Below, in pieces: positions 1 to 64,000 of a stretch of 64,000 nucleotides of DNA (position 1 is its first letter; every line of letters begins with the position of its first letter). The stretch lies in the NCBI RefSeq assembly GCF_022664535.1, contig NZ_JAKUJY010000010.1, forward strand, positions 1 to 64,000, read 5' to 3'. This DNA is from Sphingobium trunci (GTDB lineage Bacteria; Pseudomonadota; Alphaproteobacteria; Sphingomonadales; Sphingomonadaceae). The notes beneath the pieces were generated by a model. It saw only the letters and a list, made by a program, of their open reading frames with translations, did not search any database and was not told the origin of the DNA. The position numbers were made by a program, and so were the translations under genes.

Positions 1-10
1 AAACCCACCC

Positions 11-250
11 TTACTGTACGTTGTCGATTACCTGGCCCTCGATAACGTCCTTGCTGGTTCTGGTAAGGCGGCAATGACCGGCATGGATAGATGCACCATC
101 ACTGCTCGCATTCAATTTGGTTTCGGCATCTCGGTATTCGCTAACGGTGATGCTGCACTTTTCGGTGATCTCTTCGTCAATGGTCGGATTTTTCAAGCAC
201 GCGCTGAGGATGAGCGTGAAGCTAAGAATGAGCATCGCTGGATTTTTCAT
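11..250 (-). CDS. small predicted lipoprotein, function unknown
   Basis: A 79-residue protein. The N-terminus is a short basic stretch (MKNP) followed by a hydrophobic run ending in LSAC, a good lipobox, so Cys18 would be acylated and the protein anchored to a membrane. The mature part is about 60 residues, polar, with two further cysteines (in EKCSI and GHCRL) that could form a disulfide. The upstream in-frame extension was rejected because it would place the lipobox in the middle of the chain. I recognise no family. Base composition is less GC-rich than the aro genes downstream, which fits an acquired or fast-evolving segment. Confidence 0.55.
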   Translation of the reverse strand: MKNPAMLILSFTLILSACLKNPTIDEEITEKCSITVSEYRDAETKLNASSDGASIHAGHCRLTRTSKDVIEGQVIDNVQ

Positions 251-468
251 TGTACAAGAATGCAATGCAGGGACGAGCCATACAACGTCCGGTTTCGTTT
301 CGCGATTCCCGGAAGCCGCAAGTCTGCAACCCCACCCTTGGCAGGCATCAGGCAGGCGAAAAGTCCACTGCTGTAAGCCGCCTAGCCACAGACGACCAAT
401 GGCAGTCATTTAACTCATCATTCAGGTGCCTCAGCTACGGACGTTCTTAGCAATGCAGCGAGGGGCGT

Positions 469-729
469 ATGTTAAGAATTGTTGTTGCAATCATCAGCAT
501 CTTGCTCGCAGTGCCAATCACTTTTATTGCAGCATTTGCAGCGCAGGGCAACGATCAAGGTTTCGAACACAATATCGCGCTAATCGTCCAAATTGAGGGA
601 GCTTCGTTAATAGCAACTTCCGCTGCTCTTATTTTTCTGCCGAAAATTCAATGGCTACATTTTGCCATTATGGCAATCATGGTGCTGTCGATCGTTGCCA
701 TATTGATGTATTATCGTCTTACCGGATGA
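469..729 (+). CDS. small integral membrane protein, function unknown
   Basis: An 86-residue, almost wholly hydrophobic protein with three likely membrane segments, roughly residues 2-25, 37-57 and 62-82. It starts at an ATG with GAGGGG a few bases upstream. It has no recognisable motif and no signal for cleavage. It lies alone between the divergent lipoprotein and the aroB tail, and the DNA here is clearly poorer in GC than the rest of the window. It may be an accessory or transferred gene. I do not recognise the family. Confidence 0.5.
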   Translation: MLRIVVAIISILLAVPITFIAAFAAQGNDQGFEHNIALIVQIEGASLIATSAALIFLPKIQWLHFAIMAIMVLSIVAILMYYRLTG

Positions 730-808
730 TGAATGAGGTTTCGCTGTTGCATGGCAGACTTGCACCCAAAGGCGCAATTAGCGGTCGGCCTCGAATCCAC
801 CCATCCCT

Positions 809-917
809 GTCATCCCCACGAAGGCGGGAGGCACAGTTCGGCGCGGCCAATCTATTCGTTGCCGTTACCCCAGGCGCGGCGCTGGGGAGATGGATCCCCG
901 CCTTCGCGGAGATGACG
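809..917. repeat. imperfect inverted repeat, REP-like intergenic element
   Basis: The left arm at 809-828 reads TGTCATCCCCACGAAGGCGG. The right arm at 896-917 is nearly its reverse complement (differences at two positions). The loop is about 67 bases. Sequences with the core CCCGCCTTCGCGGGGATGAC are common dispersed intergenic elements in sphingomonads (family knowledge). The gap from 730 to 960 holds nothing else that I can support. Confidence 0.6.
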
Positions 918-960
918 AGGGGCTGACGTCCGTCTTCCCCACCTCAAGCCAGCCGCGGTT

Positions 961-2091
961 TCAGCTTGTCCGGGCCGCCGCCCGGTCCTCGTCCAGGAAC
1001 GCGGCGACATCGTCGAGCAGGACATCCTTCGACAGGAAGGTCCGCCCGATTCCCCGCGCCAGCAGGAAGGGCAGGGTGCCCGCCGCCATCTTCTTGTCGT
1101 GGAGCATGCGCGCGACCAGGGCGGCGCCGTCCGCCTTCACATGGGCGCTGGCAAGATCGTAGGGCAGGCCCACGGCCTTGAGGTGCGCGGTCACGCGTTC
1201 GGCGTCTTCGGGGGAACACAGCCCCAGCCGGGCCGAATAGCGGAAGGCCAGCGCCATGCCCGCCGCCACGCCCTCGCCATGGAGCAAAATGTCGGAAAAG
1301 CCGGTATCGGCCTCCAGCGCATGGCCGAAAGTATGGCCCAGGTTGAGCAATGCGCGGCGGCCAGAGGTTTCGCGCTCGTCCTCGCCCACGATCTTCGCCT
1401 TGGCGGCTACGCTGCGTTCGATCGCATATTCGCGTGCCTGCGCGTCGCCCGCGAGCAGGCGATGCCCCTCCGCCTCGCACCAGGCGAAGAAATCGGGATC
1501 GTCGATCAGGCCATATTTGACGACCTCGGCATAGCCCGCCCGCGTTTCCCGCACCGGCAGCGTGTCCAGCGTCGAGGGGTCGATCAGGACCAGCGCGGGC
1601 TGGTAGAAGCTGCCGATCAGATTCTTGCCTGCCCTGGCGTTGATCGCGGTCTTGCCGCCGACCGAACTGTCCACCTGCGCCAGCAGCGTGGTCGGTATCT
1701 GGATGAAATGGCAGCCGCGTTTCAGGATGGAGGCGGCAAAGCCCACCAGATCCCCGATCACCCCGCCGCCCAGCGCCACCACATGATCGCCCCGTTCGAT
1801 CTCCAGCGCCAGCAGCGCGTCGAGCAACTGCTCCAGATGGCGCCAGCTCTTGGTCTGCTCGCCCGGCGGCAGGATGATCGGCTCGACCGCGATGCCGGCG
1901 CTGCGCAGGCTCGCCTCCAGCCGGGGAAGCTGCGCGCTGGCGACATGCGCGTCGGTCACGACGACCAGCCGCCGCCCGTCTGCCCTGCGGCGGGCATAGT
2001 CCGCCAGATGGTCGCCTGCCCGGTCCAGCGCGCCTTCCTCGATCAGGATATCATAGCTGCGCGCACCCAGCGCGACGCGGACTAATGCCAT
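961..2091 (-). CDS. aroB: 3-dehydroquinate synthase
   Basis: Converts DAHP to 3-dehydroquinate, the second step of the shikimate pathway, using NAD and a divalent metal in the cytosol. The 376-residue protein carries the NAD-binding ALGGGVIGD motif (about 105-113), the substrate loop IPTTLLAQVDSSVGGKT, and the metal ligands in AEVVKYG, LNLGHTFGHALE and HGEGV. Length is normal for the family. Its start overlaps the end of aroK by 10 bases, so the two genes are almost certainly co-transcribed and translationally coupled. Nothing unusual. Confidence 0.97.
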   Translation of the reverse strand: MALVRVALGARSYDILIEEGALDRAGDHLADYARRRADGRRLVVVTDAHVASAQLPRLEASLRSAGIAVEPIILPPGEQTKSWRHLEQLLDALLALEIERGDHVVALGGGVIGDLVGFAASILKRGCHFIQIPTTLLAQVDSSVGGKTAINARAGKNLIGSFYQPALVLIDPSTLDTLPVRETRAGYAEVVKYGLIDDPDFFAWCEAEGHRLLAGDAQAREYAIERSVAAKAKIVGEDERETSGRRALLNLGHTFGHALEADTGFSDILLHGEGVAAGMALAFRYSARLGLCSPEDAERVTAHLKAVGLPYDLASAHVKADGAALVARMLHDKKMAAGTLPFLLARGIGRTFLSKDVLLDDVAAFLDEDRAAARTS

Positions 2092-2630
2092 TGGGACAAA
2101 TGCTCCATGATGCTGTCCACCGCCACATCATGCGGCGCGGCGGCGCTTTTCACATGAATGGGGCAGAGCGCGTAGACCGGATTGCGGATCGCGGCCAGTT
2201 CGGTCAGCACGGCGCGCGGGTCCTTGCCCTTCAGCAGCGGGCGCCCCTCGCGCCGCGATACTCGGTCGACCAGCGTGTCGATATCGGCGTTCAGCCAGAT
2301 GGCGAGGGCATGTTCCAGGATCAGCTTGCGCGTCTCCTCCTGCATGAAGGCGCCGCCGCCGGTCGCTATCACCTTGGGCGCGCCATCCATCAGCCGGGCG
2401 ATGACGCGCCGTTCGCCATCGCGGAAATAGGCCTCGCCATAGCGTTCGAACATTTCCGTGATCGTCATGCCCGCCGCCTTTTCGATCTCCTCATCGGCAT
2501 CGACGAAATGCAGGCCCAGCCGCGCCGCCAGCCGCCGCCCGACGGTCGATTTGCCGACGCCCATCATCCCCACCAGGACGATGGGACCGCGCTTCACGGG
2601 CGCCTGTGCGGATTTGCTGTTTCGCTGCAT
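2082..2630 (-). CDS. aroK: shikimate kinase
   Basis: Phosphorylates shikimate with ATP, the fifth step of chorismate synthesis. Starting at MQRNSK the protein has 182 residues. Walker A is GMMGVGKST at 21-29, the substrate-binding acidic pair lies in FVDADEEIE, the shikimate-contact glycines in ATGGGAF, and the lid arginines in SRREGRPLL. An upstream in-frame start would add 15 residues but lies outside the conserved family boundary. First gene of the aroK-aroB operon; the divergent small gene begins 82 bases away. Confidence 0.95.
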   Translation of the reverse strand: MQRNSKSAQAPVKRGPIVLVGMMGVGKSTVGRRLAARLGLHFVDADEEIEKAAGMTITEMFERYGEAYFRDGERRVIARLMDGAPKVIATGGGAFMQEETRKLILEHALAIWLNADIDTLVDRVSRREGRPLLKGKDPRAVLTELAAIRNPVYALCPIHVKSAAAPHDVAVDSIMEHLSQWH

Positions 2631-2711
2631 GGCGAGCGGGGCTATACAACCCCGCGTCAACAAGGCAAATCGCAACTTTCCTCAGCTCTGGCCCAGCCGA
2701 AAACAGGATCC

Positions 2712-2903
2712 ATGAAGCGCAATCGTTCCTACAGCAGTTTTGAAGGCAGCTCGCGGCGCCGTCGCGGCCTGTCCCTGCCGATCATTCCCATCGTCGCGGT
2801 CGTCCTGCTGGTCGCGATCATCGCGCTGCTCTGGTCGCGTGGCGGTGAAAAGCCGCAGAGCCATGTGGAAAAGGTCATTCCCGCCGAAAAGCTGGGCCAT
2901 TAA
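2712..2903 (+). CDS. small basic single-pass membrane protein, unknown
   Basis: A 63-residue protein with an arginine-rich N-terminus (SSRRRRG at about 13-19), one membrane helix (about 22-42) and a short polar tail ending AEKLGH. Positive-inside topology puts the N-terminus in the cytosol. It starts 82 bases from the divergent aroK start and ends 3 bases before the next gene, so it is probably the first gene of an operon with the secreted protein and xerD. I do not know its function. Confidence 0.7.
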   Translation: MKRNRSYSSFEGSSRRRRGLSLPIIPIVAVVLLVAIIALLWSRGGEKPQSHVEKVIPAEKLGH

Positions 2904-2906
2904 GGC

Positions 2907-4739
2907 ATGGCGCAGCGGCGGGTGAATGCGAAATGGGCACTGGGAACGCTCGCGCTCGCGCTGGCGCTGCCGGTGGTGGCGCAGGAAACGCCCGAATCCC
3001 TGCTGCCGCCGGGCTTTGGTGACGCGCCGCAGGCGCCCCAGCCCCGGCAGCCCGCCGGTCCCGCCCCCGGCGCCCCGGCGCCGGGCGCGCCTGCGCCCGG
3101 AACGCCGTCAGCCCCGTCGTCCACTCCATCGGTCGTGCCGCCCAGCTTCGCCGTGACCGAAGAGGCCGGGGACAATGCGGCCGAAGCGATGAGCGAGGAG
3201 GATATCGCCGCGGAGAAGGCGAAATATGACCTCCCCGAAAATGCGCACCGCTCGCTCGACCGGATCGGGCCGCTGACCCCCGAACGGCGGGGCATGGCGC
3301 CCAATGCCTTCGGTTCGCAGTCGGGCCAGTTCCTGGCGACGCTGATGAAGCAGACGCGGGCGCCGATCACCTCGCGCTGGGCGTCGATCCTGCTGCGGCG
3401 GGCGCTGCTGTCCGCGACCGATACGCCGCGCGACATCAACGGCGCGGACTGGGTGGCGGAGCGCGCCTGGCTGCTGCTGCGCATGGGCGAGGCGGACAGC
3501 GCCCGCCTGCTGGTGCAGAGCGTCGATTCGGACCAGTTCACCCCGCGCCTCTATGCCATCGCCATGCAGACCTATCTGGCGACCGCCGATCCGGCTGGCA
3601 TGTGCCCGCTCTCGGCCGGGGCGCTGCGTTTCAGCAAGGAGCCCGCCTGGGAGATGACCCGGGCGATCTGTCCCGCGCTGTCGGGCGACCAGGGTTCGGC
3701 CAGCGGCGCGCTCAACCAGGCGCAGCGGCGCGGGCAGGTGCGCGGCATCGATTACAAGCTGGCGGAAAAGGTCGTCGGCACCGGATTCAACGCCCGCCGT
3801 TCGGTGAAGATCGAATGGGACGCGGTGGATGGGCTGACCGCCTGGCGCTTCGGCCTGGCGACCGCGCTCAACGTTCCCATTCCCGACGATCTTTACGGCA
3901 CGGTGGGACCGCATGTCCGCGCCTGGGAAGCGCGGGCTCCGGCGCTGTCGGCCGCGCGCCGCCTGCCCGGTGCGGAAGTGGCGGCGCGGCTGGGCGTCTT
4001 CTCCAGCCAGGCGCTGGTGGGTTTCTACAGCCAGCTGGGCGCGGACGGCGACGCGCCGGACAAGGCCGCCGACCGGATCGAGGCGCTGCGCAACGCCTAT
4101 GCCGGATCGAGCGCCGATGACCGGCTGCAGGCGATGCGGACCGTGTGGCAGGATGAGGCGCGGCCCGATTTCGTCGGTCTGATCGCGACGGCGCGGGCGG
4201 CGGCGGCGCTGCCCGTTTCGGACCTGCCCGCCCGCGATGCCTCCAATCTGGTCGCGGCGATGTTCACCGCGGGCTATGACCGCAGCGCGGCGCAATGGGC
4301 GCGGCTTGCCGGGCAGGTGGACGGCGACGGGGCGGGCGATCTCTGGGCCTTGCTGGCCGTCGGCGCGCCGAGTCCGGTGGTGGAGATCAGTTCGGGCCGT
4401 GTCTCTGCCTTTGCCAAGAATGCGGAAGCGCACAAGGCGCAGATGCTGATCGCGGCGCTGGCCGGGCTGTCCCGCCTCGATCCGCAGAACAGCGCTTCGC
4501 TGGCGCAGGATAACGGCTTCAGCCTGGGTACCGCCAGCCGCTGGTCGCGCGCGATCGATGCCGCGGCCGGGCGGGGCGAGAAGGCCAGCGTCGCGCTGCT
4601 GGCGGCGGTGGGCATGCAGACGGCCGACTGGAACCGGCTGCCCGCCTTCCATCTCTATCATATCGTCGCCGCCCTGCATCGCGTCGGGCTCGATCCCGAA
4701 GCGCGGATGATCGCGGCGGAGGCGATGACGCGGGTCTGA
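2907..4739 (+). CDS. secreted helical protein with a proline-rich linker, function unknown
   Basis: A 610-residue protein with a Sec signal peptide (residues 1 to about 25, ending PVVAQE). It is followed by a disordered Pro/Ala/Gly linker containing tandem PGAPA units (about 45-80), then a long region rich in alanine and helix-formers that reads like solenoid or TPR-type repeats. No enzyme motif is visible. It is tightly packed: 3 bases after the small membrane gene and with its stop overlapping the xerD start (TGATG). Linked to chromosome-dimer resolution only by position. Role unknown; probably periplasmic. Confidence 0.8.
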   Translation: MAQRRVNAKWALGTLALALALPVVAQETPESLLPPGFGDAPQAPQPRQPAGPAPGAPAPGAPAPGTPSAPSSTPSVVPPSFAVTEEAGDNAAEAMSEEDIAAEKAKYDLPENAHRSLDRIGPLTPERRGMAPNAFGSQSGQFLATLMKQTRAPITSRWASILLRRALLSATDTPRDINGADWVAERAWLLLRMGEADSARLLVQSVDSDQFTPRLYAIAMQTYLATADPAGMCPLSAGALRFSKEPAWEMTRAICPALSGDQGSASGALNQAQRRGQVRGIDYKLAEKVVGTGFNARRSVKIEWDAVDGLTAWRFGLATALNVPIPDDLYGTVGPHVRAWEARAPALSAARRLPGAEVAARLGVFSSQALVGFYSQLGADGDAPDKAADRIEALRNAYAGSSADDRLQAMRTVWQDEARPDFVGLIATARAAAALPVSDLPARDASNLVAAMFTAGYDRSAAQWARLAGQVDGDGAGDLWALLAVGAPSPVVEISSGRVSAFAKNAEAHKAQMLIAALAGLSRLDPQNSASLAQDNGFSLGTASRWSRAIDAAAGRGEKASVALLAAVGMQTADWNRLPAFHLYHIVAALHRVGLDPEARMIAAEAMTRV

Positions 4740-5656
4740 TGGGCGATGATGCCGCGCTGATCGACCGCTTTCTGGAGATGATGGCGGCCGAAAGGGGGGC
4801 GTCGCGCAACACGCTGCTGGCCTATCGGACGGATCTGCAGGGCGCGGCGGAGATAGTCGGCGGCCTTTCCGGCGCGAGCAGGGACGGCCTTGCCGCGCTG
4901 GCGCCCGCCTGGGCCGAACTGGCGGCATCGTCGGTCGCGCGCAAATCCTCTGCCTTGCGGGCCTTTTACGCCTTTCTGGAGGAGGAAGGGCTGCGGCCCG
5001 ACAATCCCTCGGACATCTTGCCGCGCCCGGTCACGCGCCGCCCGCTGCCCCGGATTCTTTCGACGCAGGAAGTCGATTCGCTCTTCGCCCTGATCGCAGC
5101 GAAGCTGGAGGGGGATCATCCGGCGCCGCTGGACCTGCGGCTGTCGGCGCTGATCGAGCTGCTCTACGGTTCGGGTCTGCGCGCGACCGAGCTGGTGTCG
5201 CTGCCGCGCCGGGCGCTCGCGGCGGACCAGCCGTTCCTGATCCTGAAGGGCAAGGGTGGGCGCGAGCGGCTGGTTCCCATTTCCGACCGCGCCCGTGCCG
5301 CCGTGGCGGTCTGGCTGCCGCATGTCCCGGTCGACAGCCTGTGGCTTTTCCCGTCGGGCAAGAGCCATGTCAGCCGGATTCGGCTCTATCAGATGGTGAA
5401 GGCGCTGGCGGCGGCGGCCGGAATCGCGCCCGAACGCGTCAGTCCCCATGTGCTGCGCCATGCCTTCGCCACCCATTTGCTGGAGGGCGGCGCGGACCTG
5501 CGCGCCTTGCAGTCCATGCTGGGCCATGCGGATATCGCCACCACGCAAATCTATACCCATGTCGACAGCCGCCGGCTGGTCGAACTGGTCAACCGCCGCC
5601 ATCCTCTGGCGACGATGCATCATCGGCGCGTTGACGGCGAAGCGTCAGCGCCCTAA
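4739..5656 (+). CDS. xerD: site-specific tyrosine recombinase XerD
   Basis: A 305-residue tyrosine recombinase that, with XerC, resolves chromosome dimers at dif. An N-terminal SAM-like core-binding domain (about 5-85) precedes the catalytic domain. The catalytic set is complete: Arg148 (SGLRATEL), Lys171 (KGKGGRE), His237 and Arg240 (HVLRHAF), His263 (LGHADI) and the nucleophile Tyr272 (IYTHVD). Length and the contiguous domain order fit XerD better than a phage integrase, and no phage or transposon genes surround it. The start overlaps the preceding stop by one base. Confidence 0.92.
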
Positions 5657-5667
5657 CGCCATGCGCC

Positions 5668-6612
5668 ATGGTTAGCTTTCTGGAATTTGAAAAGCCCATC
5701 GCCGAGCTGGAAGCGCGCATCATCGAATTGCGCGCGACGGCCAATGTGGGCGATATCGACATCAGCGGCGAGATCGACAAGCTCGAGCAGCGCGCGGCGA
5801 AGATGCTGCTGGACAGCTATTCCAGGCTGTCGCCCTGGCAGAAGACGCAGGTCGCCCGCCATCCCGACCGCCCGCATTTCAAGGATTATGTCGCGGGCAT
5901 GTTCGACAATTTCATGCCGCTGGCCGGGGATCGCGCCTTTGCCGACGATCAGGCGATCATCGGGGGCTTCGCGACGCTGGGCGACCGGCGCATCATGGTG
6001 ATCGGCCATGAAAAGGGCGACGATACGGCCAGCCGCGTGCGGCATAATTTCGGCATGGCCAAGCCGGAGGGTTATCGCAAGGCGATCCGCCTGATGCAGC
6101 TCGCCGACCGGTTCGGCCTGCCGGTGGTCACGCTGGTGGACACGTCGGGCGCTTTCCCCGGCGTACAGGCGGAAGAACGCGGGCAGGCGGAGGCGATTGC
6201 CCGTTCGACCGAACAGTGCCTGGCGCTGGGCGTGCCGATGGTGGCGGCCGTGGTGGGCGAAGGCGGATCGGGCGGGGCGGTGGCGCTGGCGGCGGCCAAC
6301 CGCGTGCTGATGTTCGAACATGCGGTCTATTCGGTGATCTCGCCCGAAGGTTGCGCCTCGATTCTCTGGCGCACGGCGGACAAGGCGAGCGACGCGGCGA
6401 CCGCCATGCAGGTGACGGCGCAGCATCTGAAGGCGCTGGGCGTCATCGACCGCATCGTCGCCGAACCGATCGGTGGCGCGCATCGCGAGCCGGTGCAGGC
6501 GATCGCCAATCTGGGCGTGGCCATCGGCGAGGAACTGGATGCTCTGTCGGGCATGAGTGCGCAGGATCTGCGCACGGACCGGGCCGACAAGTTCCTCGCC
6601 ATCGGCGCCTGA
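5668..6612 (+). CDS. accA: acetyl-CoA carboxylase carboxyltransferase, alpha subunit
   Basis: A 314-residue protein of the AccA family. It transfers the carboxyl group from biotin to acetyl-CoA as part of the AccA2-AccD2 complex, the committed step of fatty-acid synthesis. The N-terminal helical segment ([18 protein letters not shown]) and the crotonase-fold core ([49 protein letters not shown]) are all present. accD is not in the window. It follows xerD after 11 bases and is probably read from the same transcript. Confidence 0.96.
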
Positions 6613-6693
6613 TCGCGGTCCCCTCTGTCGGCGGGAACATGTGCCTGCTATCGCTCGTTACGTCATGGTAACAGGAGAGGACAGGGAGGCGGC

Positions 6694-8178
6694 GTGAGGC
6701 GAGCGACATCATCGGCATTTCTGGCAAGTGCAGGATTGGGGCTGGCCGTTCTGGCGGCGGCACCTTCGGTTTCCGGCCAGCAGCGGGCGATCCGGACGGT
6801 GTCGTCGATCAGTCCGCAGGACAAGGCGGCCGGGGCCAAGCAGCATCCGCAACTGCTCAACGAATTTGGCGGGGCCTATGCCGGGCCTCAGGCCAAATAT
6901 GTCGAGGGGGTGGGCCGTCGCATTGCGGTGCAGTCGGGCCTGTCCAACGCGCAGGGCGACTTTACCGTCACCCTGCTCAACTCGCCGGTGAACAACGCCT
7001 TCGCGATTCCGGGCGGCTATGTCTATGTCACGCGCCAGTTGATGGCGCTGATGAATGACGAGGCGGAACTGGCGGGCGTGCTGGGGCATGAAATCGGCCA
7101 TGTCGCGGCCCGGCATGGCCAGCGGCGGCAGCAGGCGGCGCAGCGCAACGCGATTGGCGGCACGCTGCTTCAGGTGCTCACAGGGGCCGTGCTGGGCGAT
7201 TCGGCCCTGGGTGGGTTGTTGCAAAGGGGCATCGGCACCGGCAGCCAGTTGCTGACACTCAAATTCTCCCGCACGCAGGAATATGAGGCCGACGATCTGG
7301 GTATCCGCTATCTGGCGTCGGGCGGCTATGATCCGCGCGCGCTGTCGACCATGCTGGCTTCGCTGGCGGCGCAGAGCAGCCTGGACGCCAGAGTGGCCGG
7401 CAGTTCGCGTTCCGTGCCGGAATGGGCCAGCACCCATCCCGATCCGGCCTCCCGCGTCGGTCGTGCCGCCCGCAACGCGGCCAGCAGCGGCTCGACCAGC
7501 ACGGTGCGCAACCGGGATGCTTTCCTGAATGCGCTGGACGGTGTGTTATACGGTGACGATCCCAAGCAGGGCGTGATCGAGGGCAATCGGTTCCGCCATC
7601 CCGATCTGCGGCTGAGCTTCGTCGCGCCAACCGGCTTCGGCATGGAAAATGGCGCCGATGCGGTGACCGTGGCGGGATCGGGCGGGCAGGCGCAGTTCGG
7701 GGCCACATCCTTCAGCGGCGATCTTTCCGCCTACATCGATTCGGTGTTCTCCAAGCTGGGAGGGGGCGGCAATGTCCCGCCCGGCGAGATCAGCCGCACA
7801 ACGGTCAACGGGATTCCCGCAGCATGGCGCACCATAAGGGCCAGCACCCAATCGAGCCAGGTCGACGCGACCGTGTTCGCCTATGATTTCGGTGGCGGCA
7901 AGGCCTATCATTTCCTGCTGCTGACGGCGGCGGGACAGGGGATCGGTCCCTTTTCGACCATGGTGCAGTCGGTGCAGCGCCTTTCCGCCCAGGAAGCCGC
8001 AGCGATCAAGCCGCGCCGCGTGGACGTCGTCACCGTCAAGGCGGGCGACACGGTTCAGTCGCTCGCCCGGCGAATGGCCTATCCGGACTATCAGCTCGAC
8101 CGCTTCCTGACGATCAACGCGCTGACCGCCCAAAGCGTGCTTCGCCCGGGTCAGCGGGTGAAGGTCGTGATCTGGTAA
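6694..8178 (+). CDS. M48-family periplasmic metalloprotease with C-terminal LysM-like domain
   Basis: A 494-residue exported protein. A signal peptide covers about residues 1-28. The zinc site HEIGH lies at 132-136, with the third ligand expected in QEYEADDLG near residue 194, as in BepA/LoiP-type M48 proteases. These act in outer-membrane protein quality control (family knowledge). The last ~50 residues (from VVTVKAGDTVQSLARR) form a LysM-like unit that could bind peptidoglycan. The GTG start at 6694 is chosen because AGGGAGG lies 5 bases upstream and the signal peptide begins there. A strong hairpin follows the gene. Confidence 0.9.
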   Translation: MRRATSSAFLASAGLGLAVLAAAPSVSGQQRAIRTVSSISPQDKAAGAKQHPQLLNEFGGAYAGPQAKYVEGVGRRIAVQSGLSNAQGDFTVTLLNSPVNNAFAIPGGYVYVTRQLMALMNDEAELAGVLGHEIGHVAARHGQRRQQAAQRNAIGGTLLQVLTGAVLGDSALGGLLQRGIGTGSQLLTLKFSRTQEYEADDLGIRYLASGGYDPRALSTMLASLAAQSSLDARVAGSSRSVPEWASTHPDPASRVGRAARNAASSGSTSTVRNRDAFLNALDGVLYGDDPKQGVIEGNRFRHPDLRLSFVAPTGFGMENGADAVTVAGSGGQAQFGATSFSGDLSAYIDSVFSKLGGGGNVPPGEISRTTVNGIPAAWRTIRASTQSSQVDATVFAYDFGGGKAYHFLLLTAAGQGIGPFSTMVQSVQRLSAQEAAAIKPRRVDVVTVKAGDTVQSLARRMAYPDYQLDRFLTINALTAQSVLRPGQRVKVVIW

Positions 8179-8240
8179 GGCCGGTGGAGCCGGGCCTTGG
8201 CCCAGCTTGCCCCGCATGGGCGCGAAGGCAGACGGACAGC

Positions 8241-8277
8241 AAAAAGGGCGGCGGAAATGGCTTCCGTCGCCCTTTTT
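8241..8277. terminator. bidirectional intrinsic terminator
   Basis: A 16-base stem with one G-U pair (AAAAAGGGCGGCGGAA against TTCCGTCGCCCTTTTT) and a 5-base loop. It has a T-run on the plus side and, read the other way, an A-run that becomes T. It lies between the convergent M48 protease and Flp pilin genes and could stop both transcripts. Confidence 0.85.
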
Positions 8278-8295
8278 CTTCCAATCGGATCGAGC

Positions 8296-8457
8296 TTACT
8301 TCAGGTTGCCCGAAACGTTGTTGAAGGTGTTCTTCAGACCACCACCAATGCTGGTCATGGCACCGATGGCAGCAACGGCGATCAGAGCGGCGATCAGACC
8401 GTATTCGATCGCGGTCGCGCCCTTTTCGTTCTTCAGCATCTTACGGATGAACTGCAT
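8296..8457 (-). CDS. Flp/Fap-type pilin subunit
   Basis: A 53-residue prepilin. A short charged leader (MQFIRKMLKNEKG) ends at the prepilin peptidase site before ATAIEYGLIAALIAVAAIG, the type IVb Flp hydrophobic helix with the conserved Glu-Tyr. It is followed by a Ser/Gly/Asn tail. GGAGA lies just upstream of the ATG. Assembled pilins would form tight-adherence fimbriae; no tad/cpa assembly genes occur in this window, so the machinery must be elsewhere. Well supported by size and motif. Confidence 0.92.
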   Translation of the reverse strand: MQFIRKMLKNEKGATAIEYGLIAALIAVAAIGAMTSIGGGLKNTFNNVSGNLK

Positions 8458-8588
8458 TGAATGTCTCCTTGAATGAGTTCCTACTTAATTACCCGGCCGC
8501 CCCGCTAGAATAAGGTCAGCAGAGACACCTCTAGAGGGGATCAGTTGATAAAGATTTAATGGGAGATCGGGTTGTCAGATATTGATGG

Positions 8589-8774
8589 TTAATGATTGCT
8601 AACTTCTGCGGCGATATTGTTTAACTGATTTACCGTCTTGATGCCGAGATTCGACACGCCTACGACCATCGCCAGGAAGATAAGCCCTAGAATGAGCCCA
8701 TATTCTACTACGGTGGCGCCACGCTGACAGCGAGCCAGCGCCCTCATGCGGCAGGTTTTCATCAACGCCCGCAT
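8589..8774 (-). CDS. second Flp-like pilin
   Basis: A 61-residue Flp-family prepilin. A basic leader ends in QRG, followed by ATVVEYGLILGLIFLAMVVG with the diagnostic Glu-Tyr, and then a short tail. The start at 8774 is preferred because GGGG lies 6 bases upstream. An ATG at 8786 would add four residues. It is less like the canonical pilin at 8296 (longer leader, different tail), so it may be a minor pilin or pseudopilin. It sits about 130 bases upstream of the first pilin on the same strand, with its own AT-richer spacer. Confidence 0.82.
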   Translation of the reverse strand: MRALMKTCRMRALARCQRGATVVEYGLILGLIFLAMVVGVSNLGIKTVNQLNNIAAEVSNH

Positions 8775-8852
8775 AGCACACCCCATTTACACCCAGCCCC
8801 GAATGGCCTTGTAAGAGAGGCAGAGTTAACAAATCTTTCCAGCCGGACCCTT

Positions 8853-9260
8853 ATGACGACAATTTCTCCCTTGATGGTGGTGGCGGCCGCGCTGGTGGAT
8901 GCGGATGGCCGTGTTCTGTTGCAGCAGCGTCCGCCCGGAAAGCCGATGGCGGACCTGTGGGAATTTCCGGGCGGGAAGGTGGAGCCGGGCGAGGCACCTG
9001 AAGCGGCGCTGATTCGCGAACTGGAGGAGGAGTTGGGAATCCGCACCCACGCAAGCTGCCTGGCGCCCGCCACCTTCGCGAGCGAGCCGCTGGGCGACCG
9101 GCACCTGCTGCTGCTGCTTTATGTCTGCCGGAAATGGCAGGGCCTGCCCGAAGCGCGGCATGCCACCGCGCTGCAATGGGTCAGGCCCGCGCAAATGTAC
9201 GCGCTGGAGATGCCGCCCGCGGACTTGCCGCTGATCGGCCTGCTCGATTCGCTGATCTGA
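8853..9260 (+). CDS. mutT: Nudix hydrolase, MutT-type 8-oxo-dGTP diphosphatase
   Basis: A 135-residue protein that most likely hydrolyses 8-oxo-dGTP to the monophosphate, preventing A:C transversions. The Nudix box is complete (GGKVEPGE at about 40-47 followed by RELEEELGI), and the N-terminal VVAAALVDADGRVLLQQRPPGKPMADLWEFPGG pattern is that of MutT. Length matches the single-domain enzyme. It stands alone, between the pilin genes and bacterioferritin. Assignment to MutT rather than another Nudix member is by overall pattern. Confidence 0.85.
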   Translation: MTTISPLMVVAAALVDADGRVLLQQRPPGKPMADLWEFPGGKVEPGEAPEAALIRELEEELGIRTHASCLAPATFASEPLGDRHLLLLLYVCRKWQGLPEARHATALQWVRPAQMYALEMPPADLPLIGLLDSLI

Positions 9261-9270
9261 GGGAATGGCC

Positions 9271-9297
9271 GGGGCGGCGCGCCGGAAGGGCCGCCCC
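9271..9297. terminator. GC-rich hairpin between convergent genes
   Basis: Perfect 8-base arms GGGGCGGC (9271-9278) and GCCGCCCC (9290-9297) with an 11-base loop, between the convergent mutT-like and bacterioferritin genes. There is no T-run, so it is a weaker or factor-assisted terminator candidate. Confidence 0.5.
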
Positions 9298-9308
9298 ACG
9301 CCCGAGCC

Positions 9309-9788
9309 TTATTCTTCGGCTGCCTTGCTTTGGAGCTGGATGTAATTCTGGATTCCCATGCGGTCGATCATCTCGAACTGGGTTTCCAGCGTGTCGATAT
9401 GCTCTTCCTCGCTTTCGAGGATGTGCTGGAACAGGTCGCGGCTGACGAAGTCGCGGATCGATTCGCAATAGGCGATGGCGTCCTTCAGCACCGGCAGCGC
9501 CTCATATTCCAGCTCCAGGTCGGCCTTCAATATCTCTTCCACCGTTTCGCCGATCTTCAGGCGGCCAAGCAGCTGGAAATTGGGCAGGCCGTCGAGGAAG
9601 AGAATGCGCTCCGCCAGCTTGTCGGCATGCTTCATCTCGTCGATAGATTCCTCATATTCGAACTTGGCCAGCTTCTCGACGCCCCAATGGCCCAGCATCC
9701 GGTAATGGAGGAAATATTGGTTGATCGCGGTCAGCTCATTCTTGAGGACCTCGTTCAGATATTCGATGACCTTGGCGTCGCCCTTCAT
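9309..9788 (-). CDS. bfr: bacterioferritin
   Basis: A 159-residue iron-storage ferritin that forms a 24-mer shell. The ferroxidase ligands are all in place: Glu18, Glu51, His54, Glu94, Glu127 and His130. Met52, the residue that ligates heme between subunits, is also present in [18 protein letters not shown]. Length equals that of Escherichia coli Bfr. The gene for its partner ferredoxin lies about 150 bases upstream on the same strand, the usual arrangement for iron release through Bfd. Confidence 0.95.
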
Positions 9789-9938
9789 GGCGCTATACTC
9801 CGGCTGAATGGGAAAGTGCCGGAATGATAGTCGTTTCTCTTCCGTTTGTTAATCCGGAAAGCCTTGGAAATCCGCCATTTTTCCCCACGCTATTGCGTCG
9901 AGTTCGCGCCTTTCGGCTGCGGCTGATTTGCAGTGGCG

Positions 9939-10109
9939 TCAGATGGAGGCGCGTTCCGCCGCGATGATCGTCCGGGCGAAGGGCACGCATTGCCCGCATT
10001 TCGGGCGGCGGCCCAGACGCGCATAGGCACTGCAGGGGGTGGCACAGCCTTCACGCGCGACCTCTTTCAGATCCTTTTCGCGAATGGCATTGCAGACACA
10101 GACAACCAT
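9939..10109 (-). CDS. bfd: bacterioferritin-associated ferredoxin
   Basis: A 56-residue [2Fe-2S] protein that reduces and mobilises iron stored in Bfr. The cluster cysteines are Cys4 and Cys6 (VVCVCNAI) and Cys38 and Cys41 (RPKCGQC), the CxC...CxxC pattern of Bfd. Two more cysteines (22, 26) flank the helix. AGGAG lies just upstream of the ATG. The spacer upstream (10110-10163) is AT-rich and could hold a Fur or other iron-response site, but I see no site good enough to name. Confidence 0.92.
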   Translation of the reverse strand: MVVCVCNAIREKDLKEVAREGCATPCSAYARLGRRPKCGQCVPFARTIIAAERASI

Positions 10110-10163
10110 GCAAATCTCCTGTCAGCGGAGATAGTGCAGATGATAATAGATCGCAATAGTGAT

Positions 10164-11405
10164 TCAATCGCTGTTGCGAATCTTTTGCGTCTGGCCGTGG
10201 CTGAGGCTGCGCCAGAGCCATTCCGCCGGTCCCAGCGCGAATCGTCTTTGCCAGAGGGGCGACCAGATCAGCATCACGGCCCAGGCGGCGATCACGAACA
10301 GCGGAAGCGATTTATGCGGCACATGGCCGAACAGGCCAAGCCCCCAGCCATAGAAGATCGCGCACATGACGAGGCTGGTTCCCAGATAATTGCTGAGGGC
10401 CATCCGTCCCACCGCGGCGATTCGGGCCATGAAGGCGCTGCCGGAGAAGCGGGTGAACGGCCAGAGGATGAGAGCGGCCCAGCCCACCGCCAGCGGTATG
10501 CGGAAGGGGAATGACCAGGCCAGCACCGTGCCGAGCGTGGCAAGCGCGGCAAAGCCGCTCGCGATCACCCACCAGGCCAGGGCCGCCATCGGAATGAGGC
10601 CAATGAGGAAGCAGTGGCGGGCCGTCCGCCTATATTGGTCGCTCGGCCAGCGGCCGGTCAGAAAGCCGCCCTTCAGCATCGCCATGCCCAGCAGCATGAA
10701 GCCGAGCGTGTCGAACGTGGCGAAGGGAAGGGTGGTCGGCCATTGACCGCCGAACAAGGCGATGTGGTGGACCAGGATCGCCCCATAGCCGCCGCGATAG
10801 GTTGTGATCTCGCTGCGGACGGCGGGGTGGGCGGGACCGGAGAGCGAGGCGATGAAATCGGCGAAGCCCGCGCTGACATGGGGTGCTGCGCCGTTCCCCG
10901 CCGCATGGCCCCAGGCGCACAACATGCCGATGAACGAAGCGCAGATCAGGAAATGCAGCAGGAAAAAGAGGAACGCCCATTTGACCAGGGAGAGAGGTTC
11001 CCTCCGGATGAACAGCAGGGCGGCAAGGCCGACCAGCGCATAGATCATCAATATGTCGCCCCACCAGAGCAGCAGATAATGGGCCAGCCCGAAGATGAAG
11101 AGCCAGGCGGCGCGGATCATCTGTGTCCGGCGCCCGTCACGCCCGGCCATCTCCTCCTTGTCGATCAGCAGCAGCATCGACGCGCCGAACAGCATGGAGA
11201 AGAGCGCCCGCATCTTGCCGTCCGCGAACAGGAAGCCGACCGTCCAGAAGGCGACATCGCCCTCCGACAGCGGACCCACGGCCGCCGGGCTGAAATAGGC
11301 CTGCTCCGGCAGGGCGAAGGCCGCGATGTTCATCCAGAGGATTCCCATGACCGCGCAACCGCGCAGCACATCCATGGCGGGAATCCTGGAAGAAAAGGCG
11401 GTCAT
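10164..11405 (-). CDS. DUF418-family polytopic membrane protein
   Basis: A protein of about 413 residues from the start MTAFSSRIP, with roughly ten membrane helices. The N-terminal block MDVLRGCAVMGILWMNI and the C-terminal block, with SNYLGTS and FYGWGLGLFG, are typical of DUF418 (YeiB-like) proteins. These have no established activity; a transport or lipid-linked role is speculation. The start was placed downstream of the first ATG because the longer form would run under the divergent methyltransferase promoter region. Only about 50 bases separate the two divergent starts. Confidence 0.85.
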   Translation of the reverse strand: MTAFSSRIPAMDVLRGCAVMGILWMNIAAFALPEQAYFSPAAVGPLSEGDVAFWTVGFLFADGKMRALFSMLFGASMLLLIDKEEMAGRDGRRTQMIRAAWLFIFGLAHYLLLWWGDILMIYALVGLAALLFIRREPLSLVKWAFLFFLLHFLICASFIGMLCAWGHAAGNGAAPHVSAGFADFIASLSGPAHPAVRSEITTYRGGYGAILVHHIALFGGQWPTTLPFATFDTLGFMLLGMAMLKGGFLTGRWPSDQYRRTARHCFLIGLIPMAALAWWVIASGFAALATLGTVLAWSFPFRIPLAVGWAALILWPFTRFSGSAFMARIAAVGRMALSNYLGTSLVMCAIFYGWGLGLFGHVPHKSLPLFVIAAWAVMLIWSPLWQRRFALGPAEWLWRSLSHGQTQKIRNSD

Positions 11406-11454
11406 GGGTGGAACTGTCCTTGAAGAAGCTGGAAAAGCGGCTGTGGCTCTGCCA

Positions 11455-12234
11455 ATGCGACTAGCCATGAACGGGCACCGCAAGCAACGAATAAGCGACG
11501 CTTTCGGCGCGGCGGCGGGGCATTATGACGATCATGCCGGACCGCAGCGGATCGCCGCCGCGCTGGTTGCGGATTTGGCCCAGCGGCAGAAGCCCGATGG
11601 GGTGGAGCGCGTTCTGGAGATTGGCTGCGGCACCGGCTTTCTGACGCGGGACATTCAGGCGCGCTGGCCGGGCGCGGAACTGGTGGTGACGGATCTGTCC
11701 CCCGACATGCTGGCGCGGGCGGCAAAGGGCGGGCTGGTCGCGGGCACTTTCCTCACCATGGATGGCGAGGCGCCGATCTTCGAGGGAGAATGGTTCGACC
11801 TCATCCTTTCCAGCCTGGCCTTTCAGTGGTTCGACGATCTGGAGGCGGCCATCGCCCGGCTGACGGCGTTGCTGCGGCCGGGGGGAAGCCTCATTTTCTC
11901 GACCATGGGGCAGGGGAGCTTCGCCCGTTGGCGGACGGCGCATGAGGCCTGCGCCCTGAGCGCGGGCATTCCCGCCTATCCCTCGCTCGCAACCTTGCGC
12001 GCGATGCTGGCGCGGTTCGAGGATGCCTTCGCCTTCGACGAGGATTATGCCCTCGGCTGCGGCGGCGCCAAGGGGCTGATCGCCCATCTCAAGGGCATTG
12101 GCGCGGTGGTGCCGAGCGAGGGGCGCAAGCCGCTGGCGCCCAGGGATCTGCGCCGGGTCATGGCCGCCTTCGAGGAGAATGGCGGCGATGATGTCTACCA
12201 GATTCTGTTCGGCCGCGTGACGCGGGCGGTCTGA
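11455..12234 (+). CDS. SAM-dependent methyltransferase, BioC-like
   Basis: About 259 residues. The class I methyltransferase fold is shown by motif I VLEIGCGTGFLT, the acidic end of strand 2 (LVVTDLSPDM) and motif post-I (DLILSSLAFQWFDD). The order and the N-terminal RKQRISDAFGAAAGHYD resemble BioC, which methylates malonyl-ACP for biotin synthesis. No other bio gene is nearby, so the substrate is uncertain. ATGs at 11455 and 11467 are both possible; longer forms overlap the divergent DUF418 gene. Confidence 0.75.
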   Translation: MRLAMNGHRKQRISDAFGAAAGHYDDHAGPQRIAAALVADLAQRQKPDGVERVLEIGCGTGFLTRDIQARWPGAELVVTDLSPDMLARAAKGGLVAGTFLTMDGEAPIFEGEWFDLILSSLAFQWFDDLEAAIARLTALLRPGGSLIFSTMGQGSFARWRTAHEACALSAGIPAYPSLATLRAMLARFEDAFAFDEDYALGCGGAKGLIAHLKGIGAVVPSEGRKPLAPRDLRRVMAAFEENGGDDVYQILFGRVTRAV

Positions 12235-12349
12235 TGAGCGCTTGTCGCTGATCCGTACCTTCTTCGCGGCGCCGTGTGCGAAGGCTCGCGCGTCATGCGC
12301 GTTTTCGGCCGGGCCGAGGAGAAGAATCTTCGTCTCGCTGCCGTCCTCA

Positions 12350-12404
12350 AGACAACGGGATCCCGGCTCAAGACAGGGGGAGCCCGGCTCAAGGCCGGGA
12401 TGAC
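12350..12404. repeat. REP-like intergenic repeat
   Basis: Two direct copies of CCCGGCTCAAG (12362-12372 and 12383-12393), the second followed by its partial inverse CCGGGATGAC. This is the kind of dispersed element found between genes in sphingomonads. It lies in the 177-base gap between the methyltransferase and the end of purL. Confidence 0.5.
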
Positions 12405-12411
12405 GGTGGAA

Positions 12412-14586
12412 TTAAAGTTCAGCGTCCATCAGTGCCGGGAAGAAGCCCTCATGCGCGCCGCGCAGGTCAGTGAGCGCCACGCCGGCAACCTTGTCGCCGC
12501 CCGTGGTGCCGATCTTCACGGCGCCCGGAATTTCCACGCCCTGCGGTGCCGCGACGATGTAGCGGCCCTGATCCTCGCCAAAGGCGCTGGCGGTCGTCAG
12601 CGCGATGCCGAGGTCTGCGCCGATGCCGCCTGCGAGAGCCATTTCGGTGATCGCCACCAACAGCCCGCCGTCGGAAATATCATGCACCGCATTGACCTTG
12701 CCCTCCGCGATCAGCGCGCGGACGGCTTCAGCATTGGCGCGCTCTGCGGCAAGGTCGACCCTGGGCGGGTCGCCCGCTTCGCGCCCTGCAATTTCGCGCA
12801 GCCAGATCGACTGGCCCAGATGCGTGCCTTCCCCGCCGATCAGCCAGATCGCGTCGCCTTCCTTCTTGAAGGCGACGGTCGCCATCACGTCGATATCCTT
12901 GAGCAGGCCGATGCCGCCGATCGCCGGGGTAGGCAGGATCGCCGAGCCGCCGCCGGTCGCCTTGGACTCATTGTAGAGGCTGACATTGCCCGACACGATC
13001 GGGAAGTCGAGCGCCCGGCAGGCGTCGCCCATCCCTTCGAGGCAGCCGGTGAACTGCGCCATGATTTCCGGCCGCTGCGGATTGGCGAAGTTGAGGCAGT
13101 TGGTGACGGCGAGCGGCGTCGCGCCGACCGCCGAGATGTTGCGATAGCATTCCGCGATCGCCTGCTTGCCTCCCTCATAGGGGTCCGCATAGCAATAGCG
13201 CGGCGTGCAGTCGGTGCTGATCGCAATGCCCTTCTGCGAGCCGTGGACGCGCACGACGGCCGCGTCGCCGCCGGGACGCTGCACCGTGTCGGCGCCGACC
13301 ATATGGTCATATTGCTCCCAGATCCAGCGGCGGCTGGCGATGTCGGGCGAGCCCATCAGCCTGACCAGATCCGCGCCGATGTCCGAAGCCGGAATGTCGC
13401 CCAGCGGCTGGACGCCCGACCATGCCCTATATTCGTCCTTCGGCATCGACGGACGGTCGTAGAGCGGCGCATCGTCGGCCAGCGGGGCGAGCGGAATGTC
13501 GCACACCGTCTCGCCCTTGTGGACCAGCACCATGCGGCCCGTATCGGTCACATGGCCGATCACCGCGAAGTCCAGTTCCCATTTGCGGAAAATGGCTTCG
13601 GCAAAATCTTCCTTGCCCGGCTGGAGGACCATCAGCATGCGCTCCTGGCTTTCCGACAGCATCATTTCATAGGCCGTCATGCCGGTTTCGCGCTGCGGCA
13701 CCTTGTCCATGTCGAGCTGGATGCCGACGCCGCCCTTGGACGCCATTTCCACCGAGGAGGAGGTGAGGCCCGCCGCGCCCATGTCCTGGATGGCGACGAT
13801 CGCGTCCGACGCCATCAGCTCCAGGCAGGCTTCGATCAGCAGCTTTTCGGTGAACGGATCGCCGACCTGCACGGTCGGGCGCTTCTCTTCCGAATCCTCG
13901 CCGAAATCGGCCGAGGCCATGGTGGCGCCATGGATGCCGTCGCGGCCGGTCTTCGAACCCACATAGACGATCGGATTGCCGACGCCGGACGCGGCCGAAT
14001 AGAAGATCTTGTCGGTCTCCGCCACGCCCACGGTCATCGCATTGACCAGGATATTGCCGTCATAGGCCGGGTGGAAATTCACCTCGCCCCCCACGGTCGG
14101 CACGCCCACGCAATTGCCGTAGCCGCCAATGCCATGCACCACGCCGCTGATGAGATGCTTCATCTTGGGGTGGTCGGGACGGCCGAAGCGCAGCGCGTTC
14201 ATGTTCGCCACCGGTCGCGCGCCCATGGTGAACACGTCGCGCAGGATGCCGCCCACACCCGTCGCCGCGCCCTGATAGGGTTCGATATAGGATGGGTGGT
14301 TGTGGCTCTCCATCTTGAAGATCGCGGCCTGGCCGTCGCCGATGTCGACCACGCCCGCATTCTCGCCGGGGCCGCAAATGACCTGCGGCCCTTCGGTCGG
14401 CAGTTTCTTCAGGTGGATGCGCGAGCTTTTATAGGAGCAATGCTCCGACCACATCACCGAGAAGATGCCGAGTTCGGTCAGATTCGGCTCCCGGCCGAGC
14501 GCGTGCAGGACGCGATCATATTCTTCCGGGGAAAGCCCATGTTCGGCGACGAGCTGGGGCGTGATCTGGGATGCGGTGCTGGACAT
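12412..14586 (-). CDS. purL: phosphoribosylformylglycinamidine synthase II (large subunit)
   Basis: Makes FGAM from FGAR, ATP and ammonia in the fourth step of purine synthesis, working with PurS and PurQ, which are not in the window. The protein has 724 residues from MSSTASQ, the normal size of the small, multi-subunit PurL. The two PurM/AIRS-like halves are visible. SEHCSYKSS carries the catalytic His, and the conserved nucleotide loops [28 protein letters not shown] and HDISDGGL are all present. The earlier in-frame ATG is outside the family start. Confidence 0.97.
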
Positions 14587-14693
14587 GAGCGCGCCTTTAG
14601 CGGCGGCGGGCAGGATAGACAATGCCGAGGCTCACCCGCGCCATGAAAACATGATAGCTTTCGTGCGTTCACGATGGGAAAGGGGTTTTGCCC

Positions 14694-15125
14694 ATGGACT
14701 GGATGCTGTTGCCGCTTCGCCGCTATGCCCGCTTTTACGGCCGGGCGCGGCCGAAGGAATATTGGATGTTCGTCCTGTTCCTGCTGCTTTGCTTCATCGG
14801 CATCGGCATCGTGGAAGGCGCGCTGGGCCTCGGCACGACCGAGCACTGGTTTCATCGCGGGCCGTGGTGGGCGAGCGCGGGATATGGCACGCGCGGCGGG
14901 CCGCTGACCGGCCTTTTCGCGCTGGCCGTGCTGATCCCCCATCTCGCGGTGTCGGTGCGAAGGCTGCATGATACGGATCGCAGCGGCTGGTGGCTGCTGA
15001 TCGTCTTCTTCCCGATCATCGGCAGCATCGTGCTGCTGATCTTCCTGATCATGAGCGGCACGCGCGGACCGAACCGTTTTGGGCCGGACCCGGTGGAGGT
15101 GGGAGAGCCGGAGCTTCGCCGGTAA
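14694..15125 (+). CDS. DUF805 membrane protein
   Basis: A 143-residue inner-membrane protein with about four helices. The opening PLRRYARFYGRARPKEYWMFVLF and the later VRRLHDTDRSGWW are the signature blocks of DUF805 (YhaH-like). No activity is established. The ATG at 14694 is used because AGGGG lies 8 bases upstream; a TTG at 14688 is closer and less likely. It ends at a hairpin shared with the convergent lipoprotein gene. Confidence 0.88.
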   Translation: MDWMLLPLRRYARFYGRARPKEYWMFVLFLLLCFIGIGIVEGALGLGTTEHWFHRGPWWASAGYGTRGGPLTGLFALAVLIPHLAVSVRRLHDTDRSGWWLLIVFFPIIGSIVLLIFLIMSGTRGPNRFGPDPVEVGEPELRR

Positions 15126-15130
15126 GGAAA

Positions 15131-15160
15131 GGGCCGGCCTCCACGAAGGAGGACCGGCCC
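15131..15160. terminator. hairpin terminator between convergent genes
   Basis: Stem of GGGCCGGCCTCC (15131-15142) against GGAGGACCGGCCC (15148-15160) with one bulge and a 5-base loop. It lies between the ends of the DUF805 and lipoprotein genes. The T-run is poor. Confidence 0.6.
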
Positions 15161-15187
15161 GAATGTGCAGGAAAAATTGGAAAGCGG

Positions 15188-15568
15188 TCAGGCCTTGCAG
15201 GACAGCGCGCCCTTGCCCGGCAGGGTGGCGGTGATCTGCTTGCCCGAGCCTTCGACCTTGTAGCCCTCGGCTTCGAACGGCTTGCCCGCTTCGGCGGCGG
15301 TCAGCTTGGTCGGCGAACCGGTCTTCTCGGTGCGCAGCTGCACGGTCTTGCCGTCGCTCATGAAGTCGACGAACAGCAGGCTGTTGTCCTTGCAGCGATA
15401 TTGACGGCTGGCCTGCACCGAAGGCGGCAGCTCGACCGGCGCGGCGTTGGCCAGCTTTTCAGCCATCGGATCGGCGGGGCCGCCGACGACTTCGGGTTCA
15501 TCGCTTTTGTTGCATGCCGAGAGCAGCGAGAGCGCCGCCACGGAGATCAGGGGGAGATAATATTTCAT
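15188..15568 (-). CDS. lipoprotein with an MliC-like domain
   Basis: A 126-residue protein whose signal peptide ends at the lipobox LLSAC, so it is probably lipid-anchored. The C-terminal ~75 residues (YRCKDNSLLFVDFMSDGKTV to LSCKA) have the small beta-barrel pattern and paired cysteines of MliC/PliC, periplasmic inhibitors of C-type lysozyme. That match is by pattern only. The start MKYYLPL was chosen because it opens the signal peptide. Confidence 0.68.
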   Translation of the reverse strand: MKYYLPLISVAALSLLSACNKSDEPEVVGGPADPMAEKLANAAPVELPPSVQASRQYRCKDNSLLFVDFMSDGKTVQLRTEKTGSPTKLTAAEAGKPFEAEGYKVEGSGKQITATLPGKGALSCKA

Positions 15569-15736
15569 AGCGGTCCTTCTATGTGCACTGGCTACGCCTA
15601 GCGTCAACGCAAAACTGCCATATTTCCTCCAGCCCCCTGATATGATGTCGTGACAATTTCATGACCCGGGCGCTCATTTGGAAGCTGCGGGCCATGTGGG
15701 CTTGACCGGGCGGCAAGGGGCGGCCAATGCAGGGAA

Positions 15737-15997
15737 ATGGCCGAAGAAAGCATGATGCAGCAGGGTGAGCCGTCGCAAATGTCGTTCGAAGACGCCTTGC
15801 GGGCGCTCGAATCGATCGTGCGGCGGCTGGAAAGCGGCGATGTGCCGCTCGATGAATCCATTTCGCTTTATTCGCAGGGGGAGGAGTTGCGGAAGCGCTG
15901 CATGGAGCGGTTGCAGGCCGCGGAGGCGCGCATCGCCAAGCTCACCCTGGATGCGGGCGGCGCCGTGACGGGCGCTACGCCCTTCGGTACGGACTGA
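15737..15997 (+). CDS. xseB: exodeoxyribonuclease VII small subunit
   Basis: An 86-residue helical protein with the family core SFEDALRALESIVRRLESGD, then PLDESISLYSQGEELRKRC. XseB subunits bind XseA to form the exonuclease that trims single-stranded DNA in repair. xseA is not in the window. It is followed after 5 bases by the prenyl transferase gene, a conserved pairing in many proteobacteria. Confidence 0.95.
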   Translation: MAEESMMQQGEPSQMSFEDALRALESIVRRLESGDVPLDESISLYSQGEELRKRCMERLQAAEARIAKLTLDAGGAVTGATPFGTD

Positions 15998-16002
15998 GCC
16001 GG

Positions 16003-16917
16003 ATGGGCAAGAGCGGAGTGGCTTCCGCCGCGTCGTTGGTCGCCAACCGCGCCGCTGCCGTGGCGGTGGAGGTCGACCGGCTGTTCGACGCGCTGCTCGC
16101 CATTCCCGACGATCCGCGCAGGCGCCTGTATGAAGCGATGCGCCACGCGGCCATGGATGGCGGCAAGCGGCTGCGGCCGTTGCTGGTGCAGGCGACCAGC
16201 GAACTCTTCAACATTTCCCATGTGTCGGCGCTGCGCGTCGGTGTCGCGGTCGAGTGCATCCATGTCTATTCGCTGGTGCATGACGATCTGCCGGCGATGG
16301 ACGATGACGATCTGCGCCGGGGCAAGCCCACCGTGCACAAGGCCTTTGATGAGGCAACCGCGATCCTCGCTGGCGATTGCCTGCACGACCTGGCCTTCGA
16401 GGTGCTGGCCGACGAGGAGACCCATCCCGATCCCTTCGTCCGGGTGGAACTGGTGAAGGCGCTGGCCATCGCCAGCGGCACCAACGGCATGGCGGGCGGC
16501 CAGATGATGGATCTGGAGGCGGAGGCGGCGAGCTTCGACCTGCAGACCGTCACCCGGCTGCAGCAGCTCAAGACCGGTGCGCTGATCGGTTTCTCCGTCG
16601 ATGCCGCCGCGATCATGGCGCGCATCCCGGCGGACGCGCGCACAAGATTGCACGGCTATGCGCGCGACATCGGTCTTGCCTTCCAGATCGCCGACGATCT
16701 GCTGGATGTGGAAGGCGATGCGCAGGTCGCGGGCAAGGCGCTGGGCAAGGATGCGGCGGCGGGCAAGGAAACATTCGTCTCGCTGCTGGGCGTGGACCGG
16801 GCGCGGGAACAGGCCCGGCTGCTGGTCGAACAAGCAAAGGCGCATCTGCACGGTTACGGTCCGGAAGCCGACCTGCTGCGCGCCATTGCCGACTATATCG
16901 TGGAAAGGGATCGATAG
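16003..16917 (+). CDS. ispA: polyprenyl synthetase, probable farnesyl diphosphate synthase
   Basis: A 304-residue trans-prenyltransferase that condenses IPP with DMAPP and GPP to make farnesyl diphosphate for quinones, carotenoids and undecaprenyl carriers. The first aspartate-rich motif is HDDLPAMDDDDLRRG, preceded by the substrate block GGKRLRP. The second is FQIADDLLDVEGD. Size and the xseB-ispA order match IspA; chain length cannot be proven from sequence. Nearby dxs, often linked, is absent. Confidence 0.92.
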   Translation: MGKSGVASAASLVANRAAAVAVEVDRLFDALLAIPDDPRRRLYEAMRHAAMDGGKRLRPLLVQATSELFNISHVSALRVGVAVECIHVYSLVHDDLPAMDDDDLRRGKPTVHKAFDEATAILAGDCLHDLAFEVLADEETHPDPFVRVELVKALAIASGTNGMAGGQMMDLEAEAASFDLQTVTRLQQLKTGALIGFSVDAAAIMARIPADARTRLHGYARDIGLAFQIADDLLDVEGDAQVAGKALGKDAAAGKETFVSLLGVDRAREQARLLVEQAKAHLHGYGPEADLLRAIADYIVERDR

Positions 16918-16921
16918 GGAC

Positions 16922-17434
16922 ATGAGCAAGCAGAGGGTGGGGGTTTATCCCGGCACATTCGATCCGATCACCTTGGGTCATATGGACATCATCCGGCGCG
17001 GCGCGAAGCTGGTCGACAAGCTGGTGATCGGCGTCACGACCAATATTTCCAAGTCGCCCATGTTCTCCGACGAGGAACGGCTGGAGATGGTTCGCCGCGA
17101 ATGCGCGGGGATCGACACGGAAATCGTCGTCACCGGCTTCAATTCGCTGCTGATGGACTTTGCCGAATCGCAGGGGGCCAGCGTCATCGTCCGGGGGCTG
17201 CGCGCCGTTGCCGACTTCGAATATGAATATCAGATGGCGGGCATGAACCAGCAGATCAATTGCCGGGTCGAGACGGTGTTCCTGATGGCGGACGTCTCGC
17301 TCCAGCCGATCGCCTCGCGCCTGGTCAAGGAAATCGCGCTTTATGGCGGGCCGATTCACAAATTCGTCAGCCCCGCGGTGCGCGACGAGGTGGAGGCGCG
17401 GGTGGCGAAGCTGGGCCTCAAGGGGCAGGGATAA
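16922..17434 (+). CDS. coaD: phosphopantetheine adenylyltransferase
   Basis: A 170-residue enzyme that joins 4'-phosphopantetheine and ATP in the penultimate step of coenzyme A synthesis. The nucleotidyltransferase motif is GTFDPITLGH (about 10-19), with the family blocks VRGLRAVADFEYE and the C-terminal KEIALYGG. It starts 4 bases after ispA, so the two share a transcript. A longer upstream reading frame in the same phase belongs to the ispA sequence and is not coding. Confidence 0.95.
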   Translation: MSKQRVGVYPGTFDPITLGHMDIIRRGAKLVDKLVIGVTTNISKSPMFSDEERLEMVRRECAGIDTEIVVTGFNSLLMDFAESQGASVIVRGLRAVADFEYEYQMAGMNQQINCRVETVFLMADVSLQPIASRLVKEIALYGGPIHKFVSPAVRDEVEARVAKLGLKGQG

Positions 17435-17529
17435 GGTTCGACTCAGCCTTCGTTCAGTTGCCAATCGCGATGAGGACGCTATCAGAGGCAACTTCGCATC
17501 TGGCCCAGACATATAGGAAAGCTTCATTC

Positions 17530-18303
17530 ATGCGGTTCACGTCGGCGCTCAAGACCGTGGCGATCGGTTTCGCCCTCTATGCATCGAGCGGCGCGGCTTT
17601 GGCCCAGGGCGGCGGGCGCAACGCCGAGGAAATGAAGAAGGAAGAGGCGGCCGTTCGCGCGGAGCAGACCGCCAAGCAGCTCGGCCTTGATCCGGCGAGC
17701 AAGCTGCCGCCCGCGACGGTGCCGGTCGATCCGCAGAATGTCTGGGATCTCGACCTGTCCAGCGGGGGCCGCGTGCGCATCCAGCTGCGCCCCGACATTG
17801 CCCCGCAACATGTGGAGCGGATCAAGGAACTGACGCGGCAGGGCTTCTACAACGGCCTCAAATTCCATCGCGTCATTCCCGGCTTCATGGCGCAGGGCGG
17901 CGACCCCAAGGGCGACGGGACCGGCGGTTCGACGCTGCCGGACCTGAAGGCGGAATTCAACCCGATGCCGCATCTGCGCGGCACCGTCTCCATGGCCCGC
18001 GCGCAGAGCGAGGACAGCGCCAACAGCCAGTTCTTCATCGTCTTCCTGCCGCGCATGCAGCTCGACAAGAAATATACGGTGTTCGGCCGCGTGATCGACG
18101 GCATGCAATATGTCGATGCCATCCATCAGGGCGAGCCGCCCGCGGACCCCACCATCATTCTGCAGGCGTCGATCGAAAGTGACGGCAAGCCGCCCGTGAC
18201 CGCGCTGCCGACGCCGCCCGCTCCGGCGCCGTCGATCGTTCCGCCGCTGCCGGTCAAGAAGCCCGCGCCCGCGAAGAAGCCGGTCGCGCCCAGGAAGAAG
18301 TAA
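17530..18303 (+). CDS. exported cyclophilin-type peptidyl-prolyl isomerase
   Basis: A 257-residue protein with a signal peptide (residues 1 to about 23, ending ALAQG). It has a cyclophilin domain with FHRVIPGFMAQGGDP and SQFFIVFLPRMQLDKKYTVFGRV, which contain the active-site Arg, Phe, Met and Gln residues. The C-terminal tail is proline and lysine rich (VKKPAPAKKPVAPRKK) and probably disordered, perhaps contacting the envelope. It would catalyse prolyl isomerisation in the periplasm. Located between coaD and queA. Confidence 0.92.
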   Translation: MRFTSALKTVAIGFALYASSGAALAQGGGRNAEEMKKEEAAVRAEQTAKQLGLDPASKLPPATVPVDPQNVWDLDLSSGGRVRIQLRPDIAPQHVERIKELTRQGFYNGLKFHRVIPGFMAQGGDPKGDGTGGSTLPDLKAEFNPMPHLRGTVSMARAQSEDSANSQFFIVFLPRMQLDKKYTVFGRVIDGMQYVDAIHQGEPPADPTIILQASIESDGKPPVTALPTPPAPAPSIVPPLPVKKPAPAKKPVAPRKK

Positions 18304-18330
18304 GCCACCCCGTTCGCGGGGGCGAAAGCC

Positions 18331-19359
18331 ATGCGGGTAGACCTGTTCGATTTCGACCTGCCGCCAGAGAGCATCGCGCTCCGGCCCGCGTCGCCGCGCG
18401 ATTCGGCCCGCCTGCTGTCCGTGTCCGGCGACAGGCCGTTCGAAGACCATATCGTACGCGACCTGCCGGGCCTGCTGCGTGCGGGCGACGTGCTGGTGTT
18501 CAACGATACCAAGGTCATCCCCGCCCAATTGGAGGGGATGCGTGGGCAGGCGAGGATCGGCGCCACGCTCCACAAGCGGCTCGGCCTGCGCCAATGGCAG
18601 GCCTTCCTGCGCAATGCCAAGCGGGTGCGCGACGGCGACCGGATCGATTTCGGCGCGGGAGTCACGGCCATTGCAGGCCCGCGCGATGAGGATGGCGGCG
18701 TCACGTTGAGCTTCGAGGGCGAGGAGCCGGTGGAACTGCTGCTGGAGCGGGCGGGGCGGATGCCGCTGCCGCCTTATATCGCCAGCAAGCGCCCCACCGA
18801 CGAGCGCGACCGCAGCGATTACCAGACCATGTTCGCGCGGGAGGATGGCGCCGTCGCGGCACCTACGGCAGCGCTGCATTTCACGCCCGAACTGATGGCG
18901 GCGCTGGGGGCGGCGGGCGTGGCGACGGAAACGCTGACCCTGCATGTCGGGGCCGGGACGTTCCTGCCGGTCAAGGCGGACGATACCGACGACCACCGGA
19001 TGCATGCCGAATGGGGGCGGATCGATCAGGCGACGGCGGACCGGCTGAATGCGGTGCGGCAGGCCGGAGGGCGCCTGATCGCGGTCGGCACGACCAGTCT
19101 GCGCCTGCTGGAAAGCGCGACCGGAGAGGATGGCATCATCCGTCCCTTCGCCGATGAGACGCGGATTTTCATCACGCCGGGCTATCGGTTCAGGGCGGTC
19201 GATGGGCTGATGACCAATTTCCATCTGCCCAAATCGACCTTGTTCATGCTGGTGAGCGCCCTGATGGGGCGGGAACGGATGCAGGCTGTCTATGCCCATG
19301 CGATTGCGCGGGGGTATCGCTTTTACAGCTACGGGGACAGCTCGCTCCTGATCCCATGA
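18331..19359 (+). CDS. queA: S-adenosylmethionine:tRNA ribosyltransferase-isomerase
   Basis: A 342-residue enzyme that makes epoxyqueuosine in tRNA from preQ1 and SAM. Family blocks are the opening [55 protein letters not shown], and the end [30 protein letters not shown]. Length is standard. tgt, its usual neighbour, is not downstream here; the next gene is a convergent LysR regulator. Confidence 0.96.
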
Positions 19360-19430
19360 GCGGGATGAGGGGGGGATTCTCTCCTCCCTGAAGGGACGGG
19401 GACTTTGGCGATTGATGGCCGAAATCCGCC

Positions 19431-20291
19431 CTATTCCGCCAGCGCCGCCGCCAAAGCCTTCAGCACGGGCGTGTCCCGCAACCCTGCCGCCCGCGCGCCA
19501 TAGAGGAAGCCCACCGAGCGCCGCTCCCCGAAATCCCTGAGCGCCACCCGCGTCATCCCCGGCCAGCGATAGCTGTCCGGCATGACCGTGATGCCCAGCC
19601 CCGCCGCGACCATCTGCATCACTCGCTCGTCATTGGTCGAACGCAAGGTGAAATGCGGGCGAACCCCACGATCGACGAAATGGCGGCTGGTGGCGGACAG
19701 CGCCTCGCAATGGCGCCGCACGATCATGGTTTCGGCCGCCAGTTCCTCCGCCGTCACCATCTGCCGCTCGGCCAGGCGATGATCGCTGGCCATGGCGATG
19801 CCATAGCCCTCCTCTATGACCGGCTGCGTCGCGAAACGGTCCACGCCCGGCCGGATGAGGCTGAACGCCACGTCGATGCGTTCCGCGTCCAGCCGGCCCA
19901 ATAATTCGCGTTCGCTGCCGGGGATGAATTCGATCCGGCCCTGCTGCGCGGGCGGGCAGCTTGCCAAGGCGCGGGCCACGGCTTCTCCCGGAATGCTGAG
20001 GAGCAGGCCGATGCGCAGCACTGGGGCCTGTTCCGTTCTTTCTCCCGCCAGTTCGGCGAGGTTGAACTCGCGCTCGATCCGCCGGGCATGGGTGAGCAGC
20101 CGGGCGCCCGCTTCGGTCAGTTCGACCCGCTGGTTGCTGCGCAGGAACAAAGGCGCGCCGACGGCCTGTTCCAGCTTGGCGATACCGACCGACAGCGTCG
20201 GTTGCGATACCAGGCAATGAGCGGCGGCGCGGGAGAAATTGCCTTGGTCGACGACCGCGAGAAAATAGCGCAGCAGATAGCGTTCGATCAT
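19431..20291 (-). CDS. LysR-family transcriptional regulator, next to the leucine catabolic genes
   Basis: A 286-residue regulator. The N-terminal winged helix (RYFLAVVDQGNFSRAAAHCLVSQPTLSVGIAKLEQAVG) is followed by the two-lobed effector domain. It is divergent from isovaleryl-CoA dehydrogenase with an 87-base spacer, so it is the likely regulator of that operon. Leucine operons of other bacteria more often use MerR-type LiuR or TetR regulators, which makes the LysR neighbour slightly unusual. The effector is unknown. Confidence 0.88.
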   Translation of the reverse strand: MIERYLLRYFLAVVDQGNFSRAAAHCLVSQPTLSVGIAKLEQAVGAPLFLRSNQRVELTEAGARLLTHARRIEREFNLAELAGERTEQAPVLRIGLLLSIPGEAVARALASCPPAQQGRIEFIPGSERELLGRLDAERIDVAFSLIRPGVDRFATQPVIEEGYGIAMASDHRLAERQMVTAEELAAETMIVRRHCEALSATSRHFVDRGVRPHFTLRSTNDERVMQMVAAGLGITVMPDSYRWPGMTRVALRDFGERRSVGFLYGARAAGLRDTPVLKALAAALAE

Positions 20292-20378
20292 AGACAGAAA
20301 CTATACACTATCCTGCGTGGTTTCAATTTTTCCTGGCGTTCGTTGAACGATAGGATGCGCGCCAAGGAGAGCCTTGCC

Positions 20379-21524
20379 ATGACCGATTTCGATTTTGCCC
20401 TCGGCGAGAATGCGGAGATGATCCGCGAAACCACGGCGCGCTTCGCCGCTGATCGCATTGCTCCGCTGGCGGCGGAGATCGATGCGAAGGACTGGTTTCC
20501 GCGCGACTTGTGGCCGGAAATGGGAGCGCTGGGCCTGCATGGCATCACCGTCGATGAGGCGGATGGCGGGCTGGGTCTGGGCTATCTGGAGCATGTGGTC
20601 GCGCAGGAAGAGGTGGCGCGGGCCTCGGCATCCATAGGCCTGAGCTACGGTGCGCACTCCAATCTCTGCGTCAACCAGATCCGCCGCTGGGCCAATGCGG
20701 AGCAGAAGGCACGCTATCTGCCCAGGCTGATTTCGGGCGAGCATGTCGGCTCGCTCGCCATGTCGGAAGCCGGGGCAGGATCGGACGTCGTGTCGATGAA
20801 GCTGCGCGCCGAGAAAAAGGGCGACCGCTACATACTGAACGGCACGAAATTCTGGATCACCAACGCGCCGGAAGCCGATACGCTGGTCGTCTATGCCAAG
20901 ACGGGCGAGGGATCGCGCGGCATCACCGCTTTCCTGATCGAGAAGGATTTTGCGGGCTTTTCCATCGGTCAGAAGATCGACAAGGTGGGAATGCGCGGTT
21001 CCCCCACCGCCGAACTGGTGTTCGACGATTGCGACGTGCCGGAAGAGAATGTGATGGGGCCGCTGAATGGCGGCGTCGGCGTGCTGATGTCGGGGCTGGA
21101 TTATGAGCGGGCGGTGCTGGCGGGCATCCAGCTTGGCATCATGCAGGCCTGCCTCGACGTGGTGCTGCCCTATGTGCGCGAGCGCAGGCAGTTCGGCCAG
21201 CCCATCGGCGCCTTTCAGCTGATGCAGGCCAAGATCGCGGACATGTATGTCGCGCTCAACTCGGCGCGCGCCTATGTCTATGCGGTGGCGCGGGCCTGCG
21301 ACATGGGCAAGACCACCCGCTTCGACGCGGCGGGGGCCATCCTGCTGGCCAGCGAGAATGCGATGAAGGTCGCGCTGGAGGCGGTGCAGGCGCTGGGCGG
21401 GGCTGGCTATACGAAGGACTGGCCGGTCGAGCGTTACATGCGCGACGCGAAGCTGCTGGATATCGGGGCGGGGACCAATGAAATCCGCCGCATGTTGATC
21501 GGCCGCGAGCTGATCGGCGCGTGA
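20379..21524 (+). CDS. ivd: isovaleryl-CoA dehydrogenase
   Basis: A 381-residue acyl-CoA dehydrogenase that oxidises isovaleryl-CoA to 3-methylcrotonyl-CoA in leucine breakdown, passing electrons to ETF. FAD and acyl signatures are AMSEAGAGSDVVSMK and KDWPVERYMRDAKL. The catalytic Glu sits at 243 in LDYERAVLAG, the position used by isovaleryl-CoA dehydrogenases rather than the C-terminal site of MCAD-type enzymes. The start at 20379 (MTDFDFALG) follows AAGGAGAG. First gene of the leucine island. Confidence 0.94.
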   Translation: MTDFDFALGENAEMIRETTARFAADRIAPLAAEIDAKDWFPRDLWPEMGALGLHGITVDEADGGLGLGYLEHVVAQEEVARASASIGLSYGAHSNLCVNQIRRWANAEQKARYLPRLISGEHVGSLAMSEAGAGSDVVSMKLRAEKKGDRYILNGTKFWITNAPEADTLVVYAKTGEGSRGITAFLIEKDFAGFSIGQKIDKVGMRGSPTAELVFDDCDVPEENVMGPLNGGVGVLMSGLDYERAVLAGIQLGIMQACLDVVLPYVRERRQFGQPIGAFQLMQAKIADMYVALNSARAYVYAVARACDMGKTTRFDAAGAILLASENAMKVALEAVQALGGAGYTKDWPVERYMRDAKLLDIGAGTNEIRRMLIGRELIGA

Positions 21525-21525
21525 G

Positions 21526-21864
21526 CTATGGCCGTCCCACGAACAGGAAGCCGACCGCTGCCATGATGCAGAGGAAGGCGGCCAGATGGCGCCAGTGCAG
21601 CGGTTCGCCCAGCACGGTCACCATGAATCCGCCGAAGATCAGCAGGGCGATGGCTTCCTGCGCAACCTTGAGCTGGCCCGCGCTCCAGCCGCTGGCGAAG
21701 CCGAAGCGGTTGGCGGGCACGGCGAAGCAATATTCGACGAAGGCGATCCCCCAGCTGATCAGGATGACCGCGAAAAGGGGTTTGTTCATCCCGCCCTTCA
21801 GGTGCCAATACCAGGCGGTGGTCATGAACAGGTTGGAAATGGTGAGGAGCAGGATGGTCGGCAT
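21526..21864 (-). CDS. DMT-family (DUF486) small membrane protein
   Basis: A 112-residue protein with four predicted membrane helices. The pattern TISNLFMTTAWYWHLK, then SWGIAFVEYCFAVPANR and the final FLCIMAAVGFLFVGRP, is that of DUF486. This group of small proteins is related to the drug/metabolite transporter superfamily. It lies on the opposite strand inside the leucine island, one base after ivd ends, so it interrupts the operon orientation. Substrate unknown. Confidence 0.85.
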   Translation of the reverse strand: MPTILLLTISNLFMTTAWYWHLKGGMNKPLFAVILISWGIAFVEYCFAVPANRFGFASGWSAGQLKVAQEAIALLIFGGFMVTVLGEPLHWRHLAAFLCIMAAVGFLFVGRP

Positions 21865-21909
21865 GGATAGCCCCGCATATGCAACCGCAGGGCAGGGGAG
21901 CGCAAGAGC

Positions 21910-23511
21910 GTGACTGCGCCGCTTCTCGATACCAAGCTTTCGCCGGAGAGCGAGACCTTCCGCGCCAATGCCGCGCATAACCGCGCCTTGCGCGACGAAC
22001 TGCGCGAGAAGGTGGCTCAGGCGGCGCTCGGCGGCAGCGAGGCGGCGCGGGCGAAGCATGTGGCACGCGGCAAGCTGCTCCCCCGCGACCGGGTGGAGCG
22101 GTTGCTGGACCCCGGCAGCCCTTTTCTGGAAATCGGCCAGCTGACCGCCAACGACATGTATCAGGGCGAGGTGCCCGGCGCGGGCATGATCGCGGGGATC
22201 GGCCGGGTGTCGGGGCGGCAGGTGATGATCGTCTGCAACGACGCGACGGTGAAGGGCGGAACCTATTATCCGATGACCGTGAAGAAGCATCTCCGCGCGC
22301 AGGAGATTGCTTTGGAGAACCGGCTCCCTTGCGTCTATCTGGTCGACAGCGGCGGCGCGAACCTGCCCAACCAGGCGGAGGTCTTTCCCGACCGCGAGCA
22401 TTTCGGCCGCATCTTCTACAATCAGGCGCAGATGTCCGCGCGGGGCATCCCGCAGATCGCCTGCGTCATGGGCAGCTGCACGGCGGGCGGCGCCTATGTG
22501 CCCGCCATGTCGGACGAGACGGTGATCGTGCGCCATCAGGGGACGATCTTCCTTGCTGGGCCGCCGCTGGTGCAGGCCGCAACGGGCGAGGTCATCAGCG
22601 CGGAGGATTTGGGCGGGGCGGAGGTGCATGGCCGCCGATCCGGCGTGGTTGATCATGTCGCGGAGAATGACGAACATGCGCTGACCATCGTGCGGGACAT
22701 CGTCTCGACCTTGCAGCCTGCGCCTGACATCGATCTCAACCTGCGCGAGCCCAAGGCGCCGAAATATGATCCGGAGGAGCTTTACGGCATCGTGCCCCAG
22801 GATGTGCGGGCGCCCTATGATGTGCGTGAAGTCATTGCGCGGATCGTCGACGGCAGCGAATTTCATGAGTTCAAGGCGCTCTACGGCACGACCCTCGTTT
22901 GCGGCTTTGCCCATATCTGGGGGATGCCGGTGGCGATCCTGGCCAATAATGGCGTGCTGTTCAGCGAGAGCGCGCAGAAGGGCGCGCATTTCATCGAACT
23001 CGCCTGCCAGCGGCGCATCCCCTTGCTGTTCCTCCAGAATATCTCCGGCTTCATGGTCGGCGGCAAATATGAGGCGGAGGGGATCGCCAAGCATGGCGCC
23101 AAGCTGGTGACGGCGGTGGCGACGGCCAGCGTGCCCAAGATCACCGTGCTGATCGGCGGCAGCTTCGGCGCGGGCAATTATGGCATGTGCGGCCGGGCCT
23201 ATAGCCCGCGCTTCCTCTTTACCTGGCCCAACAGCCGAATCTCCGTGATGGGCGGCGAGCAGGCGGCGAGCGTGCTGGCGACCGTCCATCGCGATGCGGC
23301 GAAGTGGACGCCGGAAGAAGCCGAAGCCTTCAAGGCGCCGATCCGCCGGAAATATGAGGATGAAGGCAATCCCTATCACGCCACCGCGCGGCTGTGGGAC
23401 GATGGGGTGATCGACCCCGCCCAGACCCGCGACGTGCTGGGCCTCGCCTTCGCCGCCACGCTCAACGCTCCAGTCGAGGAGGCGCCCCGCTTCGGGGTGT
23501 TCCGCATGTGA
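21910..23511 (+). CDS. mccB: methylcrotonyl-CoA carboxylase, carboxyltransferase (beta) subunit
   Basis: A 533-residue carboxyltransferase of the acyl-CoA carboxylase family. In partnership with the biotin subunit it carboxylates 3-methylcrotonyl-CoA to 3-methylglutaconyl-CoA. Conserved blocks are the [24 protein letters not shown] opening, [41 protein letters not shown] and [16 protein letters not shown]. The last two and the neighbouring ivd point to methylcrotonyl-CoA rather than propionyl-CoA. Start is GTG at 21910. The stop overlaps the GTG of the biotin subunit by 4 bases. Confidence 0.93.
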
Positions 23512-25406
23512 TCCAGTCCCTACTCATAGCCAATCGCGGCGAGATTGCCTGCCGCATCATCCGCACCGCGCGCCGTCTCGGCATCCGGACGGTGGCGGTC
23601 TATTCCGACGCCGACGCGAAGGCGCTCCATGTCCGGCAAGCAGATGAGGCCGTGCATATCGGCGCGTCGCCCGCGCGCGAATCCTATCTTGTGGGCGATC
23701 GGATCATCGCTGCCGCCAGGGCGAGCGGGGCGGAGGCGATCCATCCAGGTTACGGTTTCCTCTCGGAAAATGCGAATTTCGCACAGGCCGTGATCGATGC
23801 GGGCCTGATATGGGTCGGCCCGAATCCTGCCAGCATCACCGCCATGGGGCTGAAGGACGCCGCCAAGACGCTGATGGCCGACGCGGGCGTGCCGGTCACG
23901 CCCGGTTATCAGGGCGCGGATCAGGGCGCGGAGCGGCTGAAGGCCGAAGCCGACGCCATCGGCTATCCCGTCCTCATCAAGGCGGTCGCGGGCGGCGGCG
24001 GCAAGGGGATGCGGCGGGTGGACGCTGCGGCGGATTTTGCCGATGCATTGCTTTCCTGCCAGCGGGAGGCGGCGTCCTCCTTCGGCAACGATCAGGTGCT
24101 GATCGAAAAATATATCCTCTCGCCCCGCCATATCGAGGTGCAAGTGTTCGGGGACAGCCATGGACAGGTCGTCCATCTGTTCGAGCGCGACTGCTCGCTC
24201 CAGCGCCGCCACCAGAAGGTGATCGAGGAAGCCCCGGCGCCCGGCATGGACGAAGCGACGCGGCAGGCGATCTGCGGCGCGGCGGTGCGGGCGGCGCAGG
24301 CGGTGGACTATGTGGGTGCGGGCACCATCGAGTTCATTGCCGATGCGAGCGAGGGCCTGCGCGCCGACCGCATCTGGTTCATGGAGATGAACACCCGGCT
24401 CCAGGTCGAGCATCCGGTGACGGAGGAGATTACCGGCGTCGATCTGGTCGAATGGCAGCTCCGCGTGGCGAGCGGCGAACCGCTGCCGAAAAGGCAGGAG
24501 CAACTGTCGATCAACGGCCACGCCATCGAGGCGCGGCTCTATGCCGAAGATCCTGCCAGGGGATTTCTGCCCAGCCCTGGCCGAATCGACCGGCTGCTGT
24601 TCGACTATCGCGCCCGCGTGGAAACGGGCGTGGAAGAGGGGGATAGCGTCAGTTCCTTCTACGACCCCATGATCGCCAAGGTCATTTGCCATGGCAAGGA
24701 TCGGGAGGTCGCGCGCCTTGATCTGCTCCGCTGGCTGGACAGCAGCTTTGTTGGGCCGCTGCACACGAACAAGCCCTTCCTCCATGCCTGTCTCGCCATG
24801 CCGGATTTTGCCGAGGCTCGTCTCGACACTGGCCTGATTGAACGACAGGGAGAGGCGCTGACGACGATTGAGGGTCCTTCCGATCGCGTCCTTGCAGCGG
24901 CTGGCCAGCGTTTTCGCAGGGACTGGCTCGATCATAGCCGATGGGAAGACCGCCCCTTTCGGGAAGGGCTGTTCGGCTTCCGGCTTAACCGGCCGTCGAA
25001 AACGAAGGTCGACTTGTTCGTGGACGGCCGCCATGTCATCGCGGAAGCGAAATCCAGCGACCTGCGAACGGGCCTTTGCTCCGATATGGAGCGTGACGGC
25101 ACGATCATCGTGACGGAGGCAGGCCAGAGCTGGTTCTTTGCGCTGAGCGCGCCGGTCACGGCGGGCGGCACGGCTGCATCGGACGGCGCGATCCTTTCCC
25201 CGATGCCGGGACGGATCATTGCCGTCGCCGTGGCCAAGGGCGAGAGGGTCGCCAAGGGCCAGAAGCTGGTCACATTGGAGGCGATGAAGATGGAACACAG
25301 CCTTGTCGCGCCCTTCGATGGCGTGGTGGCGGAACTGGACGCAGCCGAAGGCGAGCAGGTCAGCGAAGGCACGCAACTGGTGCTGGTCGAGCGGGGAGAG
25401 GATTGA
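23508..25406 (+). CDS. mccA: methylcrotonyl-CoA carboxylase, biotin carboxylase/carrier (alpha) subunit
   Basis: A 632-residue protein with three parts: an N-terminal biotin carboxylase ([26 protein letters not shown], the ATP loop [28 protein letters not shown]), a linker domain, and a C-terminal biotin carrier domain with the biotinylated lysine in [10 protein letters not shown]. The start is GTG at 23508, overlapping the mccB stop, which indicates coupling. It works with MccB in leucine degradation. No ATG start fits the conserved beginning. Confidence 0.94.
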
Positions 25407-25858
25407 TGGCAGGCCGCTATTATGACGAATGGCAGATCGGCGACCGGATCGCCCACGATATCCACCGCACGGTGACGGAAACCGACAATCTTCTGTTCAG
25501 CACGATGACCCACAATCCCCAGCCGCTGCATCTGGATATTGAGGCGGCCAAGGCGTCGGAATTCGGCCAGATCCTCGTCAACGGCACCTTCACCTTCGCG
25601 CTGATGGTCGGGCTGTCGGTAGGAGACACGACCTTGGGCACGCTGGTCGCCAATCTGGGCTATGACAAGCTGGTCATGCCCAAGCCCGTCTTCATCGGCG
25701 ACACCATGCGGGCGGACAGCGAAGTCATCGACCTCAAGGAAAGCCGGTCGCGTCCCGAAGCTGGCATCGTGACATTCGCGCACCACCTCTATAACCAGCG
25801 GGACGAAATGGTCTGCCAGTGCACGCGGACGGCATTGTTGAGGAAGAGGCCCGCATGA
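25406..25858 (+). CDS. MaoC-family hydratase
   Basis: A 150-residue hot-dog-fold enoyl-CoA hydratase-like protein. The hydratase motif region THNPQPLHLD and the FGQILVNGTFTFALMVGL helix are typical of the MaoC and mesaconyl-CoA hydratase groups. It starts on the base that ends mccA (TGATG) and its stop overlaps the next gene, so all are one transcription unit. In leucine operons this position is usually taken by methylglutaconyl-CoA hydratase of the crotonase type; a MaoC protein here may replace it or serve a different branch. Confidence 0.85.
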   Translation: MAGRYYDEWQIGDRIAHDIHRTVTETDNLLFSTMTHNPQPLHLDIEAAKASEFGQILVNGTFTFALMVGLSVGDTTLGTLVANLGYDKLVMPKPVFIGDTMRADSEVIDLKESRSRPEAGIVTFAHHLYNQRDEMVCQCTRTALLRKRPA

Positions 25859-26691
25859 AGCTCCGTTCGCTGTTGTTCGTTCCCGGTGATCGTCCCGAAC
25901 GCTTTGGCAAGGCGGCGGCCAGCGGCGCCGATGCCATCATCCTCGACCTGGAGGATTCGGTCGCGCCGGAACGCAAGGCTTTCGGACGCGACGCAATCGT
26001 GGAATGGCTGGCCTCTCCGCGCGACTGCATCGCCTTCGTCCGGGTGAACCCGCTGGATGGCGATCATACCCGCGCCGATCTTGCCGCCATATTGCCCGCG
26101 GCGCCCGACGGCATCATGCTGCCCAAGGCAGAGGGCGCGGCCAGCATCCATGCGCTGATCAGCCTTGCCGATGGCGCGAAGGTGCCATCGATCCTGCCGA
26201 TCGCGACCGAAACGCCTTCGGCCATTTTCGAGCTGGGCACGTTCCGGCAGGTCAAGGATCGGCTGGCGGGCCTGACCTGGGGGGCGGAAGATCTGCCAGC
26301 TTCGGTTGGCGCCATCACCGCGCGCGAGGAGGATGGCCGCTATACCGCTCCCTTCGAGCTGGCGCGTAGCCTGACCCTGTTCGCCGCCCATGCCGCTGGC
26401 GTCCCGGCGATCGATACGGTCTTCCCCCGGATCGATGCGACGCACGAGTTCAGCGCCCATGTCGGGCGGGCGCGGCGCGACGGCTTTACCGGCATGATGG
26501 CGATCCATCCGGTCCAGGTCGGGACGATCAACGAAGGCTTCACTCCGACGGTGGAAGAGATCGCGCGGGCGAGGGCCGTGATCGAGGCCTTCGAGACCAA
26601 TCCCGGCGCGGGCGTGCTGAAGCTCGACGGCAAGATGATCGACCGCCCGCATCTCGTCCAGGCGCAAAGGGTCATGGCCGCCGCCGAATGA
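25855..26691 (+). CDS. HpcH/HpaI (CitE-like) CoA-ester lyase
   Basis: A 278-residue TIM-barrel lyase. LRSLLFVPGDRPERFGKAAASGADAIILDLEDSV is the family signature, with the metal-ligand acids in LDLEDSV and TWGAEDL and the arginine in FVRVNPL. Such enzymes cleave malyl-, citramalyl- or similar beta-hydroxyacyl-CoAs. In the leucine pathway the final step is HMG-CoA lyase, an unrelated family that is absent here. Whether this protein takes that step is a guess. ATGA overlap with the hydratase. Confidence 0.87.
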   Translation: MKLRSLLFVPGDRPERFGKAAASGADAIILDLEDSVAPERKAFGRDAIVEWLASPRDCIAFVRVNPLDGDHTRADLAAILPAAPDGIMLPKAEGAASIHALISLADGAKVPSILPIATETPSAIFELGTFRQVKDRLAGLTWGAEDLPASVGAITAREEDGRYTAPFELARSLTLFAAHAAGVPAIDTVFPRIDATHEFSAHVGRARRDGFTGMMAIHPVQVGTINEGFTPTVEEIARARAVIEAFETNPGAGVLKLDGKMIDRPHLVQAQRVMAAAE

Positions 26692-26695
26692 AGGA

Positions 26696-26720
26696 AGGCC
26701 CGGCCTGGCGGCCGGGCCTT
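26696..26720. terminator. bidirectional intrinsic terminator
   Basis: Perfect stem of AGGCCCGGCC and GGCCGGGCCT around the loop TGGC. It follows the CoA-ester lyase and lies before the convergent DUF2171 gene. Only a short T-run follows. Confidence 0.75.
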
Positions 26721-26734
26721 TCGATTCGTGCCGG

Positions 26735-27658
26735 TCAGCGATACCGGCCCTTTTCATGCGTCGAGCCACCGATGCCGCTGCCATCCTCTTCATCGTCGCG
26801 CGATCCGAACAGCGCCTGCTGCTCGCGTTCCGTGCGCCAGGCCGACTGCGCCTGATCGGCGGTGCGTTCCAGCGTCACTTTCTGCGCATCGACCGACTGG
26901 ATCCAGGACGACGGGATCGAATGATGCACGCCGCCGGCCTCCTGGTCGCTCTTGGTCAGGATGATGCGGTCGCCCCGCACCTTGTCCACCGTGCCGATAT
27001 GTTCGCCGTCGCTGCCGACCACCTCCATATGCTCGCGCACCTGCTGCACCGCGCGCCGCTGTTCGCCGCGCCGGTTGCGCCAGCTGCCGAATTCGCTGTT
27101 GAAGCGATCGCGATTTTCCCGCTGATATTCGGCATAGTCGCGATCCAGCTCGTTGATGCGCTGTTGCCGCCAGGCATAATAGTTGGCGTCATGATGCTCG
27201 CCATAATCATGGTTGGGGCCATAGGCGCGGACCCGATAGCCATGATCCTCGCTGCCATAGCCGCTGCGCTCGCCGGTATAGGGCGCATAGCCCCGATTGG
27301 GCAGATATCGGTTGCTGCTGGAAGCCGATGCATAGCCGACGCGGCTGCTCTGGTCGCGCGGATCGCCATAGGGGCGGTTGTAATAATCGTCATATTCGCG
27401 GCGGCGTTCGGCCTCTTCATCGCCGAACCAGCTGCGAATCTCATCCCCCGCGCGGTCGAAAAAGCCCCGGTCGTCGGGGTTGTAGTCGTCGGGCGATTGC
27501 CTGTCCCTGGACCCGCCATAGGCCGATCCGCCGAACTGGCCACGCGTGCCATAGCGATAGCCGCGATCGTCCTGCCAGCCGCGCTGCCCGCGATAACGAC
27601 CCGTCTCGCCATAGTCGCGGTCGCTGTCACCATAGCGCCGTCCGCCTTGGTAACCCAT
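26735..27658 (-). CDS. DUF2171 protein with an arginine/tyrosine/glycine-rich N-terminus
   Basis: A 307-residue protein. The first ~60 residues are Gly/Arg/Tyr/Asp-rich low-complexity sequence, and then comes a DRAGDEIRSWFGDEEAERRR block (a conserved SWFGD-type motif). The C-terminal ~80 residues form a DUF2171 domain (HMEVVGSDGEHIGTVDKV to KVTLER), related to PRC barrels. Charged, likely cytosolic. In sphingomonads such proteins are linked to general stress, but the sequence does not show it. Start at 27658 follows AGGAGAC. Confidence 0.82.
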   Translation of the reverse strand: MGYQGGRRYGDSDRDYGETGRYRGQRGWQDDRGYRYGTRGQFGGSAYGGSRDRQSPDDYNPDDRGFFDRAGDEIRSWFGDEEAERRREYDDYYNRPYGDPRDQSSRVGYASASSSNRYLPNRGYAPYTGERSGYGSEDHGYRVRAYGPNHDYGEHHDANYYAWRQQRINELDRDYAEYQRENRDRFNSEFGSWRNRRGEQRRAVQQVREHMEVVGSDGEHIGTVDKVRGDRIILTKSDQEAGGVHHSIPSSWIQSVDAQKVTLERTADQAQSAWRTEREQQALFGSRDDEEDGSGIGGSTHEKGRYR

Positions 27659-27864
27659 AGTCCGTCTCCTTGTCTGCTTTCCGACGGCCCCCGATAGCGG
27701 AACCGTCACCGCACCAATGTGCATGCCCGCGCATCGTTCCGGGCGTTACGCAGGGGTAATGTCCCGCCTTTGCCCCGGCAGATCGACCGGCGCGGCGGGT
27801 TGCATTTTTGCGCAAAAAGACCGTTGCAAGGGGGAAAGGGCTCGCCTATAGGCAGCGCTCCTTT

Positions 27865-27940
<76 letters not shown>

Positions 27941-27943
27941 TTT

Positions 27944-27971
27944 CTCTTTGATTTCATGGGAAATCAAAGAG
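27944..27971 (+). terminator. hairpin immediately downstream of tRNA-Ala
   Basis: A perfect 12-base stem, CTCTTTGATTTC against GAAATCAAAGAG, with the 4-base loop ATGG, three bases after the CCA end. It lacks a long T-run but is the obvious 3' boundary of the tRNA transcript. Confidence 0.65.
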
Positions 27972-28173
27972 GATCGGGAATCCCCTCGATGGGGCATATG
28001 ATCCAGCATTTGCAGATGGGAACGGGTGTTTGCGCCTGTTCGATCGCTCAGTCAGAGCGTGCAGCTGTTTTGCCGCCGGCCCAATCTCCCGACAGCGGAT
28101 TTTGAACGGTGAACGGCCATCATAAATTCGATCCCGGCGGGATTGCCTTGGGGGGAACGGGATCAAGCCCTAT

Positions 28174-28205
28174 GCTCTCCCTCTCAACCGTTTCGAAGGG
28201 AGAGC
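28174..28205 (+). promoter_or_regulatory. ribosome-site hairpin upstream of the nitrobindin-like gene
   Basis: GCTCTCCC (28174-28181) can pair perfectly with GGGAGAGC (28198-28205), which contains the Shine-Dalgarno of the gene starting at 28208. The pairing would hide the ribosome site. No ligand or protein partner is known. Confidence 0.45.
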
Positions 28206-28207
28206 CC

Positions 28208-28867
28208 ATGAACCCCTTTCCTCAGGATATTTTTACCGAGCCGACCGGTGTCGACCCTGACACGCTCGCCAATCTGGGGCCGCTTGCGAGGCTTGCTGGC
28301 CGCTGGGAGGCGCACAAGGGCGTGGATATCAATCCCAAGGCAGACGCCCCGGAGCGGCGCGTGTTCATTGAGCGCGTTTCGTTCGACGCGATCGATCCTC
28401 AAACCAATGGCCCGCAGCTTTTCTACGGCCTGCGTTATCACACCCATATCACGACCGGGGAGGAGGACATCACCTTCCACGACCAAGTCGGCTACTGGCT
28501 ATGGGAACCGGCGACCGGACTGATCCTGCAGACATTGGCGATTCCGCGCGGCCAGGTGGCGCTGGCGGCAGGCCATGCCCAGGCCGGCGACGACAGCCTG
28601 TCGCTGGCCGCGACACGCGGGCAGACGCAGGATGGGATATGCTCGACCGCCTTTCTGGAATATGGCTTTCGAACGGACGCGTACCGGATCGACATCCGCT
28701 TCGATGGCAATGACAGCTGGAGCTATGATATCCACACCACGCTCACCGTCCACGGCCGGCCCGACCCGTTCGACCATCATGACAGGAATATCCTGAGGCG
28801 TGTGGCGCCGGGCAAACCCAACCCCCTCAAACAGATTCTGGACCGGCGGGCGAGATCGAACGGATAG
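28208..28867 (+). CDS. nitrobindin/THAP4-like heme-binding beta-barrel protein
   Basis: A 219-residue protein. LARLAGRWEAHKGVDINP near the N-terminus and the run of beta strands (QLFYGLRYHTHI, FHDQVGYWLWEP, FLEYGFRTD) follow the FABP-like nitrobindin/THAP4 pattern of 10-stranded barrels that bind heme and react with nitric oxide or peroxynitrite. The heme-ligand histidine cannot be assigned with confidence. The ATG at 28208 follows GGGAGAG, which may be masked by a hairpin. Convergent with a LysR gene. No operon partner. Confidence 0.75.
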   Translation: MNPFPQDIFTEPTGVDPDTLANLGPLARLAGRWEAHKGVDINPKADAPERRVFIERVSFDAIDPQTNGPQLFYGLRYHTHITTGEEDITFHDQVGYWLWEPATGLILQTLAIPRGQVALAAGHAQAGDDSLSLAATRGQTQDGICSTAFLEYGFRTDAYRIDIRFDGNDSWSYDIHTTLTVHGRPDPFDHHDRNILRRVAPGKPNPLKQILDRRARSNG

Positions 28868-28926
28868 AGCGGGTGTTCAGGTTCGCGTCCGGGAAGCGGA
28901 GGCTTGAACGAACCCGTCAAGGGCCG

Positions 28927-29826
28927 TCAGCTATCCGTCACCAGCCGCAGATTGACGGCCAGATGATCGATGAAGGCGCGCACCGCAGGGGGCAGGCCAC
29001 GCCTCGTCGTGAAGACGACATGCACGATGCCCAGGCTGGTCTGCCATTCGGGAAAGACATGGACCAGCCGTCCGTCGGCCATTTCCGGCTGGCAGATATG
29101 GTCGGGCAGCAGGGCGATGCCCATTCCCGCGATCGCCGCGGTCTTCAATGCCGGAAAATCGCCGCATGTCATTCTCGGTTCATGCCTGATGCGGACTGCG
29201 GCACCGCCGGGGCCGGTGAGTTCCCATTCTATCGCGCCCGGATCATCCGATGAACTGAGCGTAGGCAGTTGGGCAAGGCGATCGACGGGCGATCCGGTGC
29301 AAGGACTGGAAAAATGCGGTGCCGCCACCAGAATGCGCCTCGAATATCCCAGCGTCCGCATGGTGAGGGCTGCATCCGTCACAAGGTCTGTCCGCACCCG
29401 CAGCGCGACGTCAATTCGTTCCCCGATCAGGTCCACCGGCCGGTCCACCGCCAGCAGTTGAAGCCGAACCTTGGGATAGCGCGCCAGGAAGATCGGCAGG
29501 CTGTCGGACAGGGAAGCGAGCAGGCCCGTGGGGCAACTGAACCTGACGAGGCCATGCGGTTCCGCCTTCGCCTCCGCGACGACCGCTTCGGCCTGTTCGG
29601 CGTCAAGGACGATGGCGCGGCAGCGCTCGTAAAAGGATTGCCCCACTTCCGTCACCCGGAAACGGCGCGTGGACCGCTCGATCAGCCGCACACCAAGCCG
29701 CTCTTCCAGCAGGGCGATGCGGCGGCTGACGGTGGACTTGGGCATGCGCAGAGCGCGCCCGGCCGCCGCGAAATTGCCGCACCTCACCACCTCGACATAG
29801 AGGGCATAGTCGTTGAGATCGCGCAT
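28927..29826 (-). CDS. LysR-family transcriptional regulator
   Basis: A regulator of about 299 residues. The DNA-binding domain (LNDYALYVEVVRCGNFAAAGRALRMPKSTVSRRIALLEERLG) is of the CrgA/AaeR-like subgroup that uses STVSRRI in the recognition helix. It is divergent from a short-chain dehydrogenase with about 115 bases between, so it probably controls that gene. ATGs at 29838 and 29826 are both possible. Effector unknown. Confidence 0.88.
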   Translation of the reverse strand: MRDLNDYALYVEVVRCGNFAAAGRALRMPKSTVSRRIALLEERLGVRLIERSTRRFRVTEVGQSFYERCRAIVLDAEQAEAVVAEAKAEPHGLVRFSCPTGLLASLSDSLPIFLARYPKVRLQLLAVDRPVDLIGERIDVALRVRTDLVTDAALTMRTLGYSRRILVAAPHFSSPCTGSPVDRLAQLPTLSSSDDPGAIEWELTGPGGAAVRIRHEPRMTCGDFPALKTAAIAGMGIALLPDHICQPEMADGRLVHVFPEWQTSLGIVHVVFTTRRGLPPAVRAFIDHLAVNLRLVTDS

Positions 29827-29942
29827 TGTTCCATTCATGGGACGATGAATGCCAGAATGACCGTCTACTGCAAAGATAGTCCCGAATCCATTTCTCCTGG
29901 CGTGGCGAGATCGCCGTGAAACATGGACACAGGAGATAGAAG

Positions 29943-30698
29943 ATGAGCAGGAAATTCGAAGGGAAAGTGGTGGTCGTCACCGGCGGCACCAGCGGCATCG
30001 GCCTCGCTTCGGCACGGCATTTCGCGGAAGAAGGCGCGACGGTCTATATTTCCGGACGGCGCGAAACCGAACTGGCAGAGGCGGTGAGGAGCATCGGCGG
30101 CGACGTGACGGGCGTTCAGGCCGACATGTCGAAGCTGGCCGACATCGACCGGCTCTATGACAGGGTTCAGCAAAAGCACGGCCAGATCGACATCCTCTTC
30201 GCCAATGCGGGCGGCGGCTCGATGCTGCCGCTGGGCGCGATCACGGAGGACCATTATGAGGATATTTTCGGTCGCAATGTGAAGGGCCTGATCTTCACCG
30301 TGCAGAAGGCGCTGCCGCTGCTGCGGGACGGCGCGGCGGTGGTGCTGACCGGGTCGACCGTCTCCATTCAGGGAACGGCGGCCTTCAGCATCTATAGCGC
30401 GTCCAAGGCGGCGGTGCGCAACCTGGCCCGCAGTTGGACCGTCGACCTCAAGGATCGCGGCATCCGCGTGAACGTCATCAGCCCTGGCCCGGTCCGCACC
30501 CCTGGCCTTGTCGAACTGGCTGGTCCCGATGCCGCCGCGCAGCAGGGCCTTGTGGACCATATGGCTGCGCAGGTTCCGCTTGGCCGCGTGGCCGAGCCGG
30601 AGGAAATCGCCAGGGCGGTGGCCTTCCTCGCGTCCGACGACGCCAGTTTCATTGCCGGGGCCGAATTGTTCGCGGATGGCGGAATGGCTCAGATCTGA
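29943..30698 (+). CDS. short-chain dehydrogenase/reductase
   Basis: A 251-residue classical SDR, NAD(P)-dependent. The cofactor motif is TGGTSGIG (near residues 13-20), then NAGGG, the active-site Ser in LTGSTVS, and Tyr/Lys in YSASK. It ends in the usual FIAGAELFADGGMAQI. The substrate cannot be told. Regulated probably by the divergent LysR protein. GGAGATAGAAG lies upstream of the ATG. Confidence 0.9.
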   Translation: MSRKFEGKVVVVTGGTSGIGLASARHFAEEGATVYISGRRETELAEAVRSIGGDVTGVQADMSKLADIDRLYDRVQQKHGQIDILFANAGGGSMLPLGAITEDHYEDIFGRNVKGLIFTVQKALPLLRDGAAVVLTGSTVSIQGTAAFSIYSASKAAVRNLARSWTVDLKDRGIRVNVISPGPVRTPGLVELAGPDAAAQQGLVDHMAAQVPLGRVAEPEEIARAVAFLASDDASFIAGAELFADGGMAQI

Positions 30699-30753
30699 AA
30701 AAGGCAAGCGCATTGGCGGAGCGGCGAGGGATCGCCGCCCCGTCGTGCCGGCT

Positions 30754-30799
30754 ATTGTTGATTGTATCAACAATCTATAATGTTGATGAAATCAACATT
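30754..30799 (+). promoter_or_regulatory. two near-identical MarR-type operators flanking a consensus -10
   Basis: The first operator (30754-30774) is ATTGTTGAT-TGT-ATCAACAAT. The second (30779-30799) is AATGTTGAT-GAA-ATCAACATT. Both are perfect palindromes with 9-base arms and 3-base centres, and their centres are 25 bases apart. TATAAT lies between and partly within them at 30776-30781. Strong fit to autorepression by the MarR domain encoded 11 bases downstream. Confidence 0.85.
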
Positions 30800-30810
30800 G
30801 GAATCAGGCG

Positions 30811-31737
30811 ATGGCACAGGAAGATCGGGCAAAGGAGATTGCGGCGCTGCGCGCCTTCAACCGGGTCTATACAAACCGGCTGGGCCTGCTCAATCCGCAT
30901 CTCGACGGCAGTCCCTTCACCTTGAGCGAAGCCCGCATTCTCTACGAACTCGCGCATCGCTCCGCCCCGACCGCCGCCGAAATCGCGCGGGCGCTTCACC
31001 TCGATCCCGGCCAGCTCAGCCGGACGCTGAAGCGCTTTTCCGATCGCGGGCTTGTCGAGACCCGCGACGATCCCGGCCATGGGCGTCATCAATTGCTGTT
31101 CCTGACCCCCGCCGGACAGGCGGCTTTCGATGCGCTGGAGGCGAACACGCGCCAGGCCGTGGACCGCCTGCTCACGGCCTTGCCGATGTTCCGGCGGAAA
31201 CGTCTCCTCGCCGCGGCCGGGGCGATCGCGACGATCTTCCAGGCCGAAGAAGGGCCAAGCGTGACGCTGCGTGGTCTCAGGCCAGGCGACCTTGGCCGGG
31301 TGGTGGAGCGGCAGGCGATCCTCTATGCCGAGGAATATGGCTGGAACCAGGATTATGAAGCGCTCGCCGCCCGCATCGTTGCTGATTTCCACCAATCGTT
31401 CGATCCGCTCCGGGAAGCTGCCTGGATTGCGGAAATGGACGGTCGAATGGTGGGCTCGATCTTTCTTGTGCAGGGCGAGGATCGCAAGATCGCCAGGTTG
31501 CGGCTCTTATATGTCGAGCCGGACGCGCGCGGCGCGGGCGTAGGGAAGATGCTGGTCGATACCTGCGTCCATCGGGCGCGCGAAACGGGACATGAGCGGC
31601 TCGACCTATGGACCAACAGCGTCCTGGTGGCCGCGCGCGGCCTTTATCTGCGTGCCGGGTTCAAGCTGGTGAGCGAAGCGCCCCACCATTCCTTCGGTCA
31701 CGACCTGACCGGACAAAACTGGTCGCTGGAGCTGTGA
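30811..31737 (+). CDS. MarR-GNAT fusion: winged-helix regulator with N-acetyltransferase domain
   Basis: A 308-residue two-domain protein. Residues 1 to about 150 form a MarR winged helix (FTLSEARILYELAHRSAPTAAEIARALHLDPGQLSRTLKRF, then the wing). Residues about 155-308 form a GNAT acyltransferase with the acetyl-CoA loop in RLRLLYVEPDARGAGVGKMLVD. Such fusions are recurrent in bacteria, but their substrates are mostly unknown. Two strong palindromes and a TATAAT box sit just upstream, so it probably represses itself. No target gene is evident nearby. Confidence 0.9.
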   Translation: MAQEDRAKEIAALRAFNRVYTNRLGLLNPHLDGSPFTLSEARILYELAHRSAPTAAEIARALHLDPGQLSRTLKRFSDRGLVETRDDPGHGRHQLLFLTPAGQAAFDALEANTRQAVDRLLTALPMFRRKRLLAAAGAIATIFQAEEGPSVTLRGLRPGDLGRVVERQAILYAEEYGWNQDYEALAARIVADFHQSFDPLREAAWIAEMDGRMVGSIFLVQGEDRKIARLRLLYVEPDARGAGVGKMLVDTCVHRARETGHERLDLWTNSVLVAARGLYLRAGFKLVSEAPHHSFGHDLTGQNWSLEL

Positions 31738-31820
31738 CCTAGCTTGACGGGGACGTGCGACCGGACCGCATGGATTTGACGCCCATCCGCCATCGGCCGC
31801 TCCCCGCTTCACGGCATGGT

Positions 31821-32645
31821 CTATTGGCGCATTCGCAGCATGCCTTCCTGCGCGACGGACGCGACCAGCGTCCCGTCCTGCGCGTAGATCGTCCCGCGTC
31901 CCAGGCCTCGGCCGCCCGATGTGGAAGGCGTGTCCATCGCACACAGGTGCCAGCGCGTGAAGTCGAACGGCCGGTGAAACCACAGGCTGTGGTCAAGGCT
32001 GGCGAACTGGAAACCCGGCGTCTTCCAGGTGACGGGATGCGGCTGGACCATCACGGGCAGCATCGGATAATCCGACGCATAGGCCAGGGCCGCCTGATGG
32101 TGGCGGATCTCCGGCCCCAGCGGCCAGGCACTGCGAAACCACATCTGGTGATAGGGAGGGCGCTCCTCCGCCACCATGCCGGGGCGGGGAACCGATATGT
32201 TTCGCAGTTGCAGGCCCATATGCTCGCCGCGCAAATCGTCGTCGATCAACATTTCGGGCATCGGAATGGCCGGGTCGAAAGCCATTTGATGCTCGAAGCC
32301 GTCGGCCGGCTTCTGGAAGGACGCGGCGAGATTGAGGATCTGCCGTCCGTCCTGCAACGCGATCACGCGGCGGGTCGCGAAGCTGCCGCCGTCGCGGGCC
32401 CGGTCCACTTCGAAGAGGACGGGTTTTTGCGGATCGCCGGGATGAATGAAATAGCTGTGCAGCGAGTGGCACACCTGCTCGTCCACGGTATCGTAAGCGG
32501 CCAGCAGCGCCTGGGCGACGACGCATCCGCCGAACAGACGGGAAAAGCCGTCGGCGGGTGCGTGCCCGCGGTAAATATTATGCTCTATCCGTTCCAGCGC
32601 GAGCATTTCAGCCAGGTTGGTGATGATCTTTCTTCCCTGCGACAT
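31821..32645 (-). CDS. tesB: acyl-CoA thioesterase II
   Basis: A 274-residue tandem hot-dog thioesterase of the TesB type. The two halves are visible: GGCVVAQALLAAYDTV with SLHSYFIHPGDPQKP in the first, and FASLDHSLWFHRPFDFTRWHLCAMDTPS in the second, where the conserved Asp-Gln-Thr-type site lies. It hydrolyses medium and long acyl-CoAs. It is monocistronic, convergent with the MarR-GNAT gene. Nothing unusual. Confidence 0.93.
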   Translation of the reverse strand: MSQGRKIITNLAEMLALERIEHNIYRGHAPADGFSRLFGGCVVAQALLAAYDTVDEQVCHSLHSYFIHPGDPQKPVLFEVDRARDGGSFATRRVIALQDGRQILNLAASFQKPADGFEHQMAFDPAIPMPEMLIDDDLRGEHMGLQLRNISVPRPGMVAEERPPYHQMWFRSAWPLGPEIRHHQAALAYASDYPMLPVMVQPHPVTWKTPGFQFASLDHSLWFHRPFDFTRWHLCAMDTPSTSGGRGLGRGTIYAQDGTLVASVAQEGMLRMRQ

Positions 32646-32786
32646 ACCTCATTTCGTCCCGCATAGGGGCGAAGTGCGCGCTGGTCAAAGCATCGGGTCA
32701 CCGAGCGGTCGAGGGGCAGGCCAGCCATCGCTCCGGCTTCATGAAGGCGAAACATAGGCGCGGCAAAGCCCGCGCCCATCCGTCGC

Positions 32787-32974
32787 TTGACAAGGGAGCA
32801 TCATGGGGGCAATCGCGCCCTTGCCGGCACAACGCGCCGACGATCAGGAAAGCCAACCGAACAATGCCAAGCGACAGTAGTCGATTGCCTGTGCCGCTGA
32901 GGGCCTTCGGCCGAGCCTGATCCTGCGTCAGTCTCGCCCCGGATGCCGGATGCGGCGTCCGAATGAGGTGAGAC
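32787..32974 (+). promoter_or_regulatory. structured leader of the ABC importer, candidate riboregulator
   Basis: The gap 32646-32974 has no gene. TTGACA at 32787-32792 is a perfect -35 element, though the -10 is weak. Downstream, GGCAATCG (32808-32815) pairs with CGATTGCC (32882-32889), and CGGCACA (32825-32831) pairs with TGTGCCG (32890-32896). These helices cross, as in an H-type pseudoknot. Nearer the gene, GTCTCGCC (32931-32938) pairs with GGTGAGAC (32967-32974), and GGATGCC (32941-32947) with GGCGTCC (32954-32960), hiding the Shine-Dalgarno sequence. It matches no riboswitch class I know. Confidence 0.5.
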
Positions 32975-34717
32975 ATGAGTAAAGTGATCCCCGTCCGGGG
33001 CCTGCGTCCCTTCTCGCGCATGTTGCGCGTCAGTGCGCCGAACCGGGCCGATATCATCGCCTTTCTGCTGCTGGCGGGCCTTTCGGTGCTCGTCATCCGG
33101 GGTGCGGAAGGCATGGCCGAGCCGCTCTCGCACCTGCGTGCCGCGCCGGTCAGCCTCGACCCATGGAACCTGCCCGCCTATGCGCTGCGCACGACCCTGC
33201 GCATGTTCGCCGCGCTGGGCGCCAGCCTTGCCTTCACGCTGGTGATCGCGACCCTCGCTGCCCGCAGCCGCCGGGCGGAACAGGTCATCGTGCCCGCGCT
33301 CGACATCCTCCAGTCGGTGCCGATCCTGGGCTTCCTCACCTTCACCGTCACCTTCTTCATGGGCCTGTTCCCCGGCCAGCAACTGGGGGTCGAACTGGCG
33401 GCGATCTTCGCGATCTTCACCAGCCAGGCCTGGAACATGGCCTTCAGCTTCTATCAGTCGCTGCGGTCCATCCCCTCCGACCTGGAGGAGGTGGCGCGCG
33501 GCTTCGGCCTCTCGCCGCTGCGCCGCTTCCTGCGGCTCGAACTGCCGTTCGCGACGCCCGCCCTCGTCTGGAACGCGATGATGTCGATGTCGGGCGGCTG
33601 GTTCTTCGTGGTAGCCTCCGAAGCCATCACCGTGGGCAAGACGACGGTCGCCCTGCCGGGCATCGGATCCTGGCTGGCGCTGGCCATCGAACGGCGCGAC
33701 TTTGCCGCCGTCGCCTGGGCGGTAGGGGCGATGGCCGTCGTGATCCTGCTCTACGACCAGCTTGTGTTCCGCCCGGTCGTCGCCTGGGCCGACCGTTTCC
33801 GCTTCGAACAGACGGCGAGTGCGGAACGGCCGCGCTCCTGGGCCTATGACCTGTTCCGCCGCACCCGGCTGCTGCCGATCCTGCTCGCGCCGCTCAAGGG
33901 CGTGGGGCAGTTGCTTCTGATGCTCGATCCGGGCGCCCGGCATGTCCGCGTCGCCGCACATTCCCCCCGTAACCGCATCGGCGACCTGCTGTGGCACGGC
34001 CTGACCGGCGTGGCGATGCTGTTCGCGATCGGGTTGATCGTCCATTATTTGACCCATTCCCTCAGCGTCGGGGACGCGGTGACGATCTTCGGGCTGGCTT
34101 GCCTCACCATGGTCCGGGTGCTGGCGCTGATCGCCATCGCCAGCCTGATCTGGGTGCCCGTCGGCGTCTGGATCGGCCTGCGCCCGATCTGGTCGGAACG
34201 GCTCCAGCCGGTCGCGCAGTTCCTGGCTGCCTTCCCGGCCAATGTGCTGTTTCCCTTCGCGGTGATCGCCATCGTCCATTGGCATCTCAACCCCGGCATC
34301 TGGCTGTCGCCGTTGATGGTGCTCGGCACGCAATGGTACATATTGTTCAACGTCATCGCGGGCGCCAGCGCCATTCCCAACGACCTGCGCGAAGCGGCGG
34401 GCATGTTCGGCGTCCGGGGCTGGCAATGGTGGCGGCAGGTCGCGCTGCCGGGGATTTTCCCCTTCTATGTGACGGGCGCGCTGACTGCATCGGGTGGATC
34501 ATGGAATGCCAGCATCGTCGCGGAATCCGTCTCCTGGGGCCAGGACAGGCTCCATGCCGCGGGGCTGGGGTCGTTCATCGCCGATGCGACCGCCGCGGGC
34601 GATTATCCCGGCGTGGCGCTGGGCATCGCGATGATGTCGATCTTCGTCATCGCCTTCAACCGGCTGCTCTGGCGGCCGCTCTACAGCTTTGCCGAGCGCC
34701 GCCTGCGCCTGGCGTGA
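32975..34717 (+). CDS. ABC importer permease, two fused NitT/TauT-type domains
   Basis: A 580-residue membrane protein formed from two BPD_transp_1 halves. Each carries its own EAA loop: EEVARGFGLSPLRRFLRLELPFATPALVWN in the first and EAAGMFGVRGWQWWRQVALPGIFPF in the second. About 12 helices are expected, so one chain replaces the usual homodimer. It starts with ATG preceded by GAGGTGA, which the leader can mask. It is followed after 59 bases by its ATPase. No substrate-binding protein gene is adjacent. Confidence 0.9.
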   Translation: MSKVIPVRGLRPFSRMLRVSAPNRADIIAFLLLAGLSVLVIRGAEGMAEPLSHLRAAPVSLDPWNLPAYALRTTLRMFAALGASLAFTLVIATLAARSRRAEQVIVPALDILQSVPILGFLTFTVTFFMGLFPGQQLGVELAAIFAIFTSQAWNMAFSFYQSLRSIPSDLEEVARGFGLSPLRRFLRLELPFATPALVWNAMMSMSGGWFFVVASEAITVGKTTVALPGIGSWLALAIERRDFAAVAWAVGAMAVVILLYDQLVFRPVVAWADRFRFEQTASAERPRSWAYDLFRRTRLLPILLAPLKGVGQLLLMLDPGARHVRVAAHSPRNRIGDLLWHGLTGVAMLFAIGLIVHYLTHSLSVGDAVTIFGLACLTMVRVLALIAIASLIWVPVGVWIGLRPIWSERLQPVAQFLAAFPANVLFPFAVIAIVHWHLNPGIWLSPLMVLGTQWYILFNVIAGASAIPNDLREAAGMFGVRGWQWWRQVALPGIFPFYVTGALTASGGSWNASIVAESVSWGQDRLHAAGLGSFIADATAAGDYPGVALGIAMMSIFVIAFNRLLWRPLYSFAERRLRLA

Positions 34718-34776
34718 TGCCGCGCGGACATCACGGAAAGACACGAACCCTGCCGACCGACAAAGGAAGCCCCGTC

Positions 34777-36081
34777 ATGGCCACCCTCCTGGAAACCCGC
34801 CCGCTCGTTCAACTCTCCGGCGTCCGCCACTTCTACGGCAAGGGCCATGGGCAGATGCTGGTGCTCGACAATGTCGACCTGACCCTCGACGAGAATGAGA
34901 TCGTCGGCCTGCTCGGCCGGTCTGGGTCCGGCAAGTCCACCCTGCTGCGTTCGATCGCCGGGCTGATCCGCCCCAGCGAGGGCGAGGTCCGCTTCGTGCC
35001 CGACGAAGAGGGGCGCGACCCCAGCGTCAGCATGGTGTTTCAGACCTTCGCGCTCTTCCCCTGGCTCACCGTCCTTCAGAATGTCGAACTGGGGCTGGAG
35101 GCGCGGAAAGTGCCTGCGGAGGAACGGCGCAGGCGGGCGCTGGCCGCCATCGACCTGATCGGCCTCGACGGGTTCGAAAATGCCTATCCCAAGGAGCTGT
35201 CCGGCGGCATGCGCCAGCGCGTCGGGCTGGCCCGCGCGATCGTGGTCGATCCGTCCCTGCTGCTGATGGACGAACCCTTTTCGGCGCTCGACGTGCTGAC
35301 GGCCGAAACGCTGCGGACCGACCTGCTCGATCTCTGGTCGGAAGGGCGGATGCCGATCAAGTCGATCCTCATCGTCACCCACAATATCGAGGAAGCGGTG
35401 CTGATGTGCGACCGCATCCTGGTCTTTTCGTCCAATCCCGGCCGGGTGGCGGCGGAGATCCGGGTGGACCTGCCCCAGCCGCGCGACCGGCTCGATCCGG
35501 CCTTCCGGGCGCTGGTCGACGCCATCTATGCGCGGATGACGGCGCGGACCCCGGCCGAACCGGTGAATGACGGCCTGTTCCCCGGAACCGGTATCGCAAT
35601 GGTGCTGCCGCTGGTGTCGACCAATGCGCTGGCCGGCCTGATCGAGGAGGTCCACGGCGCCCCCTTCGACGGCCGCGCCAGCATGGCCGACCTGGCCGAC
35701 CAGCTTCAACTGGAGGTCGATCAGCTCTTCCCGATGGCCGAGACGCTGCAACTGATGCGCTTCGCCGAGCTGACCGGTGCGGACATCAGCCTGACACCCG
35801 CCGCGCGCCGCTATGCCGAGGGCGATGTCGACGCGCGCAAGGCCCTGTTCGCGCAGGCGCTGCTGGCCCATGTTCCGCTGGCCGCGCATATCCGCCGCAT
35901 CCTCGACGAACGCGCGAACCATGTCGCGCCCGCGCGCCGCTTCCGTGACGAGCTGGAGGATCAGATGTCCCCCGATTATGCCGCGGAAACGCTGAACGCG
36001 GTGACCCACTGGGCACGCTATGCGGAAATCTTCGCCTATGATGAGCAGGCCGACCGGTTCAGCCTGGACGATCCAGGCTGA
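34777..36081 (+). CDS. ABC importer ATPase with C-terminal AAA-associated domain
   Basis: A 434-residue protein. Residues 1 to about 260 are an ABC ATPase of the NitT/TauT group: Walker A GRSGSGKST (47-55), signature LSGGMRQRVGLARA, and Walker B LLLMDEPFSALD. The remaining ~150 residues (from VSTNALAGLIEEVHG) form the helical AAA-associated domain that some nitrate/sulfonate-type ATPases carry, probably regulatory. The start at 34777 follows AAAGGAAGCC. It pairs with the fused permease upstream. The transported compound is unknown. Confidence 0.92.
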   Translation: MATLLETRPLVQLSGVRHFYGKGHGQMLVLDNVDLTLDENEIVGLLGRSGSGKSTLLRSIAGLIRPSEGEVRFVPDEEGRDPSVSMVFQTFALFPWLTVLQNVELGLEARKVPAEERRRRALAAIDLIGLDGFENAYPKELSGGMRQRVGLARAIVVDPSLLLMDEPFSALDVLTAETLRTDLLDLWSEGRMPIKSILIVTHNIEEAVLMCDRILVFSSNPGRVAAEIRVDLPQPRDRLDPAFRALVDAIYARMTARTPAEPVNDGLFPGTGIAMVLPLVSTNALAGLIEEVHGAPFDGRASMADLADQLQLEVDQLFPMAETLQLMRFAELTGADISLTPAARRYAEGDVDARKALFAQALLAHVPLAAHIRRILDERANHVAPARRFRDELEDQMSPDYAAETLNAVTHWARYAEIFAYDEQADRFSLDDPG

Positions 36082-36174
36082 CGCGGCGCGTCTGGGGGAT
36101 CGTCCTGTTGCCGGCGTTGCGGGCGGCGCGCAATCCTGATGGATCGACGCCGCCACGAACCGGCTGCCGGCCGA

Positions 36175-38181
36175 TCAGAATGTCGACAGTTTCAGCGTCG
36201 CCATGATCCTGCGGCCGGGCATCACGACATCGTCCTTGTTGAACGCCGTAGCCAGCCGCTGCACGTCGTTGGTGAGATTCTGGCCGGTGATCCCCAGTTC
36301 GATGCCCGGATAGCGGGTGAAGGGCCTGAAGGCGATCTGGCCGTCCAGCGAGACATAGGATGGCGTCGGCGTGTCGAACTGGCCGGCCTTGTCCTGCCGC
36401 CCGGCATAAATGAGGTTGAAACCCGTATCCAGGCGATCGCCCGACCAGTTCAATCCGCCGCCGATGCGATAGGGCGGGATGCGCGGCACATTGTTGCCGT
36501 CGTCCAGCGTCGCGCGCGTATAGTCCCCCAGCATGTCGAAGCGGAAGGTGCCGTGATCGGTCTTGACCAGATCATAGCTCGCCTCCGTCTCGAAACCGCG
36601 GAAATGGGCGCCCTGCTGCCGATAGTTCAACTCGCGCAGATCGCCGTCCCCGCCGACCGAGCAGAGACCGTCGTCATCGCAGGTCCGGCCCGTCAGGTCG
36701 CCATAGATATAGTTGCGGAACCAGCTGCTGTAGACGCTGCCGTCCAGGCGGAAACCGCCGCTCCGGATGCGCAGCGTGCCCTCCAGCGAATTGGCCCGCT
36801 CCATCTTCAGCAAGGGATCGCCGGTTTCGAACGTGTTGGGCCCGTCATGCCCGCCGCGCGCGAACAGCTCGGCCATGGCGGGAGCCCGTCCCGTGCTGGA
36901 GAAGGTGAGGCCGAGCTTGATCGCCGGGCTGACCGTGTAAAGCGCGCCGATCGCGCCGCTGATCGGGGTGAACTCCCGCTTCGTGAACAGGTCGGATGCC
37001 GGCGTGCCGCTGATCTTCACATTCTCGATGCGGCCGCTGGTCTCCAGGTGCAGTCGGTCGCTCAGCCGGGTGTCTGCGAAGAGATAGCCTGCGACGCTTT
37101 CCATGGTGGAAGGGAAGAGATAGCTGCTGTCGTTGCCCACCGCCGAATAGTCGCGATGCTGATATTCGAAGCCCAGCGCGGAATTGTCGACAAAGCCGAT
37201 CCGGTTGAGCAGCAGTTCGGCCCGGCCATTATATTCCTTGTTCCTGAAGGTGGTCAGAATGCTGCCGTCAGGGGCCTTCTCGTCATGCTTGTAGTTGGAA
37301 TAGCTGCCGTCCAGGCTGAGCGACTTGAAGAGGCCGTTGCCCAGGCTGAAGGACGATTTGGTCATGACCTTGGTCTGCCGCATGTCGATATAGCTGCTGT
37401 CGCTGGGTATGCCGTAGCGGGCATCATATTGCGTCACCGCCACGCCGGCATGGCTGCCATTGTTCGGACCAAAGAAATAGGAACCGCCCAGCGATCCGCC
37501 ATGGCCGCGGAAAAAGCTGTTCTGCTGGACGCCCAGCGGCGTGTCGTAATCGCCCGCGTCCCTGACGAAGCCGTCGGCATGAAGGGCGAACTGGCCGAGC
37601 GACGCGTCGAGCATCCCCGCACCCTGCCAAAGGTCCGACACGCTGCCATAGCTTCCTTCCACCTGCCCGGAAATGGGGTGTTCGGACAGGGCATTCGGCA
37701 CGCGGTTGTTGATCACGTTGACGACGCCGCCAATGGCCTGGCTGCCATAGCGCAGCGTCCCGGCGCCGCGCACGACTTCGATGCTCTGCGCCGCCAGCGG
37801 GTCGATGGGAATGCCATGGTCCGGGCCGATGTCGGACACGTCGGACACGCTCGTCCCATCCTCCAATATGCGGACGCGGTTGGCGTCCAGGCCGCGGATG
37901 ATGGGGCGGCTGGCACCCGTCGCGAAGCCGCTGGCGGCGATGCCCGGCACGCGTGCCAGCGCGTCGGATATGGTGGCCCCGCCCTGGTGCCTTATCTGGT
38001 CCGCGCCGACCGTGGCGACGATGGACGGCGTGTCGTCGCGGTCATGCGCGATCGGAGAGGCGGTGACGACAATATTGGCGCCGCCATTGGGACCGGCGGA
38101 AGAGGACGGCGCGTCATCAGCGAGCGCCGGGAAGGTGGTGAACGCAGCAGCCGCTGCGCTCGCGAAAAGCATGGCACGCAT
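36175..38181 (-). CDS. znuD: ZnuD-like TonB-dependent outer-membrane receptor
   Basis: A 668-residue receptor. A signal peptide ends near ALADD. The TonB box region is NIVVTASPI. The plug domain carries RGLDANRVRILEDG, VSDIGPDHGIPIDPLAAQSIEVVRG and YGSQAIGGVVNV, and the barrel ends in a terminal Phe (KLSTF). The plug wording and FARGGHDGPNTFETGDP match ZnuD, the zinc receptor. Histidine-rich loops are modest here. It lies downstream of a DUF2946 gene and a Zur-like box, which supports a metal role. Confidence 0.85.
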   Translation of the reverse strand: MRAMLFASAAAAAFTTFPALADDAPSSSAGPNGGANIVVTASPIAHDRDDTPSIVATVGADQIRHQGGATISDALARVPGIAASGFATGASRPIIRGLDANRVRILEDGTSVSDVSDIGPDHGIPIDPLAAQSIEVVRGAGTLRYGSQAIGGVVNVINNRVPNALSEHPISGQVEGSYGSVSDLWQGAGMLDASLGQFALHADGFVRDAGDYDTPLGVQQNSFFRGHGGSLGGSYFFGPNNGSHAGVAVTQYDARYGIPSDSSYIDMRQTKVMTKSSFSLGNGLFKSLSLDGSYSNYKHDEKAPDGSILTTFRNKEYNGRAELLLNRIGFVDNSALGFEYQHRDYSAVGNDSSYLFPSTMESVAGYLFADTRLSDRLHLETSGRIENVKISGTPASDLFTKREFTPISGAIGALYTVSPAIKLGLTFSSTGRAPAMAELFARGGHDGPNTFETGDPLLKMERANSLEGTLRIRSGGFRLDGSVYSSWFRNYIYGDLTGRTCDDDGLCSVGGDGDLRELNYRQQGAHFRGFETEASYDLVKTDHGTFRFDMLGDYTRATLDDGNNVPRIPPYRIGGGLNWSGDRLDTGFNLIYAGRQDKAGQFDTPTPSYVSLDGQIAFRPFTRYPGIELGITGQNLTNDVQRLATAFNKDDVVMPGRRIMATLKLSTF

Positions 38182-38247
38182 GGGAATACTCCAGGAAAAC
38201 GGTTCGCTTCCCCGGTGGGCGCGGACTCGTCGTCCGCACTGGGGAAA

Positions 38248-38631
38248 TCAGGCGATGGAGGTGCGGATTCCCGGCGGCGCGCGGCTGCGCCATATATGCC
38301 CGGCGGATGCGATCCTGAGAAAGCCGGGCGGAACATCGTCATGCCGCACGCGAACGGTCGTTCGATCCACGGGCAGGGGGAAGGGCAGCGATGGCGCCGA
38401 TTCCGGCTGGAACCCGAAGTCGCAAAGCTGGCAATGCCCGGCGAGGACGGGCGTCTGCCCCGACGCGCGTGCGGACTGCGCCGCATTGGTCGACGCGATG
38501 GGGGCGGCATGGCCGATCTCGCGATGGACCTGGACCGCCAGCATGTTGAAGATGCACAGGGCCAGCGCGGCAAGCATCATCAGGATGCTGGCGCGGCTTC
38601 TTTCGGAACGGGATCGGCCCGACAGGTTCAA
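38248..38631 (-). CDS. DUF2946-family small exported/membrane protein
   Basis: A 127-residue protein with one N-terminal hydrophobic segment (about residues 15-32) and the family motif GHCQLCDFG, a Cys-x-x-Cys pair after a His. DUF2946 proteins often sit with TonB receptors for metals. The start is TTG at 38631, with GGAA about 9 bases upstream; no ATG gives the same N-terminus. Probably the first gene of a unit with the ZnuD-like receptor, 66 bases downstream. It may bind a metal ion at the periplasmic face. Confidence 0.75.
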   Translation of the reverse strand: MNLSGRSRSERSRASILMMLAALALCIFNMLAVQVHREIGHAAPIASTNAAQSARASGQTPVLAGHCQLCDFGFQPESAPSLPFPLPVDRTTVRVRHDDVPPGFLRIASAGHIWRSRAPPGIRTSIA

Positions 38632-38707
38632 ATCGCTGGTTCCAAACGGTAAGGCACGGCTCCGTCCCCCCTAGGGAGGTGGACGACCGGGCACAAATTA
38701 CGAAAAT

Positions 38708-38730
38708 GTAATGTTATGTCGTAACGTCCT
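38708..38730 (-). promoter_or_regulatory. candidate Zur box
   Basis: The core ATGTTATGTCGTAACGT (38711-38727) sits in a 23-base element that matches the published Zur consensus (ATGTTATANTATAACAT) in most positions, with the half-sites GTTA and TAAC preserved. It lies 77 bases upstream of the DUF2946 start and fits zinc-responsive control of that gene and the ZnuD-like receptor. Confidence 0.6.
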
Positions 38731-38839
38731 TCGATCCCTCCATGGCAGGATCCTGGCTTTTTAACGGCTTGCGAAGCCGCAACCGGGATGATGCATATCG
38801 GCGCCAGGCAGGCTCAGGCGCAAGCCTCCGGTATCGGGA

Positions 38840-40960
38840 TCAGGCCGCCAGTTCGCTCCGCTTCGCGCCGCCGATCCGGTTCTCGCTGGGCGCTTTCCGT
38901 TCGGCGCCCGGCACCGGCGCAAGCACGCGGGTCGCCGCGCTCAGTTTTTCCGCAACCGGTCTCTGTTCGGGAATGCGGGAAGGGGCATCGGCGATCCGCA
39001 GGTCCGCCGACCAGATGCGTTTTGCCACGGCCACCGCAACCGCCAACGCCGAAGGACGCAGGCTGTTGATCTCGATTTCATCGGTGAACAGCGACACGAT
39101 CAGCCGGTCGCGAAGCTCCTCCGAATGGAAGTCGAACTCGACGCCGATGCGCCTTCCCGAGCGCCGCACGAACCCGCGCAGCAGGCCCACGTCGGGCAGC
39201 ATGACCTCGATACGGTCGCCGACGCGCAGATCCGCAGGCTCCGCGACTTCGAGGCCGAGGCCGGAAATGGAAATATCGCCCTTGTCGGACCGGATCATCT
39301 GCCCCTGCGCGCCGAGCAGGGTAACGCTCTGCCGCAGGGCAAAGCGTTCCTCCCCACGGACACGCGGCTTTTCCAGGCACATCATGGCGACCAGGATCAG
39401 CATGAACATGTTCAATATGGTCCAGAAGGTGACCATGGGCAGAAGCCCGACCTGCGAAACGATGCGATAATCCGCGCTGGCATTGATCATGAGGCCCGTG
39501 AAGCTCAATGCGATCAGCGTGAGCGACGCCGACAATATGGTGCTTTCCCATGGGTTTCCGCCCGCATCGCTGCCCTTGGGCGTGACCTTGAAGACCAGCC
39601 CCTTGGGACGAAACAGCGTCTGCAGCGCGACCGGCAGGATGCGGAAGGTCTGGAACAGCGACAATATCTGGGCGGCGAGCGGATAATAGCGGCCGGGCGC
39701 CAGCAGAGTGATGCCGCTCAACATCGCCACGATGAGCGGCAAGACGTAATGAACGACCGCATTCAGATCGATGCCGACCATCGGCGCCAGATTGAACAGC
39801 AGGAAGAGGATGGGCGCGAGGACGGTGAAGACCGACTGCAGGCCCTGGGTGATCCATGCGCTGGGCAGGAACAGCAGCCGGTAGCGCAGCTTCAGTCCCG
39901 GTCCCAGCGGGCCTTGCTTCAGATATAATATCTGGATCGCGCCCTGTGCCCAGCGCTGGCGCTGGACGAAGAAGGCGGCGGTGCTTTCCGGCGCCAGGCC
40001 ATGGGCCAGCGGCTCGTTCAGATAGCGGGTGACATAGCCCTGCCGCAGGCTGGCCAGCGTCAGCAGCATGTCTTCGGTGATCGATCCTTCGGGCAGCCCG
40101 CCGCCGATCGATTCGAACAGCGTCCGGCGCGTGACCGAATTCGACCCGCAGCAAAAGGCCGCGTCCCAGCCGTCGCGGCCCGGCATGATCGCTTCGAAGA
40201 AGAAGCGCTGGTCGTCGGGCATGGCCTGTTGCAGGCCCAGATTGGTCTGCATGGGATCGTGATTGTAGAAGCTGTGCGGGACCTGGACGATGCCGATCCG
40301 CTTGGAATCGAAAAAGCCCATGGTGCGCAGCAGGAAGTCGCGCCGTGGCACGAAATCGGCGTCGAACACGGCGACGAAAGGCGCATCGGTGACGGTCAGG
40401 CCATGATTGATGTTGCCCGCCTTCGCGCCCTTGTTGTCCGGCCGGTTGACATAGCCCGCGCCCTTGGCGAGGCACAGGTCGCGGACCCAGGGCCGCCGCC
40501 CGTCGTCCAGCACCCAGACCCGCGCGTCCGGCCAGTCGAGCGCCAGACAGCCCAGAATGGTCTTCTCCAGCACCTCGCGCGGTTCGTTGTAGGTGGCGAT
40601 GAAGACGTCGACGGCGGGCAGGCCGGCGGCATCCTCGGCCCAGGCCGCGCGCAGCCGCGCCTCACCGGCGTCGGCCTCGACCGACCGGTTGCGCGGCCGG
40701 GCCAGGATCGCCAGCAGGATGGCGCCGTCGAACAGCGCCGCCGATTCGACGAACAGGCAGGTGAGCGGCCACCACAGCTTGCCCCACCCCTGCCCCCAGG
40801 GGATGGTCTGGGTGATCCGCCACTGCAGATAATAGAGGATGGTGCATCCGATGGTCGCGATCAGGCCGCGTCGCGAGGGCCATATCTTGCCGAACAGCAA
40901 CAGCAGCCCGGCCAGCAACAGGAGCGGCGCGAACGGTGCTGTGGTGGCGATGCTGGACAT
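38840..40960 (-). CDS. processive GT2 glucan synthase with C-terminal PilZ domain (BgsA/BcsA-like)
   Basis: A 706-residue inner-membrane glycosyltransferase. Membrane helices flank a cytosolic GT-A domain with DDG (152-154), DAD (200-202), TED (295-297) and the QxxRW motif QRQRW (333-337), all needed by processive beta-glucan synthases. A PilZ domain follows the last helices: RGEER at 535-539 and DISISG at 562-567 are the c-di-GMP-binding signatures RxxxR and DxSxxG. The partner upstream is an HlyD-like protein rather than BcsB, an arrangement like the mixed-linkage beta-glucan synthase BgsA. The last 80 residues are Pro/Ala-rich. Confidence 0.88.
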   Translation of the reverse strand: MSSIATTAPFAPLLLLAGLLLLFGKIWPSRRGLIATIGCTILYYLQWRITQTIPWGQGWGKLWWPLTCLFVESAALFDGAILLAILARPRNRSVEADAGEARLRAAWAEDAAGLPAVDVFIATYNEPREVLEKTILGCLALDWPDARVWVLDDGRRPWVRDLCLAKGAGYVNRPDNKGAKAGNINHGLTVTDAPFVAVFDADFVPRRDFLLRTMGFFDSKRIGIVQVPHSFYNHDPMQTNLGLQQAMPDDQRFFFEAIMPGRDGWDAAFCCGSNSVTRRTLFESIGGGLPEGSITEDMLLTLASLRQGYVTRYLNEPLAHGLAPESTAAFFVQRQRWAQGAIQILYLKQGPLGPGLKLRYRLLFLPSAWITQGLQSVFTVLAPILFLLFNLAPMVGIDLNAVVHYVLPLIVAMLSGITLLAPGRYYPLAAQILSLFQTFRILPVALQTLFRPKGLVFKVTPKGSDAGGNPWESTILSASLTLIALSFTGLMINASADYRIVSQVGLLPMVTFWTILNMFMLILVAMMCLEKPRVRGEERFALRQSVTLLGAQGQMIRSDKGDISISGLGLEVAEPADLRVGDRIEVMLPDVGLLRGFVRRSGRRIGVEFDFHSEELRDRLIVSLFTDEIEINSLRPSALAVAVAVAKRIWSADLRIADAPSRIPEQRPVAEKLSAATRVLAPVPGAERKAPSENRIGGAKRSELAA

Positions 40961-40966
40961 GCGTCC

Positions 40967-42148
40967 TCAGAGCCTGCGGCTGAACCGCACCTCCGCCAGG
41001 CGTCCGACATCGCATTTCCGGGCCGCGTCGATCTGCCGGGGTTCCGGCGCGGGGAGCGCGACGTCGACGATGATCTGGCGATCCTCCGGCAGGGAATAGG
41101 TCGATGCGGCAAGCAGTTCTTCCTTGCGGCGGCCGGCCGCGCCGGTGATGTTGACCACCTGGCCCTTCATCCACTGGCCGGAACCGATCATGCGGACATC
41201 GGCCGGCGTACCCGGACCGACGACCTCGGCCTTGCGTTCGGGCAGCGCGACCTGAACGAAGCGGCGGCGGCAATCGAGCAGGTCGAGCACCGGTTCGCCC
41301 GCGCGGATGGCGGCGCCGGGGCTGGCCGTCGCGGCCCACACCAGTGTGCCCGCAGGCGCGCGATAGCCCGCCCTGGCCAGCGCATCCTTCAACCGGATGC
41401 TGGCCTGCCTGTACCGCGCCGTCGCGTCGCTCAACGTCTTTTCGATGGCCTGCTTCTGCAGCAGGAGGCGGTCGCTCTGCTGCACCGCATAGGGCGCGTC
41501 ATTATAGCTGTCGCCGATGAACACGTTCGACTGCGCGGCGTTCCGCGTGACCTGGATGGCCCGCAGCCTGGCCGCCGCGCTGGAGCAGTTGCTGCTCTGC
41601 AGCGATGCCGCCGCTTCCGCCTTCTGCACCCCTGCGGGCGAGATGAAGCCCTGCGCCGCCAGCTTGCGCGTGCGGGCAAGGTTGGCGGCCTGCTCGGCGC
41701 GTTCGGCCTGACAGCCGGAAAGGTCGGCCTCCGCCGAATCCCGGTCGGCGGAAAGCCGCGCCGACATCGCCGTGGAAAAGAGTGCGGCGCGCTGCGTCAG
41801 TCGTTGATTCTGCCCCTCCAGTTCGGCCAGTTGCCGCTGGCTGAGGGCCATTTCCGCCTGCGCCATCTCCGCCTCGGCCTTCAGGTCCGCGACCTGGCCG
41901 GTATCCTGCGACAGGTTCAGCAGATGCACCTCGGTGCTCCTGTCGAAAAAGCGGCCATTGGCGGGCAGGTCGGCGACCGTGCCGTCGGCCGCCGCCGTCA
42001 GCCGGATCAGCGGCGCGTTGATCGCCGCCTGGGTGGAAACATCGTTCAACATATAGGGGGCGAACCCCATGGCGCCGCCGCCGATCAGGACGGCCGCGAA
42101 CAGGATGCGCATCTTGCGTGCGCGCAGGAGATATTGAACGTCGATCAT
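40967..42148 (-). CDS. HlyD-like membrane-fusion protein of the glucan synthase (BgsB-like)
   Basis: A 393-residue protein with one N-terminal membrane helix (about 14-32), a lipoyl/barrel-sandwich half (LIRLTAAADGTVADLPANG), a long coiled coil (about 90-245) and a C-terminal beta domain (TLVWAATASPGAAIRAGEPVLDLLDCRRRFVQVALPE). It lies 6 bases upstream of the GT2-PilZ gene. That order and spacing resemble bgsB-bgsA of rhizobia, where the partner is needed for beta-glucan export. It likely spans the periplasm. No outer-membrane channel gene is nearby. Confidence 0.85.
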   Translation of the reverse strand: MIDVQYLLRARKMRILFAAVLIGGGAMGFAPYMLNDVSTQAAINAPLIRLTAAADGTVADLPANGRFFDRSTEVHLLNLSQDTGQVADLKAEAEMAQAEMALSQRQLAELEGQNQRLTQRAALFSTAMSARLSADRDSAEADLSGCQAERAEQAANLARTRKLAAQGFISPAGVQKAEAAASLQSSNCSSAAARLRAIQVTRNAAQSNVFIGDSYNDAPYAVQQSDRLLLQKQAIEKTLSDATARYRQASIRLKDALARAGYRAPAGTLVWAATASPGAAIRAGEPVLDLLDCRRRFVQVALPERKAEVVGPGTPADVRMIGSGQWMKGQVVNITGAAGRRKEELLAASTYSLPEDRQIIVDVALPAPEPRQIDAARKCDVGRLAEVRFSRRL

Positions 42149-42291
42149 GGCACTCGCCCAGCTTCATTCCGGCAATGCTGGCGGTTTACCTTCAGTGGGT
42201 TATCATCCTGTTAACGATGTCCGATTGGAATCAGGCCGATTTCCATCGCCCCGCAGGCGTCGTCGCGGTTCGGCGTCGCCGGCGCGGATCA

Positions 42292-42354
42292 AGCATTTCT
42301 AATGCTTGGTTCAGCATTGCTTGTGAGACTTATCTCTACTCATAAAATAGATAA
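42292..42354 (+). promoter_or_regulatory. candidate promoter and operators of the organosulfur locus
   Basis: The palindrome AGCATTTCTAATGCT lies at 42292-42306, and a third half-site, AGCATT, follows at 42313-42318. A -35-like TTGTGA (42321-42326) and -10-like TAAAAT (42343-42348), 16 bases apart, follow. TTATCT (42330-42335) and AGATAA (42349-42354) form a second inverted repeat over the -10. The first palindrome lies about 55-60 bases before the likely start of transcription, where LysR activators bind. Confidence 0.55.
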
Positions 42355-42381
42355 AGGTTCAATCACTCCGAAAGGACATTC

Positions 42382-42516
42382 ATGAGCCTGTTGCATTCCC
42401 TCATCCACGGCTGGCGCCGCCTGCGCGACGCGGCGCGGCGGGAATTTCTGCGCGATCCCGAAGTCATCCTGTTCGAACGCACCCTGCCCCATCAGGAAGG
42501 CACCGGTGGCCGCTGA
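42382..42516 (+). CDS. 44-residue protein opening the organosulfur locus, unknown
   Basis: A 44-residue polypeptide, MSLLHSLIHGWRRLRDAARR followed by EFLRDPEVILFERTLPHQEG and four more residues. It is basic and amphipathic, with no signal peptide. AAAGGA lies 5 bases upstream of the ATG, the best ribosome site in the area. Its last 11 bases overlap the GTG start of the first substrate-binding protein in another frame, which suggests translational coupling. It may be a leader or a small functional protein. I recognise no family. Confidence 0.65.
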   Translation: MSLLHSLIHGWRRLRDAARREFLRDPEVILFERTLPHQEGTGGR

Positions 42517-43495
42517 AATCTGGTCACGCCGGGGCCTTCTGGCCGGGGGCGCCGCGTCCTGCCTGCTGCTGGCCGGATGCGGGCGCGACAGCGGCGGCCG
42601 GCCTCGCTTGCGCGTTTCCGTGACGGGCAAGGGGGAGGGCGACACGCGGCTGCTGTTCAAATCGGCGGGGATCAAGCCGGAGGGCTTCGATATCGTCTAC
42701 AGCGATTTCCAATCGGGCCATCTGGTCGTCGAGGCGCTGAACGGCGGCTCGCTCGACTATGGCGGGATGAGCGAGATCCCGCCGATCTTCGCCGCCGCCT
42801 CCACCATCCAGAGCTTCCGCCAGATCGCCGTGGCCCATGGCGACGTCAACAATCAGGTCGTGCTGGTGCCCAAGGGATCGAAGGCGCGCAGCATCGCCGA
42901 TCTGAAGGGCAAGCGGGTCGGCTATGTGCGGGCCACCACCTCGCAATATTTCCTGATCCGCATGCTGGAGGAGGTGGGCCTCGGCTGGGACGACATCACG
43001 CCCGTCGCCATGGGCGTGTCCGACGGCGCCGCCGCCTTCTCGCAGGGGGCGCTGGACGGCTGGGCGATCTACGGCTTTCCCATCCAGCGCGCCATCGCGA
43101 CGGAGGGCGCCCGCATCCTGCGCACCGCCTATGGCATATTGTCGGGCAACTATCTGGTCGCCGCCCATGTCGACGCGCTGGCCGATCCGGAAAAGGCCAA
43201 GATCATAGCCGAATATCTGGGACTGGTGCAGCGCGCCTTCGGCTGGGCGGCGAAGAACCGGGACCAATGGGCATCGATCATCGCCCAGGACATCGGCGTG
43301 CCGCTCGCCTATGTGGCCGACCAGTTCCGGCGCCAGAGCGCCAGTTACGAACTGCGCCCGGTGACCGACCAGGCCATCGCGTCGCAGCAGCAGGTGGCCG
43401 ACCTGTTCTTCCGGCAGAAGTTGCTGCCCAAGGCCGTCGACGTGCGCCCGCTGTGGGACGCGCGGTTCAATGATTCCATTCCCAAGAGAGGCTGA
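42506..43495 (+). CDS. sulfonate-type ABC substrate-binding lipoprotein (first of three)
   Basis: A 329-residue protein of the SsuA/TauA fold. The N-terminus has SRRGLLAGG, a Tat-like twin arginine, and the lipobox LLAGC, so it is probably a lipoprotein. The fold shows in RLRVSVTGKGEG, GSLDYGGMSEIPPIFAA and the hinge block KGKRVGYVRATTSQYFLIRML. GALDGWAIYGFP is the conserved lobe-2 loop. Start is GTG at 42506, coupled to the 44-residue gene. It likely feeds the SsuC/SsuB transporter 3 kb downstream. Confidence 0.88.
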   Translation: MAAEIWSRRGLLAGGAASCLLLAGCGRDSGGRPRLRVSVTGKGEGDTRLLFKSAGIKPEGFDIVYSDFQSGHLVVEALNGGSLDYGGMSEIPPIFAAASTIQSFRQIAVAHGDVNNQVVLVPKGSKARSIADLKGKRVGYVRATTSQYFLIRMLEEVGLGWDDITPVAMGVSDGAAAFSQGALDGWAIYGFPIQRAIATEGARILRTAYGILSGNYLVAAHVDALADPEKAKIIAEYLGLVQRAFGWAAKNRDQWASIIAQDIGVPLAYVADQFRRQSASYELRPVTDQAIASQQQVADLFFRQKLLPKAVDVRPLWDARFNDSIPKRG

Positions 43496-43501
43496 AACAT
43501 C

Positions 43502-44686
43502 ATGGCCAGCCAGGCTGTCGCTCCCGAAGCTTTCCCGTCGTCTCCCACGCCGATCGGCCCGGACCTTCTGGACCGGATCACCCGGACGCTGGCGGAAACG
43601 GCGGAACATTATGACCGCACGGCGGAATTTCCCCGCGCCGGTTTCGACCTGCTGGGGCGGGAGGGGCTGATCGGCCTCACCGTTCCGCGCCATCTGGGCG
43701 GGCATGGCGCCGGTCTGTCCGAAGCCTTGCGCGTGCTGGGCGCCGTGGCGAAGGGCGAGCCGTCCACCGCCCTCATCCTCTTCATGACCTACCACTATCA
43801 TTCGACGCCGGAGCGGGCGCGGGCCTGGCCGCAGACCATCTATGAAAAGCTGGCGCGCCAGGCGGTGGAGGGGCGTGGGCTGATCGGCGGCCTGCGCGTC
43901 GAGCCCGAACTGGGCACGCCGGTGCGCGGCGGCCTGCCCGCCACGATCGCCCGGCGGACGGCGGACGGCTGGGCGATCAGCGGCACCAAAATCTACTCGA
44001 CCGGATCGACCGGGCTGGACTGGTTCTCGGTCTGGGCGAAGACCGACGATGACAATCCCCGCGTCGGCAATTTCCTGGTCCGCGCCGACAGCCCCGGCAT
44101 CGACATCGAACCGGCCTGGGACCATCTGGGGATGCGCGCCACCGTCAGCCATGCGGTGCATTTCGCCGACACGCCGGTCCCGCTGGATCATGCCGTCGAT
44201 ATCCGTCCGCCGGAACAATGGGCGACCGGAGCGGCCGATCCCGGCCCTGCGATCTGGAACGCGCTGTCCATCTCGACCATCTATGACGGCGTGGCGCGGG
44301 CGGCGCGCGACTGGCTGAGGGCCTATCTCAACGAACGGGTGCCCACCAATCTGGGCGCATCGCTGGCCACCCTGCCGCGCGTGCAGGAGAAATTCGGCGA
44401 GATCGAGGCCTTGTTGCAGGTCAACCGCACGCTGATCCGCGATGCGGCGGCCCGGCATGAGGCGGGCGACACGCCGGGCGCGACGGAGGCCAACACCATC
44501 AAATATGTCGCCACGGCCAATGCGATCCGCGCGGTGGAGATCGGGCTGGAACTGACCGGCAATCCCGGCATCAGCCGCAAGAATCCGCTGGAACGCCACT
44601 ATCGCGACGTGCTGTGCAGCCGCATCCATTCGCCCCAGACCGACACCATCCTGGTCGCGGCGGGACGGGCGGCGCTCGGAAACTGA
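43502..44686 (+). CDS. acyl-CoA dehydrogenase-fold flavoprotein, SfnB/DszC-like
   Basis: A 394-residue protein with the ACAD fold. The N-terminal helix set (LLDRITRTLAETAEHYDRTAEFPRAGFDLLGREGLIGLTVPRHLGG) and the beta domain (KIYSTGSTGLDWFSVWAKTDDD) are seen. Where isovaleryl-CoA dehydrogenase has its catalytic Glu, this protein has none (ISTIYDGVARAARDW). That favours the FMNH2-dependent monooxygenase branch (SfnB, DszC) that oxidises organosulfur compounds over a true dehydrogenase. It begins 6 bases after the binding-protein gene. The exact substrate is unknown. Confidence 0.82.
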   Translation: MASQAVAPEAFPSSPTPIGPDLLDRITRTLAETAEHYDRTAEFPRAGFDLLGREGLIGLTVPRHLGGHGAGLSEALRVLGAVAKGEPSTALILFMTYHYHSTPERARAWPQTIYEKLARQAVEGRGLIGGLRVEPELGTPVRGGLPATIARRTADGWAISGTKIYSTGSTGLDWFSVWAKTDDDNPRVGNFLVRADSPGIDIEPAWDHLGMRATVSHAVHFADTPVPLDHAVDIRPPEQWATGAADPGPAIWNALSISTIYDGVARAARDWLRAYLNERVPTNLGASLATLPRVQEKFGEIEALLQVNRTLIRDAAARHEAGDTPGATEANTIKYVATANAIRAVEIGLELTGNPGISRKNPLERHYRDVLCSRIHSPQTDTILVAAGRAALGN

Positions 44687-44701
44687 GGGGCGGGACCTGA
44701 G

Positions 44702-45646
44702 ATGTCATTGATCATCGCCAGCCAGCTGGAACCGGATTTCAACCACAGTCTCAGCCTCCATCCCTCCGGCCCGACCCTGATCGGCGTGCCGGAAGATGAG
44801 CCTTGGACCGCCGCTGGCGAGGCGGACATATTGCTGGTCCGCCCGTCGCTGGCATGGCGTCAGTCCGCTCCCGTGCGGCCGCGAAACTGGCCGGGGCGCC
44901 TGAAATGGGTCTACAGCGCGTCGGCCGGGATCGATTTCTACCCCGGCTGGCTGCTGGAGGCGCCGCTGGTCACTTGCGGCCGGGGCGTCGCCTCTGACGA
45001 GATCGCCGATTATGTGATCGCCGCCATCTACGCCCATGCCAAGGATCTGGAGTCGGTGACGGTCCGCTCGCGCGACCAGTGGGTGCAGGTTCCGCTGGGA
45101 CGGGTGTCGGGCACCACCATCGGCATCGTCGGGCTGGGCGCCATCGGCACCGCGGTGGCGCGGCGCGGGCTCGCGCTGGGCGCGCAGGTCATCGGTGTGC
45201 GCCGCAGCGGCGCCCAGTCGGGCATCAGCGGCGTGGAGCATGTCCGCGACCTCGAAACGCTGGTGGCGGCGGCCGACCATATCGTCGTCGCCGTCCCCGG
45301 CACGGCGGAAACGCGGCATTTGTTCGACGATGCGCTGCTGGCGCGGGTGAAGCCGGGCGCGCATATCATCAATGTCGCGCGCGGTTCGGTGATCGACCAG
45401 GATGCGTTGATCCGCGCGCTCGATCGCGGCGCGCCGGGCTTCGCGACGCTGGACGTCACCGAACCGGAGCCGCTGCCGGAGGGGCATCCGCTCTACAGCC
45501 ATCCGCGCGTGCGGCTGACCCCGCATATCTCCAGCAACTACAGCCTGGTCCGGCATCGCCTGCTGGAAAAGGTGAATGCCGACCTGTCCCGCTTCGTCCG
45601 GGGCGAAAGGCCGAGCGACGTCGTCGACCCGGTGCGGGGCTATTGA
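44702..45646 (+). CDS. D-2-hydroxyacid dehydrogenase, NAD-dependent
   Basis: A 314-residue member of the D-isomer-specific dehydrogenases. The Rossmann motif is GIVGLGAIGTAV. The catalytic Arg is in NVARGSVIDQDAL, the Glu in LDVTEPEPLPEGHPLY, and the His in LTPHISSN. The N-terminal part is short and unusual. In a sulfur locus the substrate could be a sulfonated or sulfur-containing 2-oxo acid, but this is inference from position. It ends 4 bases before a convergent LysR gene. Confidence 0.85.
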   Translation: MSLIIASQLEPDFNHSLSLHPSGPTLIGVPEDEPWTAAGEADILLVRPSLAWRQSAPVRPRNWPGRLKWVYSASAGIDFYPGWLLEAPLVTCGRGVASDEIADYVIAAIYAHAKDLESVTVRSRDQWVQVPLGRVSGTTIGIVGLGAIGTAVARRGLALGAQVIGVRRSGAQSGISGVEHVRDLETLVAAADHIVVAVPGTAETRHLFDDALLARVKPGAHIINVARGSVIDQDALIRALDRGAPGFATLDVTEPEPLPEGHPLYSHPRVRLTPHISSNYSLVRHRLLEKVNADLSRFVRGERPSDVVDPVRGY

Positions 45647-45650
45647 CGGT

Positions 45651-46487
45651 TCACAGTGTCTGGACCGTCTCTCGCGCCAGTTCGGTGAGCCGCTGGGCCG
45701 CCTTGTCCAGCTTGTCGCCCGCGCGCAATATCGCTGCGACGCGGGGCAGGGCGGGCAGGCGCCCATGATCCAGCGCCGCGCTGTCCTCCAGGAACAGATG
45801 GGTGCGGCAGGTGATGCCAAGGCCGGCGCTGACGGCCGCCTTCAGCGTCGCCAGATTGGGCGTCTCGACCGTGATCCGCCATTGCAGCCCGGCATCCTCC
45901 AGCGCGCGGATCGCCGCCTCGCGGAACCGGCACGGCTCCTCCAGCACGGCGAGCGGGATCACCTCGCGCTCCGCCAGCAGGCTCTCGCCATACCAGCTCA
46001 TCGGCGCGACCGTCACGGCATGGGGGTCGTTGGGCGCGGCAAAGCCCAGCACGATGTCCAGCTCCCGCCGCTCCAGCAGATTCTGCAATTCCGCCGTTCC
46101 CGCCACCCGCGCATAGATTTGCGCGTCGGGATGCAGTTCGGAAAAGCGCGAAAGAAGCCCGCTGAGCAGGGTGTCGGCGAAATCCTGGACCATCCCGATC
46201 CGCGCCGGTCCCGCGAAGCGCCCGGCGCTGACCGCCGCCACCGCCTCGTCATGCAGCAGCAGCACGCGCCGCGCATAGTCGAGCAGCACCTCGCCCGCCG
46301 CCGTCAGGTTCAGCCGCCGCCCTTCGCGCAGGAACAGCGTCTGCTGCACCAGCTCCTCCAGCCGCTTGATCTGGAGACTGAGCGCCGATTGCGTCACGAA
46401 AACCTGTTCCGACGCGTTCAGCATCGACCCGGTGTCGACGATGGCAACGAAGCTGCGCAGCAGGTTGGTGGGCAGGTTGACCGGCAT
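45651..46487 (-). CDS. LysR-family regulator of the organosulfur locus
   Basis: A 278-residue regulator. The winged-helix domain (LRSFVAIVDTGSMLNASEQVFVTQSALSLQIKRLEELV) is followed by an effector domain. It lies on the opposite strand between two transport blocks and is divergent from ssuC. In sulfur assimilation, LysR proteins such as CysB and Cbl are the usual regulators, but its subgroup is not proven. It may bind the palindromes upstream of the locus. Confidence 0.87.
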   Translation of the reverse strand: MPVNLPTNLLRSFVAIVDTGSMLNASEQVFVTQSALSLQIKRLEELVQQTLFLREGRRLNLTAAGEVLLDYARRVLLLHDEAVAAVSAGRFAGPARIGMVQDFADTLLSGLLSRFSELHPDAQIYARVAGTAELQNLLERRELDIVLGFAAPNDPHAVTVAPMSWYGESLLAEREVIPLAVLEEPCRFREAAIRALEDAGLQWRITVETPNLATLKAAVSAGLGITCRTHLFLEDSAALDHGRLPALPRVAAILRAGDKLDKAAQRLTELARETVQTL

Positions 46488-46775
46488 GAAGATCCTCGAT
46501 GGCAGAAACGGCGCCGATCCGGTGCCGGGTTCGATATGATCCTCTTATCGCCGATGTTTATATGTCAATCAAAATAGTTGAGATTTAGCCGGGGCAGAAA
46601 AATCTTCGCCGCTCTCGCCATGGCACCGAAATCCGCGGATTTGCGCGCTGGCATGGGCGTTTTTCGCGACCGGATGCCGCTTATCAGAATCCCTCATAGG
46701 TCGAGCAAAAAAAACTTAATTGAATTGGTAGACAATACATGTTGGGCTTGCGCCATCACAAACAGGGCGATGGAC
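46488..46775. promoter_or_regulatory. divergent promoter region between the LysR gene and ssuC
   Basis: A 288-base region that is AT-richer than its flanks, with no gene. TCAA (46565-46568) and TTGA (46578-46581) form an inverted repeat with a 9-base centre, a possible LysR site. A further AT-rich stretch (46705-46740) probably holds the ssuC promoter, but I see no convincing -35/-10 pair. Confidence 0.4.
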
Positions 46776-47594
46776 ATGACGGCATTGACGATCGACAGGC
46801 GCGGATCGGCGCGAACGGCAGCGGGCGGTTTTTCCCTGCTGCGGCTGGGCGGGCGCTGGCTTTCGCCGGTCGTCCTGCTGCTGCTCTGGGAACTGGGTTC
46901 GCGCACTGGGCTGATTCCCGAACGTACCCTGGCCGCGCCGTCGGCGGTCATCGGCACGCTGGTGCAAATGCTGCTGTCCGGCGAATTGCCCTCCAACCTG
47001 CTCGTGTCCTTCGCCCGGGTCGCCACCGGATTGCTGATCGGCGTCGGGCTTGGGGTGGTGCTGGCCCTTGTCGCGGGGCTTTCCCGGGGCGGTGAACTGG
47101 CCGTCGATCCGTTGATGCAGATCAAGCGGACCATCCCTCCGCTGGCCTTGACGCCCCTGTTCATCGTCTGGTTCGGCATTGGCGAAACGCCGAAGGTCGC
47201 GCTGATTGCCTTCGCTTCGGTGTTTCCGATCTATCTCAACCTCTACAGCGGCATCCGCAGCGCCGACGTGCGCCTGCTGGATGCGGCGAAGAGCTTCGGC
47301 CTCAGCCGCTGGGACCAGATCTGGCATGTTATCCTGCCGTCTGCGCTTCCCTCGTTGCTGGTGGGGCTGCGTTACTCGCTCTCCATCTCGATCCTCATCC
47401 TCGTCGTGTCGGAACAGATCAATGCGTCGGCGGGCCTGGGCTATCTCATCAACAATGCCCGCGATTTCATGCGGACCGACATCATCGTCGTCTGCCTCAT
47501 GGTCTACGCCATTCTCGGCCTGGGCGCCGACTGGCTGGTCCGCACCGTCGAAGCCCGCGCCCTCGTCTGGCGCCCCAGCATAGTGGAGCAATAA
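46776..47594 (+). CDS. ssuC: sulfonate ABC transporter permease
   Basis: A 272-residue inner-membrane permease with about six helices. The EAA loop is visible (LDAAKSFGLSRWDQIWHVILPSALPSLLVGL), as is FIVWFGIGETPKVALIAFASVFPIYLN, typical of SsuC. It partners the SsuB ATPase two bases downstream. The ATG at 46776 is chosen because AGGG lies 8 bases before it; an ATG at 46770 is too close. A longer upstream extension would cross the promoter region. Confidence 0.92.
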   Translation: MTALTIDRRGSARTAAGGFSLLRLGGRWLSPVVLLLLWELGSRTGLIPERTLAAPSAVIGTLVQMLLSGELPSNLLVSFARVATGLLIGVGLGVVLALVAGLSRGGELAVDPLMQIKRTIPPLALTPLFIVWFGIGETPKVALIAFASVFPIYLNLYSGIRSADVRLLDAAKSFGLSRWDQIWHVILPSALPSLLVGLRYSLSISILILVVSEQINASAGLGYLINNARDFMRTDIIVVCLMVYAILGLGADWLVRTVEARALVWRPSIVEQ

Positions 47595-47596
47595 GC

Positions 47597-48406
47597 ATGG
47601 ACGCTCGCCTTGGATTTTCGGTCGCGCCTTTTGCCGACCATCGCCCCCATAACCAACCCCATCCCGAACCTGTCGTCAGGCTCCGCGATTTCGTCCGCCG
47701 CTTCGGCGCCAACACGATCATCGACGGGCTTGATCTCGACATCGCGCCGGGCGAGTTCATCGCCCTGCTGGGCCGCTCCGGCTCCGGCAAGACGACGCTG
47801 CTGCGCACGCTCGCCGGGCTGGACGAGGTGCGCGGGCAGGATGTGGAAGTGCCCGATTCCCGCGCCGTCGTCTTCCAGGACGCCCGGCTGCTGCCCTGGA
47901 AGCCGGTGTGGAAGAATGTCGCGCTCGGCCTCAAGGGCGACAGGGTCCGCGACCGCAGCGAAGCCGCGCTGCGGGAAGTGGGCCTCGGCCATCGCCTCGA
48001 CGCCTGGCCGCTGACCCTCTCGGGTGGCGAGGCGCAGCGCGTGGCGCTGGCCCGCGCGCTGGTGCGCGAACCCCAGTTGCTGCTGCTCGACGAACCCTTT
48101 GCCGCGCTCGATGCGCTGACCCGATACCGGATGCACGATCTGGTCCTGTCGCTCTGGCGCGCGCACCGCCCTGCGGTGCTGATCGTGACCCATGATGTGG
48201 AGGAGGCGATCGCGCTCGCCGACCGGGTGCTGGTGCTCGACAAGGGACGCATCGTCGCGCAGGAACATATCGCCGCGCCGCGCGGCGAGCGGTCCGCCAT
48301 TTCGGGCCGCCTGCGCGAAAAGCTGCTCTCCTATCTGGGGGGCGACGATCATGGCGAGGGCGTGCTGCCCTTCGCGTCCCCCACCTTGGCCGAGGCGGCG
48401 GAATGA
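47597..48406 (+). CDS. ssuB: sulfonate ABC transporter ATPase
   Basis: A 269-residue ATPase with Walker [14 protein letters not shown], signature [14 protein letters not shown] and Walker [13 protein letters not shown], followed by the switch His in VTHDVEEA. The N-terminal ~30 residues are a slightly extended, polar lead. Energises the SsuC permease; probably serves all three binding proteins of the locus. The next gene starts within its stop (ATGA overlap), marking one operon. Confidence 0.94.
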
Positions 48407-49017
48407 CTGCCCTCGCGGCGCTTGACCGGCCGGTCGATACGGGCCGCCTGCGCGGTTTCGTCACCGCCTTTGCCGATCTGCTGGCGGCGACGCGGGACGA
48501 AGGCGCGATCCTGGAAAGCGGCCGCGCGCTGCTGACCCGCTTGATCGCGAAGGACGACTGGCTGCCGGAGCCGTTCACCCGGCCCCATCCCGCCCGCTAC
48601 CAGCAATATCTGCTCCACTGCGACAGCCGCGAACGGTTCAGCGTCGTCAGCTTCGTCTGGGGACCGGGCCAGGCCACGCCGATCCACGACCATACCGTCT
48701 GGGGCCTGGTCGGCGTGCTGCGCGGCGCGGAGAAGGTGGAACGCTTCCGCCGACTGCCGTCCGGCGGACTGGCTGCCGATGGCGAGGCAGTGCTGCGGGA
48801 GGGTGAGGTCGACGCCGTGTCCCCCCGCATCGGCGACATCCATCGCGTGACCAACGGCCTCAAGGACCGGCCCTCCATCAGCATCCATGTCTATGGCGCC
48901 AATATCGGCGCGGTCGAGCGGGCGACCTATGCGCCCGACGGCGCGCCCAAGACCTTCATATCGGGTTACGCGAACGGCGTGATCCCCAACCTATGGGACA
49001 GATCGGGAAACCTATGA
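48403..49017 (+). CDS. thiol dioxygenase, Gln-type (3-mercaptopropionate dioxygenase-like)
   Basis: A 204-residue cupin enzyme that adds O2 to a thiol to give a sulfinate. Iron ligands are His95, His97 (PIHDHTVWG) and His147 (GDIHRVTN). The Ser160-His162-Tyr164 triad (SISIHVYG) is intact. In the substrate site YQQYLL, Gln68 stands where cysteine dioxygenases have an Arg; that substitution marks the Gln-type enzymes known to prefer 3-mercaptopropionate. It also lacks a cysteine for the eukaryotic Cys-Tyr crosslink. ATGA-coupled to ssuB and to the rhodanese. Confidence 0.87.
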   Translation: MTALAALDRPVDTGRLRGFVTAFADLLAATRDEGAILESGRALLTRLIAKDDWLPEPFTRPHPARYQQYLLHCDSRERFSVVSFVWGPGQATPIHDHTVWGLVGVLRGAEKVERFRRLPSGGLAADGEAVLREGEVDAVSPRIGDIHRVTNGLKDRPSISIHVYGANIGAVERATYAPDGAPKTFISGYANGVIPNLWDRSGNL

Positions 49018-50276
49018 CCACCGACACGCTTGACCGCGTCCAGACTTCCACGCCACAGGACATCCGCAGCGCTCTGCTCGTCGGCAGCGAGATCGCCATC
49101 ATCGACGTGCGGGAGGAACATGAATTCGCGCAGGGCCATCCGCTCTTCGCCGCACAGATACCGCTGCGCCGCATCGATGAGGAGGCACGCTGGCGCATCC
49201 CGCGCCTCGCCACGCCGATCGTCGTCTACGATAATGGCGAAGGACTGGCGCGCAAGGCCGCCATCCGCCTGGAAGCGCTGGGCTATACCGATGTCCGCGA
49301 GCTGGACGGCGGCCTCGCCGCCTGGCGGGACGCGGGCTATGAACTGTTCGAGGACGTCAACAGCTATTCCAAGGCGTTCGGCGAACTGGTCGAACATCGC
49401 CGCCACACGCCCAGCCTCGCCGCGGAGGAAGTGCAGGCGCTGATCCGCGAAAAGGCCGACATCGCCATCCTCGATGCCCGCCGCTACGACGAATATAACA
49501 CGATGAGCATCCCCACTGGCACCAGCGTGCCCGGCGCCGAACTGGTGCTGCGCGCCCAGGCCATCGCGCCCGATCCCGACACGACGATCATCGTCAACTG
49601 CGCGGGCCGCACCCGGTCCATCATCGGCACCCAGTCGCTGGTGAATGCCGGGCTGCCCAACAGGATCTTCGCCCTGCGCAACGGCACCATCGGCTGGACG
49701 CTGGCCGGGCAGGAGCTGGAAACCGGCCAGACCCGCGTTGCGCCGGAAGTCGACAACCGCACCGCGTCCGAAGCCCGCGCCCATGCCCGCGACGTCGCCT
49801 ACCGCGCCGGGGTGAAGCATATCGGCTGGGCGGAACTCGACGCGTTCAAGGCCGATACGGCCCGCACCCTCTATCTCTATGACGTGCGCCAGCCCCGCGA
49901 ATATGAAAGCGGCCATCTGCCCGGCTTCCGCAATGCGCAGGGCGGCCAGCTCGTGCAGGAAACCGATCACAACGCCCCGGTGCGCGGCGCCCGGATCGTC
50001 CTGGCCGACGATATCGGCCCGCGCGCGGACATGACCGCATCCTGGCTCGCCCAGCTCGGCTGGGAAGTCCATGTGCTCGATGTCGACTGGTCCGCCGTGG
50101 TGCTGGAACGGGGGCCGGACGGCGCTCCGCCCCCGCGCGGGCCGGAGGGCCGCTACAAGCGCCCCTATGAGGGCACGGACAACAAGGCAGCCGCCATGCA
50201 GGCCTATCTCGACTGGGAATATGGCCTCGTCGCCCAGCTGGAGCGCGACGGCACGCACGGCTTCTACGTCATCTGA
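49014..50276 (+). CDS. triple-rhodanese protein with one catalytic cysteine
   Basis: A 420-residue protein of three rhodanese-like domains (about 10-115, 130-235 and 270-380) plus a C-terminal tail. Only the middle one has an active-site cysteine, Cys196 in VNCAGRTR. The first has DNGEG and the third DDIGP at the same place, so these are probably inactive or scaffold domains. It could shuttle sulfane sulfur or bind the sulfinate/sulfite product. It overlaps the thiol dioxygenase by ATGA. No signal peptide. Confidence 0.85.
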   Translation: MTTDTLDRVQTSTPQDIRSALLVGSEIAIIDVREEHEFAQGHPLFAAQIPLRRIDEEARWRIPRLATPIVVYDNGEGLARKAAIRLEALGYTDVRELDGGLAAWRDAGYELFEDVNSYSKAFGELVEHRRHTPSLAAEEVQALIREKADIAILDARRYDEYNTMSIPTGTSVPGAELVLRAQAIAPDPDTTIIVNCAGRTRSIIGTQSLVNAGLPNRIFALRNGTIGWTLAGQELETGQTRVAPEVDNRTASEARAHARDVAYRAGVKHIGWAELDAFKADTARTLYLYDVRQPREYESGHLPGFRNAQGGQLVQETDHNAPVRGARIVLADDIGPRADMTASWLAQLGWEVHVLDVDWSAVVLERGPDGAPPPRGPEGRYKRPYEGTDNKAAAMQAYLDWEYGLVAQLERDGTHGFYVI

Positions 50277-50293
50277 ATTTCGGGAGCAGCATC

Positions 50294-51382
50294 ATGACCG
50301 TCAGGTTCATCGGCTATATCGGCTTCAACAACGGATCGGAAACGCAGGCCGCGGTGCGCAGCCGCGTGCTGGACAAACATTATGTCGAGGCGGCGGCGAA
50401 GGCGCAGGAGGAGGGCGGTTTCGACCGTGTCCTCATCCCCTTCGGCTCCAACAGCCCGGAAAGCCAGATCGTCGCGGCCCATGCGGCGGCGATCACGACG
50501 AAGCTCGGCTTCCTGGTCGCGCACCGGCCCGGCTTCACCCAGCCGACCGTTGCGGCACGCCAGCTCGCCACGCTGGACCAGCTTTCGGGCGGCCGCGTCG
50601 CGGTCCACATCATCACCGGCGGCGCGGACGAGGAAATGGCGCGCGACGGCGACACCGGCACGGTGAAGGCGGAACGCTACGCCCGCACCGACGAATATCT
50701 GACCGTGCTGCGGCAGGAATGGACCGCGTCCCAGCCCTTCGACCATCAGGGCAAATATTATGACATCCGCCAGGCGTTCAGCGCGATCAAGCCTGATCAT
50801 CTGCCCGTCTTCTTCGGGGGATCGTCGGAAGAGGCGATCGAGGTCGCGGGCCGCCATGCCGATGTCTATGCGCTGTGGGGCGAAACGCTCGAAGCGGTGC
50901 GCGACACGGTGCGCGCCGTCCGCAAGTCGGCGGCGCGCCATGGCCGCGACCCCGGCTTCTCGCTTTCGCTGCGCCCGGTGATCGCCGATACGGAGGAAGC
51001 CGCCTGGAAACGCGCGGCGGAGATCGAGGAACAGGTACGCGAAAACCGCCTTGCCGCCGGGCTGCCCATCACCGGCCACCGCCCGCCCAATGCCGGGTCG
51101 CTGCGCCTGCTCGACACCGCCAGCAGCAACCGCCGCGACACGCGCCTGTGGACCGGGGTCGCCGCGCTGACCGGGGCGCAAGGCAACAGCACCGGCCTTG
51201 TCGGCACGCCGGAACAGGTCGCCGACGCGATGCTCGATTATTATGATATCGGCATCGATCATTTCCTGATCCGTGGCTTCGACCCGCTGGGCGATTCCAT
51301 CCTCTATGGCCGGGAACTGCTCCCCGTCGTCCGGCGCAAGGTCGCGGAACGGGAGAAGACCGGGCTGGCGCTGGCGGGCTGA
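50294..51382 (+). CDS. LLM flavin-dependent monooxygenase, SsuD-like
   Basis: A 362-residue TIM-barrel monooxygenase of the alkanesulfonate monooxygenase group. It uses FMNH2 and O2 to release sulfite from sulfonates. Family blocks are RFIGYIGFNNGS, FDRVLIPFGSNSPESQIV, TLDQLSGGRVAVHIITGGADEEMARDGD, and the C-terminal loop GTPEQVADAMLDYYDIGIDHFLIRG. It is a little shorter than SsuD (about 380). No flavin reductase (SsuE) is in the window; it must be supplied elsewhere. Co-transcribed with ssuBC. Confidence 0.9.
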   Translation: MTVRFIGYIGFNNGSETQAAVRSRVLDKHYVEAAAKAQEEGGFDRVLIPFGSNSPESQIVAAHAAAITTKLGFLVAHRPGFTQPTVAARQLATLDQLSGGRVAVHIITGGADEEMARDGDTGTVKAERYARTDEYLTVLRQEWTASQPFDHQGKYYDIRQAFSAIKPDHLPVFFGGSSEEAIEVAGRHADVYALWGETLEAVRDTVRAVRKSAARHGRDPGFSLSLRPVIADTEEAAWKRAAEIEEQVRENRLAAGLPITGHRPPNAGSLRLLDTASSNRRDTRLWTGVAALTGAQGNSTGLVGTPEQVADAMLDYYDIGIDHFLIRGFDPLGDSILYGRELLPVVRRKVAEREKTGLALAG

Positions 51383-51385
51383 TTC

Positions 51386-52345
51386 ATGTCGAAACGGAAA
51401 GTCGCCCTCCTGTCGGCGACCCTTGTCGCGGTGGCGGGCATCGGCTTCGCCGCCGCGAACTTTAGGGGCAAGGACGACAAGATTTTGCGCGTCGCCAACC
51501 AGAAGGGGCAGGTCAAGGCGATGATGCTCGCTTCGGGCGTGCTGAAGGGCGCGCCCTACAGCGTGGAATGGTCCGAATTTCCCGCCGCCCAGCCCTTGCT
51601 GGAGGCGGTGGGCGGCGGCGCGGCCGACCTCGGCCTTGCCGCCGACGCGCCCTTCATCTTCGCCTATCAGAGCGGCAGCCCGGTCAAGGCCATCGCCGTG
51701 CAGGCGCCCGCCGCGCAGGCCGCCGAAGCGCTGGCGATATTGGTGAAGAAGGGATCGCCGATCCGTTCGGCGGCCGATCTGGCCGGACGCTCGGTCGCGA
51801 CCACGCGCGGCTCGATCGGCCATCACCTGCTGCTCCAGGCGCTGGAGCGGGCGCAGATCCCGGTGGACAAGGTGCGCGTCACCTTCCTGACGCCGGGCGA
51901 TGCCAAGGCGGCGTTCGACAGCGGCGCGATCGATGCCTGGGCGACATGGACGCCCTATACCAACGTCGCGATCAAGGAAGGCGCGCGGACGGTCGCCGAT
52001 GCGAAGGATTACGGCCTGCCGCTCTATATCGACATCGCCCACGCCGATTCGATCGAACCCAAGCGCGCGCTGATGGCGGATTTCCTCCAGCGGGAGGCAA
52101 GGGCCGTCGCCTGGGCCCGCACCCATCCCGGCGAATTTTCGCAGGTGCTGGCGAAGGAAACCGGCCTGCCGCTCGACATCGCCCGCGCCAGTTTCGACCG
52201 CAACAACCGCGTGTCGCAACCGATCGACGGCAAGGTGATAGCGCATGAGCAGGAGATTACGGACCGGTTCCGCAAGGCCGGCCTGATCGCCGGCAATCGC
52301 GATGTCGCGCAGGCCTTCGACACCAGTTTCGGCAAGCGCGAATAG
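51386..52345 (+). CDS. sulfonate-type ABC substrate-binding protein (second of three)
   Basis: A 319-residue protein with an N-terminal hydrophobic segment (about 6-25), possibly a non-cleaved or Sec signal. The SsuA fold is seen in ADLGLAADAPFIFAYQSGSPVKA, LAGRSVATTRGSIGHHLLLQAL and AIDAWATWTPY. It begins 3 bases after the SsuD-like gene. It is more like the third binding protein (55062) than the first. The AWAT loop is shared with the third. Confidence 0.9.
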   Translation: MSKRKVALLSATLVAVAGIGFAAANFRGKDDKILRVANQKGQVKAMMLASGVLKGAPYSVEWSEFPAAQPLLEAVGGGAADLGLAADAPFIFAYQSGSPVKAIAVQAPAAQAAEALAILVKKGSPIRSAADLAGRSVATTRGSIGHHLLLQALERAQIPVDKVRVTFLTPGDAKAAFDSGAIDAWATWTPYTNVAIKEGARTVADAKDYGLPLYIDIAHADSIEPKRALMADFLQREARAVAWARTHPGEFSQVLAKETGLPLDIARASFDRNNRVSQPIDGKVIAHEQEITDRFRKAGLIAGNRDVAQAFDTSFGKRE

Positions 52346-52360
52346 AGCGGCGGATCGATC

Positions 52361-52426
52361 GGATCATGATCCAAGAAAATCTTCGACTTTGAAAAGATAA
52401 TCCATGATTTAATTTTAATCATGGAT
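52361..52426 (+). promoter_or_regulatory. two palindromes upstream of the organosulfur TonB receptor
   Basis: GGATCATGATCC (52361-52372) is a perfect 12-base palindrome. At 52400-52426, ATCCATGATT and AATCATGGAT form 10-base arms around 7 bases. Both contain ATCATG-like cores. They lie 75-140 bases before the receptor start, a plausible place for an operator. Confidence 0.5.
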
Positions 52427-52472
52427 CGATGATCGAAGTCATTTCTCAATAGCGATGATAGAAAATAGACGA

Positions 52473-52493
52473 CCCCCATCTAAAAAAAGGGGG
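52473..52493 (+). promoter_or_regulatory. ribosome-site hairpin before the TonB receptor
   Basis: CCCCC (52473-52477) can pair with GGGGG (52489-52493), the ribosome-binding segment 8 bases before the ATG at 52502. The loop is an A-rich 11-mer. A small possible translational switch. Confidence 0.35.
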
Positions 52494-52501
52494 ATATATT
52501 C

Positions 52502-55087
52502 ATGAAATATACCGGGTCATATCTTCATTCCACCGCCCTTGCGGCGGCGCTGCTTTTCTCGACGCCGCTGGCCGCGCAGACGGTCGCGACGCCGGATACG
52601 TCGGCGGATGCAGCGGGGGACAGTGGCACCATCATCGTGACCGGCGTGCGCGGCGCGCCCCGCACGGTGGCGGAAAGCCCCGCGCCGATCGACGTGGTCG
52701 GTGCGGAGAAGCTGCAGGGCACGGGTTCGGCGGAGTTTGGCGAGGCGCTGTCGAAACTGCTGCCGTCGCTGAACTTCGGCTCCACCAATGCGGGCGTCTT
52801 CTCGATCGGCCGCCCCGTCACCAACCGGGGTCTCTCGCCCGCCTACACGCTGGTGCTGGTCAACGGCAAGCGGCGGCACAATGGCGCCTTCCTCAACAAC
52901 AGCCCGACCGACACGTCGGGCGTCAACCCGGTCGACCTCGATCTCATCCCGACGAGCGCGATCGACCGCATCGAAGTGCTGAAGGACAGCGCCGCCGCCC
53001 AATATGGTACCGACGCCATCGCCGGGGTCATCAACATCCAGCTCGCGAAGAAGGAGGGGCTGAGCGGCGATTTCACCTATGGCACGCTCTACAGCGCCAA
53101 CGGCAGTCCCGACAGCTGGAAGGGCACCATCCGCTACGGCACGAAGATCGGCGACAATGGCGGCTTCCTGACGATCAGCGGCGATATCCGCAAGCGCGGC
53201 GGGGCGTGGTGGAACCTGCCCGCGACCGACACCAACCTCTATGGCCTGCCGTCCGGCCGTACCGTGGACCAGGTGGTGGCGTCCAGCGGCCTCACCCGCG
53301 CCCAGGTGCTCGCCAATGTCGCGGCGGCCAACGCCCGCAACGCGCAGTGGAACCGCGACGGCGCGCATAATGGCGATCCCCAGATCAAGGCGTTCAACCT
53401 TGGCTACAATGCAGAACTGCCGGTGACGGACAATGTCACCCTCTACAGCTTCGGCACCTATGGCGAACGCGACGCGCAGATCGGCAATAATTTCCGCCGC
53501 CCGAACGGCACCGCCAATTTCACCGCCCTTTTTCCCGACGGCTATTATCCGCTCAACAATATCGCTGAGGATGATTTCCAGTTCGTGGGCGGGCTGAAAG
53601 GCGTGCTCTGGGGCTGGGACTATGATGTCAGTTCGTCCTTTGGTCGCAACTACAGCCACCAATATTCGAAACTTTCGATCCGCCCTTCGCTGGGACCGGA
53701 CAGCCCGACCTATTGGCCCAATCTCGCCAATTTCGAATTCCGCCAATGGACCCATAATGTCGACCTGCACCGCAGCGTCGACATCGGCCTTGCGAAGCCG
53801 CTCGAAATCTCGGTCGGCGGCGAATATCGGCTGGACCGGTTCCGCACCTTCGCGGGCGATCCGCTCGCCTATCAGCCCGCGACCTACACGTTCAAGCCCG
53901 GCGACCAGCAATATGACTGGAATGTCGGCCTCGCCGCCTCGCCCGTGGTGCAGGGGGCCATCGTCCTGTCCCCCGCCGACCAGGCCGATATCAGCCGCAA
54001 GGTCTATGCCGGCTATGTCGATCTCGGCATCTATCCGCTCGACGCCTGGTATATCGGCGCCGCGATCCGCGCCGAACATTATAGCGACGGGTCGGGCAGC
54101 CCGATCGGGCTGAAGCTCAACAGCCGCTATGAATTCAGCCCCGCGCTCGCCATTCGCGGCACGGTGGGCACCGGCTTCCGCGCGCCGTCGCTGACCCAGA
54201 TCGGCTATGCCCAGACCGACGGGCGCACCGCGCTGGTCTTCAATCCGGCCACCGGCGTCACGGAACTGCGCCCGACCGTCGCGAAGCTGGTGACGGCGGA
54301 TTCGACCGTGGGCCAGTTGCTGGGGGCAAAGCCGCTCAAGGCGGAAAAGACCTGGAATGCCGGGCTGGGCCTCGTCTTCACGCCCGCGCCGTCGCTCTCG
54401 GTCACGCTCGATGGCTATTATATCCGCATCAGGAACCGGATCGAGCGCACCGGCCGCCTCTTCGGCACCGGTATTTCCAGTATCCTCGCCGCCAACGGCC
54501 TGTCGGACATCCAGCAGGTCGAATATTTCATCAACGCCGCCGATACCAGCACGCGCGGTTTCGACCTGGTGGCGGACTATTCGACCGGCCTTGGCGATCT
54601 CGGCAAGCTGGGCGTGACGCTGGCCTTCAACTATTCCAGGACGAAGGTCACGAACGTCATCGACACGCCGTCGCAGCTTTTCGCCGCCAACGGCACGTCG
54701 CTGCTGGGCGCGGGATCGGTCTTCTTCGGCGGCGACAAGATCGGCGAGCTGGAGGTGCTGCAGCCGCACACCAAGCTGGTCAGCACGTTCAACTGGTCGA
54801 AGGGTATTTTCGGCATCAACGTCACCGCCACCCGCTACGGCAAATATACGCAGCGCACGGCGGCGGGCGACGACCGCCATTTCGGCGCGAAGATCATCAC
54901 CGACGCCAGCATCAGCGCGAAGGTGACCCGGTTCGCGACCCTTTCGGTCGGGGCGACCAACCTGTTCGACGTGCGGCCCGAAACCAACGGGCCGGGCAGT
55001 CCGCAAACCGGGCAGGGCTATTATGGCCCGTCGCCCTTCAACCCGGCAGGGGGCTATTATTATGGACGGATCGCGCTTGCTTTCTGA
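52502..55087 (+). CDS. TonB-dependent outer-membrane receptor of the organosulfur locus
   Basis: An 861-residue receptor. A signal peptide (about 1-25, ending LAAQT) precedes a TonB box-like IIVTGVRG and a plug domain (FGEALSKLLPSLNFG, VLVNGKRRHNGAF, SAIDRIEVLKDSAAAQYGTDAIAGVINI). A long beta-barrel follows, ending in a terminal Phe. The plug is of the large sphingomonad CirA-like type. Embedded between binding proteins two and three, so it probably brings the organosulfur compound across the outer membrane. Ligand unknown. The next gene starts 26 bases inside it. Confidence 0.9.
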   Translation: MKYTGSYLHSTALAAALLFSTPLAAQTVATPDTSADAAGDSGTIIVTGVRGAPRTVAESPAPIDVVGAEKLQGTGSAEFGEALSKLLPSLNFGSTNAGVFSIGRPVTNRGLSPAYTLVLVNGKRRHNGAFLNNSPTDTSGVNPVDLDLIPTSAIDRIEVLKDSAAAQYGTDAIAGVINIQLAKKEGLSGDFTYGTLYSANGSPDSWKGTIRYGTKIGDNGGFLTISGDIRKRGGAWWNLPATDTNLYGLPSGRTVDQVVASSGLTRAQVLANVAAANARNAQWNRDGAHNGDPQIKAFNLGYNAELPVTDNVTLYSFGTYGERDAQIGNNFRRPNGTANFTALFPDGYYPLNNIAEDDFQFVGGLKGVLWGWDYDVSSSFGRNYSHQYSKLSIRPSLGPDSPTYWPNLANFEFRQWTHNVDLHRSVDIGLAKPLEISVGGEYRLDRFRTFAGDPLAYQPATYTFKPGDQQYDWNVGLAASPVVQGAIVLSPADQADISRKVYAGYVDLGIYPLDAWYIGAAIRAEHYSDGSGSPIGLKLNSRYEFSPALAIRGTVGTGFRAPSLTQIGYAQTDGRTALVFNPATGVTELRPTVAKLVTADSTVGQLLGAKPLKAEKTWNAGLGLVFTPAPSLSVTLDGYYIRIRNRIERTGRLFGTGISSILAANGLSDIQQVEYFINAADTSTRGFDLVADYSTGLGDLGKLGVTLAFNYSRTKVTNVIDTPSQLFAANGTSLLGAGSVFFGGDKIGELEVLQPHTKLVSTFNWSKGIFGINVTATRYGKYTQRTAAGDDRHFGAKIITDASISAKVTRFATLSVGATNLFDVRPETNGPGSPQTGQGYYGPSPFNPAGGYYYGRIALAF

Positions 55088-56027
55088 TCGGCGCGGCTTT
55101 CTGGCGGGCGCCGCCGCGCTTGGCCTCGCCGCCTGCGGCGGGGCCGGGAAGGGGGGACGGGTGAAGCTCGTCCTGGGCGATCAGGTCCACCTCCTCCAGT
55201 CGAAGATGGAGGCGGCGGGCGCGCTCGACCATCTGTCCTACGACATCCAATGGGCCAATTTCGCCGGGGCGGCCCCGCTGCTGGAGGCGCTCAACGCCGG
55301 GGCGGTGGACACGGCCCCGGCGGGCGACCTGCCCGTCATCCTCGCCGCCGCCGCCGGAGCGCCGCTGCGGATCGTCGCCGGTTCCCGCTTCTCGCCGCGC
55401 GACGTCGGCATCATCGTGCCGCCCGGATCGCCGATCCGCAGCCTTGCCGACCTGCCGGGCCGCCGCGTCATCGTGTCGAGCGCGCGGGGCAGCATCGCCC
55501 ATTATCTGCTGCTCGAAGCGCTCAAGGAAGCGAAGGTCGACCGCCGCCGCGTCGACATCGGCTTCATGCTGCCCAACGACGCGGCTGCGGCCTTTGCAGC
55601 CGGGCGCGTCGAGGCATGGGCGACCTTCGGCCTCTACCAGATCGCGGCGGAACAGCGCGGCGCGCGCATCCTGCGCGACGGTCAGGGGATCAGTTCGGGC
55701 CTCGGCCTGATCGCCGCGTCCCGGGCCGCGCTCGACGATCCGGCAAAGCGCGCCGCGCTGCGCGACGTGCTGGCGCGGTTGCAGCAGGCCAGCCTCTGGG
55801 CACAGGCCCATCCCGATGCCTATGCCCGCCTCTTCGCCCGCCAGACCGGCGTGGACGCTCCTCTCGCGAAACTGGTCGTGGAGCGGGAAAACCCCGTGCT
55901 GATCGCCTCCGACGCCGCCGTCACCGTGCCGCTCCAGCGGGTGGTCGACCGCTTCTACGCCGACGGCGAACTGCCTGCCCATGTCGAAGTCGCGAAGCTG
56001 GTCGAGCCGGGCATCTTCCCTGCATGA
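55062..56027 (+). CDS. sulfonate-type ABC substrate-binding lipoprotein (third of three)
   Basis: A 321-residue protein with a Tat-like SDRRGFLAG motif and the lipobox GLAAC. The SsuA fold shows in AGAVDTAPAGDLPVILAAAAGAP, LPGRRVIVSSARGSIAHYLLLEAL and VEAWATFGLYQ. The start lies inside the end of the TonB receptor gene in another frame, a 26-base overlap that indicates coupling. Together with the two others it gives three binding proteins for one permease-ATPase pair in the locus. Confidence 0.88.
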   Translation: MDGSRLLSDRRGFLAGAAALGLAACGGAGKGGRVKLVLGDQVHLLQSKMEAAGALDHLSYDIQWANFAGAAPLLEALNAGAVDTAPAGDLPVILAAAAGAPLRIVAGSRFSPRDVGIIVPPGSPIRSLADLPGRRVIVSSARGSIAHYLLLEALKEAKVDRRRVDIGFMLPNDAAAAFAAGRVEAWATFGLYQIAAEQRGARILRDGQGISSGLGLIAASRAALDDPAKRAALRDVLARLQQASLWAQAHPDAYARLFARQTGVDAPLAKLVVERENPVLIASDAAVTVPLQRVVDRFYADGELPAHVEVAKLVEPGIFPA

Positions 56028-56109
56028 GCAGCTCTCGGCAACGGTTCAGAAATCCTCATTGGGCGGCGCGCCCCCGCTCTGTCTACACTCTGCGCAAAGG
56101 AGTTCAGCC

Positions 56110-56901
56110 ATGGCCACCATCTTGAAGGATGATCGTTTCCGCCATTCGGACGTCAGCGAAGCGGAATGGAAGGTCCGCGTCGATCTGGCCGCCTTCTACC
56201 GCCTCTCCGCCCTCTACGGCTGGGACGATTTCATCTACACCCATATCTCCGCCCGCGTGCCGGGGCCGGAGCATCATTTCCTCATCAACCCCTTCGGCCT
56301 GATGTTCGATGAGATCACCGCGTCCAGCCTGGTGAAGGTCGATCTCGACGGAAACGTCATCGGGGAAAGCGACTATGGCATCAACTATGCGGGCTATGTG
56401 ATCCACTCGGCGATCCACGGCGCGCGGGAGGACGCTCATTATATCGCCCATTTCCACAGCGCCGACGGCATGGCGGTCTCGGCCCATGCCGAAGGGCTGC
56501 TGCCGCTCAACCAGCGCGCGCTGGGCCTGATCCCGCGCCTTTCCTACCATGATTATGAGGGCGTCGCGCTCAACCTCGACGAACGCGAGCGGCTGGTCGC
56601 CGACCTGGGCGACACCAGGATCATGCTGCTGCGCAATCACGGCACGCTGGCGCTGGGATCGACGCCGGGCGAGGCGTTCAGCGGCATCTATCATCTGGAG
56701 GAAGCCTGCAAGGCGCAGGTCCGCAGCCTCAGCATCGGCCGCGACAAGGTGCTGATCGCGCCCGAAGCCGCGCAGGAGGAAGTCCGCAACCAGATCAGCC
56801 GCGAACGCAAGCCGGTGGAGGGGGCGAAATCCCACGACCAACTGGTCTGGGAGGCCGCCCTGCGCAAGGCGCAGCGCCAGTCGCCCGGCTTCGACGCCTG
56901 A
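56110..56901 (+). CDS. class II aldolase/adducin-family protein
   Basis: A 263-residue protein with the class II aldolase fold. The likely zinc ligands are the His pair in AHFHSADG and the His in RNHGTLALG. LYGWDDFIYTHISARVPG is the N-terminal family block. Members include fuculose-phosphate aldolases, decarboxylases and non-enzymatic adducin-like proteins, so the activity is open. In this locus it might cleave a sulfur-containing hydroxy-ketone after desulfurisation (inference). AAAGGAG lies upstream of the ATG. Confidence 0.82.
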   Translation: MATILKDDRFRHSDVSEAEWKVRVDLAAFYRLSALYGWDDFIYTHISARVPGPEHHFLINPFGLMFDEITASSLVKVDLDGNVIGESDYGINYAGYVIHSAIHGAREDAHYIAHFHSADGMAVSAHAEGLLPLNQRALGLIPRLSYHDYEGVALNLDERERLVADLGDTRIMLLRNHGTLALGSTPGEAFSGIYHLEEACKAQVRSLSIGRDKVLIAPEAAQEEVRNQISRERKPVEGAKSHDQLVWEAALRKAQRQSPGFDA

Positions 56902-56914
56902 AAGCACCAGGGCC

Positions 56915-58264
56915 ATGAGCAAGCGCCAATTGAAACTGGGCCTCGTCCCCACCGGCGTCGGCGGTCCCGGCGACAGCAACCGCTGGCTGGACACGGACAT
57001 CCCGCTCGACGCCAGCGTCAATATCGACTGGTATGTGGACGTCGTCCGCCAGGCGGAGGCGGCGAAGTTCGACCTCGTCTTCATCGTCGACAGCCAGTTC
57101 ATCACCGCCCACTCGCCGCCGCACTATCTCAACCGGCTGGAGCCGCTGACGCTGCTCTCCGCGCTGGCGACGGCGACCAGCCGGATCGGTCTCGTCGGCA
57201 CGCTCACCACCTCCTATAACGATCCCTTCAATCTCGCCCGCCGCTTCGCCTCGCTCGACCTCATCAGCAAGGGGCGAGCGGGCTGGAACGTCGTCACCAG
57301 CGGGGACGCAGGCACGGCCGGGAATTTCAGCCAGCCCGAACATTTCGACTATGACACGCGTTACCGCCGCGCCGTCGAATTTCTGGAGGTAACCCGGGGC
57401 CTCTGGTCGTCTTGGGAAGAAGGCGCCCTGGTCCGCGACCGGGCGACCGGCCAGTTCCTCGATCCCGAAAAGCTCCACCGGCTCGATCACCAGGGCGAAT
57501 TCTTCCAGGTGGTGGGGCCGCTCAACATCCAGCGCTCGCCGCAGGGGGAGCCGGTGATCTTCCAGGCGGGCGACAGCGATCAGGGCCGGGATCTCGGCGC
57601 GACCATCGCCGACGCCATCTTCACCCATGCCGCGACGATCGAGCAGGGGCAGGCCTTCTACGCCGACCTCAAGGGCCGCGCGACGCGCCTGGGGCGCAAC
57701 CCCGACCATATCGTCATCCTGCCGGGCTTCACCGTCACCGTCGGCGACACCGATGCGCAGGCGCACGAGATCGCCCGGCATTATCGCCAGCTCGACCAGA
57801 GTTTCGACCAGGCGCTGGCCGAATTCGGCCGCCCCTTCGGCTGGCACGATTTCCGCCAATATGATCCGGACGCGCCCTTCCCGGCGGAGGCGCTGGACCA
57901 TGCGAAAAGCAGCTTCTACACCCAGGCGAAGAAAGTCACCGACCTCGCGGTCGCGGAGGGGCTGACCCTGCGCCAGACGGTGGAGCGCGCCAGGGCGGGG
58001 CGGGTCAGCCCCTTCACCGGCTCGGCCGAAACCGTGGCGAACGAGATCCAGCGCTGGTTCGAAGGCCGCGCGCTCGACGGCCTCAACGTCCATCTCGGCC
58101 ACCCGGCGCAGTTCACGCGCTTCGTCCGCGAGGTGGTGCCGATCCTGCAGGATCGCGGCCTGTTCCGGCGCGACTATGAAGCGGACACGCTGCGCGGCCA
58201 TCTGGGCCTGCCGGTTCCCCAAAACCGAAACCGGCAGCAGCACGGCAGGCGCGATGCGGCCTGA
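56915..58264 (+). CDS. LLM monooxygenase of the NtaA/DszA family
   Basis: A 449-residue flavin-dependent monooxygenase of the long NtaA/SnaA/DszA type. Key blocks are PPHYLNRLEPLTLLSALA, FASLDLISKGRAGWNVVTS, FLDPEKLHRLDHQGEFFQVVGPLN and VIFQAGDSDQGRDLGA. Relatives cleave nitrilotriacetate, EDTA or dibenzothiophene sulfone with FMNH2. The sulfur setting suggests a sulfone- or sulfonate-type substrate. 13 bases after the aldolase-like gene. A close paralogue lies opposite at 59072. Confidence 0.88.
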   Translation: MSKRQLKLGLVPTGVGGPGDSNRWLDTDIPLDASVNIDWYVDVVRQAEAAKFDLVFIVDSQFITAHSPPHYLNRLEPLTLLSALATATSRIGLVGTLTTSYNDPFNLARRFASLDLISKGRAGWNVVTSGDAGTAGNFSQPEHFDYDTRYRRAVEFLEVTRGLWSSWEEGALVRDRATGQFLDPEKLHRLDHQGEFFQVVGPLNIQRSPQGEPVIFQAGDSDQGRDLGATIADAIFTHAATIEQGQAFYADLKGRATRLGRNPDHIVILPGFTVTVGDTDAQAHEIARHYRQLDQSFDQALAEFGRPFGWHDFRQYDPDAPFPAEALDHAKSSFYTQAKKVTDLAVAEGLTLRQTVERARAGRVSPFTGSAETVANEIQRWFEGRALDGLNVHLGHPAQFTRFVREVVPILQDRGLFRRDYEADTLRGHLGLPVPQNRNRQQHGRRDAA

Positions 58265-58303
58265 CGGCGGCGGGTATCAACGGGCAGCTTCAAGGAGATC
58301 ATG

Positions 58304-58966
58304 ATGGCGACGATAATCAATGCAACGCTCAAGGATCGCTATGCCGCCCTGCAGGCGGAGCGCGAACGCAGCTGGAGCCCCGCCCAGCTTGAGGGCAACG
58401 CCCGCCAGCGCCGCCTGCTGGTCGAGCGTTTCGATCCCGCCGCCCTGGCCCAGCCCGGCACGGTCCTGCCGCCGCTGTCCTTCGACGAAGTCGATGGCGG
58501 CACGCTCACGCTGGACGAACTTACGGCCGGGGGAGCCGCATTGTTCGTCTTCTTCCGCTTCGCCGGATGCCCGGCCTGCAACATCGCCCTGCCGCACTAT
58601 GCCGAAACGCTCTTCCCCGGACTGCGGCAAAGGGGCATTCCCCTGGTCGCGCTCAGTCCGCAGTTGCCGCACCTGCTGCGCGACATCAAGCAACGCCACG
58701 ACTTGCCCTTTTCCGTGGCGAACGATGCCGACAATCAACTGGCGCATCTGCTGAACATCGCCTTCCAGCCGGATGACCGCCCGTCGCCGCCGCCGCCCGG
58801 CTGGATCGGCGAAGTGACCGGCACCGGAAGCTGGGAACTGCCCCAGCCGGCCCTGCTGCTGCTCGGGCAGGGGCGGGTGGTGCGCTGGCTTCAGGCCAGC
58901 CCCGACTGGCTCGACCGGCCCGAATCGGACGATATTTTGCGCGATGTCGACCGGCATCGCGGCTGA
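58304..58966 (+). CDS. AhpC/TSA-like thioredoxin-fold protein with CxxC
   Basis: About 220 residues with a peroxiredoxin/thioredoxin fold. The active-site segment is FFRFAGCPACNIALPHYAE, with the Cys pair at 89 and 92, followed by RGIPLVALSPQLP. Pairing of two cysteines at CxxC is closer to an atypical Prx or a reductase than to AhpC. It may detoxify peroxide released by the flavin monooxygenases or reduce thiols in the pathway. AAGGAG precedes two ATGs (58301, 58304); the second has the better spacing. Confidence 0.8.
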   Translation: MATIINATLKDRYAALQAERERSWSPAQLEGNARQRRLLVERFDPAALAQPGTVLPPLSFDEVDGGTLTLDELTAGGAALFVFFRFAGCPACNIALPHYAETLFPGLRQRGIPLVALSPQLPHLLRDIKQRHDLPFSVANDADNQLAHLLNIAFQPDDRPSPPPPGWIGEVTGTGSWELPQPALLLLGQGRVVRWLQASPDWLDRPESDDILRDVDRHRG

Positions 58967-59009
58967 CGCGCTCGCCAAGCCGCGTCGATCCTGACCCTCG
59001 CAAATGAAG

Positions 59010-59045
59010 GGGCGGGGGAGGGCCTATGCCCTCCCCCGCCCATTT
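59010..59045. terminator. strong bidirectional terminator
   Basis: A perfect 14-base stem, GGGCGGGGGAGGGC against GCCCTCCCCCGCCC, with the loop CTAT, followed by ATTTT on the plus side. It separates the convergent peroxiredoxin-like gene and second NtaA-like gene. Confidence 0.9.
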
Positions 59046-59071
59046 TCCTGCCCGATGGAGGTGCGCGGCGA

Positions 59072-60409
59072 TCAGGCCGCGCTCTTTTCCGCCACCTTCC
59101 CGCTGTAGCGGTTGACCGGCTGGGGCAGGCCCAGATGTTCGCGGAAGGTCGTTCCCTCATAATCGGTGCGGAACAGGCCGCGCGCCTGAAGGATCGGGAT
59201 CACCCTGTCGACGAACAGGTCGAGCTGGCCTGGCAGCGCCTCGAACAGCACGAAGCCGTCGGCCGCCCCGCTCTCGAACCAGGACTGCAGCCGGTCCGCC
59301 ACCGTCTCGGCCGATCCGACGAAGGCGCCGCGCGGGGTCGCCAGCCGCTCGGCCACCTGCCGCAGCGTCAGATTTTCGGCCCGCACCTGCGCGATGATGC
59401 GCAGCGTCCCGCTCTGCTGGCTGTTGAGGCCGATATGCTCCACATCGGGGAAGGGTGCGTCCAGCTCATATTGGCGGAAGTCATGATCGTTGAAGGTCCG
59501 CGACAGGAAGCCCAGGCCCGTGTCGATCGATTCCAGCGCGGCCAGTTCGCGATAGCGTGCCTCGGCATCCTCGTCGCTATCGCCGACGATCGCGGCGATG
59601 CCCGGCAGGATGAAGAGCTGGGCGGGGTCGCGGCCGAAGCCCCTGGCCCGCGCCTTGACGTCGGCATAATAGGCCTGTCCGGCTTCCTCGTCCTCGGCAT
59701 GGGTGAAGATGACCTCGGCCCGCTTCGCCGCGAAATTGCGGCCGTCGTCCGACGCGCCCGCCTGGAAGATGACCGGCTGCCCCTGCGGCGTGCGCTTGAT
59801 GTTGAGCGGCCCGCGCACCTGGAAGAACTCGCCCTTGTGGTCCAGCCGGTGGAGCTTGTCGGGATCGACGAACCGGCCGCTTTCCTTGTCCGCGACATGG
59901 GCGCCTTCCTCCCAACTGTCCCACAGCCCCTGCACCACGTCCAGATATTCCCTGGCGATGCGGTAGCGCACGGCATGGGGCGGATGCTCGGTCTTGCTGA
60001 AATTGGCGGCGGTGTCGCCCAGCCAGGAGGTGACGATGTTCCACCCCGCGCGCCCGCCGCTCAGATGGTCGAGCGAGGCGAACTGGCGGGCGACGTTGAA
60101 CGGCTCGGAATAGCTGACGGTCAGCGTCGCCACCAGCCCGATGCGCGATGTCGTCGCCGCCAGCGCGGACAGGATGGTGATCGGTTCGAAGCGGTTGAGA
60201 TAATGCGGGCTGGACTTTTCCGTGATCGACAGGCTGTCGGCGACGAACAGGAAGTCGAACTTGCCGCGCTCGGCGGTCGCGGCCTGCTTCTGATAATAGG
60301 ACAGGCTGGTGCTGGCATGGACGTCGCGGTCCGGATGGCGCCAGTCGTTCCAGGTCCGGCCGACGCCGTGGAGAATGAAGCCAAGCTTGATATGGCGTTG
60401 CTGGGGCAT
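59072..60409 (-). CDS. LLM monooxygenase of the NtaA/DszA family (second copy)
   Basis: A 445-residue paralogue of the enzyme at 56915. Matching blocks include [61 protein letters not shown] and [16 protein letters not shown]. The pair may act on two related substrates or on successive steps. It is on the opposite strand and separately promoted; the upstream region (60410-60577) is gene-free and includes the palindrome TTGATCAA at 60498-60505. Confidence 0.88.
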
Positions 60410-60577
60410 GATCGTTCCTCGCTCAAAAGATGGCAGAGGAGGATTCTAGGCAGGGGCGGGCCGGGCGACCAACGCGCATCGGTCGCCCTCCTATGACTTG
60501 ATCAAATAAGACGGGCCGGTGGAAACCGCCGTCCGGAACCCCGTTTCAGGCCCCCTGGTCTCAGCCCCCCCCCGGTA

Positions 60578-61330
60578 TCAGGCCTCCGGCTCCATCAGCG
60601 CCAGGTCCATGTCGGCCAGCGCCAGCCGCAGCAGTTCCGCCATGCTGGTCCGCGCGGCGGCGGTGTCGCGGGCGGCGATCGCCTGATAGACCGCCTTGTG
60701 GTCGGGCAGCGGGTCGCGCGGCAGCAGCTTCTTGCGATGCTTGAAGGTCGTCGTCCAGCTGACCGCCGCGCCGACCGAACTCGCCAGCGCCGCCAGCGCG
60801 TCATTATGGGTCGCGGCCAGTATCGCATGGTGAAAACGCTGGTCCGCCGCCCGGCCGTCCGGCGTGGACAGGCCATGGCGCTCCATGTCCTCCAGCGCCC
60901 TGGTCATGATGTCGAGCTGTTCCCCGGTCCGCCGCCGCGCGGCGAATTCCGCCGCCGCCGGTTCGATCACGCCGCGCAGTTCGAACAGGTCGCGGATGAA
61001 GGCGCGGTCCGGCTCGCCGGCGAACATCCAGGCCAGCATTTCGGGGTCCAGCACGTTCCAGCGGCTGCGCGGCAGCACGCGGGTTCCGGCCTTGGGGCGG
61101 CTTTCCAGCATCCCCTTGGCGATCAATATGCGCACCGCCTCGCGATAGGCGGTGCGGGAGACATGGAGCCGTTCGGACGCCTCGATCTCGCCTTCGAACA
61201 GGTCGCCGGGCTTGTGGACGCCGGTCAGGATCGCCGTGCCCAGTTGCCGGGCGATGGCCTGGTGGATGCGGAGCGAGCCTTCCTCCGTCGCGAACCTGCG
61301 TTCCGTCCCCTCCTTGCGCTCGCTCCCCAA
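60578..61330 (-). CDS. GntR-family (FadR subgroup) regulator of the sugar operon
   Basis: A 250-residue regulator. The winged helix (LGTAILTGVHKPGDLFEGEIEASERLHVSRTAYREAVRILIAKGML) precedes the FadR-type helical ligand domain (LFELRGVIEPAAAEFAARR, FHHAILAATHN). The TTG start at 61330 is used because AGGAG lies 8 bases upstream and it is the natural family start; it begins 19 bases after the upstream gene. It is the last gene of the operon that makes sugar-acid enzymes and probably represses it. Confidence 0.85.
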   Translation of the reverse strand: MGSERKEGTERRFATEEGSLRIHQAIARQLGTAILTGVHKPGDLFEGEIEASERLHVSRTAYREAVRILIAKGMLESRPKAGTRVLPRSRWNVLDPEMLAWMFAGEPDRAFIRDLFELRGVIEPAAAEFAARRRTGEQLDIMTRALEDMERHGLSTPDGRAADQRFHHAILAATHNDALAALASSVGAAVSWTTTFKHRKKLLPRDPLPDHKAVYQAIAARDTAAARTSMAELLRLALADMDLALMEPEA

Positions 61331-61349
61331 AATCCCGGCTCCTGTGAAT

Positions 61350-62273
61350 TCAATCCTCGAACGCCGTCGTAGGGCAATGCCGCCCGCAAAGGAAGGCATC
61401 GGCCACCAATCGCAGCGGCGCGGTGTCGGCATCGATCGCGCCCTCCGCCACCAGGCCGACGAAGCGGCGATACATGGCGGGATATTCCTCGTCCGGCGCC
61501 TTCACCTGCACCTCGCCGTCCAGCGTCAGCATATTGCCGCCATGGGAGAGCAGCAGGCTGCCGCCGCCCGCCTCGACCGCGATGTCCCAGGTCTGCGGGC
61601 CGGTCTGGCGCCAGTCGAACACTGCCTCGACCGGCGCGCCCGAGGCGGTCGCCATCTTGAGGTCGGCGCCGATCGGCGCGTCCCTGTTTTCCGGCACCTC
61701 CAGGCTGGCGGACAGCAGCGTCACCGGTTCTGGCACGATCTCGGTCAGGATCGACAGCGCGTTGATGCCCGGATCGAACACGCCGAAGCCGCCCGCTTCC
61801 CAGATCCAGGGCTGGCCGGGGTGCCAGTGGCGCACATCCTCCCGCCACTGGATCGAGATGCGCTCGATCCGGCGGGGGGCGATCCACTGCTTCGCCTGCG
61901 CGACGGCGGCGGCATAGCGGCTGTGCCAGCTCGCATAGAGGGTGACGCCCTGCGCTTTCGCCAGCGCGATCAGGGCCTCCACCTCCGACACGGTCGCGCC
62001 CGGCGGCTTTTCCAGGAAGACATGCTTGCCCGCCAGGATCGCCTGTCGCGCCGCCTGATAGCGGACCTGCGGCGGCTGGCAGAGGATGACGGCGTCCAGC
62101 TCCGGCTCGCCCGCCAGCATGGCGGAGAGGTCGTGATAATTTTGGATCCCTTGCTCTTGCGCGTTGCGGCTGGCGACCGCGACCAGCTCGATGCCGTCGA
62201 TCTTCTCGATCGAGGGCAGGTGCTGGTCGCGCGCGATCTTGCCGAGGCCCACGAGACCTGCCCGGATCGTCAT
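61350..62273 (-). CDS. L-arabinose/D-galactose 1-dehydrogenase, Gfo/Idh/MocA family
   Basis: A 307-residue dehydrogenase. The NAD(P) motif is GLVGLGKIARDQHLP, followed by the EKPPG motif at about residue 92. WREDVRHWHPGQPWIWEAGGFGVFDPGINALS and the end LRLVADAFLCGRH closely follow the Azospirillum L-arabinose 1-dehydrogenase pattern known to me. It would oxidise arabinose (and galactose) to the lactone in a non-phosphorylative pathway. Its start overlaps the stop of the aldehyde dehydrogenase by 4 bases. Confidence 0.87.
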   Translation of the reverse strand: MTIRAGLVGLGKIARDQHLPSIEKIDGIELVAVASRNAQEQGIQNYHDLSAMLAGEPELDAVILCQPPQVRYQAARQAILAGKHVFLEKPPGATVSEVEALIALAKAQGVTLYASWHSRYAAAVAQAKQWIAPRRIERISIQWREDVRHWHPGQPWIWEAGGFGVFDPGINALSILTEIVPEPVTLLSASLEVPENRDAPIGADLKMATASGAPVEAVFDWRQTGPQTWDIAVEAGGGSLLLSHGGNMLTLDGEVQVKAPDEEYPAMYRRFVGLVAEGAIDADTAPLRLVADAFLCGRHCPTTAFED

Positions 62274-63847
62274 GCCGCGACTTCCAGCCTGCCTTCGACG
62301 CGGCGCGTCAGGCCCCATGGGTTGGCGGCCTGCAACGGCGGCGGCAACAGCGCATCGGGCACGTCCTGATAGCAGACCGGACGCAGGAAGCGCATCATCG
62401 CCAGCGTGCCGACCGAGGTCGAACGGCCGTCGGAGGTGGAGGGGAAGGGGCCGCCATGGACCATGGCATGGGTCACTTCGACGCCGGTCGGCCAGCCGTT
62501 GGTGAGGATGCGGCCGACCTTGCGGGACAGGGTGGGCAGCAGCGTCGCCGCATCGGCCTCATCGCCCGCGCCGATCTGGAGCGTCGCGGTGAGCTGGCCC
62601 TCCAGCCCCGCGACGGTGGCGACCATCTCCTCGATGCTGGAGCAGCGGATCAGGACCGACGACGAACCGAAGACTTCCTCCGCCAGCACCGGGTTCGACC
62701 GGAAGGTCGCGGCATCGGTGGCGAAGAAGGCCGCCTGGCCCCGGTTGCCGCCCTCCGCTTCGGTGCCGCGGGCGACGGTGGCGACGCCCTGCGCCCCCAC
62801 CAACGCCGCTACGCCCCGTTCATAGGCGGCATGGATGCCGGGGGTCAGCATGACCTGCGGCTGCGCGCCCGACAGCGCTTCGGCAGCCGCGGCGACGAAC
62901 CGGTCGAGGTCCGGGCCGTCGAGCGCGATGACGAGGCCGGGGTTGGTGCAGAACTGGCCCGAACCCATGGTCAGCGATCCGACGAAGGCGGCGCCCATCG
63001 CCTCGGCCCGATGGGCGAGGGCGCCGGGCAGCAGCACGACCGGGTTGATGCTCGACATTTCGGCATAGACCGGGATCGGCTCGGCCCGCCCGGCGGCGAT
63101 CTTCATAAGCGCCGTGCCGCCGCCGCGCGATCCGGTGAAGCCGACCGCCTTGATGCGGGGTTCGGCGACCAGCGCTGCGCCCAGGGCGTTGCCGTTGCCG
63201 GGCAGGTAGGAAAAGACCCCTTCATGCAGGCCACGGCTCTTCACCGCCGCCTGGATGGCGCGGGCGACCAGTTCGCCGGTGCCGGGATGGGCGCTATGCC
63301 CCTTGACCACGACCGGGCTGCCCGCCGCGAAGGCCGATGCGGTGTCGCCCCCCGCGACCGAGAAGGCAAGGGGGAAGTTGGACGCGCCGAACACGGCGAC
63401 CGGGCCGACCGATTGATTGACCCGGCGCAGGTCCGCGCGGGGCAGCGGCTGGCGGTCGGGCAGCGCGACGTCGATGGTCGCGTCCAGCCAGTCGCCCAGC
63501 CGCACATAGCTGGCGAACAGGCGAAGCTGGCCGACCGTGCGGCCGCGCTCCCCCTCCAGCCGCGCACGGGGCAGCCCGGTCTCGGCCATGGCGGTGTCGA
63601 TCAGCAGATCGCCGATCGCGACGATATTGTCCGCCACGGTTTCCAGGAAAGCCGCGCGGGCATCCGGCGAAAGCGTCGAAAAGCTCTCGAACGCCGCATC
63701 GGCCAGCCCTGCGGCTTCCTCGACCTCGGCGGGCGTGGCGCTGGAAAAGGCGACATCGCTCCTGGCGCCGGTCGCGGGGTTGATGGCGAAGAAGGGCTCG
63801 CCGCCCTGGCGCTCCGACGCGCCGATGAGAATGGCTCCGTTGAACAT
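62270..63847 (-). CDS. 2-oxoglutarate semialdehyde dehydrogenase
   Basis: A 525-residue aldehyde dehydrogenase. The catalytic Cys300 is in GSGQFCTNPGL, with Asn157 (FGASNFP) and Glu263 (AEMSSINPV). The length and the sugar-acid neighbours match type III alpha-ketoglutaric semialdehyde dehydrogenases that finish the non-phosphorylative pentose or galactarate route, giving 2-oxoglutarate. Of two near ATGs (63853, 63847) the second has GGAG at better spacing. ATGA overlap with the sugar dehydrogenase gene. Confidence 0.9.
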   Translation of the reverse strand: MFNGAILIGASERQGGEPFFAINPATGARSDVAFSSATPAEVEEAAGLADAAFESFSTLSPDARAAFLETVADNIVAIGDLLIDTAMAETGLPRARLEGERGRTVGQLRLFASYVRLGDWLDATIDVALPDRQPLPRADLRRVNQSVGPVAVFGASNFPLAFSVAGGDTASAFAAGSPVVVKGHSAHPGTGELVARAIQAAVKSRGLHEGVFSYLPGNGNALGAALVAEPRIKAVGFTGSRGGGTALMKIAAGRAEPIPVYAEMSSINPVVLLPGALAHRAEAMGAAFVGSLTMGSGQFCTNPGLVIALDGPDLDRFVAAAAEALSGAQPQVMLTPGIHAAYERGVAALVGAQGVATVARGTEAEGGNRGQAAFFATDAATFRSNPVLAEEVFGSSSVLIRCSSIEEMVATVAGLEGQLTATLQIGAGDEADAATLLPTLSRKVGRILTNGWPTGVEVTHAMVHGGPFPSTSDGRSTSVGTLAMMRFLRPVCYQDVPDALLPPPLQAANPWGLTRRVEGRLEVAA

Positions 63848-63879
63848 GGACATCTCCGGGAAAAACTGTGGAATGGAAA

Positions 63880-64000
63880 TCAGTGATTGTCGCGCGGCAG
63901 GCCCTGGGTCTGGGCGATCCGCTGATATTTCTCCGCGCCTTCGAGGATCGCGCCCCGGTCCATCTGGCCGACGACCGAGCGCTGGATTTCCTGCCACGGC
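63880..64000 (-). CDS. IlvD/Edd-family sugar-acid dehydratase, C-terminal fragment
   Basis: Only the last ~39 residues are in the window: WQEIQRSVVGQMDRGAILEG and then the end AQTQGLPRDNH. This tail is typical of the arabonate/galactonate branch of the [Fe-S] dehydratases. The rest lies upstream, beyond the window edge. As the operon's first visible gene it would dehydrate L-arabonate (or a similar acid) before the two dehydrogenases act. Assignment depends on this short tail and context. Confidence 0.75.
   Translation of the reverse strand, partial: PWQEIQRSVVGQMDRGAILEGAEKYQRIAQTQGLPRDNH

Follow-up and report, generated by a model that had tools for sequence, protein, structure and literature searches.

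A 17-gene cluster around a predicted 3-mercaptopropionate-type thiol dioxygenase in Sphingobium trunci, with a probable role in organosulfur uptake and C-S cleavage

We analyzed a 64,000-nucleotide stretch of the Sphingobium trunci genome (hereafter the window). Positions 42382-60409 are occupied by a 17-gene cluster comprising a conserved core and exchangeable blocks. Pfam and NCBIfam scans located in this interval every family named in a preliminary description of the DNA, including LysR on the minus strand; a 44-codon gene with its ATG at 42382 was missing from that list. The features are as follows.

42290..42308, no strand: perfect inverted repeat CAAGCATT-TCT-AATGCTTG, candidate LysR operator
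42382..42516, plus: small gene, 44 residues, running into the start of SBP1; core motif RREFLRDPxVILFER
42506..43495, plus: SBP1, SsuA-like binding protein (Pfam/NCBIfam scans)
43502..44686, plus: ACAD, acyl-CoA-dehydrogenase-family flavoprotein of the DszC/MsuC/SfnB kind (NCBIfam scan, C-terminal motif)
44702..45646, plus: HADH, D-2-hydroxyacid dehydrogenase (Pfam/NCBIfam scans)
45651..46487, minus: LysR-type regulator (family scan)
46488..46775, no strand: divergent LysR/SsuC promoter region (alignment, 49 rows)
46776..47594, plus: SsuC-type permease (longest ORF from 46578, with 46776 the likely start)
47597..48406, plus: SsuB-type ATPase (Pfam/NCBIfam scans)
48403..49017, plus: MDO, Gln-type thiol (3-mercaptopropionate) dioxygenase (family match, active-site residues)
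49014..50276, plus: RHOD, three rhodanese domains (Pfam scan; longer ORF from 48993)
50294..51382, plus: LLM1, SsuD-like luciferase-family protein (NCBIfam scan, residue comparison)
51386..52345, plus: SBP2, SsuA-type binding protein (NCBIfam scan)
52502..55087, plus: TBDR, TonB-dependent receptor (Pfam/NCBIfam scans)
55023..56027, plus: SBP3, SsuA-like binding protein (likely start 55062)
56110..56901, plus: ALDO, class II aldolase/adducin-fold protein, PRK07044 subfamily (scan, motifs)
56915..58264, plus: LLM2, NtaA/DmoA-type flavin monooxygenase (NCBIfam scan)
58301..58966, plus: PRX, AhpC/TSA-family protein with a C-P-A-C motif (Pfam scan, motif)
59010..59041, no strand: terminator-like hairpin with a 14-pair stem, between the converging PRX and LLM3 genes
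59072..60409, minus: LLM3, NtaA/DmoA-type monooxygenase (NCBIfam scan, PDB comparison)

The cluster is one conserved unit, not a chance neighborhood. The preliminary description had set its integrity against a shuffling of the genes among unrelated neighbors in close relatives, and no such shuffling was found: the core LysR-SsuC-SsuB-MDO-RHOD-LLM1-SBP2 is contiguous in 33 of 34 loci of the genus, where the widest internal gap between aligned parts is 372 bases, and the 15-gene order from SBP1 to PRX is intact in 15 of the 34. Conservation stops at the boundaries. The HlyD and glycosyltransferase genes upstream recur in none of the 33 genus loci with upstream flank fetched, and the GntR, Gfo and ALDH genes downstream in none of the ten with further downstream flank fetched. 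Among 94 genus genomes, scored at identities of at least 73% for MDO and at least 87% for ALDO, both occur in 33, MDO alone in two, ALDO alone in one and neither in 58 (Fisher p 8e-22, relatedness ignored). MDO is missing from 55 of the 94 genomes; ACAD has a match of at least 70% identity in 33 genomes (two partial), all of which also carry an MDO match.

In Pseudomonas-type genomes the dioxygenase gene lies among the same families, in a different order. The 45 Pseudomonas, Azotobacter and Azomonas thiol-dioxygenase loci hold 2-12 of 16 families each, the dioxygenase itself counted, with at least seven families in 24 loci and at most six in the other 21; other alphaproteobacterial loci hold at least seven in 17 of 19 cases. 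Twenty control regions of 20 kb from Pseudomonas genomes, where presence was scored at 40% identity or more, contain none of the 16 families (18 regions) or a single one (two regions). Thus, the families co-occur more often than by chance.

Accessory blocks appear, vanish or switch ends around the core from genome to genome. LLM3 adjoins the cluster in at least 14 of 34 genus loci, in six of them at the PRX end as here and in eight at the SBP1 end, where it is not adjacent to PRX. Similarly, LLM2 lies beside the cluster in at least 18 of 34 loci (both counts are lower bounds owing to contig ends). PRX adjoins an LLM gene in 23 of its 24 copies in genus loci and in 20 of 29 in the named loci, two of which repeat genus loci.

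The small gene precedes SBP1 on the same strand in all 27 genus loci having SBP1, and its sequence differences are distributed over the three codon positions as 35:16:106. Its product has no Pfam matches, and a protein database search returned the window's own copy only, with no annotated relatives. Upstream, the inverted repeat ends 12 bases ahead of a promoter-like site (42321-42348). Its left arm and spacer are conserved across 28 aligned rows and its right arm only partly; it is a candidate LysR operator. Two A+T-rich blocks are conserved in the LysR/SsuC intergenic region, and the hairpin downstream of PRX can be read from either strand.

The MDO iron ligands H95, H97 and H147, the triad S160-H162-Y164 and R173 are invariant in 119 loci, and the active-site glutamine Q68 is present in 118 of them. 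Together these comprise the residues expected of a 3-mercaptopropionate dioxygenase (three His, Ser-His-Tyr, Gln and the Arg168 equivalent), in agreement with the active site of Av3MDO (PMC8050391). MDO is thus predicted to be a 3-mercaptopropionate-type thiol dioxygenase. It is followed directly by RHOD in 77 of 80 named loci, with a gap of at most 94 bases. One of the three rhodanese domains has the active-site cysteine (C203, numbered from the ORF start at 48993), which is kept in 113 of 113 loci; compared with 1YT8, RHOD is missing the fourth domain and retains the C-terminal tail. According to a 2026 paper, a dioxygenase mutant of Pseudomonas protegens accumulates 3-MPA, which is antimicrobial, deletion of the rhodanese gene does not significantly change 3-MPA, and the functions of 3-MPA in pseudomonads are still unknown (PMC12947264).

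The flavin enzymes fit their nearest named families to different degrees. LLM1 scores 222 bits to the SsuD family (cut-off 518). At the catalytic positions of SsuD (C54, R226, H228, R297 and Y331 in E. coli numbering) it has S, S, R, T (in a gapped stretch, hence uncertain) and F; its orthologues have S225 and R227 in 86 of 86 cases and F329 in 85 of 86. The label of alkanesulfonate monooxygenase is therefore doubtful, and plain alkanesulfonate chemistry is not supported. LLM2 (492 bits) and LLM3 (550 bits) both exceed the NtaA/DmoA cut-off of 279.7 (TIGR03860). The nearest solved structure to LLM3 is YtnJ of Bacillus subtilis (537 bits), presumably the same protein as CmoJ. CmoJ splits the C-S bond of sulfoxides, yielding a sulfenate (PMC10863075).

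ACAD can be assigned to the SfnB/DszC kind at family level only, as its scores are far under the cut-offs for SfnB (TIGR04022; 93.3 bits against 430.9) and DszC (58 against 850). Its best NCBIfam match, 3-sulfinopropanoyl-CoA desulfinase (NF042439), reaches 113 bits against a cut-off of 600, and neither a ligase nor a transferase that could attach CoA in a sulfinopropionate route turned up in the cluster scans; this label is likewise not supported. Its C-terminal motif is IHSPQ, at a position where acyl-CoA dehydrogenases presumably have EGT.

Among the binding proteins, SBP2 scores above the cut-off of the SsuA-type family TIGR01728 (173.6 against 163.5 bits), while SBP1 (161.3) and SBP3 (151.2) are just below; the leader of SBP1 appears to be of the twin-arginine lipoprotein type. 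The H-x-H and NHG motifs of ALDO are present in 62 of 62 orthologues. Where FucA-type class II aldolases carry their catalytic glutamate within P-S-S-E-x-x-x-H, 58 of the 62 read INYAGYVIHSAIH and the remaining four lack the glutamate too, making the FucA-type label doubtful.

Uptake and C-S cleavage are the best fit to these gene families. On balance, the cluster probably imports organosulfur compounds and likely frees their sulfur as sulfite, through flavin-dependent C-S cleavage followed by the 3-mercaptopropionate-type thiol dioxygenase. Uptake of several related acidic organosulfur compounds would run through the TonB receptor and the three binding proteins, which have a single SsuB/SsuC pair in common. 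Thioether sulfur may be oxidized by the DszC-like flavoprotein, by LLM1 or by both; the CmoJ-like LLM3 and LLM2 would cut the C-S bond, giving an aldehyde and a sulfenate, which PRX, with its C-x-x-C motif, could reduce to a thiol. MDO would convert the thiol to a sulfinate, ending as sulfite, with RHOD dealing with sulfane sulfur and the hydroxyacid dehydrogenase and aldolase-fold protein processing the carbon skeleton. LysR may turn the cluster on at sulfate shortage.

The preliminary description had proposed a complete import and desulfurization system. Import and C-S cleavage agree with the family content and the conserved unit; completeness is not supported, because no flavin reductase accompanies up to four flavin-dependent oxygenases. 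This absence, already noted there, was confirmed: the seven PF01613 and three PF03358 matches of the genome are all on other contigs, and FMNH2 would come from reductases encoded elsewhere. A single compound with a carbon part destined for the aldolase and dehydrogenase is also disfavored, since accessory blocks vary around the core, which is better explained by several substrates.

The alternative with some likelihood, though doubtful, is an ssu/msu/sfn-type scavenging island in which each oxygenase has a sulfonate or sulfone of its own, from which it frees sulfite directly, and MDO oxidizes only 3-mercaptopropionate or cysteine made in the cell. SsuBC, the SsuA-type binding proteins and the SsuD-like protein are consistent with it, as is a TauD homolog adjoining the core in TomTYG65 and Novosphingobium L020. 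However, LLM1 does not have the SsuD residues, and MDO-RHOD is the most constant pair, so that a peripheral MDO would be odd.

A specific version of our preferred reading, import with thiol-dependent sulfur release, is more speculative. Thioether acids (e.g. methionine-derived 2-hydroxy- or 2-oxo-4-methylthiobutyrate, or 3-methylthiopropionate) might be imported, trimmed by HADH and by ALDO, whose aldolase fold is NovR-like, and S-dealkylated by the DszC-like and CmoJ-like flavoenzymes to 3-mercaptopropionate, which the dioxygenase would pass via sulfinate to sulfite; the 44-residue protein would be part of the system. If true, this route would supply the physiological role that bacterial 3-mercaptopropionate dioxygenase still lacks.

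Use of thioether acids for carbon, with 3-mercaptopropionate oxidized and desulfinated as in 3,3'-thiodipropionate and dithiodipropionate catabolism, is unlikely. The dioxygenase alongside a protein whose best match is the desulfinase points that way, as does the mdo-acd-LysR neighborhood of Advenella (PMC5373536). Against it, the desulfinase score is too low, and the scans found no CoA transferase, CoA ligase or Tct-type transporter in the cluster. In addition, SsuABC-type uptake is typical of sulfur rather than carbon acquisition.

Even less probable is detoxification of reactive thiols or xenobiotics by MDO, RHOD and PRX, with transporters importing unrelated nutrients. The redox and sulfur-transfer families PRX and RHOD and the antimicrobial 3-MPA accumulating in the P. 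protegens mutant would fit, but a unit that combines a TonB receptor and an ABC pair with three binding proteins speaks for a nutritional role, and SsuBC lies within the core in all but one of the genus loci. Finally, a chance neighborhood of unrelated sulfur genes, compatible with the exchange of blocks, is very improbable against near-empty control regions and a gene order conserved in the genus.

3-Mercaptopropionate dioxygenase is well characterized as an enzyme, less so in its cellular role. The cluster links it to one set of uptake and C-S-cleavage genes across Alpha- and Gammaproteobacteria. The cluster also brings to light an unannotated small protein and flags possibly misleading annotations (SsuD without SsuD residues, aldolase without the aldolase glutamate, SfnB).

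Several known systems resemble parts of the cluster. The dsz 4S pathway has the same pair of DszC-like and DszA-like families; however, ACAD scores low to DszC, and no DszB-like desulfinase is among the cluster families found. The alkanesulfonate and dimethylsulfone systems ssuEADCB, msuEDC and sfnG have in common with it SsuBC and SsuA-type transport and luciferase-family and DszC/MsuC-like oxygenases, whereas the cluster is without SsuD residues and a flavin reductase and has three binding proteins, a TonB receptor and the dioxygenase-rhodanese pair as constant core.

The resemblance to CmoO/CmoJ S-alkylcysteine salvage in B. subtilis lies in LLM3, with YtnJ as its nearest solved structure, and in the thiol-redox gene beside it, a redox partner being also part of the B. 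subtilis operon. In contrast, no acetyltransferase or deacetylase of that route was found among the cluster gene products scanned, and the thiol dioxygenase would route sulfur to sulfite, not cysteine. The mercaptosuccinate dioxygenase clusters of Variovorax B4 and Advenella likewise have adjacent LysR, thiol dioxygenase, rhodanese and ABC genes, but with an amino-acid-type transporter and a cystathionine beta-lyase (PMC5373536). MDO is distant from the mercaptosuccinate dioxygenase in PDB (28.7 bits, against 264 for 6XB9).

Closest is the 3mdo-tst pair PA2602-PA2603 of Pseudomonas (3USS/4TLF and 1YT8, the latter presumably PA2603). In the literature consulted we found no description of a role for the cluster surrounding it. 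The window rhodanese differs in lacking the fourth domain, but MDO and RHOD are homologous to this pair and likewise adjacent.

The window belongs to a 4.67-Mb genome and has 17 genes at 42382-60409, with families assigned by Pfam and NCBIfam scans. Every family named in the preliminary description proved correct; that list had overlooked the small gene at 42382-42516. The arrangement is as follows.

Genes of the cluster and the hairpin near its downstream end
42382-42516, plus strand: small gene of 44 codons
following it, plus strand, in this order: SBP1 (SsuA-like binding protein), ACAD (acyl-CoA-dehydrogenase-family flavoprotein), HADH (2-hydroxyacid dehydrogenase)
between HADH and SsuC, minus strand: LysR regulator
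after LysR, plus strand, in this order: SsuC, SsuB, MDO (Gln-type thiol, or 3-mercaptopropionate, dioxygenase), RHOD (triple rhodanese), LLM1 (SsuD-like), SBP2 (SsuA-like binding protein)
after SBP2, plus strand, in this order: TBDR (TonB-dependent receptor), SBP3 (SsuA-like binding protein), ALDO (class II aldolase/adducin-fold protein), LLM2 (NtaA/DmoA-type monooxygenase), PRX (AhpC/TSA protein with a C-P-A-C motif)
59010-59041, between PRX and LLM3: hairpin with a 14-pair stem, terminator-like read from either strand
converging on PRX, minus strand: LLM3 (NtaA/DmoA-type monooxygenase)

Many adjacent same-strand genes overlap or are separated by no more than a few bases (SsuB and MDO overlap by 4 bases, LLM1 and SBP2 are 3 bases apart), which suggests that the plus-strand genes form three transcription units.

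MDO is present in 39 of 94 genomes of the genus. Of the 39 places retrieved, five (L128-L132, MDO 53-63% identity) fall outside the genus set, which comprises 34 loci with MDO at least 73% identical, the window's own locus being excluded. The row LysR-SsuC-SsuB-MDO-RHOD-LLM1-SBP2 is contiguous in 33 of these 34 loci, with gaps of at most 372 bases between aligned parts, and the full 15-gene order from SBP1 to PRX is retained in 15. At 65% identity or more, RHOD, LLM1 and SBP2 were found in all 34 loci, SsuB, SsuC and LysR in 33, HADH in 32, ACAD in 29, ALDO in 28, SBP1 in 27, TBDR in 23, PRX in 22, SBP3 in 20 and LLM2 in 18; these single-gene counts, taken over 20-kb regions, are lower bounds because some regions stop at contig ends. 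Orthologues of MDO and ALDO occur together in 33 of the 94 genomes and are both missing from 58; MDO stands alone in two (G158 and G179, the latter 81% complete) and ALDO in one (G211, 60% complete). ACAD at 70% identity or more is found in 33 genomes (partial in G154 and G174), all of which have an MDO match. We compared 12 genomes picked for an ALDO-bearing locus, and in all 12 the best ALDO match of the whole genome falls within the MDO locus; given that selection, we take this result as support only. No plasmid record covered 80% of the cluster at one place.

The edges of the cluster are as previously proposed, since the genes that directly adjoin it in the window had no counted match in the flanks covered in relatives. 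Upstream and adjoining it (36178-42148) are genes for a minus-strand TonB receptor, a PilZ-containing, cellulose-synthase-like glycosyltransferase and an HlyD-type adaptor. The last two (38843-42148) were rejected as members, since none of the 33 upstream flanks covered in the genus loci has a match to them (the 34th locus, G222, ends at a contig edge, and the flank of G214 measures just 1.7 kb). Beyond LLM3, also on the minus strand (60578-63997), lie a GntR/FCD regulator, a Gfo/Idh/MocA oxidoreductase and an aldehyde dehydrogenase; these were likewise rejected, with no match in the 10 of 10 loci that have further downstream flank, the regions of the remaining 24 extending about to GntR at most. 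One weak match to each of the three (28-34% identity) upstream of cluster loci was left uncounted.

Around the core, whole blocks come and go. LLM3 lies beside the cluster in 14 of the 34 genus loci, six times at the PRX end, as in the window, and eight times at the SBP1 end, where it is 87-92% identical and divergent to SBP1 (L155, L161, L165, L167, L171, L173, L187, L192). A group of loci that includes L018 of S. scionense has PRX-LLM3 without TBDR, SBP3 and LLM2, and on the TomTYG65 megaplasmid the core is joined by TauD, a TonB receptor and, distally, a peroxiredoxin-monooxygenase pair. A constant core with interchangeable surroundings argues for a system that handles more than one substrate. 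The preliminary observation is confirmed and extended, and its interpretation is supported in part: the conserved unit stands, and the block exchange fits a range of substrates better than a single compound.

Several loci depart from this layout in other ways. A TauD-family dioxygenase is a further exchangeable block next to the core (L020:16626-17495, L133:18948-19814). HADH of L016, L098, L101, L103, L106 and L108 has beside it, on the opposite strand, a second type of ACAD (43-57% identical) that either replaces or adjoins the usual SBP1-ACAD pair. In L097, L101 and L106 (genomes G189, G174 and G154, respectively) the cluster is split, TBDR and ALDO parts being remote from MDO or on separate contigs, suggesting decay or rearrangement; TBDR is fragmentary in G154 and G189, and ACAD in G154 and G174.

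Outside the genus set we analyzed named loci, the best 80 of 533, which lean to close relatives; some share one species, in one case one genome, and five named Sphingobium loci duplicate genus loci. MDO is closest to Sphingobium proteins among the matches listed, and RHOD directly follows MDO in 77 of these best 80 loci. Of the 16 families (the cluster genes minus the small gene), at 40% identity or more, the 45 Pseudomonas, Azotobacter and Azomonas loci carry 2-12 (at least seven in 24), the 19 other alphaproteobacterial loci 2-14 (at least seven in 17) and the 11 remaining named loci 1-8 (at least seven in two). Twenty control regions of 20 kb from ten of these Pseudomonas genomes, at positions picked by hand with their content unseen beforehand, had none of the families in 18 cases and one in two. 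L088, the fullest Pseudomonas locus of those examined gene by gene, holds SBP3-SsuB-SsuC, LLM1, ALDO, LysR (just 25% identical to that of the window), MDO, RHOD, SBP2, LLM3, PRX, SBP1, ACAD, HADH and a TonB receptor. Its gene order differs from that of the window; L059 has the same row minus the SBP3 match and L047 minus the PRX match. The strongest indication of a joint function is that the same genes remain neighbours even where their order has changed.

Residue-level comparisons refine the family assignments. PMC8050391 gives His 90, 92 and 142, Arg168, Tyr159 and Gln63 as residues of Av3MDO, and PMC10966181 describes a Ser155-His157-Tyr159 triad. The MDO counterparts of the Av3MDO residues are constant in 119 of 119 loci, the Gln in 118. 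RHOD aligns lengthwise with the thiosulfate sulfurtransferase structure 1YT8 (539 residues) and has a loop cysteine in its second domain only (C203, constant in 113/113); since the stretch ahead of the C-terminal tail is absent, we read RHOD as having lost the fourth domain of 1YT8. At C54, R226, H228 and Y331 of E. coli SsuD, which together with R297 we take to be its catalytic positions, LLM1 has S, S, R and F, and at R297 a T within a gapped stretch of the alignment. Because these residues are replaced and the replacements are constant in orthologues (S225 and R227 in 86/86, F329 in 85/86), LLM1 is probably not a simple alkanesulfonate monooxygenase. Both LLM2 and LLM3 score above the NtaA/DmoA cut-off, their best structure matches being 3SDO and YtnJ (which we take to be CmoJ), respectively. 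Where acyl-CoA dehydrogenases have their catalytic glutamate motif, ACAD reads I/V/A-H-x-P-Q (72 of 73 rows among the matches listed), as expected of a monooxygenase-type family member. A role as 3-sulfinopropionyl-CoA desulfinase was set aside because ACAD scores low for that family and no CoA-activating gene accompanies it in the cluster. ALDO retains H-x-H and NHG and reads INYAGYVIHSAIH at the position of the catalytic glutamate of FucA aldolases; its closest solved relatives are 3OCR, adducin, 4XXF and NovR. A structure model of ALDO was set aside (mean pLDDT 40.5).

The small gene looks like a real, unannotated protein. Its ATG-started frame overlaps the start of SBP1 at its 3' end. SBP1 is present at 65% identity or more in 27 genus loci, and all 27 show a related frame on the same strand at the same position. 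The translations measure 44-53 residues (start codons assigned by script) and share the core RREFLRDPxVILFER. Over 13 core codons there are 35, 16 and 106 differences from the window copy at codon positions 1, 2 and 3, counted in 24 of the 27 loci, the other three falling outside the script's pattern. No Pfam family matched it, a protein database search returned the window's own copy alone, and among 148 family genomes drawn the window genome was the sole match, the draw's two other genus genomes also being without MDO. A perfect 19-bp inverted repeat (42290-42308) lies upstream, 12 bases 5' of a promoter-like site; an alignment of 28 rows shows conservation of the left arm and partial conservation of the right. 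The blocks at the LysR promoter, of which strict patterns found no additional copies elsewhere in the window, are candidate operators. An Rfam scan detected no RNA element reaching gathering scores.

According to PMC10863075, C-S cleavage of a sulfoxide by CmoJ yields an aldehyde plus a sulfenic acid, the latter being reduced subsequently. PRX is a C-x-x-C redox gene; 23 of its 24 copies in genus loci and 20 of 29 in named loci adjoin an LLM gene. The cluster might convert a thioether to a sulfoxide (by ACAD, which is DszC-like, or LLM1) and onward through sulfenate, thiol and sulfinate to sulfite, with no gene confidently assigned to the final desulfination. Outside the cluster the genome has ten matches to reductase families that could supply FMNH2. 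We infer every step of this route from the CmoJ-like gene in the set, the placement of PRX beside an LLM gene and the thiol dioxygenase in the constant core.

The cluster is a conserved composite of known families, and we found no description of such a cluster: searches of open-access literature on the gene set, its genes and physiology listed none that we recognised. The cluster suggests a role for 3-mercaptopropionate dioxygenase that can be tested. Among the nearest described systems is the P. protegens 3mdo-tst pair; PMC12947264 reports that 3mdo deletion raised extracellular 3-MPA and that tst deletion had no significant effect. Others are the mercaptosuccinate and dithiodipropionate clusters of Advenella (PMC5373536). 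The thiol pathway described in PMC5157978 is a different one. Gordonia, a distant organism, expresses a cysteine dioxygenase, sulfurtransferases and NTA-type monooxygenases more highly on organosulfonates, as PMC7661421 reports, a pattern that fits a role in sulfur starvation.
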